Source: Utricularia gibba
Lineage: Eukaryota; Streptophyta; Magnoliopsida; Lamiales; Lentibulariaceae
NCBI GenBank assembly: GCA_002189035.1
Contig: NEEC01000362.1
Span: forward strand, 1 to 33,700
Reading direction: 5' to 3'
Length of the DNA: 33,700 nucleotides
Below the pieces are notes generated by a model, which saw only the letters and a list, made by a program, of their open reading frames with translations, was not told the origin of the DNA and ran no database searches. The stretch's first letter is position 1. Each line of letters opens with the position of its first letter. The translations under genes and the position numbers were made by a program. This document shows positions 1-33,700 of the stretch, in pieces.

Positions 1-868
1 GCGAGACTGGCCGCCACAAAACGAGAAGCGGTTCCTTGAAAAACCATGTAGGCAGCCCGAAAACCGAACGATAATAAATACATCACTTTATTTGCCGGAC
101 TACAACTAACTCTCGGTGCAAGCCAAACATTACCTTTGTCCGTTCCAGGTGCACCCAAAGACCGCCTGTCAAGTATAAAGTAAGTTGTTGAAAAAAATCA
201 TGTGGGGTGCACGTGACATCATAATTTAAACAAATGCATCATTTTTTTTAATCGATTTGCATCCAGTTGACCTCATGAGCCATACAGAATCGGGGTCAAG
301 GACCAAGTTCCCAGCGAGACTGGCCGCCACAAAACGAGAAGCGTTCCTTGAAAAACCATGTAGGCAGCCCCCGAAAACGAACGATAATAAATACATCACT
401 TTATTTGCCGGACTACAACTAACTCTCGGTGCAAGCCAACCTTACCTTTGTCCCGTTCCAGGTGCACCCAAAGACCGCCTGCTCAAGTATAAAGTAAGTT
501 GTTGAAAAAAATCATGTGGGGTGCACGTGACATCATAATTTAAACAAATGCATCATTTTTTTTAATCGATTTGCATCCAGTTGACCTCATGAGCCATACA
601 GAATCGGGGTCAAGGACCAAGTTCCCAGCGAGACTGGCCGCCACAAACGAGAAGCGGTTCCTTGAAAAACCATGTAGGCAGCCCCCGAAAACCGAACGAT
701 AATAAATACATCACTTTATTTGCCGGACTACAACTAACTCTCGGTGCAAGCCAACCTTACCTTTGTCCGTTCCAGTGCACCCAAACCGCCTGCTCAAGTA
801 TAAAGTAAGTTGTTGAAAAAATCATGTGGGGTGCACGTGACATCGTAATTTAAACAAATGCATCATTT
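1..868. repeat. Class A monomers (one partial, two complete)
   Basis: Bases 1-253 are the 3' four-fifths of an A unit cut by the window edge, starting inside GCGAGACTGGCCGCC. Complete A units begin at 254 and 568. The unit at 568 leads into a B unit. It carries the pre-B features CCAGTGCACCCAAACC (a shortened A motif) and GACATCGTAA instead of GACATCATAA. No coding region. Confidence 0.95.
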
Positions 869-1168
869 GATTTGTATCCTTTTGTCCTCATGAGCCATAA
901 AGAATCGACCAAGTTCCTAGCGAGACTGGCCGCACAAAACGAGAAGCTTTCCTTGAAAAACCATGTAGGCAACACCGAAAACCGAACGTTAATAAATACA
1001 TCACTTTCTTTGCCGGGCTACAACTACTTTGGGCAAGGCCAAGCTGATCTTTTTCCGGTTCCAAGTGCCCCCAAAACCGCCTCCTCATGTATAAAGTATG
1101 TTGTTAAAAAAATCATGTGGGGTGCACTTGACATCGTAATTTAAACAAATGCATCATTTTTTTTATTC
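869..1168. repeat. Class B monomer (B1)
   Basis: This 300-bp unit carries the B marks: CCTTTTGTCC after the phase mark (itself changed to GATTTGTATCC), CATAAAGAATCG, TTCCTAGCG, GGCAACACCG, AACGTTAATAAA, TTTCTTTGCCGGGC, GGTTCCAAGTGCCCCC, CCTCATGTATAAAGTATG and TTGTTAAAAAAA. The T tract before it is collapsed to CATCATTTGATTT. The following A unit opens with ATTCGATTT, the same junction seen after B units at 19897, 27927, 29162, 30724 and 32269. Confidence 0.95.
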
Positions 1169-1482
1169 GATTTGCATCCAGTTGACCTCATGAGCCAGAC
1201 AGAAATGGGGTCAAGGACCAAGTTCCCAGCGAGACTGGCCGCCCAAAAAACGAGAAGCGGTTCCTTGAAAAACCATGTAGGCAGCCCCCGAAAACGAACG
1301 ATAATAAATACATCACTTTATTTGCCGGACTACAACTAACTCTCGGTGCAAGCCAAACATTACTTTGTCCCGTTCCAGGTGCACCCAAAGACCGCCTGCT
1401 CAAGTATAAAGTAAGTTGTTGAAAAAATCATGTGGGGTGCACGTGACATCATAATTTAAACAAATGCATCATTTTTTTAATC

Positions 1483-1770
1483 GATTTGCATCCAGTTGAC
1501 CTCATGAGCCATACAGAATCGGGTCAAGGACCAAGTTCCCAGCGAGACTGGCCGCCACAAAACGAGAAGCGGTTCCTTGAAAAACCATGTAGGCAGCCCC
1601 CGAAAACCGAACGATAATAAATACATCACTTTATTTGCCGGACTACAACTAACTCTCGGTGCAAGCCAACTTACAAAGACCGCCTGCTCAAGTATAAAGT
1701 AAGTTGTTAAAAAATCATGTGGGGTGCACGTGACATCATAATTTAAACAAATGCATCATTTTTTTTAATC
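1483..1770. repeat. Short blended monomer
   Basis: A 288-bp A unit in which about 24 bp between GCAAGCCAACTTAC and AAAGACCGCC is missing. It ends with TTGTTAAAAAA, which is B-like, rather than TTGTTGAAAAAA. The loss lies in the segment where A and B are most different. The next unit has the CAGAATGGGG mark found after several B units. It is either a real deletion derivative or a collapsed consensus of A and B copies. Confidence 0.8.
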
Positions 1771-2689
1771 GATTTGCATCCAGTTGACCTCATGAGCCAT
1801 ACAGAATGGGGTCAAGGACCAAGTTCCAGCGAGACTGGCCGCCACAAAACGAGAAGCGGTTCCTTGAAAAACCATGTAGGCAGCCCCCGAAAACGAACGA
1901 TAATAAATACATCACTTTATTTGCCGACTACAACTAACTCTCGGTGCAAGCCAAACATTACCTTTGTCCGTTCCAGGTGCACCAAAGACCGCCTGCTCAA
2001 GTATAAAGTAAGTTGTTGAAAAAATCATGTGGGGTGCACGTGACATCATAATTTAAACAAATGCATCATTTTTTTTAATCGATTTGCATCCAGTTGACCT
2101 CATGAGCCATACAGAATCGGGTCAAGGACCAAGTTCCCGAGACTGGCCGCCACAAAACGAGAAGCGTTCCTTGAAAAACCATGTAGGCAGCCCCCGAAAA
2201 CCGAACGATAATAAATACATCACTTTATTTTGCCGGACTACAACTAACTCTCGGTGCAAGCCAAACATTCCTTTGTCCGTTCCAGGTGCACCCAAAGACC
2301 GCCTGCTCAAGTATAAAGTAAGTTGTTGAAAAAATCATGTGGGGTGCACGTGACATCATAATTTAAACAAATGCATCATTTTTTTTAATCGATTTGCATC
2401 CAGTTGACCTCATGAGGGGCAAGGACCAAGTTCCCAGCGAGACTGGCCGCCACAAACGAGAAGCGGTTCCTTGAAAAACCATGTAGGCAGCCCCCGAAAA
2501 ACCGAACGATAATAAATACATCACTTTATTTGCCGACTACAACTAACTCTCGTGCAAGCCAAACATTACCTTTGTCCGTTCCAGGTGCACCCAAAGACCG
2601 CCTGCTCAAGTATAAAGTAAGTTGTTGAAAAAATCATGTGGGGTGCACGTGACATCATAATTTAAACAAATGCATCATTTTTTTTAATC

Positions 2690-2988
2690 GATTTGCATCC
2701 AGTTGACCTCATGAGCCATACAGAATCGGGGTCAAGGACCAAGTTCCCAGCGAGACTGGCCGCCACAAAACGAGAAGCGGTTCCTTGAAAAACCATGTAG
2801 GCAGCCCCGAAAACCGAACGATAATAAATACATCACTTTATTTGCCGGACTACAACTAACTCTCGGTGCAAGCCAAACTTTTGTCCGTTCCAAAGACCGC
2901 CTGCTCAAGTATAAAGTAAGTTGTTGAAAAAATCATGTGGGGTGCACGTGACATCATAATTTAAACAAATGCATCATTTTTTTTAATC
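2690..2988. repeat. Short A monomer
   Basis: In this 299-bp unit GCAAGCCAAACTTTTGTCC runs directly into GTTCCAAAGACCGCC, so the A segment with CATTACC and the CAGGTGCACC motif is reduced. The rest is ordinary class A, ending TTGTTGAAAAAA. It lies four monomers after the short unit at 1483. Confidence 0.8.
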
Positions 2989-3435
2989 GATTTGCATCCA
3001 GTTGACCTCATGAGCCATACAGAATCGGGGTCAAGGACCAAGTTCCCAGCGAGACTGGCCGCCACAAAACGAGAAGCGGTTCCTTGAAAAACCATGTAGG
3101 CAGCCCCGAAAACCGAACGATAATAAATACATCACTTTATTTGCCGGACTACAACTAACTCTCGGTGCAAGCCAAACTTACCTTTGTCCCGTTCCAGGTG
3201 CACCCAAAGACCGCCTGCTCAAGTATAAAGTAAGTTGTTGAAAAAATCATGTGGGGTGCACGTGACATCATAATTTAAACAAATGCATCATTTTTTTAAT
3301 CGATTTGCATCCAGTTGACCTCATGAGCCATACAGAATCGGGGTCAAGGACCAAGTTCCCAGCGAGACTGGCCGCCACAAAACGAGAAGCGGTTCCTTGA
3401 AAAACCATGTAGGCAGCCCCCGAAAACCGAACGAT

Positions 3436-3455
3436 AATAAATACATCACTTTATT
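3436..3455. promoter_or_regulatory. Bidirectional AATAAA signals (one example)
   Basis: AATAAA occurs on the + strand at 3436-3441, and its complement TTTATT at 3450-3455 gives AATAAA on the - strand. The + copy is kept in A and B. The - copy is lost in typical B units because TTTATTTG becomes TTTCTTTG. These could act as poly(A) signals for satellite transcripts, but the motif is common in AT-rich DNA. Confidence 0.25.
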
Positions 3456-3538
3456 TGCCGGACTACAACTAACTCTCGGTGCAAGCCAAACCTTACCTTT
3501 GTCCCGTTCCAGGTGCACCCAAAGACCGCCTGCTCAAG

Positions 3539-3550
3539 TATAAAGTAAGT
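3539..3550 (+). promoter_or_regulatory. TATA-like element overlapping a splice-donor-like GTAAGT (one example)
   Basis: TATAAAG (3539-3545) runs into GTAAGT (3545-3550), and the pair repeats in nearly every A unit. In B units the donor-like part becomes GTATGT. TATAAA could support satellite transcription toward the conserved box. AAAGTAAGT resembles a 5' splice site lacking the usual G at -1. A T tract and TTTGCATCCAG end 86 bp after the GTAAGT begins, resembling an acceptor. All are short motifs that can occur by chance, and no transcript evidence is available here. Confidence 0.25.
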
Positions 3551-3555
3551 TGTTG

Positions 3556-3607
3556 AAAAAATCATGTGGGGTGCACGTGACATCATAATTTAAACAAATG
3601 CATCATT
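3556..3607. other. Conserved box with 20-bp dyad (one example; present in each unit)
   Basis: This stretch of the reference monomer is nearly unchanged in A, B and chimeric units. It holds ATGT-N3-GTGCAC-N3-ACAT (3564-3583), an imperfect palindrome with equal arms around GTGCAC. The overlapping CACGTG at 3574-3579 is a canonical E-box, the site type read by bHLH and bHLH-ZIP factors. An AT-rich segment TAATTTAAACAAATGCATC follows. Allowed changes are few: CATCATAA or CATCGTAA, GACATC or GATATC, and the number of Gs in GTGGGG. The rest of the monomer, above all GCAAGCC to GACCGCC, varies much more. Selective conservation of one box is typical of protein-binding elements in satellites, but the binder here is unknown. 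I see no match to the mammalian CENP-B box. Confidence 0.55.
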
Positions 3608-3617
3608 TTTTTTAATC

Positions 3618-3914
3618 GATTTGCATCCAGTTGACCTCATGAGCCATACAGAATCGGGTCAAGGACCAAGTTCCCAGCGAGACTGGCCGCCACAAAAGAA
3701 GCGGTTCCTTGAAAAACCATGTAGGCAGCCCCGAAAACCGAACGATAATAAATACATCACTTTATTTGCCGGACTACAACTAACTCTCGGTGCAAGCCAA
3801 ACTTACCTTTGTCCGTTAAAGACCGCCTGCTCAAGTATAAAGTAAGTTGTTGAAAAAATCATGTGGGGTGCACGTGACATCATAATTTAAACAAATGCAT
3901 CATTTTTTTTAATC
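3618..3914. repeat. Short A monomer
   Basis: A 297-bp A unit in which TTTGTCCGTT is joined to AAAGACCGCC, losing the CCAGGTGCACCC motif. The preceding ACAAAAGAAGCGG also lacks two bases of ACAAAACGAGAAGCGG. It lies three monomers after the short unit at 2690. Confidence 0.8.
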
Positions 3915-4851
3915 GATTTGCATCCAGTTGACCTCATGAGCCATACAGAATCGGGGTCAAGGACCAAGTTCCCAGCGAGACTGGCCGCCACAAAACGAGA
4001 AGCGGTTCCTTGAAAAACCATGTAGGCAGCCCCCGAAAACGAACGATAATAAATACATCACTTTATTTGCCGGACTACAACTAACTCTCGTGCAAGCCAA
4101 ACTTACCTTTGTCCCGTTCCAGGTGCACCCAAAGACCGCCTGCTCAAGTATAAAGTAAGTTGTTGAAAAAATCATGTGGGGTGCACGTGACATCATAATT
4201 TAAACAAATGCATCATTTTTTTTAATCGATTTGCATCCAGTTGACCTCATGAGCCATACAGAATCGGGGTCAAGGACCAAGTTCCCAGCGAGACTGGCCG
4301 CCACAAAAACGAGAAGCGGTTCCTTGAAAAACCATGTAGGCAGCCCCCGAAAACGAACGATAATAAATACATCACTTTATTTGCCGGACTACAACTAACT
4401 CTCGTGCAAGCCAAACATTACCTTTGTCCCGTTCCAGGTGCACCCAAAGACCGCCTGCTCAAGTATAAAGTAAGTTGTTGAAAAAATCATGTGGGGTGCA
4501 CGTGACATCATAATTTAAACAAATGCATCATTTTTTTAATCGATTTGCATCCAGTTGACCTCATGAGCCATACAGAATCGGGGTCAAGGACCAAGTTCCA
4601 GCGAGACTGGCCGCCACAAAACGAGAAGCGGTTCCTTGAAAAACCATGTAGGCAGCCCCGAAAACGAACGATAATAAATACATCACTTTATTTGCCGGAC
4701 TACAACTAACTCTCGGTGCAAGCCAAACATTACTTTGTCCCGTTCCAGGTGCACCCAAAACCGCCTGCTCAAGTATAAAGTAAGTTGTTGAAAAAATCAT
4801 GTGGGGTGCACGTGACATCATAATTTAAACAAATGCATCATTTTTTTAATC

Positions 4852-5151
4852 GATTTGCATCCAGTTGACCTCATGAGCCATACAGAATCGGGTCAAGGAC
4901 CAAGTTCCCAGCGAGACTGGCCGCCACAAAACGAGAAGCGGTTCCTTGAAAAACCATGTAGGCAGCCCAAAACCGAACGATAATAAATACATCACTTTAT
5001 TTGCCGGACTACAACTAACTCTCGGTGCAAGCCAAACTTACTTTTGTCCGTTGCCAAAGACCGCCTGCTCAAGTATAAAGTAAGTTGTTGAAAAAATCAT
5101 GTGGGGTGCACGTGACATCATAATTTAAACAAATGCATCATTTTTTTAATC
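4852..5151. repeat. Short A monomer
   Basis: A 300-bp A unit with TTACTTTTGTCCGTTGCC joined to AAAGACCGCC, again losing the CAGGTGCACC segment. GGCAGCCCAAAACCG is also shortened, at the place where A (GGCAGCCCCCG) and B (GGCAACACCG) differ. It lies four monomers after the short unit at 3618. Confidence 0.8.
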
Positions 5152-7008
5152 GATTTGCATCCAGTTGACCTCATGAGCCATACAGAATCGGGGTCAAGGA
5201 CCAAGTTCCCAGCGAGACTGGCCGCCAAAACGAGAAGCGGTTCCTTGAAAAACCATGTAGGCAGCCCCCGAAAACCGAACGATAATAAATACATCACTTT
5301 ATTTGCCGGACTACAACTAACTCTCGGTGCAAGCCAACTTACTTTGTCCCGTTCCAGGTGCACCCAAAGACCGCCTGCTCAAGTATAAAGTAAGTTGTTG
5401 AAAAAATCATGTGGGGTGCACGTGACATCATAATTTAAACAAATGCATCATTTTTTTTAATCGATTTGCATCCAGTTGACCTCATGAGCCATACAGAATC
5501 GGGGTCAAGGACCAAGTTCCCAGCGAGACTGGCCGCCACAAAGAGAAGCGGTTCCTTGAAAAACCATGTAGGCAGCCCCGAAAACGAACGATAATAAATA
5601 CATCACTTTATTTGCCGGACTACAACTAACTCTCGTGCAAGCCAACCTTACCTTTGTCCCGTTCCAGGTGCACCCAAAGACCGCCTGCTCAAGTATAAAG
5701 TAAGTTGTTGAAAAAATCATGTGGGGTGCACGTGACATCATAATTTAAACAAATGCATCATTTTTTTTAATCGATTTGCATCCAGTTGACCTCATGAGCC
5801 ATACAGAATCGGGTCAAGGACCAAGTTCCAGCGAGACTGGCCGCCACAAAACGAGAAGCGGTTCCTTGAAAACCATGTAGGCAGCCCCGAAAACGAACGA
5901 TAATAAATACATCACTTTATTTGCCGGACTACAACTAACTCTCGGTGCAAGCCAAACTTACCTTTGTCCCGTTCCAGGTGCACCCAAAGACCGCCTGCTC
6001 AAGTATAAAGTAAGTTGTTGAAAAAATCATGTGGGGTGCACGTGACATCATAATTTAAACAAATGCATCATTTTTTTTAATCGATTTGCATCCAGTTGAC
6101 CTCATGAGCCATACAGAATCGGGGTCAAGGACCAAGTTCCCAGCGAGACTGGCCCAAAACGAGAAGCGGTTCCTTGAAAAACCATGTAGGCAGCCCCCGA
6201 AAACCGAACGATAATAAATACATCACTTTATTTGCCGGACTACAACTAACTCTCGGCAAGCCAAACATTACCTTTTCCGTTCCAGGTGCACCCAAAGACC
6301 GCCTGCTCAAGTATAAAGTAAGTTGTTGAAAAAAATCATGTGGGGTGCACGTGACATCATAATTTAAACAAATGCATCATTTTTTTTAATCGATTTGCAT
6401 CCAGTTGACCTCATGAGCCATACAGAATCGGGGTCAAGGACCAAGTTCCCAGCGAGACTGGCCGCCACAAAACGAGAAGCGGTTCCTTGAAAAACCATGT
6501 AGGCAGCCCCCGAAAACGAACGATAATAAATACATCACTTTATTTGCCGGACTACAACTAACTCTCGGTGCAAGCCAAACCTTACCTTTGTCCCGTTCCA
6601 GGTGCACCCAAAGACCGCCTGCTCAAGTATAAAGTAAGTTGTTGAAAAAATCATGTGGGGTGCACGTGACATCATAATTTAAACAAATGCATCATTTTTT
6701 TTAATCGATTTGCATCCAGTTGACCTCATGAGCCATACAGAATCGGGGTCAAGGACCAAGTTCCCAGCGAGACTGGCCGCCACAAAACGAGAAGCGGTTC
6801 CTTGAAAAACCATGTAGGCAGCCCCCGAAAACCGAACGATAATAAATACATCACTTTATTTGCCGGACTACAACTAACTCTCGGTGCAAGCCAACCTTAC
6901 CTTTGTCCCGTTCCAGTGCACCCAAACGCCTGCTCAAGTATAAAGTAAGTTGTTGAAAAAATCATGTGGGGTGCACGTGACATCGTAATTTAAACAAATG
7001 CATCATTG

Positions 7009-7275
7009 GATTTGCATCCCCTCATGAGCCATAAGAATACCAAGTTCCCAGCGAGACTGGCCGCCAAAAACGAGAAGCGTTCCTTGAAAAACCATGTAGG
7101 CAACCCCGAAAGAACGTTAATAAATACATCACTTTCTTTGCCGGGCTACAACTAAAGCCAAACACCCGTTCCAGTGCCCCCAAACCGCCTCCTCAAGTAT
7201 AAAGTAAGTTGTTAAAAAATCATGTGGGGTGCACGTGACATCATAATTTAAACAAATGCATCATTTTTTTTAATC
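7009..7275. repeat. Blended, deletion-rich B monomer (B2)
   Basis: At 267 bp this is the shortest unit in the window. B marks: GTTAATAAA, CTTTCTTTGCCGGGC, AGTGCCCCCAAACC, CCGCCTCCTC and TTGTTAAAAAA. A marks: TTCCCAGCG and TATAAAGTAAG. Bases are missing at A/B-divergent places: after GCATCC, CATAAGAATACC for CATA(C/A)AGAATCGG, and ACTAAAGCCAAACACCCG for the GCAAGCC region. That pattern looks like a consensus of A and B copies with conflicting columns dropped, rather than a natural unit. Confidence 0.8.
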
Positions 7276-7590
7276 GATTTGCATCCAGTTGACCTCATGA
7301 GCCATACAGAATCGGGGTCAAGGACCAAGTTCCCAGCGAGACTGGCCGCCACAAAACGAGAAGCGGTTCCTTGAAAAACCATGTAGGCAGCCCCCGAAAA
7401 CCGAACGATAATAAATACATCACTTTATTTGCCGGACTACAACTAACTCTCGGTGCAAGCCAAACATTACCTTTGTCCGTTCCAGGTGCACCCAAAGACC
7501 GCCTGCTCAAGTATAAAGTAAGTTGTTGAAAAAATCATGTGGGGTGCACGTGACATCATAATTTAAACAAATGCATCATTTTTTTTAATC

Positions 7591-7891
7591 GATTTGCATC
7601 CAACCTCATGAGCCATACAGAATCGGGTCAAGGACCAAGTTCCCAGCGAGACTGGCCGCCACAAAACGAGAAGCGGTTCCTTGAAAAACCATGTAGGCAG
7701 CCCCCGAAAACCGAACGATAATAAATACATCACTTTATTTGCCGGACTACAACTAACTCTCGGTGCAAGCCAAACCTTTGTCCGGTTCCCCCCCCAAAGA
7801 CCGCCTGCTCAAGTATAAAGTAAGTTGTTAAAAAATCATGTGGGGTGCACGTGACATCATAATTTAAACAAATGCATCATTTTTTTTAATC
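7591..7891. repeat. A/B blended monomer
   Basis: A 301-bp unit. The first two-thirds are class A, apart from CCAACCTC for CCAGTTGACCTC. The last third has GTCCGGTTCCCCCCCCAAAG and TTGTTAAAAAA, which are B-like. It lies two monomers after the B unit at 7009, the same offset as between the B unit at 869 and the short unit at 1483. Confidence 0.8.
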
Positions 7892-8818
7892 GATTTGCAT
7901 CCAGTTGACCTCATGAGCCATACAGAATCGGGGTCAAGGACCAAGTCCCAGCGAGACTGGCCGCCACAAAACGAGAAGCGGTTCCTTGAAAAACCATGTA
8001 GGCAGCCCCGAAAACGAACGATAATAAATACATCACTTTATTTGCCGGACTACAACTAACTCTCGTGCAAGCCAACCTTACCTTTGTCCGTTCCAGGTGC
8101 ACCCAAAGACCGCCTGCTCAAGTATAAAGTAAGTTGTTGAAAAAATCATGTGGGTGCACGTGACATCATAATTTAAACAAATGCATCATTTTTTTTATCG
8201 ATTTGCATCCAGTTGACCTCATGAGCCATAGAATCGGGGTCAAGGACCAAGTTCCCAGCGAGACTGGCCGCCACAAAACGAGAAGCCCTTGAAAAAATGT
8301 AGGCAGCCCCCGAAAACCGAACGATAATAAATACATCACTTTATTTGCCGGACTACAACTAACTCTCGTGCAAGCCAACATTACCTTTGTCCGTTCCAGG
8401 TGCACCCAAAGACCGCCTGCTCAAGTATAAAGTAAGTTGTTGAAAAAATCATGTGGGGTGCACGTGACATCATAATTTAAACAAATGCATCATTTTTTTT
8501 AATCGATTTGCATCCAGTTGACCTCATGAGCCATACAGAATCGGGGTCAAGGACCAAGTTCCCAGCGAGACTGGCCGCCACAAAACGAGAAGCGGTTCCT
8601 TGAAAAACCATGTAGGCAGCCCCCGAAAACGAACGATAATAAATACATCACTTTATTTGCCGGACTACAACTAACTCTCGTGCAAGCCAAACATTACCTT
8701 TGTCCCGTTCCAGGTGCACCCAAAGACCGCCTGCTCAAGTATAAAGTAAGTTGTTGAAAAAATCATGTGGGGTGCACGTGACATCATAATTTAAACAAAT
8801 GCATCATTTTTTTTAATC

Positions 8819-9114
8819 GATTTGCATCCAGTTGACCTCATGAGCCATACAGAATCGGGTCAAGGACCAAGTTCCCAGCGAGACTGGCCGCCACAAAACG
8901 AGAAGCGGTTCCTTGAAAAACCATGTAGGCAGCCCCGAAAACCGAACGATAATAAATACATCACTTTATTTGCCGGACTACAACTAACTCTCGGTGCAAG
9001 CCAAACTTTTGTCCGTTCAAAGACCGCCTGCTCAAGTATAAGTAAGTTGTTGAAAAAATCATGTGGGGTGCACGTGACATCATAATTTAAACAAATGCAT
9101 CATTTTTTTTAATC
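8819..9114. repeat. Short A monomer
   Basis: A 296-bp unit with CCAAACTTTTGTCCGTTC joined to AAAGACCGCC, and AGTATAAGTAAG with one A lost from TATAAAG. It lies four monomers after the unit at 7591 and four before the one at 10047. Confidence 0.8.
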
Positions 9115-10046
9115 GATTTGCATCCAGTTGACCTCATGAGCCATACAGAATCGGGGTCAAGGACCAAAGTTCCCAGCGAGACTGGCCGCCACAAAACGAG
9201 AAGCGGTTCCTTGAAAAACCATGTAGGCAGCCCCCGAAAACCGAACGATAATAAATACATCACTTTATTGCCGGACTACAACTAACTCTCGGTGCAAGCC
9301 AAACTTACCTTTGTCCCGTTCCAGTGCACCCAAAGACCGCCTGCTCAAGTATAAAGTAAGTTGTTGAAAAAATCATGTGGGGTGCACGTGACATCATAAT
9401 TTAAACAAATGCATCATTTTTTTCGATTTGCATCCAGTTGACCTCATGAGCCATACAGAATCGGGGTCGGACCAAGTTCCCAGCGAGACTGGCCGCCACA
9501 AAACGAGAAGCGGTTCCTTGAAAAACCATGTAGGCAGCCCCGAAAACCGAACGATAATAAATACATCACTTTATTTGCCGGACTACAACTAACTCTCGTG
9601 CAAGCCAAACTTACCTTTGTCCCGTTCCAGGTGCACCCAAAGACCGCCTGCTCAAGTATAAAGTAAGTTGTTGAAAAAATCATGTGGGGTGCACGTGACA
9701 TCATAATTTAAACAAATGCATCATTTTTTTAATCGATTTGCATCCAGTTGACCTCATGAGCCATACAGAATCGGGGTCAAGGACCAAGTTCCAGCGAGAC
9801 TGGCCGCCACAAAACGAGAAGCGGTTCCTTGAAAAACCATGTAGGCAGCCCCGAAAACGAACGATAATAAAACATCACTTTATTTGCCGGACTACAACTA
9901 ACTCTCGGTGCAAGCCAAACATTACCTTTGTCCCGTTCCAGGTGCACCCAAAGACCGCCTGCTCAAGTATAAAGTAAGTTGTTGAAAAAATCATGTGGGG
10001 TGCACGTGACATCATAATTTAAACAAATGCATCATTTTTTTTAATC

Positions 10047-10340
10047 GATTTGCATCCAGTTGACCTCATGAGCCATACAGAATCGGGGTCAAGGACCAAG
10101 TTCCCAGCGAGACTGGCCGCCACAAAACGAGAAGCGGTTCCTTGAAAAACCATGTAGGCAGCCCCCGAAAACCGAACGATAATAAATACATCACTTTATT
10201 TGCCGGACTACAACTAACTCTCGGTGCAAGCCAAACATTTTGTCCGAAAGACCGCCTGCTCAAGTATAAAGTAAGTTGTTAAAAAATCATGTGGGTGCAC
10301 GTGACATCATAATTTAAACAAATGCATCATTTTTTTAATC
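10047..10340. repeat. Short blended monomer
   Basis: A 294-bp unit with AAACATTTTGTCCG joined directly to AAAGACCGCC. It ends TTGTTAAAAAA (B-like) followed by GTGGGTGCAC with one G fewer. Confidence 0.8.
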
Positions 10341-12216
10341 GATTTGCATCCAGTTGACCTCATGAGCCATACAGAATCGGGGTCAAGGACCAAGTTCCCA
10401 GCGAGACTGGCCGCCACAAAACGAGAAGCGTTCCTTGAAAAACCATGTAGGCAGCCCCGAAAACCGAACGATAATAAATACATCACTTTATTTGCCGACT
10501 ACAACTAACTCTCGGTGCAAGCCAAACTTACCTTTGTCCCGTTCCAGGTGCACCCAAAGACCGCCTGCTCAAGTATAAAGTAAGTTGTTGAAAAAATCAT
10601 GTGGGGTGCACGTGACATCATAATTTAAACAAATGCATCATTTTTTTTAATCGATTTGCATCCAGTTGACCTCATGAGCCATACAGAATCGGGTCAAGGA
10701 CCAAGTTCCGCGAGACTGGCCGCCACAAAACGAGAAGCGGTTCCTTGAAAAACCATGTAGGCAGCCCCCGAAAACCGAACGATAATAAATACATCACTTT
10801 ATTTGCCGGACTACAACTAACTCTCGGTGCAAGCCAAACATTACCTTTGTCCCGTTCCAGTGCACCCAAAGACCGCCTGCTCAAGTATAAAGTAAGTTGT
10901 TGAAAAAATCATGTGGGGTGCACGTGACATCATAATTTAAACAAATGCATCATTTTTTTTAATCGATTTGCATCCAGTTGACCTCATGAGCCATACAGAA
11001 TCGGGGTCAAGGACCAAGTTCCCAGCGAGACTGGCCGCCACAAAACGAGAAGCGGTTCCTTGAAAAACCATGTAGGCAGCCCCGAAAACGAACGATAATA
11101 AATACATCACTTTATTTGCCGGACTACAACTAACTCTCGGTGCAAGCCAAACATTACCTTTGTCCCGTTCCAGGTGCACCCAAAGACCGCTGCTCAAGTA
11201 TAAAGTAAGTTGTTGAAAAAATCATGTGGGGTGCACGTGACATCATAATTTAAACAAATGCATCATTTTTTTTAATCGATTTGCATCCAGTTGACCTCAT
11301 GAGCCATACAGAATCGGGTCAAGGACCAAGTTCCCAGCGAGACTGGCCGCCACAAAACGAGAAGCGGTTCCTTGAAAAACCATGTAGGCAGCCCCCGAAA
11401 ACCGAACGATAATAAATACATCACTTTATTTGCCGGACTACAACTAACTCTCGTGCAAGCCAAACATTACCTTTGTCCCGTTCCAGGTGCACCCAAAGAC
11501 CGCCTGCTCAAGTATAAAGTAAGTTGTTGAAAAAATCATGTGGGGTGCACGTGACATCATAATTTAAACAAATGCATCATTTTTTTTAATCGATTTGCAT
11601 CCAGTTGACCTCATGAGCCATACAGAATCGGGGTCAAGGACCAAGTTCCAGCGAGACTGGCCGCCACAAAACGAGAAGCGGTTCCTTGAAAAACCATGTA
11701 GGCAGCCCCCGAAAACGAACGATAATAAATACATCACTTTATTTGCCGGACTACAACTAACTCTCGTGCAAGCCAAACCTTACCTTTGTCCCGTTCCAGG
11801 TGCACCCAAAGACCGCCTGCTCAAGTATAAAGTAAGTTGTTGAAAAAATCATGTGGGGTGCACGTGACATCATAATTTAAACAAATGCATCATTTTTTTT
11901 AATCGATTTGCATCCAGTTGACCTCATGAGCCATACAGAATCGGGGTCAAGGACCAAGTTCCCAGCGAGACTGGCCGCCACAAAAACGAGAAGCGGTTCC
12001 TTGAAAAACCATGTAGGCAGCCCCCGAAAACCGAACGATAATAATACATCACTTTATTTGCCGGACTACAACTAACTCCGGTGCAAGCCAACCTTACCTT
12101 TGTCCCGTTCCAGTGCACCCAAAGACCGCCTGCTCAAGTATAAAGTAAGTTGTTGAAAAATCATGTGGGGTGCACGTGACATCATAATTTAAACAAATGC
12201 ATCATTTTTTTTAATC

Positions 12217-12515
12217 GATTTGCATCCAGTTGACCTCATGAGCCATACAGAATCGGGTCAAGGACCAAGTTCCCAGCGAGACTGGCCGCCACAAAACGAG
12301 AAGCGGTTCCTTGAAAAACCATGTAGGCAGCCCCCGAAAACCGAACGATAATAAATACATCACTTTATTTGCCGGACTACACTAACTCTCGGTGCAAGCC
12401 AAACCTTACCTTTGTCCGTTCAAGACCGCCTGCTCAAGTATAAAGTAAGTTGTTAAAAAAATCATGTGGGGTGCACGTGACATCATAATTTAAAAATGCA
12501 TCATTTTTTTTAATC
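12217..12515. repeat. Short blended monomer
   Basis: A 299-bp unit with TTTGTCCGTTC joined to AAGACCGCC, then TTGTTAAAAAAA (B-like) and ATTTAAAAATGCATC. That last form, missing AC from AAACAAATG, is also seen at the end of the A/B hybrid at 28547. Confidence 0.8.
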
Positions 12516-14059
12516 GATTTGCATCCAGTTGACCTCATGAGCCATACAGAATCGGGTCAAGGACCAAGTTCCCAGCGAGACTGGCCGCCACAAAACGAGA
12601 AGCGGTTCCTTGAAAAACCATGTAGGCAGCCCCCGAAAACGAACGATAATAAATACATCACTTTATTTGCCGGACTACAACTAACTCTCGGTGCAAGCCA
12701 AACATTACCTTTGTCCGTTCCAGGTGCACCCAAAGACCGCCTGCTCAAGTATAAAGTAAGTTGTTGAAAAAATCATGTGGGGTGCACGTGACATCATAAT
12801 TTAAACAAATGCATCATTTTTTTTATCGATTTGCATCCAGTTGACCTCATGAGCCATACAGAATCGGGTCAAGGAAAGTTCCCAGCGAGACTGGCCGCCA
12901 CAAAACGAGAAGCGTTCCTTGAAAAAATGTAGGCAGCCCCCGAAAACCGAACGATAATAAATACATCACTTATTTGCCGGACTAGGTGCAAGCCAAACAT
13001 TACCTTTGTCCCGTTCCAGGTGCACCCAAAGACCGCCTGCTCAAGTATAAAGTAAGTTGTTGAAAAAATCATGTGGGGTGCACGTGACATCATAATTTAA
13101 ACAAATGCATCATTTTTTTTAATCGATTTGCATCCAGTTGACCTCATGAGCCATACAGAATCGGGGTCAAGGACCAAGTTCCCAGCGAGACTGGCCGCCA
13201 CAAAACGAGAAGCGGTTCCTTGAAAAACCATGTAGGCAGCCCCCGAAAACCGAACGATAATAAATACATCACTTTATTTGCCGGACTACAACTAACTCTC
13301 GGTGCAAGCCAAACTTACCTTTGTCCCGTTCCAGGTGCACCCAAAGACCGCCTGCTCAAGTAAAGTAAGTTGTTGAAAAAATCATGTGGGGTGCACGTGA
13401 CATCATAATTTAAACAAATGCATCATTTTTTTAATCGATTTGCATCCAGTTGACCTCATGAGCCATACAGAATCGGGGTCAAGGACCAAGTTCCCAGCGA
13501 GACTGGCCGCCACAAAACGAGAAGCGGTTCCTTGAAAACCATGTAGGCAGCCCCGAAAACGAACGATAATAAATACATCACTTTATTTGCCGGACTACAA
13601 CTAACTCTCGGTGCAAGCCAAACACCTTTGTCCGTTCCAGGTGCACCCAAAGACCGCCTGCTCAAGTATAAAGTAAGTTGTTGAAAAAATCATGTGGGGT
13701 GCACGTGACATCATAATTTAAACAAATGCATCATTTTTTTAATCGATTTGCATCCAGTTGACCTCATGAGCCATACAGAATCGGGGTCAAGGACCAAGTT
13801 CCCAGCGAGACTGGCCGCCACAAAACGAGAAGCGGTTCCTTGAAAAACCATGTAGGCAGCCCCCGAAAACCGAACGATAATAAATACATCACTTTATTTG
13901 CCGGACTACAACTAACTCTCGGTGCAAGCCAAACCTTACCTTTGTCCCGTTCCAGTGCACCCAAAGACCGCCTGCTCAAGTATAAAGTAAGTTGTTGAAA
14001 AAATCATGTGGGGTGCACGTGACATCATAATTTAAACAAATGCATCATTTTTTTTAATC

Positions 14060-14339
14060 GATTTGCATCCTTGACCTCATGAGCCATACAGAATCACCAA
14101 GTTCCCAGCGACTGGCCGCCACAAAACGAGAAGCGTTCCTTGAAAAACCATGTAGGCAGCCCGAAAACGAACGATAATAAATACATCACTTTTTGCCGGC
14201 TACAACTGGGCAAGCCAAGACTTTTTCCGGTTCCAGTGCCCCCAAGACCGCCTCCTCAAGTATAAAGTAAGTTGTTAAAAAAATCATGTGGGGTGCACGT
14301 GACATCATAATTTAAACAAATGCATCATTTTTTTTAATC
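14060..14339. repeat. Blended, deletion-rich B monomer (B3)
   Basis: A 280-bp unit mixing A and B marks. B side: CTTTTTCCGGTTCCAGTGCC, CCGCCTCCTC and TTGTTAAAAAAA. A side: CATACAGAATC, TTCCCAGCG, AACGATAATAAA and GTAAGTTG. Bases are missing at diverged positions: GCATCCTTGACC, GAATCACCAAG, GGCAGCCCGAAAACG, GCCGGCTACAAC and ACTGGGCAAGCC. It may be a true chimera or a merged consensus. Confidence 0.8.
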
Positions 14340-15566
14340 GATTTGCATCCAGTTGACCTCATGAGCCATACAGAATCGGGTCAAGGACCAAGTTCCCAGC
14401 GAGACTGGCCGCCACAAACGAGAAGCGGTTCCTTGAAAAACCATGTAGGCAGCCCCCGAAAACGAACGATAATAAATACATCACTTTATTTGCCGGACTA
14501 CAACTAACTCTCGGTGCAAGCCAAACATTACCTTTGTCCCGTTCCAGGTGCACCCAAAGACCGCCTGCTCAAGTATAAAGTAAGTTGTTGAAAAAATCAT
14601 GTGGGGTGCACGTGACATCATAATTTAAACAAATGCATCATTTTTTTTAATCGATTTGCATCCAGTTGACCTCATGAGCCATACAGAATCGGGTCAAGGA
14701 CCAAGTTCCCAGCGAGACTGGCCGCCACAAAACGAGAAGCGGTTCCTTGAAAAACCATGTAGGCAGCCCCCGAAAACCGAACGATAATAAATACATCACT
14801 TTATTTGCCGACTACAACTAACTTCGGTGCAAGCCAAACTTACTTTGTCCGTTCCAGGTGCACCCAAAGACCGCTGCCAAGTATAAAGTAAGTTGTTGAA
14901 AAAATCATGTGGGGTGCACGTGACATCATAATTTAAACAAATGCATCATTTTTTTAATCGATTTGCATCCAGTTGACCTCATGAGCCATACAGAATCGGG
15001 GTCAAGGACCAAGTTCCCAGCGAGACTGGCCGCCAAAAAACGAGAAGCGGTTCCTTGAAAAACCATGTAGGCAGCCCCGAAAACGAACGATAATAAATAC
15101 ATCACTTTATTTGCCGGACTACAACTAACTCTCGTGCAAGCCAACTTACCTTTGTCCCGTTCCAGGTGCACCCAAGACCGCCTGCTCAAGTAAAAGTAAG
15201 TTGTTGAAAAAATCATGTGGGGTGCACGTGACATCATAATTTAAACAAATGCATCATTTTTTTTAATCGATTTGCATCCAGTTGACCTCATGAGCCATAC
15301 AGAATCGGGTCAAGGACGTTCCCAGCGAGACTGGCCGCCACAAAACGAGAAGCGGTTCCTTGAAAACCATGTAGGCAGCCCCCGAAAACCGAACGATAAT
15401 AAATACATCACTTTATTTGCCGGACTACAACTAACTCTCGTGCAAGCCAAACTTACCTTTGTCCCGTTCCAGTGCACCCAAAGACCGCCTGCTCAAGTAT
15501 AAAGTAAGTTGTTGAAAAATCATGTGGGGTGCACGTGAATCGTAATTTAAACAAATGCATCATTGT
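14340..15566. repeat. Four class A monomers
   Basis: Monomers begin at 14340, 14653, 14960 and 15269. The last leads into a B unit. It ends with GCACGTGAATCGTAA, in which GACATC or GATATC has become GAATC. It also has GGACGTTCCC for GGACCAAGTTCCC. Satellite only. Confidence 0.95.
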
Positions 15567-15864
15567 GATTTGCATCCTTTGTCCTCATGAGCCATAAAGA
15601 ATCGGGGCCCGGACCAAGTTCCTAGCCTGGCCGCCACAAAACGAGAAGCTGTTCCTTGAAAAACCATGTAGGCAACCCGAAAACCGAACGTTAATAAATA
15701 CATCACTTTCTTTGCCGGGCTACAACTTACTTTGGCAAGCCTAAGCTGACTTTTCCCGTTCCAAGTGCCCCCAAGACCGCCTCTCAGTATAAAGTAAGTT
15801 GTTAAAAAAACATGTGGGGTGCACGTGACATCATAATTTAAACAAATGCATCATTTTTTTTATC
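15567..15864. repeat. Class B monomer (B4)
   Basis: A 298-bp B unit with CCTTTGTCC, CATAAAGAATCGGGGCCCGG, TTCCTAGC, GAAGCTGTTCC, AACGTTAATAAA, CTTTCTTTGCCGGGC, CTAAGCTGAC, CCAAGTGCCCCC and TTGTTAAAAAAA. It is entered through CATTGTGATTT, without a T tract. GAGA is missing from TTCCTAGCGAGACTGG. It lies five monomers after the B unit at 14060. Confidence 0.93.
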
Positions 15865-17418
15865 GATTTGCATCCAGTTGACCTCATGAGCCACAGAATC
15901 GGGTCAAGGACCAAGTTCCCAGCGAGACTGGCCGCCACAAAACGAGAAGCGGTTCCTTGAAAAACCATGTAGGCAGCCCGAAAAACGAACGATAATAAAT
16001 ACATCACTTTATTTGCCGGACTACAACTAACTCTCGGTGCAAGCCAAACTTACCTTTGTCCCGTTCCAGGTGCACCCAAAGACCGCCTGCTCAAGTATAA
16101 AGTAAGTTGTTGAAAAATCATGTGGGGTGCACGTGACATCATAATTTAAACAAATGCATCATTTTTTTAATCGATTTGCATCCAGTTGACCTCATGAGCC
16201 ATACAGAATCGGGTCAAGGACCAAGTTCCCAGCGAGACTGGCCGCCACAAACGAGAAGCGGTTCCTTGAAAAACCATGTAGGCAGCCCCCGAAAACCGAA
16301 CGATAATAAATACATCACTTTATTTGCCGGACTACAACTAACTCTCGGTGCAAGCCAAACTTACCTTTGTCCGTTCCAGGTGCACCCAAAGACCGCCTGC
16401 TCAAGTATAAAGTAAGTTGTTGAAAAAATCATGTGGGTGCACGTGACATCATAATTTAAACAAATGCATCATTTTTTTTAATCGATTTGCATCCAGTTGA
16501 CCTCATGAGCCATACAGAATCGGGGTCAAGGACCAAGTTCCCAGCGAGACTGGCCGCCACAAAACGAGAAGCGGTTCCTTGAAAAACCATGTAGGCAGCC
16601 CCCGAAAACCGAACGATAATAAATACATCACTTTATTTGCCGGACTACAACTAACTCTCGTGCAAGCCAAATTACCTTTGTCCCGTTCCAGGTGCACCCA
16701 AAGACCGCCTGCTCAAGTATAAAGTAAGTTGTTGAAAAAATCATGTGGGGTGCACGTGACATCATAATTTAAACAAATGCATCATTTTTTTTAATCGATT
16801 TGCATCCAGTTGACCTCATGAGCCATACAGAATCGGGGTCAAGGACCAAGTTCCCAGCGAGACTGGCCGCCACAAAACGAGAAGCGGTTCCTTGAAAAAC
16901 CATGTAGGCAGCCCCGAAAACCGAACGATAATAAATACATCACTTTATTTGCCGGACTACAACTAACTCTCGTGCAAGCCAACTTACCTTTGTCCCGTTC
17001 CAGGTGCACCCAAGACCGCCTGCTCAAGTATAAAGTAAGTTGTTGAAAAAAATCATGTGGGGTGCACGTGACATCATAATTTAAACAAATGCATCATTTT
17101 TTTTAATCGATTTGCATCCAGTTGACCTCATGAGCCATACAGAATCGGGGCAAGGACCAAGTTCCCAGCGAGACTGGCCGCCACAAAACGAGAAGCGGTT
17201 CCTTGAAAAACCATGTAGGCAGCCCCCGAAAACCGAACGTAATAAAATACATCACTTTATTTGCCGACTACAACTAACTCTCGGTGCAAGCCAAACCTTA
17301 CCTTTGTCCGTTCCAGTGCACCCAAAGACCGCCTGCTCAAGTATAAAGTAAGTTGTTGAAAAAATCATGTGGGGTGCACGTGATATCGTAATTTAAACAA
17401 ATGCATCATTTATTCATC
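15865..17418. repeat. Five class A monomers
   Basis: Monomers begin at 15865, 16173, 16494, 16797 and 17109. The last precedes a B unit and carries AACGTAATAAA, exactly what results if the base that distinguishes A (CGATAATAAA) from B (CGTTAATAAA) is dropped. It ends with GTGATATCGTAA, the pre-B form shared with the junctions near 27890, 29124, 30687 and 32230. Confidence 0.95.
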
Positions 17419-17725
17419 GATTTGCATCCTTTGTCCTCATGAGCCATAAAGAATCGCGGGGACCAAGTTCCCAGCGAGACTGGCCGCCACAAAACGAGAA
17501 GCTGTTCCTTGAAAAACCATGTAGGCAACACCGAAAACCGAACGTTAATAAATACATCACTTTCTTTGCCGGGCTACAACTTACTTTGGGCCAAGGCCTA
17601 AGCTGATTTTTTCCGTTCCAAGTGCCCCCCAAGACCGCCTCCTCATGTATAAAGTATGTTGTTAAAAAAATCATGTGGGTGCACGTGACATCGTAATTTA
17701 AACAAATGCATCATTTTTTTTAATC
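17419..17725. repeat. Class B monomer (B5)
   Basis: A 307-bp B unit entered through CATTTATTCATCGATTT, with CCTTTGTCC, CATAAAGAATCG, GAAGCTGTTCC, GGCAACACCG, AACGTTAATAAA, TTGGGCCAAGGCCTAAGCTG, CTCATGTATAAAGTATG and TTGTTAAAAAAA. It has the A-type TTCCCAGCG. The next unit shows CAGAATGGGG. Confidence 0.95.
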
Positions 17726-18969
17726 GATTTGCATCCAGTTGACCTCATGAGCCATACAGAATGGGGTCAAGGACCAAGTTCCCAGCGAGACTGGCCGCCA
17801 CAAAACGAGAAGCGGTTCCTTGAAAAACCATGTAGGCAGCCCCCGAAAACGAACGATAATAAATACATCACTTTATTTGCCGGACTACAACTAACTCTCG
17901 GTGCAAGCCAAACATTACCTTTGTCCCGTTCCAGGTGCACCCAAGACCGCCTGCTCAAGTATAAAGTAAGTTGTTGAAAAAATCATGTGGGTGCACGTGA
18001 CATCATAATTTAAACAAATGCATCATTTTTTTTAATCGATTTGCATCCAGTTGACCTCATGAGCCATACAGAATCGGGTCAAGGACCAAGTTCCCAGCGA
18101 GACTGGCCCCAAAAACGAGAAGCGGTTCCTTGAAAACCATGTAGGCAGCCCCGAAAAACCGAACGATAATAAATACATCACTTTATTTGCCGGACTACAA
18201 CTAACTCTCGGTGCAAGCCAAACATTACCTTTGTCCCGTTCCAGGTGCACCCAAAGACCGCCTGCTCAAGTATAAAGTAAGTTGTTGAAAAAATCATGTG
18301 GGGTGCACGTGACATCATAATTTAAACAAATGCATCATTTTTTTTAATCGATTGCATCCAGTTGACCTCATGAGCCATACAGAATCGGGGTCAAGGACCA
18401 AGTTCCCAGCGAGACTGGCCGCCACAAAACGAGAAGCGGTTCCTTGAAAAACCATGTAGGCAGCCCCCGAAAACCGAACGATAATAAATACATCACTTTA
18501 TTTGCCGGACTACAACTAACTCTCGGTGCAAGCCAAACCTTACCTTTGTCCCGTTCCAGGCACCCAAAGACCGCCTGCTCAAGTATAAAGTAAGTTGTTG
18601 AAAAAATCATGTGGGGTGCACGTGACATCATAATTTAAACAAATGCATCATTTTTTTTAATCGATTTGCATCCAGTTGACCTCATGAGCCATACAGAATC
18701 GGGGTCAAGGACCAAGTTCCAGCGAGACTGGCCGCCACAAAACGAGAAGCGGTTCCTTGAAAAACCATGTAGGCAGCCCCCGAAAACCGAACGTAATAAA
18801 TCACTTTTTATTTGCCGGACTACAACTAACTCTCGGTGCAAGCCAACCTTACCTTTGTCCCGTTCCAGTGCACCCAAAACCGCCTGCTCAAGTATAAAGT
18901 AAGTTGTTGAAAAAATCATGTGGGGTGCACGTGACATCGTAATTTAAACAAATGCATCATTTTTTTATC
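17726..18969. repeat. Four class A monomers
   Basis: Monomers begin at 17726, 18038, 18350 and 18663. The one at 18350 has lost one T of the phase mark (CGATTGCATCC). The last, before a B unit, has AACGTAATAAATCACTTTTT, TTCCAGCG and CCAGTGCACCCAAAACC, all dropped-base or pre-B forms, and ends GACATCGTAA. Satellite only. Confidence 0.95.
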
Positions 18970-19271
18970 GATTTGCATCCTTTTGACCTCATGAGCCATA
19001 AAGAATCGGGGCCGGACCAAGTTCCAGCGAGACTGGCCGCCACAAAACGAGAAGCGTTCCTTGAAAAACCATGTAGGCAGCCCGAAAACCGAACGATAAT
19101 AAATACATCACTTTCTTTGCCGGACAACTAACTTTGGGCCAAGGCCTAAGCTGACTTTTTTCCGGTTCCAAGTGCCCCAAAGACCTCCTCATGTATAAAG
19201 TATGTTGTTAAAAAATCATGTGGGGTGCACGTGACATCGTAATTTAAACAAATGCATCATTTTTTTTAATC
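18970..19271. repeat. Class B monomer with A-like patches (B6)
   Basis: A 302-bp unit. B marks: CCTTTTGACC, CATAAAGAATCGGGGCCGG, CTTTCTTTGCCGG, AAGGCCTAAGCTGAC, CCAAGTGCC, CTCATGTATAAAGTATG and TTGTTAAAAAA. A marks: AACGATAATAAA and GGCAGCCCG. Dropped-base forms TTCCAGCGAG and GAAGCGTTCC appear where A and B differ by one base. It is five monomers after the unit at 17419. Confidence 0.9.
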
Positions 19272-19896
19272 GATTTGCATCCAGTTGACCTCATGAGCCA
19301 TACAGAATCGGGGTCAAGGACCAAGTTCCCAGCGAGACTGGCCGCCACAAAACGAGAAGCGGTTCCTTGAAAAAACCATGTAGGCAGCCCCGAAAACCGA
19401 ACGATAATAAATACATCACTTTATTTGCCGGACTACAACTAACTCTCGGTGCAAGCAAACTTACCTTTGTCCGTTCCAGGTGCACCCAAAGACCCCTGCT
19501 CAAGTATAAAAGTAAGTTGTTGAAAAAATCATGTGGGGTGCACGTGACATCATAATTTAAACAAATGCATCATTTTTTTTAATCGATTTGCATCCAGTTG
19601 ACCTCATGAGCCATACAGAATCGGGGTCAAGGACCAAGTTCCCAGCGAGACTGGCCGCCACAAAACGAGAAGCGGTTCCTTGAAAAACCATGTAGGCAGC
19701 CCCGAAAACCGAACGATAATAAATACATCACTTTATTTTGCCGGACTACAACTAACTCTCGGTGCAAGCCAAACCTTACCTTTGTCCGTTCCAGGTGCAC
19801 CCAAGACCGCCTGCTCAAGTATAAAGTAAGTTGTTGAAAAAATCATGTGGGGTGCACGTGAATCGTAATTTAAACAAATGCATCATTGTATTCATC
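19272..19896. repeat. Two class A monomers
   Basis: Monomers begin at 19272 and 19585. The second ends GCACGTGAATCGTAA and then CATTGTATTCATC, the B entry sequence that replaces the T tract. Confidence 0.95.
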
Positions 19897-20201
19897 GATT
19901 TGCATCCTTTTGTCCTCATGAGCCATAAAGAATCGGGGGGGACCAAGTTCCTAGCGAGACTGGCCGCCACAAACGAGAAGCTGTTCCTTGAAAAACCATG
20001 TAGGCAACCCGAAAACCGAACGTTAATAAACATCACTTTCTTTGCCGGGCTACAACTTACTTTGGGCAAGGCCTAAGCTGATCTTTTTCCGGTTCCAAGT
20101 GCCCCCAAGACCGCCTCCTCATGTATAAAGTATGTTGTTAAAAAATCATGTGGGGTGCACGTGACATCATAATTTAAACAAATGCATCATTTTTTTTATT
20201 C
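19897..20201. repeat. Class B monomer (B7)
   Basis: A 305-bp B unit with CCTTTTGTCC, CATAAAGAATCGGGGGGG, TTCCTAGCG, GAAGCTGTTCC, GGCAACCCG, AACGTTAATAAA, TTTCTTTGCCGGGC, TTGGGCAAGGCCTAAGCTG, CTCATGTATAAAGTATG and TTGTTAAAAAA. The next unit opens with ATTCGATTT. Confidence 0.95.
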
Positions 20202-20823
20202 GATTTGCATCCAGTTGACCTCATGAGCCATACAGAATCGGGGTCAAGGACCAAGTTCCCAGCGAGACTGGCCGCCACAAAACGAGAAGCGGTTCCTTGA
20301 AAACCATGTAGGCAGCCCCCGAAAACGAACGATAATAAATACATCACTTTTTTGCCGGACTACAACTAACTCTCGTGCAAGCCAAACTTACCTTTGTCCC
20401 GTTCCAGGTGCACCAAAGACCGCCTGCTCAAGTATAAAGTAAGTTGTTGAAAAAATCATGTGGGGTGCACGTGACATCATAATTTAAACAAATGCATCAT
20501 TTTTTTTTAATCGATTTGCATCCAGTTGACCTCATGAGCCATACAGAATCGGGGTCAAGGACCAAGTTCCCAGCGAGACTGGCCGCCAAAACGAGAAGCG
20601 GTTCTTGAAAAACCATGTAGGCAGCCCCCGAAAACCGAACGATAATAAATACATCACTTTATTTGCCGGACTACAACTAACTCTCGTGCAAGCCAAACCT
20701 TACCTTTGTCCCGTTCCAGGTGCACCCAAAGACCGCCTGCTCAAGTATAAAGTAAGTTGTTGAAAAAATCATGTGGGGTGCACGTGACATCATAATTTAA
20801 ACAAATGCATCATTTTTTTAATC
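20202..20823. repeat. Two class A monomers
   Basis: Monomers begin at 20202 and 20513. The first has CATCACTTTTTTGCC, in which the A/C base that separates A (CTTTATTTG) from B (CTTTCTTTG) is absent, and CTCGTGCAAG, lacking the G/A base of CTCGGTGCAAG and CTCGATGCAAG. Confidence 0.95.
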
Positions 20824-21129
20824 GATTTGCATCCAGTTGACCTCATGAGCCATACAGAATCGGGGCAAGGACCAAGTTCCCAGCGAGACTGGCCGCCACA
20901 AACGAGAAGCGGTTCCTTGAAAAACCATGTAGGCAGCCCGAAAACCGAACGATAATAAATACATCACTTTATTTGCCGGGCTACAACTACTTTGGCCAAG
21001 CCTAAGCTGACTTTTTCCGTTCCAAGTGCCCCCAAGACCGCCTGCTCATGTATAAAGTAAGTTGTTAAAAAAATCATGTGGGGTGCACGTGACATCGTAA
21101 TTTAAACAAATGCATCATTTTTTTTAATC
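20824..21129. repeat. A-to-B chimeric monomer
   Basis: A 306-bp unit. It is class A from the start (CCAGTTGACC, CATACAGAATCGGGG, TTCCCAGCG, AACGATAATAAA) to about 20978. It is then B-like from TTGCCGGGCTACAACTAC, with CCTAAGCTGAC, CCAAGTGCCCCC, CTCATGTATAAAG and TTGTTAAAAAAA. One clean switch fits a crossover or gene-conversion joint, but consensus merging is also possible. It is three monomers after the B unit at 19897. Confidence 0.85.
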
Positions 21130-24100
21130 GATTTGCATCCAGTTGACCTCATGAGCCATACAGAATCGGGGTCAAGGACCAAGTTCCCAGCGAGACTGGC
21201 CGCCACAAAACGAGAAGCGGTTCCTTGAAAAACCATGTAGGCAGCCCCCGAAAACGAACGATAATAAATACATCACTTTATTTGCCGGACTACAACTAAC
21301 TCTCGGTGCAAGCCAAACCTTACTTTGTCCGTTCCAGGTGCACCCAAAGACCGCCTGCTCAAGTATAAAGTAAGTTGTTGAAAAAATCATGTGGGGTGCA
21401 CGTGACATCATAATTTAAACAAATGCATCATTTTTTTTATCGATTTGCATCCAGTTGACCTCATGAGCCATACAGAATCGGGGTCAAGGACCAAGTTCCC
21501 AGCGAGACTGGCCGCCACAAAACGAGAAGCGGTTCCTTGAAAAACCATGTAGGCAGCCCCGAAAACGAACGATAATAAATACATCACTTTATTTGCCGGA
21601 CTACAACTAACTCTCGGTGCAAGCCAAACATTACCTTTGTCCGTTCCAGGTGCACCCAAAGACCGCCTGCTCAAGTATAAAGTAAGTTGTTGAAAAAATC
21701 ATGTGGGGTGCACGTGACATCATAATTTAAACAAATGCATCATTTTTTTTAATCGATTTGCATCCAGTTGACCTCATGAGCCATACAGAATCGGGGTCAA
21801 GGACCAAGTTCCCAGCGAGACTGGCCGCCACAAAACGAGAAGCGGTTCCTTGAAAAACCATGTAGGCAGCCCCCGAAAACGAACGATAATAAATACATCA
21901 CTTTATTTGCCGGACTACAACTAACTCTCGGTGCAAGCCAAACATTACTTTGTCCCGTTCCAGTGCACCCAAAGACCGCCTGCTCAAGTATAAAGTAAGT
22001 TGTTGAAAAAATCATGTGGGGTGCACGTGACATCATAATTTAAACAAATGCATCATTTTTTTTAATCGATTTGCATCCAGTTGACCTCATGAGCCATACA
22101 GAATCGGGGTCAAGGACCAAGTTCCCAGCGAGACTGGCCGCCACAAAAACGAGAAGCGGTTCCTTGAAAAACCATGTAGGCAGCCCCGAAAACCGAACGA
22201 TAATAAATACATCACTTTATTTGCCGGACTACAACTAACTCTCGGTGCAAGCCAAACCTTACCTTTGTCCCGTTCCAGGTGCACCCAAAGACCGCCTGCT
22301 CAAGTATAAAGTAAGTTGTTGAAAAAATCATGTGGGGTGCACGTGACATCATAATTTAAACAAATGCATCATTTTTTTTAATCGATTTGCATCCAGTTGA
22401 CCTCATGAGCCATACAGAATCGGGGTCAAGGACCAAGTTCCCAGCGAGACTGGCCGCCACAAAACGAGAAGCGGTTCCTTGAAAAACCATGTAGGCAGCC
22501 CCGAAAACCGAACGATAATAAATACATCACTTTATTTGCCGGACTACAACTAACTCTCGGTGCAAGCCAACTTTTTGTCCGTTCCAAAGACCGCTGCTCA
22601 AGTATAAAGTAAGTTGTTGAAAAAATCATGTGGGGTGCACGTGACATCATAATTTAAACAAATGCATCATTTTTTTTAATCGATTTGCATCCAGTTGACC
22701 TCATGAGCCATACAGAATCGGGGTCAAGGACCAAGTTCCCAGCGAGACTGGCCGCCACAAAACGAGAAGCGGTTCCTTGAAAAACCATGTAGGCAGCCCC
22801 GAAAACGAACGATAATAAATACATCACTTTATTTGCCGGACTACAACTAACTCTCGGTGCAAGCCAACTTACCTTTGTCCCGTTCCAGGTGCACCCAAAG
22901 ACCGCCTGCTCAAGTATAAAGTAAGTTGTTGAAAAAATCATGTGGGGTGCACGTGACATCATAATTTAAACAAATGCATCATTTTTTTTAATCGATTTGC
23001 ATCCAGTTGACCTCATGAGCCATACAGAATCGGGGTCAAGGACCAAGTTCCCAGCGAGACTGGCCGCCACAAAACGAGAAGCGGTTCCTTGAAAAACCAT
23101 GTAGGCAGCCCCGAAAACCGAACGATAATAAATACATCACTTTATTTGCCTACAACTAACTCTCGGTGCAAGCAAACTTACTTTGTCCCGTTCCAGGTGC
23201 ACCCAATGCTCAAGTATAAAGTAAGTTGTTGAAAAAATCATGTGGGGTGCACGTGAATCATAATTTAAACAAATGCATCATTTTTTTAATCGATTTGCAT
23301 CCAGTTGACCTCATGAGCCATACAGAATCGGGTCAAGGACCAAGTTCCCAGCGAGACTGGCCGCCACAAAACGAGAAGCGGTTCCTTGAAAAACCATGTA
23401 GGCAGCCCCCGAAAAGAACGATAATAAATACATCACTTTATTTGCCGGCTACAACTAACTCTCGGCAAGCCAAACATTACCTTTGTCCGTTCCAGTGCAC
23501 CCAAGACCGCCTGCTCAAGTATAAAGTAAGTTGTTGAAAAAATCATGTGGGGTGCACGTGACATCATAATTTAAACAAATGCATCATTTTTTTAATCGAT
23601 TTGCATCCAGTTGACCTCATGAGCCATACAGAATCGGGGTCAAGGACCAAGTTCCCAGCGAGACTGGCCGCCACAAAACGAGAAGCGGTTCCTTGAAAAA
23701 CCATGTAGGCAGCCCGAAAACCGAACGATAATAAATACATCACTTTATTTGCCGGACTACAACTACTCTCGGTGCAAGCCAAACTTACCTTTGTCCGTTC
23801 CAGGTGCACCCAAAGACCGCCTGCTCAAGTATAAAGTAAGTTGTTGAAAAAATCATGTGGGGTGCACGTGACATCATAATTTAAACAAATGCATCATTTT
23901 TTTTAATCGATTTGCATCCAGTTGACCTCATGAGCCATACAGAATCGGGGTCAAGGACCAAGTTCCCAGCGAGACTGGCCGCCACAAAACGAGAAGCGGT
24001 TCCTTGAAAAACCATGTAGGCAGCCCGAAAACGAACGATAATAAATACATCACTTTATTTGCCGGACTACAACTAACTCTCGGTGCAAGCCAAACTTACC

Positions 24101-24218
24101 TTTGTCCGTTCCAGTGCACCCAAAGACCGCCTGCTCAAGTATAAAGTAAGTTGTTGAAAAAATCATGTGGGGTGCACGTGACATCATAATTTAAACAAAT
24201 GCATCATTTTTTTTAATC
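21130..24218. repeat. Ten class A monomers
   Basis: Monomers begin at 21130, 21442, 21755, 22068, 22384, 22682, 22994, 23292, 23598 and 23909. The unit at 22384 is short. The unit at 22994 lacks GGAC of TTGCCGGACTAC and part of AAAGACCGCC, and ends GTGAATCATAA. The unit at 23292 has CCGGCTACAAC and CTCGGCAAGCC. The rest are ordinary class A. No gene. Confidence 0.95.
22384..22681. repeat. Short A monomer
   Basis: A 298-bp unit with GCCAACTTTTTGTCCGTTCC joined to AAAGACCGCTG, losing the CAGGTGCACC segment. It is the same type of shortening as at 2690 and 8819, here isolated in the right half. Confidence 0.8.
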
Positions 24219-24522
24219 GATTTGCATCCAGTTGACCTCATGAGCCATACAGAATCGGGGTCAAGGACCAAGTTCCCAGCGAGACTGGCCGCCACAAAAC
24301 GAGAAGCGGTTCCTTGAAAAACCATGTAGGCAGCCCCGAAAACGAACGATAATAAATACATCACTTTATTTGCCGGACTACAACTAACTCTCGGCAAGCC
24401 TAAGCTGACTTTTGTCCGTTCCCCCCCAAGACCGCCTGCTCAAGTATAAAGTAAGTTGTTAAAAAATCATGTGGGGTGCACGTGACATCATAATTTAAAC
24501 AAATGCATCATTTTTTTTAATC
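24219..24522. repeat. A-to-B chimeric monomer
   Basis: A 304-bp unit. It is class A up to CTCGGCAAGCC at about 24400, then B-like (CCTAAGCTGACTTTTGTCCG, TTCCCCCCCAAGACC, TTGTTAAAAAA), with the A form CCTGCTCAAGTATAAAGTAAG between. The switch point is about 100 bp further along the monomer than in the chimera at 20824. Confidence 0.85.
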
Positions 24523-26388
24523 GATTTGCATCCAGTTGACCTCATGAGCCATACAGAATCGGGGTCAAGGACCAAGTTCCCAGCGAGACTGGCCGCACAA
24601 AACGAGAAGCGGTTCCTTGAAAAACCATGTAGGCAGCCCCGAAAACGAACGATAATAAATACATCACTTTATTTGCCGGACTACAACTAACTCTCGTGCA
24701 AGCCAACTTACCTTTGTCCGTTCCAGGTGCACCCAAAGACCGCCTGCTCAAGTATAAAGTAAGTTGTTGAAAAAATCATGTGGGGTGCACGTGACATCAT
24801 AATTTAAACAAATGCATCATTTTTTTTAATCGATTTGCATCCAGTTGACCTCATGAGCCATACAGAATCGGGGTCAAGGACCAAGTTCCCAGCGAGACTG
24901 GCCGCCACAAAACGAGAAGCGGTTCCTTGAAAAACCATGTAGGCAGCCCCCGAAAACCGAACGATAATAAATACATCACTTTATTTGCCGACTACAACTA
25001 ACTCTCGTGCAAGCCAAACATTACCTTTGTCCGTTCCAGGTGCACCCAAAGACCGCCTGCTCAAGTATAAAGTAAGTTGTTGAAAAATCATGTGGGGTGC
25101 ACGTGACATCATAATTTAAACAAATGCATCATTTTTTTTAATCGATTTGCATCCAGTTGACCTCATGAGCCATACAGAATCGGGGTCAAGGACCAAGTTC
25201 CCAGCGAGACTGGCCGCCACAAAACGAGAAGCGGTTCCTTGAAAAACCATGTAGGCAGCCCCCGAAAAGAACGATAATAAATACATCACTTTATTTGCCG
25301 GACTACAACTAACTCTCGGTGCAAGCCAACCTTACCTTTGTCCGTTCCAAGTGCACCCAAAGACCGCCTGCTCAAGTATAAAGTAAGTTGTTGAAAAAAT
25401 CATGTGGGGTGCACGTGACATCATAATTTAAACAAATGCATCATTTTTTTAATCGATTTGCATCCAGTTGACCTCATGAGCCATACAGAATCGGGGTCAA
25501 GGACCAAGTTCCCAGCGAGACTGGCCGCCACAAAACGAGAAGCGTTCCTTGAAAAACCATGTAGGCAGCCCCGAAAACCGAACGATAATAAATACATCAC
25601 TTTATTTGCCGGACTACAACTAACTCTCGGCAAGCCAAACCTTACCTTTGTCCGTTCCAGGTGCACCCAAGACCGCCTGCTCAAGTATAAAGTAAGTTGT
25701 TGAAAAAATCATGTGGGGTGCACGTGACATCGTAATTTAAACAAATGCATCATTTTTTTTAATCGATTTGCATCCAGTTGACCTCATGAGCCATACAGAA
25801 TCGGGGTCAAGGACCAAGTTCCCAGCGAGACTGGCCGCCACAAAACGAGAAGCGGTTCCTTGAAAAACCATGTAGGCAGCCCCGAAAACGAACGATAATA
25901 AATACATCACTTTATTTGCCGGACTACAACTAACTCTCGGTGCAAGCCAAACCTTACCTTTGTCCGTTCCAGGTGCACCCAAAGACCGCCTGCTCAAGTA
26001 TAAAGTAAGTTGTTGAAAAAAATCATGTGGGGTGCACGTGACATCATAATTTAAACAAATGCATCATTTTTTTTAATCGATTTGCATCCAGTTGACCTCA
26101 TGAGCCATACAGAATCGGGGTCAAGGACCAAGTTCCAGCGAGACTGGCCGCCACAAAACGAGAAGCGGTTCCTTGAAAAACCATGTAGGCAGCCCCGAAA
26201 ACCGAACGATAATAAATACATCACTTTATTTGCCGGACTACAACTAACTCTCGGTGCAAGCCAAACTTACCTTTGTCCGTTCCAGGTGCACCCAAAGACC
26301 GCCTGCTCAAGTATAAAGTAAGTTGTTGAAAAAATCATGTGGGGTGCACGTGACATCATAATTTAAACAAATGCATCATTTTTTTATC
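24523..26388. repeat. Six class A monomers
   Basis: Monomers begin at 24523, 24832, 25144, 25455, 25765 and 26079. The unit at 25455 has CTCGGCAAGCC, GAAGCGTTCC and a following GACATCGTAA, all marks that elsewhere accompany B units, so it may be a mostly-A blend. Satellite only. Confidence 0.95.
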
Positions 26389-26682
26389 GATTTGCATCAT
26401 GAGCCATACAGAATCGGGGCAAGGACCAAGTTCCAGCGAGACTGGCCGCCACAAAACGAGAAGCGGTTCCTTGAAAACCATGTAGGCAGCCCGAAAACCG
26501 AACGTTAATAAATACATCACTTTATTTGCCGGGCTACAACTTACTTTGGGCAAGCCTAAGCTGATCTTTTTCCGGTTCCAAGTGCCCCCAAGACCGCCTC
26601 CTCATGTATAAAGTAAGTTGTTAAAAAAATCATGTGGGTGCACGTGACATCATAATTTAACAAATGCATCATTTTTTTAATC
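26389..26682. repeat. A-to-B chimeric monomer (B9)
   Basis: A 294-bp unit. The phase mark is followed directly by CATGAGCC, so about 11 bp (CCAGTTGACCT or the B equivalent) is missing. Class A marks CATACAGAATCGGGG and GAAGCGGTTCC give way to B marks from AACGTTAATAAA onward: GCCGGGC, TTACTTTGGGCAAGCCTAAG, CCGGTTCCAAGTGCCCCC, CTCATGTATAAAG and TTGTTAAAAAAA. Confidence 0.87.
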
Positions 26683-27926
26683 GATTTGCATCCAGTTGAC
26701 CTCATGAGCCATACAGAATGGGGTCAAGGACCAAGTTCCCAGCGAGACTGGCCGCCACAAAACGAGAAGCGGTTCCTTGAAAAACCATGTAGGCAGCCCC
26801 CGAAAACGAACGATAATAAATACATCACTTTATTTGCCGGACTACAACTAACTCTCGGTGCAAGCCAAACATTTTTGTCCGTTCCAGGTGCACCCAAAGA
26901 CCGCCTGCTCAAGTATAAAGTAAGTTGTTGAAAAAATCATGTGGGGTGCACGTGACATCATAATTTAAACAAATGCATCATTTTTTTTAATCGATTTGCA
27001 TCCAGTTGACCTCATGAGCCATACAGAATCGGGTCAAGGACCAAGTTCCCAGCGAGACTGGCCGCCACAAAACGAGAAGCGGTTCCTTGAAAAACCATGT
27101 AGGCAGCCCCCGAAAACCGAACGATAATAAATACATCACTTTATTTGCCGGACTACAACTAACTCTCGGTGCAAGCCAAACTTACTTTGTCCGTTCCAGG
27201 TGCACCCAAAGACCGCCTGCTCAAGTATAAAGTAAGTTGTTGAAAAAATCATGTGGGGTGCACGTGACATCATAATTTAAACAAATGCATCATTTTTTTT
27301 TTAATCGATTTGCATCCAGTTGACCTCATGAGCCATACAGAATCGGGGTCAAGGACCAAGTTCCCAGCGAGACTGGCCGCCACAAAACGAGAAGCGGTTC
27401 CTTGAAAAACCATGTAGGCAGCCCCCGAAAACGAACGATAATAAATACATCACTTTATTTGCCGGACTACAACTAACTCTCGGTGCAAGCCAACCTTACC
27501 TTTGTCCCGTTCCAGGTGCACCCAAAGACCGCCTGCTCAAGTATAAAGTAAGTTGTTGAAAAAATCATGTGGGGTGCACGTGACATCATAATTTAAACAA
27601 ATGCATCATTTTTTTTAATCGATTTGCATCCAGTTGACCTCATGAGCCATACAGAATCGGGGTCAAGGACCAAGTTCCCAGCGAGACTGGCCGCCACAAA
27701 ACGAGAAGCGTTCCTTGAAAAACCATGTAGGCAGCCCCCGAAAACCGAACGATAATAAATACATCACTTTTATTTGCCGGACTACAACTAACTCTCGTGC
27801 AAGCCACCTTACTTTGTCCGTTCCAGTGCACCCAAAACCGCTGCTCAAGTATAAAGTAAGTTGTTGAAAAAATCATGTGGGGTGCACGTGATATCGTAAT
27901 TTAAACAAATGCATCATTTATTTATC
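26683..27926. repeat. Four class A monomers
   Basis: Monomers begin at 26683, 26993, 27307 and 27621. The first has the post-B mark CAGAATGGGG. The junction before 27307 has the longest T tract seen (T10). The last precedes a B unit, with CCAGTGCACCCAAAACC and GTGATATCGTAA. Satellite only. Confidence 0.95.
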
Positions 27927-28234
27927 GATTTGCATCCTTTGACCTCATGAGCCATAAAGAATCGGGGCAAGGACCAAGTTCCTAGCGAGACTGGCCGCCA
28001 CAAAACGAGAAGCTGTTCCTTGAAAAACCATGTAGGCAACACCGAAAACCGAACGTTAATAAATACATCACTTTCTTTGCCGGGCTACAACTTACTTTGG
28101 GCAAGGCCTAAGCTGATCTTTTTCCGGTTCCAAGTGCCCCAAACCGCCTCTCATGTATAAAGTATGTTGTTAAAAAAATCATGTGGGGTGCACGTGACAT
28201 CGTAATTTAAACAAATGCATCATTTTTTTTATTC
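27927..28234. repeat. Class B monomer (B10)
   Basis: A 308-bp B unit: CCTTTGACC, CATAAAGAATCGGGGCAAGG, TTCCTAGCG, GAAGCTGTTCC, GGCAACACCG, AACGTTAATAAA, TTTCTTTGCCGGGC, TTGGGCAAGGCCTAAGCTG, CCAAGTGCC, CTCATGTATAAAGTATG and TTGTTAAAAAAA. The entry TTTATTTATCG replaces the T tract. The next unit opens with ATTCGATTT and has CAGAATGGGG, as after the B unit at 869. Confidence 0.95.
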
Positions 28235-28546
28235 GATTTGCATCCAGTTGACCTCATGAGCCATACAGAATGGGGTCAAGGACCAAGTTCCCAGCGAGAC
28301 TGGCCGCCAAAAAACGAGAAGCGGTTCCTTGAAAAACCATGTAGGCAGCCCGAAAACGAACGATAATAAATACATCACTTTATTTGCCGGACTACAACTA
28401 ACTCTCGGTGCAAGCCAAACATTACCTTTGTCCCGTTCCAGGTGCACCCAAAGACCGCCTGCTCAAGTATAAAGTAAGTTGTTGAAAAAATCATGTGGGG
28501 TGCACGTGACATCATAATTTAAACAAATGCATCATTTTTTTTAATC
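28235..28546. repeat. Class A monomer after B
   Basis: A single A unit with the post-B opening ATTCGATTT and CAGAATGGGG, GCCCGAAAACG, and an otherwise ordinary A body. Confidence 0.95.
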
Positions 28547-28853
28547 GATTTGCATCCAGTTGACCTCATGAGCCATACAGAATCGGGTCAAGGACCAAGT
28601 TCCAGCGAGACTGGCCGCCACAAAACGAGAAGCGGTTCCTTGAAAAACATGTAGGCAGCCCCCGAAAACCGAACGATAATAAATACATCACTTTATTTGC
28701 CGGACTACAACTAACTCTCGGTGCAAGCCAAACTGATTTTTGTCCGGTTCCAGTCCCCCAAAGACCGCCTGCTCAAGTATAAAGTAAGTTGTTAAAAAAA
28801 CATGTGGGGTGCACGTGACATCATAATTTAAAAATGCATCATTTTTTTTAATC
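28547..28853. repeat. A-to-B chimeric monomer
   Basis: A 307-bp unit. It is class A to CTCGGTGCAAGCCAAACTG, then B-like TTTTTGTCCGGTTCC, AGTCCCCC and TTGTTAAAAAAA, with the A form CCTGCTCAAGTATAAAGTAAG in between. It ends ATTTAAAAATGCATC, lacking AC. It lies two monomers after B10 and two before B11. Confidence 0.85.
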
Positions 28854-29161
28854 GATTTGCATCCAGTTGACCTCATGAGCCATACAGAATCGGGGTCAAG
28901 GACCAAGTTCCCAGCGAGACTGGCCGCCACAAAACGAGAAGCGTTCCTTGAAAAACCATGTAGGCAGCCCCGAAAACGAACGATAATAAATACATCACTT
29001 TATTTGCCGGACTACAACTAACTCTCGATGCAAGCCAACCTTACCTTTGTCCGTTCCAAGTGCACCCAAACCGCCTGCTCAAGTATAAAGTAAGTTGTTG
29101 AAAAAATCATGTGGGGTGCACGTGATATCGTAATTTAAACAAATGCATCATTGTATTCATT
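28854..29161. repeat. Pre-B class A monomer (HOR position 5)
   Basis: An A unit with CTCGATGCAAGCC, CCAAGTGCACCCAAACC and exit GTGATATCGTAA CATTGTATTCATT. These marks recur in the pre-B units at 30410 and 31957. CTCGATGCAAG also occurs at 33206 and 33517. It defines the last position of the five-monomer higher-order unit. Confidence 0.9.
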
Positions 29162-29473
29162 GATTTGCATCCTTTTGTCCTCATGAGCCATAAAGAATCG
29201 CGGGCCCGGACCAAGTTCCTAGCGAGACTGGCCGCCAAAAACGAGAAGCTGTTCCTTGAAAAACCATGTAGGCAACACGAAAACCGAACGTTAATAAATA
29301 CATCACTTTCTTTGCCGGGCTACAACTTACTTTGGGCAAGGCCTAAGCTGATCTTTTTCCGGTTCCAAGTGCCCCCAAAACCGCCTCCTCATGTATAAAG
29401 TATGTTGTTAAAAAAAATCATGTGGGGTGCACGTGACATCGTAATTTAAACAAATGCATCATTTTTTTTATTC
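29162..29473. repeat. Class B monomer (B11), HOR position 1
   Basis: A 312-bp unit close to the full B type: CCTTTTGTCC, CATAAAGAATCGCGGGCCCG, TTCCTAGCG, GAAGCTGTTCC, GGCAACACG, AACGTTAATAAA, TTTCTTTGCCGGGC, TTGGGCAAGGCCTAAGCTG, CCGGTTCCAAGTGCCCCC, CTCATGTATAAAGTATG and TTGTTAAAAAAAA. Confidence 0.96.
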
Positions 29474-30723
29474 GATTTGCATCCAGTTGACCTCATGAGC
29501 CATACAGAATCGGGGTCAAGGACCAAGTTCCCAGCGAGACTGGCCGCCACAAAACGAGAAGCGGTTCCTTGAAAAACCATGTAGGCAGCCCGAAAACCGA
29601 ACGATAATAAATACATCTTTATTTGCCGGACTACAACTAACTCTCGGTGCAAGCCAAACTTACCTTTGTCCCGTTCCAGGTGCACCCAAAGACCGCCTGC
29701 TCAAGTATAAAGTAAGTTGTTGAAAAAATCATGTGGGGTGCACGTGACATCATAATTTAAACAAATGCATCATTTTTTTTAATCGATTTGCATCCAGTTG
29801 ACCTCATGAGCCATACAGAATCGGGTCAAGGACCAAGTTCCGCGAGACTGGCCGCCACAAAACGAGAAGCGGTTCCTTGAAAAACCATGTAGGCAGCCCC
29901 CGAAACCGAACGATAATAAATACATCACTTTATTTGCCGGCTACAACTAACTCTCGGTGCAAGCCAAACATTACTTTGTCCGTTCCAGGTGCACCCAAAG
30001 ACCGCCTGCTCAAGTATAAAGTAAGTTGTTGAAAAAATCATGTGGGGTGCACGTGACATCATAATTTAAACAAATGCATCATTTTTTTTAATCGATTTGC
30101 ATCCAGTTGACCTCATGAGCCATACAGAATCGGGGTCAAGGACCAAGTTCCCAGCGAGACTGGCCGCCACAAAACGAGAAGCGGTTCCTTGAAAAACCAT
30201 GTAGGCAGCCCCCGAAAACCGAACGATAATAAATACATCACTTTATTTGCCGGACTACAACTAACTCTCGGTGCAAGCCAAACTTTACCTTTGTCCCGTT
30301 CCAGGTGCACCCAAAGACCGCCTGCTCAAGTATAAAGTAAGTTGTTGAAAAAATCATGTGGGGTGCACGTGACATCATAATTTAAACAAATGCATCATTT
30401 TTTTTAATCGATTTGCATCCAGTTGACCTCATGAGCCATACAGAATCGGGGTCAAGGACCAAGTTCCCAGCGAGACTGGCCGCCACAAAACGAGAAGCGG
30501 TTCCTTGAAAAACCATGTAGGCAGCCCCCGAAAACCGAACGATAATAAATACATCTTTTTATTTGCCGGACTACAACTAACTCTCGATGCAAGCCAAACC
30601 TTACCTTTGTCCGTTCCAAGTGCACCCAAAAACCGCCTGCTCAAGTATAAAGTAAGTTGTTGAAAAAATCATGTGGGGTGCACGTGATATCGTAATTTAA
30701 ACAAATGCATCATTGTATTCATT
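29474..30723. repeat. Four class A monomers, HOR positions 2-5
   Basis: Monomers begin at 29474, 29785, 30094 and 30410. The first has the post-B ATTCGATTT opening and CATCTTTATTTG. The second has CCGCGAGACTGG and CCGGCTACAAC. The last has the pre-B marks CATCTTTTTATTTG, CTCGATGCAAG and CCAAGTGCACCCAAAAACC. Confidence 0.95.
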
Positions 30724-31033
30724 GATTTGCATCCTTTTGTCCTCATGAGCCATAAAGAATCGCGGGCCCGGACCAAGTTCCTAGCGAGACTGGCCGCCAC
30801 AAAACGAGAAGCTGTTCCTTGAAAAACCATGTAGGCAACACCGAAAACCGAACGTTAATAAATACATCACTTTCTTTGCCGGGCTACAACTACTTTGGGC
30901 CAAGCCTAAGCTGATCTTTTCCGGTTCCAAGTGCCCCAAAACCGCCTCCTCATGTATAAAGTATGTTGTTAAAAAAATCATGTGGGGTGCACGTGACATC
31001 GTAATTTAAACAAATGCATCATTTTTTTTATTC
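30724..31033. repeat. Class B monomer (B12), HOR position 1
   Basis: A 310-bp B unit, nearly the same as the one at 29162, including the entry CATTGTATTCATTGATTT and CGCGGGCCCGG. Differences are small (TTGGGCCAAGCC, CTGATCTTTTCCGG). Confidence 0.96.
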
Positions 31034-32268
31034 GATTTGCATCCAGTTGACCTCATGAGCCATACAGAATCGGGGTCAAGGACCAAGTTCCCAGAGACTG
31101 GCCGCCACAAAACGAGAAGCGGTTCCTTGAAAAACCATGTAGGCAGCCCCGAAAACCGAACGATAATAAATACATCACTTATTTGCCGGACTACAACTAA
31201 CTCTCGGTGCAAGCCAAATTACCTTTGTCCTTCCAGGTGCACCCAAAGACCTGCTCAAGTATAAAGTAAGTTGTTGAAAAAATCATGTGGGGTGCACGTG
31301 ACATCATAATTTAAACAAATGCATCATTTTTTTTAATCGATTTGCATCCAGTTGACCTCATGAGCCATACAGAATCGGGGTCAAGGACCAAGTTCCAGCG
31401 AGACTGGCCGCCACAAAACGAGAAGCGTTCCTTGAAAAACCATGTAGGCAGCCCCGAAAACCGAACGATAATAAATACATCACTTTATTTGCCGGACTAC
31501 AACTAACTCTCGGTGCAAGCCAAACTTACCTTTGTCCGTTCCAGGTGCACCCAAAGACCGCCTGCTCAAGTATAAAGTAAGTTGTTGAAAAAATCATGTG
31601 GGGTGCACGTGACATCATAATTTAAACAAATGCATCATTTTTTTTAATCGATTTGCATCCAGTTGACCTCATGAGCCATACAGAATCGGGGTCAAGGACC
31701 AAGTTCCCAGCGAGACTGGCCGCCACAAAACGAGAAGCGGTTCCTTGAAAAACATGTAGGCAGCCCCGAAAACCGAACGATAATAAATACATCACTTTAT
31801 TTGCCGGACTACAACTAACTCTCGTGCAAGCCTACCTTACTTTGTCCGTTCCTGCACCCAAAGACCGCCTGCTCAAGTATAAAGTAAGTTGTTGAAAAAA
31901 TCATGTGGGGTGCACGTGACATCATAATTTAAACAAATGCATCATTTTTTTTAATCGATTTGCATCCAGTTGACCTCATGAGCCATACAGAATCGGGGTC
32001 AAGGACCAAGTTCCAGCGAGACTGGCCGCCACAAAACGAGAAGCGGTTCCTTGAAAAACCATGTAGGCAGCCCCGAAAACCGAACGATAATAAATACATC
32101 TTTTATTTGCCGGACTACAACTAACTCTCGATGCAAGCCAAACCTTACCTTTGTCCCGTTCCAAGTGCACCCAAAAACCGCCTGCTCAAGTATAAAGTAA
32201 GTTGTTGAAAAAATCATGTGGGGTGCACGTGATATCGTAATTTAAACAAATGCATCATTGTATTCATC
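31034..32268. repeat. Four class A monomers, HOR positions 2-5
   Basis: Monomers begin at 31034, 31339, 31650 and 31957. The first has ATTCGATTT and CCCAGAGACTGG. The third has CAAGCCTACCTTAC. The fourth is the pre-B unit with CATCTTTTATTTG, CTCGATGCAAG and GTGATATCGTAA. Confidence 0.95.
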
Positions 32269-32579
32269 GATTTGCATCCTTTTTGTCCTCATGAGCCATA
32301 AAGAATCGCGGGCCCGGACCAAGTTCCTAGCGAGACTGGCCGCCACAAACGAGAAGCTGTTCCTTGAAAAACCATGTAGGCAACACCGAAAACCGAACGT
32401 TAATAAATACATCACTTTCTTTGCCGGGCTACAACTTACTTTGGCCAAGGCCTAAGCTGATCTTTTTCCGGTTCCAGTGCCCCAAACCGCCTCCTCATGT
32501 ATAAAGTATGTTGTTAAAAAAAATCATGTGGGGTGCACGTGACATCGTAATTTAAACAAATGCATCATTTTTTTTATTC
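32269..32579. repeat. Class B monomer (B13), HOR position 1
   Basis: A 311-bp B unit entered through CATTGTATTCATCG, with CCTTTTTGTCC, CGCGGGCCCGG, TTCCTAGCG, GAAGCTGTTCC, GGCAACACCG, AACGTTAATAAA and TTGTTAAAAAAAA. The next unit opens ATTCGATTT. Confidence 0.96.
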
Positions 32580-33700
32580 GATTTGCATCCAGTTGACCTC
32601 ATGAGCCATACAGAAATCGGGGTCAAGGACCAAGTTCCCAGCGAGACTGGCCGCCACAAAACGAGAAGCGGTTCCTTGAAAAACCATGTAGGCAGCCCCG
32701 AAAACGAACGATAATAAATACATCACTTTATTTGCCGGACTACAACTAACTCTCGGTGCAAGCCAAACTTACCTTTGTCCCGTTCCAGGTGCACCCAAAG
32801 ACCGCCTGCTCAAGTATAAAGTAAGTTGTTGAAAAAATCATGTGGGGTGCACGTGACATCATAATTTAAACAAATGCATCATTTTTTTTAATCGATTTGC
32901 ATCCAGTTGACCTCATGAGCCATACAGAATCGGGGTCAAGGACCAAGTTCCCAGCGAGACTGGCCGCCACAAAACGAGAAGCGGTTCCTTGAAAAACCAT
33001 GTAGGCAGCCCCGAAAACCGAACGATAATAAATACATCACTTTATTTGCCGGACTACAACTAACTCTCGGTGCAAGCCAAACTTACCTTTTGTCCCGTTC
33101 CGGTGCACCCAAAGACCGCCTGCTCAAGTATAAAGTAAGTTGTTGAAAAAATCATGTGGGGTGCACGTGACATCATAATTTAACAAATGCATCATTTTTT
33201 TAATCGATTTGCATCCAGTTGACCTATGAGCCATACAGAATCGGGGTCAAGGACCAAGTTCCCAGCGAGACTGGCCGCCATAAAACGAGAAGCGGTTCCT
33301 TGAAAAACCATGTAGGCAGCCCCGAAAACGAACGATAATAAATACATCACTTTATTTGCCGGACTACAACTAACTCTCGATGCAAGCCATACCTTACCTT
33401 TGTCCGTTCCAGGTGCACCCAAGACCGCCTGCTCAAGTATAAAGTAAGTTGTTGAAAAAATCATGTGGGGTGCACGTGACATCATAATTTAAACAAATGC
33501 ATCATTTTTTTTAATCGATTTGCATCCAGTTGACCTCATGAGCCATACAGAATCGGGGTCAAGGACCAAGTTCCCAGCGAGACTGGCCGCCACAAAACGA
33601 GAAGCGGTTCCTTGAAAAACCATGTAGGCAGCCCCGAAAACCGAACGATAATAAATACATCTTTTATTTGCCGGACTACAACTAACTCTCGATGCAAGCC
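32580..33700. repeat. Four class A monomers, last one cut by window end
   Basis: Monomers begin at 32580, 32894, 33206 and 33517. The first has the post-B ATTCGATTT. The third has CTCGATGCAAGCCATACC. The fourth has the pre-B marks CATCTTTTATTTG and CTCGATGCAAG and stops at GCAAGCC. Confidence 0.95.

Follow-up and report, generated by a model that had tools for sequence, protein, structure and literature searches.

Do the one-base gaps scattered through a long satellite array record deletions that took place in the plant, or did they arise when the array was assembled? The question is raised by contig C85 of Utricularia gibba, whose entire length of 33,700 bases ('the window') was analyzed. 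A 316-base satellite fills it from end to end (1..33700, + strand) as a tandem array of approximately 110 units, according to the TRF rows and the unit table. Most units belong to one class, 'A'; units of a second, diverged class, 'B', are scattered among them, and tend to come back at each fifth unit (lag-5 autocorrelation, 0.26). In this recurrence of a second class the array resembles plant satellites with higher-order structure, but in C85 the fine structure is not trustworthy. We consider it probable, at roughly 0.88, that the one-base gaps are products of assembly, arising from shortened homopolymers and from a consensus drawn over mixed repeat copies. Judged from the letters of the contigs, such an origin is strongly favored, short of proof. 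Inferences on higher-order repeats, on conversion tracts and on the evolution of indels draw on satellite contigs of this kind, and in C85 the small indels, together with a large part of the A/B mosaic, appear to bear the mark of consensus averaging.

Scanning for units with an anchor sequence yielded only 78, because many units failed to match the anchor, and a cyclic aligner was used instead. Classes were read at 21 diagnostic columns. On the + strand, the unit at 29121..29431 is B at all 21 of these; the units at 17379..17683 (19 B, 2 A, no gaps) and 27887..28192 (18 B, 1 A, 2 gaps) are nearly complete B units; and those at 19857..20159 and 30683..30991 (each 18 B, 0 A, 3 gaps), and 32228..32537 (19 B, 0 A, 2 gaps), are B units too. 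Ten units, also on the + strand, are mixed. One is mostly B (836..1126; 17 B, 2 A, 2 gaps), and three are mostly A (7549..7849, 14 A, 2 B, 5 gaps; 24177..24480, 16 A, 2 B, 3 gaps; 28505..28813, 17 A, 2 B, 2 gaps). Two are mosaics of A, B and gaps (6976..7233, 7 A, 6 B, 8 gaps; 14018..14297, 8 A, 5 B, 8 gaps), and the remainder lie at 15534..15823 (3 A, 13 B, 5 gaps), 18930..19229 (5 A, 12 B, 4 gaps), 20783..21087 (12 A, 6 B, 3 gaps) and 26349..26642 (7 A, 11 B, 3 gaps). C85, C46 and C170 were read whole, C10 from 10,001 to its end, and the other contigs over approximately 10 kb each; the analyses of indel rate, homopolymers by column, and polymorphic columns took approximately 10 kb of C46, C170 and C10 as well. 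The linkage, mixed-unit, simulation-comparison, orientation and A/B-switch analyses excluded any unit exceeding 80 gap columns or 60 inserted bases; in the linkage analysis, this removed 0 to 7 units from each of the 12 contigs.

The first-pass annotation of this DNA had claimed that the gaps sit on the columns at which the classes differ, and had proposed a test of enrichment there. The claim is borne out, above all in the ten mixed units of the window, where 27 of 210 diagnostic cells are gapped compared with 38 of 2,950 other cells; in A-type units the figure is 31 of 1,932. When columns are called polymorphic solely from 11 other contigs (approximately 10 kb of each), and gaps are permuted within strata of run length (runs of 1 to 3), 276 gaps fall on polymorphic columns against 80.8 expected, a count reached in none of 20,000 shuffles. 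Among single-letter columns, the 26 of 148 that are polymorphic elsewhere nevertheless hold 89 of the 130 gaps, and the remaining 122 carry 41. The excess is confined to the columns themselves: those one base away show none (0.29 gaps per column versus 3.42). Uniform random deletions passed through the same aligner give an enrichment ratio of 1.14 versus the 8.8 observed (polymorphic here meaning at least 12 other bases in 20 contigs), and exact-string counts, which involve no aligner, agree. The enrichment is found in three more contigs and, more weakly, in nine further ones, where the contrast between mixed and A units is weaker also (0.102 versus 0.060).

Part of this gap load has an ordinary source. 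GGGG (column 295), CCCCC (56) and a T run (245) are shortened in all 12 contigs examined, including C84, which has only 0.1 mismatches per kb, and a baseline from four near-uniform contigs predicts approximately 208 of the window's 449 one-base gaps. This number is, if anything, too high, because column 131 contributes 16.9 expected gaps to the baseline although three of its four contigs show other bases there. Sequencing chemistry might then account for every gap by shortening runs, with mixed copies irrelevant, but we regard this as very improbable. Of the 241 gaps in excess of the baseline, 198 lie on polymorphic runs, and non-polymorphic single-letter columns are almost free of gaps. As the sole cause, it is refuted by comparison of contigs at matched positions: those polymorphic at a given position lose bases there more often than those that are not (Mantel–Haenszel odds ratio, 3.07; z = 12.7; 73 runs). 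Contigs that lack the second allele have few or no gaps at columns 151, 171 and 220; thus, at GACCGCCT_CTCA (column 171) the base is lost in 39 of 384 strings in four two-allele contigs, and in 0 of 233 in eight others, and at TTCCA_GTGCA the losses are 40 of 304 and 3 of 234. The satellite contigs examined are like other single-molecule assemblies in the shortening of their G, C and T runs, but differ in that shortening explains less than half of the one-base gaps in the window.

Two alleles are not by themselves enough. In mixed units, isolated diagnostic columns are gapped in only 16 of 709 cases, versus 302 of 2,425 at columns where one allele equals the neighboring base; in mixed units of the nine further contigs, the counts are 2 of 398 and 139 of 1,361. 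Isolated two-allele columns mostly retain a base. At column 224, where A and B differ cleanly, none of 572 exact strings from the 12 contigs read first has lost the base, and in mixed units of the nine further contigs 2 of 81 have. We did not find this neighbor rule in the titles and abstract openings of the literature searched, nor, by title, a paper with a U. gibba satellite as its subject. The rule bears on the proposal, taken literally, that ambiguous bases were dropped: that ambiguity letters stood in the source record, and a later text step removed them. Gaps on two-allele columns are what such a step would leave, but isolated two-allele columns should have suffered equally, and they are spared; moreover, letter counts turned up no ambiguity code, either in the window or in 14 loci, and so there is no sign of literal stripping. 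We give this reading next to no credence.

A consensus process could produce the rule as follows. Noisy long reads of A and B copies, and of A subtypes, would be stacked at common contig positions. Where one allele equals the neighboring base, an aligner may write the difference as a one-base insertion plus a one-base deletion with the shared base between them. Were the two then judged separately, at a near-even split each optional base would fall below the support needed, and both would be dropped. This scheme, in which insertion and deletion are each outvoted, fits the gaps better than stripped ambiguity letters do, and it would act on top of the shortening of homopolymers throughout the satellite, which goes on whether copies differ or are alike. 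Mixed pile-ups of reads are the probable cause in C85, and the pipeline was presumably of the HGAP, graph-consensus and Quiver type. An HGAP assembly of U. gibba with a contig N50 of 3.4 Mb has been described (PMC5793159). The source genome, at approximately 100 Mb in 516 contigs, with plant telomeres and a plant mitochondrial cox1, is compatible with an angiosperm. In passages of their paper, the authors of HiCanu note that polishing may place reads on the wrong repeat copies, and that collapse yields a mosaic consensus (PMC7545148). The likeness to C85 is that reads of different copies are averaged into a sequence that matches no real copy and carries small, frame-changing errors; the cases given there concern haplotypes, accompanied by a warning on the polishing of repeats (PMC7545148). 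What sets C85 apart is the preference of its gaps for columns where an allele equals its neighbor.

Simulation reproduces this pattern in kind. A column-majority vote, tried and rejected, generated deletions at even mixtures but ranked the columns wrongly (rho, –0.10). A better fit came from a toy graph consensus run on noisy reads of mixed origin and modeled on the path scoring and gap shifting of pbdagcon, in which mismatches were split into gap pairs and 7% insertion, 4% deletion, 1.5% substitution and 24 reads were assumed. Gap rates rose to at most 0.20 at neighbor-matching columns (0.06 of this comes from column 116, where the alignment differs in a fixed manner), and were 0 to 0.03 at isolated ones. 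The simulated rates are too low, averaging 0.07 at neighbor-matching columns versus 0.125 observed. With column 116 left out, the plus-strand simulation reached per-column rank correlations of 0.74 and 0.70 with held-out plus-strand and minus-strand contigs, respectively, and the minus-strand simulation 0.51 and 0.59; the earlier correlations, on the first four contigs, left out columns 116 and 156. Canu uses graph consensus of this kind, according to the Canu paper. Dependence on contig orientation was striking in the first four contigs, but failed as an advance prediction in nine held-out ones: correlation with the simulated orientation difference was 0.57 to 0.58 in the former, and 0.06 and 0.01 in the latter, and exact label tests over 792 labelings gave p = 0.17, 0.38 and 0.16. 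Columns 110 and 187 kept the same orientation sign in both sets, with uncorrected p values of 0.02 and 0.05 among 22 columns; orientation forms no part of the evidence for a consensus origin.

In favor of real deletions, born within the array and then propagated through unequal exchange and conversion, some gap forms are common: CCAAACTTACC makes up 106 of 568 strings and is the commonest form in C170, where the column-131 gap form leads with 23, versus 18 and 1, and 77 of 83 column-66 gap strings come from C85, C46 and C10. Columns 66 and 142–144 are often gapped in C85, and could include a true length variant. As a general account, this is nonetheless improbable. The window has 449 one-base deletions versus 32 insertion events. 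Deletion events number 16.3 per kb, versus 0.93 per kb for insertion events. B alleles co-occur (mean r, 0.67). Such co-occurrence is not seen for one-base gaps at 16 frequent runs, for which mean r is –0.002 and autocorrelation is near 0, although one-base gaps are mutually associated somewhat more than in shuffles (mean r2, 0.027 versus 0.009). The gaps sit exactly on polymorphic columns, and no tabulated gap form is fixed in any of 12 contigs. Real deletions might also arise when A and B copies pair during conversion, and one-base loops at the mismatches are cut by deletion-biased repair; this, too, would place gaps on mismatched columns and favor neighbor-matching contexts, and, if true, would mean that real deletions build up exactly there. 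Such repair must almost never yield the double-base product, given 32 insertions against 449 deletions, and the multi-switch mosaics are unlike simple tracts, with at least three A/B switches in 7 of 10, 11 of 13, 41 of 56 and 64 of 70 mixed units of the four main contigs; we rate it as hardly probable. As expected of real recombinants, however, A and B alternate no more than once in 42 of the 82 mixed units of the nine further contigs. Consensus over mixed copies, with homopolymer shortening, remains our preferred reading, and the advice to leave small indels here out of biological argument is upheld, short of read data. As an account of small indels in general, however, the dropping of split-vote columns goes too far, because nearly half of the gaps match the near-uniform baseline, and isolated split columns are mostly spared. 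For any repeat assembly, three marks could serve as a diagnostic for which reads are unneeded: gaps at neighbor-matching columns where copies differ, deletions far in excess of insertions, and absence of linkage.

The individual examples on which the first-pass annotation relied fare unevenly. The short strings it quoted are all in the window, within 5 bases of where it placed them: TTCCAGCG in 12 copies (1824 and 4596 among them), GCGTTCC in 11, CGTAATAAA in 2 (17238 and 18792), CCGGCTAC in 3, CATAGAATC in 1 (8227), CTTTTTTG in 1, CTCGTGCAAG in 20, CCAGTGC in 16 and TGAATC in 3. The instance given at 8226 as a one-base deletion, CATAGAATC, is in fact two bases short. TTCC(C/T)AGCG and GC(G/T)GTTCC, offered as gaps at diagnostic columns, are mostly ordinary homopolymer shortening, since the same bases are lost where a second allele is scarce or absent: 25 of 240 in eight such contigs versus 50 of 433 in four two-allele contigs for the former, and 22 of 231 versus 39 of 430 for the latter. 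Gaps at columns 30 and 315 are not rare where only one allele is present, and belong mostly to the homopolymer baseline. Losses in mixed units are somewhat higher, at 31 of 147 for TTCC(C)AGCG and 24 of 145 for GC(G)GTTCC, than in seven contigs without B units (24 of 190 and 18 of 188). Gap-form k-mers that are counterparts of the allele forms include GACCGCCTCTCA, TTCCAGTGCA and CGTGAATC.

The window is the whole of contig C85 (33,700 bases, complete, in a genome of 100,091,633 bases and 516 contigs) and is a single tandem array of a 316-base unit, whose positions we call columns. Most of its units are of class A. Class B differs from A at approximately 22 clean columns and by a few indels, and its copies tend to reappear at each fifth unit (lag-5 autocorrelation 0.26). 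Typed at 21 diagnostic columns, the 108 full units comprise 92 A, 6 B and 10 'mixed' units with alleles of both classes. Complete or near-complete B units are grouped near the right end (29121-29431, 30683-30991 and 32228-32537); mosaics lie to the left of this group, where there are also some good B units (17379, 19857 and 27887). Six A-reading units, starting at 1542, 2750, 3677, 8878, 10107 and 22444, fall short of the full length by 17 to 29 bases; their gaps lie in the region where A and B diverge most (approximately columns 131 to 163), and they may be scars of outvoted B units.

One-base gaps had been noticed, in the first-pass annotation, at columns where repeat copies differ, and this observation is confirmed; the strings quoted for it are present. 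Alignment of 110 window units yields 449 one-base deletions versus 32 insertion events. Polymorphic columns were defined from 11 other contigs, leaving the window out, so that it did not define its own test. Among single-letter columns, 89 gaps fall on 26 polymorphic columns and 41 on the 122 others. With run length fixed, runs of one to three letters have 276 gaps where polymorphic, against 80.8 expected, a count not reached in any of 20,000 permutations. The enrichment is limited to the exact column (one base away, there are 0.29 gaps per column), and when deletions were placed uniformly at random and realigned in the same way, the ratio was only 1.14, versus 8.8 observed by the same measure.

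Gaps at diagnostic columns are most frequent where the two classes are mixed: 27/210 in mixed window units, 31/1,932 in A and 10/126 in B. Non-diagnostic columns are gapped at 0.009 to 0.015 across these classes; for those in one- or two-letter runs, the rate is 0.0070 in A units and rises to 0.0126 in mixed ones, about one-tenth of the diagnostic rate in the latter. The other three main contigs with both alleles agree (mixed versus A: C46, 31/252 versus 27/1,554; C170, 112/1,260 versus 17/819; C10, 76/1,533 versus 21/1,596). For the same position in polymorphic and non-polymorphic contigs, the odds ratio is 3.07 (z 12.7; 73 runs). Exact-string counts, which involve no aligner, compare these four contigs with eight others, one of which, C38, does contain a few B or mixed units. 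Base loss is 39/384 versus 0/233 at column 171, 40/304 versus 3/234 at column 151, and 7/433 versus 0/247 at column 220.

Not all diagnostic columns lose bases equally. At seventeen, one or other allele is identical to a base next to it (neighbour-matching columns); at the remaining five, neither is (isolated columns). Losses in the mixed units of the four contigs first analysed come to 16/709 cells at isolated and 302/2,425 at neighbour-matching columns; nine held-out contigs give 2/398 and 139/1,361. This is the outcome expected if an aligner splits a mismatch into a gap pair and each base is voted on separately: CAGGT against CAAGT would become an inserted A and a deleted G around a shared base, each optional and each put to its own vote. 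A toy graph consensus of 24 noisy reads from an A and B mixture, with assumed error rates, gave gaps at up to 0.20 at neighbour-matching columns, 0.06 of these being a fixed alignment difference at column 116, and at 0 to 0.03 at isolated ones. Most arose near even mixtures, and the effect mostly disappeared when the gap-shifting step was removed. Scored by the aligner used for the data, the simulated mean at neighbour-matching columns is 0.07, below the 0.125 observed. Column by column, the plus-strand simulation shows a correlation with the rates of the held-out contigs of 0.74 (plus-strand contigs) and 0.70 (minus-strand), and the minus-strand simulation one of 0.51 and 0.59, respectively. 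An earlier and simpler simulation failed to predict how the columns rank.

Judged from the assembled sequence, then, the one-base gaps most likely do not exist in the DNA itself. An artefact is favoured over biology by the excess of deletions, the lack of linkage among gaps, the absence of fixed gap forms and the multi-switch mosaics. Window gaps neither co-occur (mean r -0.002) nor form clusters in the array; B alleles, by contrast, do co-occur (mean r 0.67). In squared association, however, gaps exceed shuffles (0.027 versus 0.009). No tabulated gap form reaches fixation in any of the 12 contigs compared, and 7 of the 10 mixed window units have three or more A/B switches. According to a review (PMC5793159), U. 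gibba has been assembled with HGAP, the last step of which is Quiver polishing. The authors of HiCanu (PMC7545148) state that polishing may place reads on wrong repeat copies, causing errors, and that mosaic consensus results from collapsed heterozygosity.

Mixing would account for only part of the gaps. The near-uniform contigs C84, C54, C90 and C135 (130 units) have 1.89 one-base gaps per unit, so that 208 of the 449 window gaps would be expected even in an unmixed array; the excess comes to 241 gaps, 198 of which are on polymorphic runs. Two of the examples originally offered belong to this background: TTCC(C)AGCG, the bracketed base being the one lost, loses it in 25/240 strings in contigs without the second allele and 50/433 in those with both, and GC(G)GTTCC in 22/231 and 39/430, about the same in each case. 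A third, CATAGAATC, lacks two bases rather than one. At column 224, where A and B differ cleanly, none of 572 exact strings lacks the base, and the loss in mixed units of later contigs is 2/81. The practical conclusion first drawn, that small indels here should not be taken for biology, was right; the account behind it was incomplete on the homopolymer background and on which split columns drop.

Other results count against the mixed-copy reading. That the gap pattern follows contig orientation was predicted in advance and failed in the nine held-out contigs: the Spearman correlation of the orientation difference with simulation was 0.57 in the first contigs and 0.06 in the new, and label permutation over 12 contigs gave p values of 0.17 (largest column), 0.38 (all columns jointly) and 0.16 (fit). 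At neighbour-matching columns the nine later contigs show a smaller contrast (mixed 0.102, A 0.060, B 0.065), and 42 of their 82 mixed units have at most one A/B switch, as expected of simple recombinants. Columns 66-67 are gapped in 38/109 window units and columns 142-144 in 46/109; column 144 is also gapped in A-type units of the four main contigs (76/277). C10 shows a second allele at column 66 (11 strings), where the gap is possibly a genuine length variant. In C170, the gapped form of column 131 outnumbers every other form.

Elsewhere in the assembly, a subtype of A with CCAAACCTGACC occurs 36 times in C10 and not at all in the other 11 contigs compared. C314 differs from most other satellite contigs examined in the irregular spacing of its exact anchors (e.g. 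181, 245, 256 and 271 bases) and in its many larger indels. C515 carries a mitochondrial-type cox1 interrupted by approximately 965 bases; short cox1-like pieces with stop codons (approximately model positions 136 to 220) in C213, C409, C505, C244 and C1 are possibly nuclear copies of mitochondrial DNA. Among the matches listed, TTTAGGG telomere repeats begin C1 to C3; in C2 (1-1013) and C3 (1-398), extents again among those matches, the exact repeats are broken at spacings ranging from tens of bases to around 100, possibly by the same type of consensus error as in the satellite.
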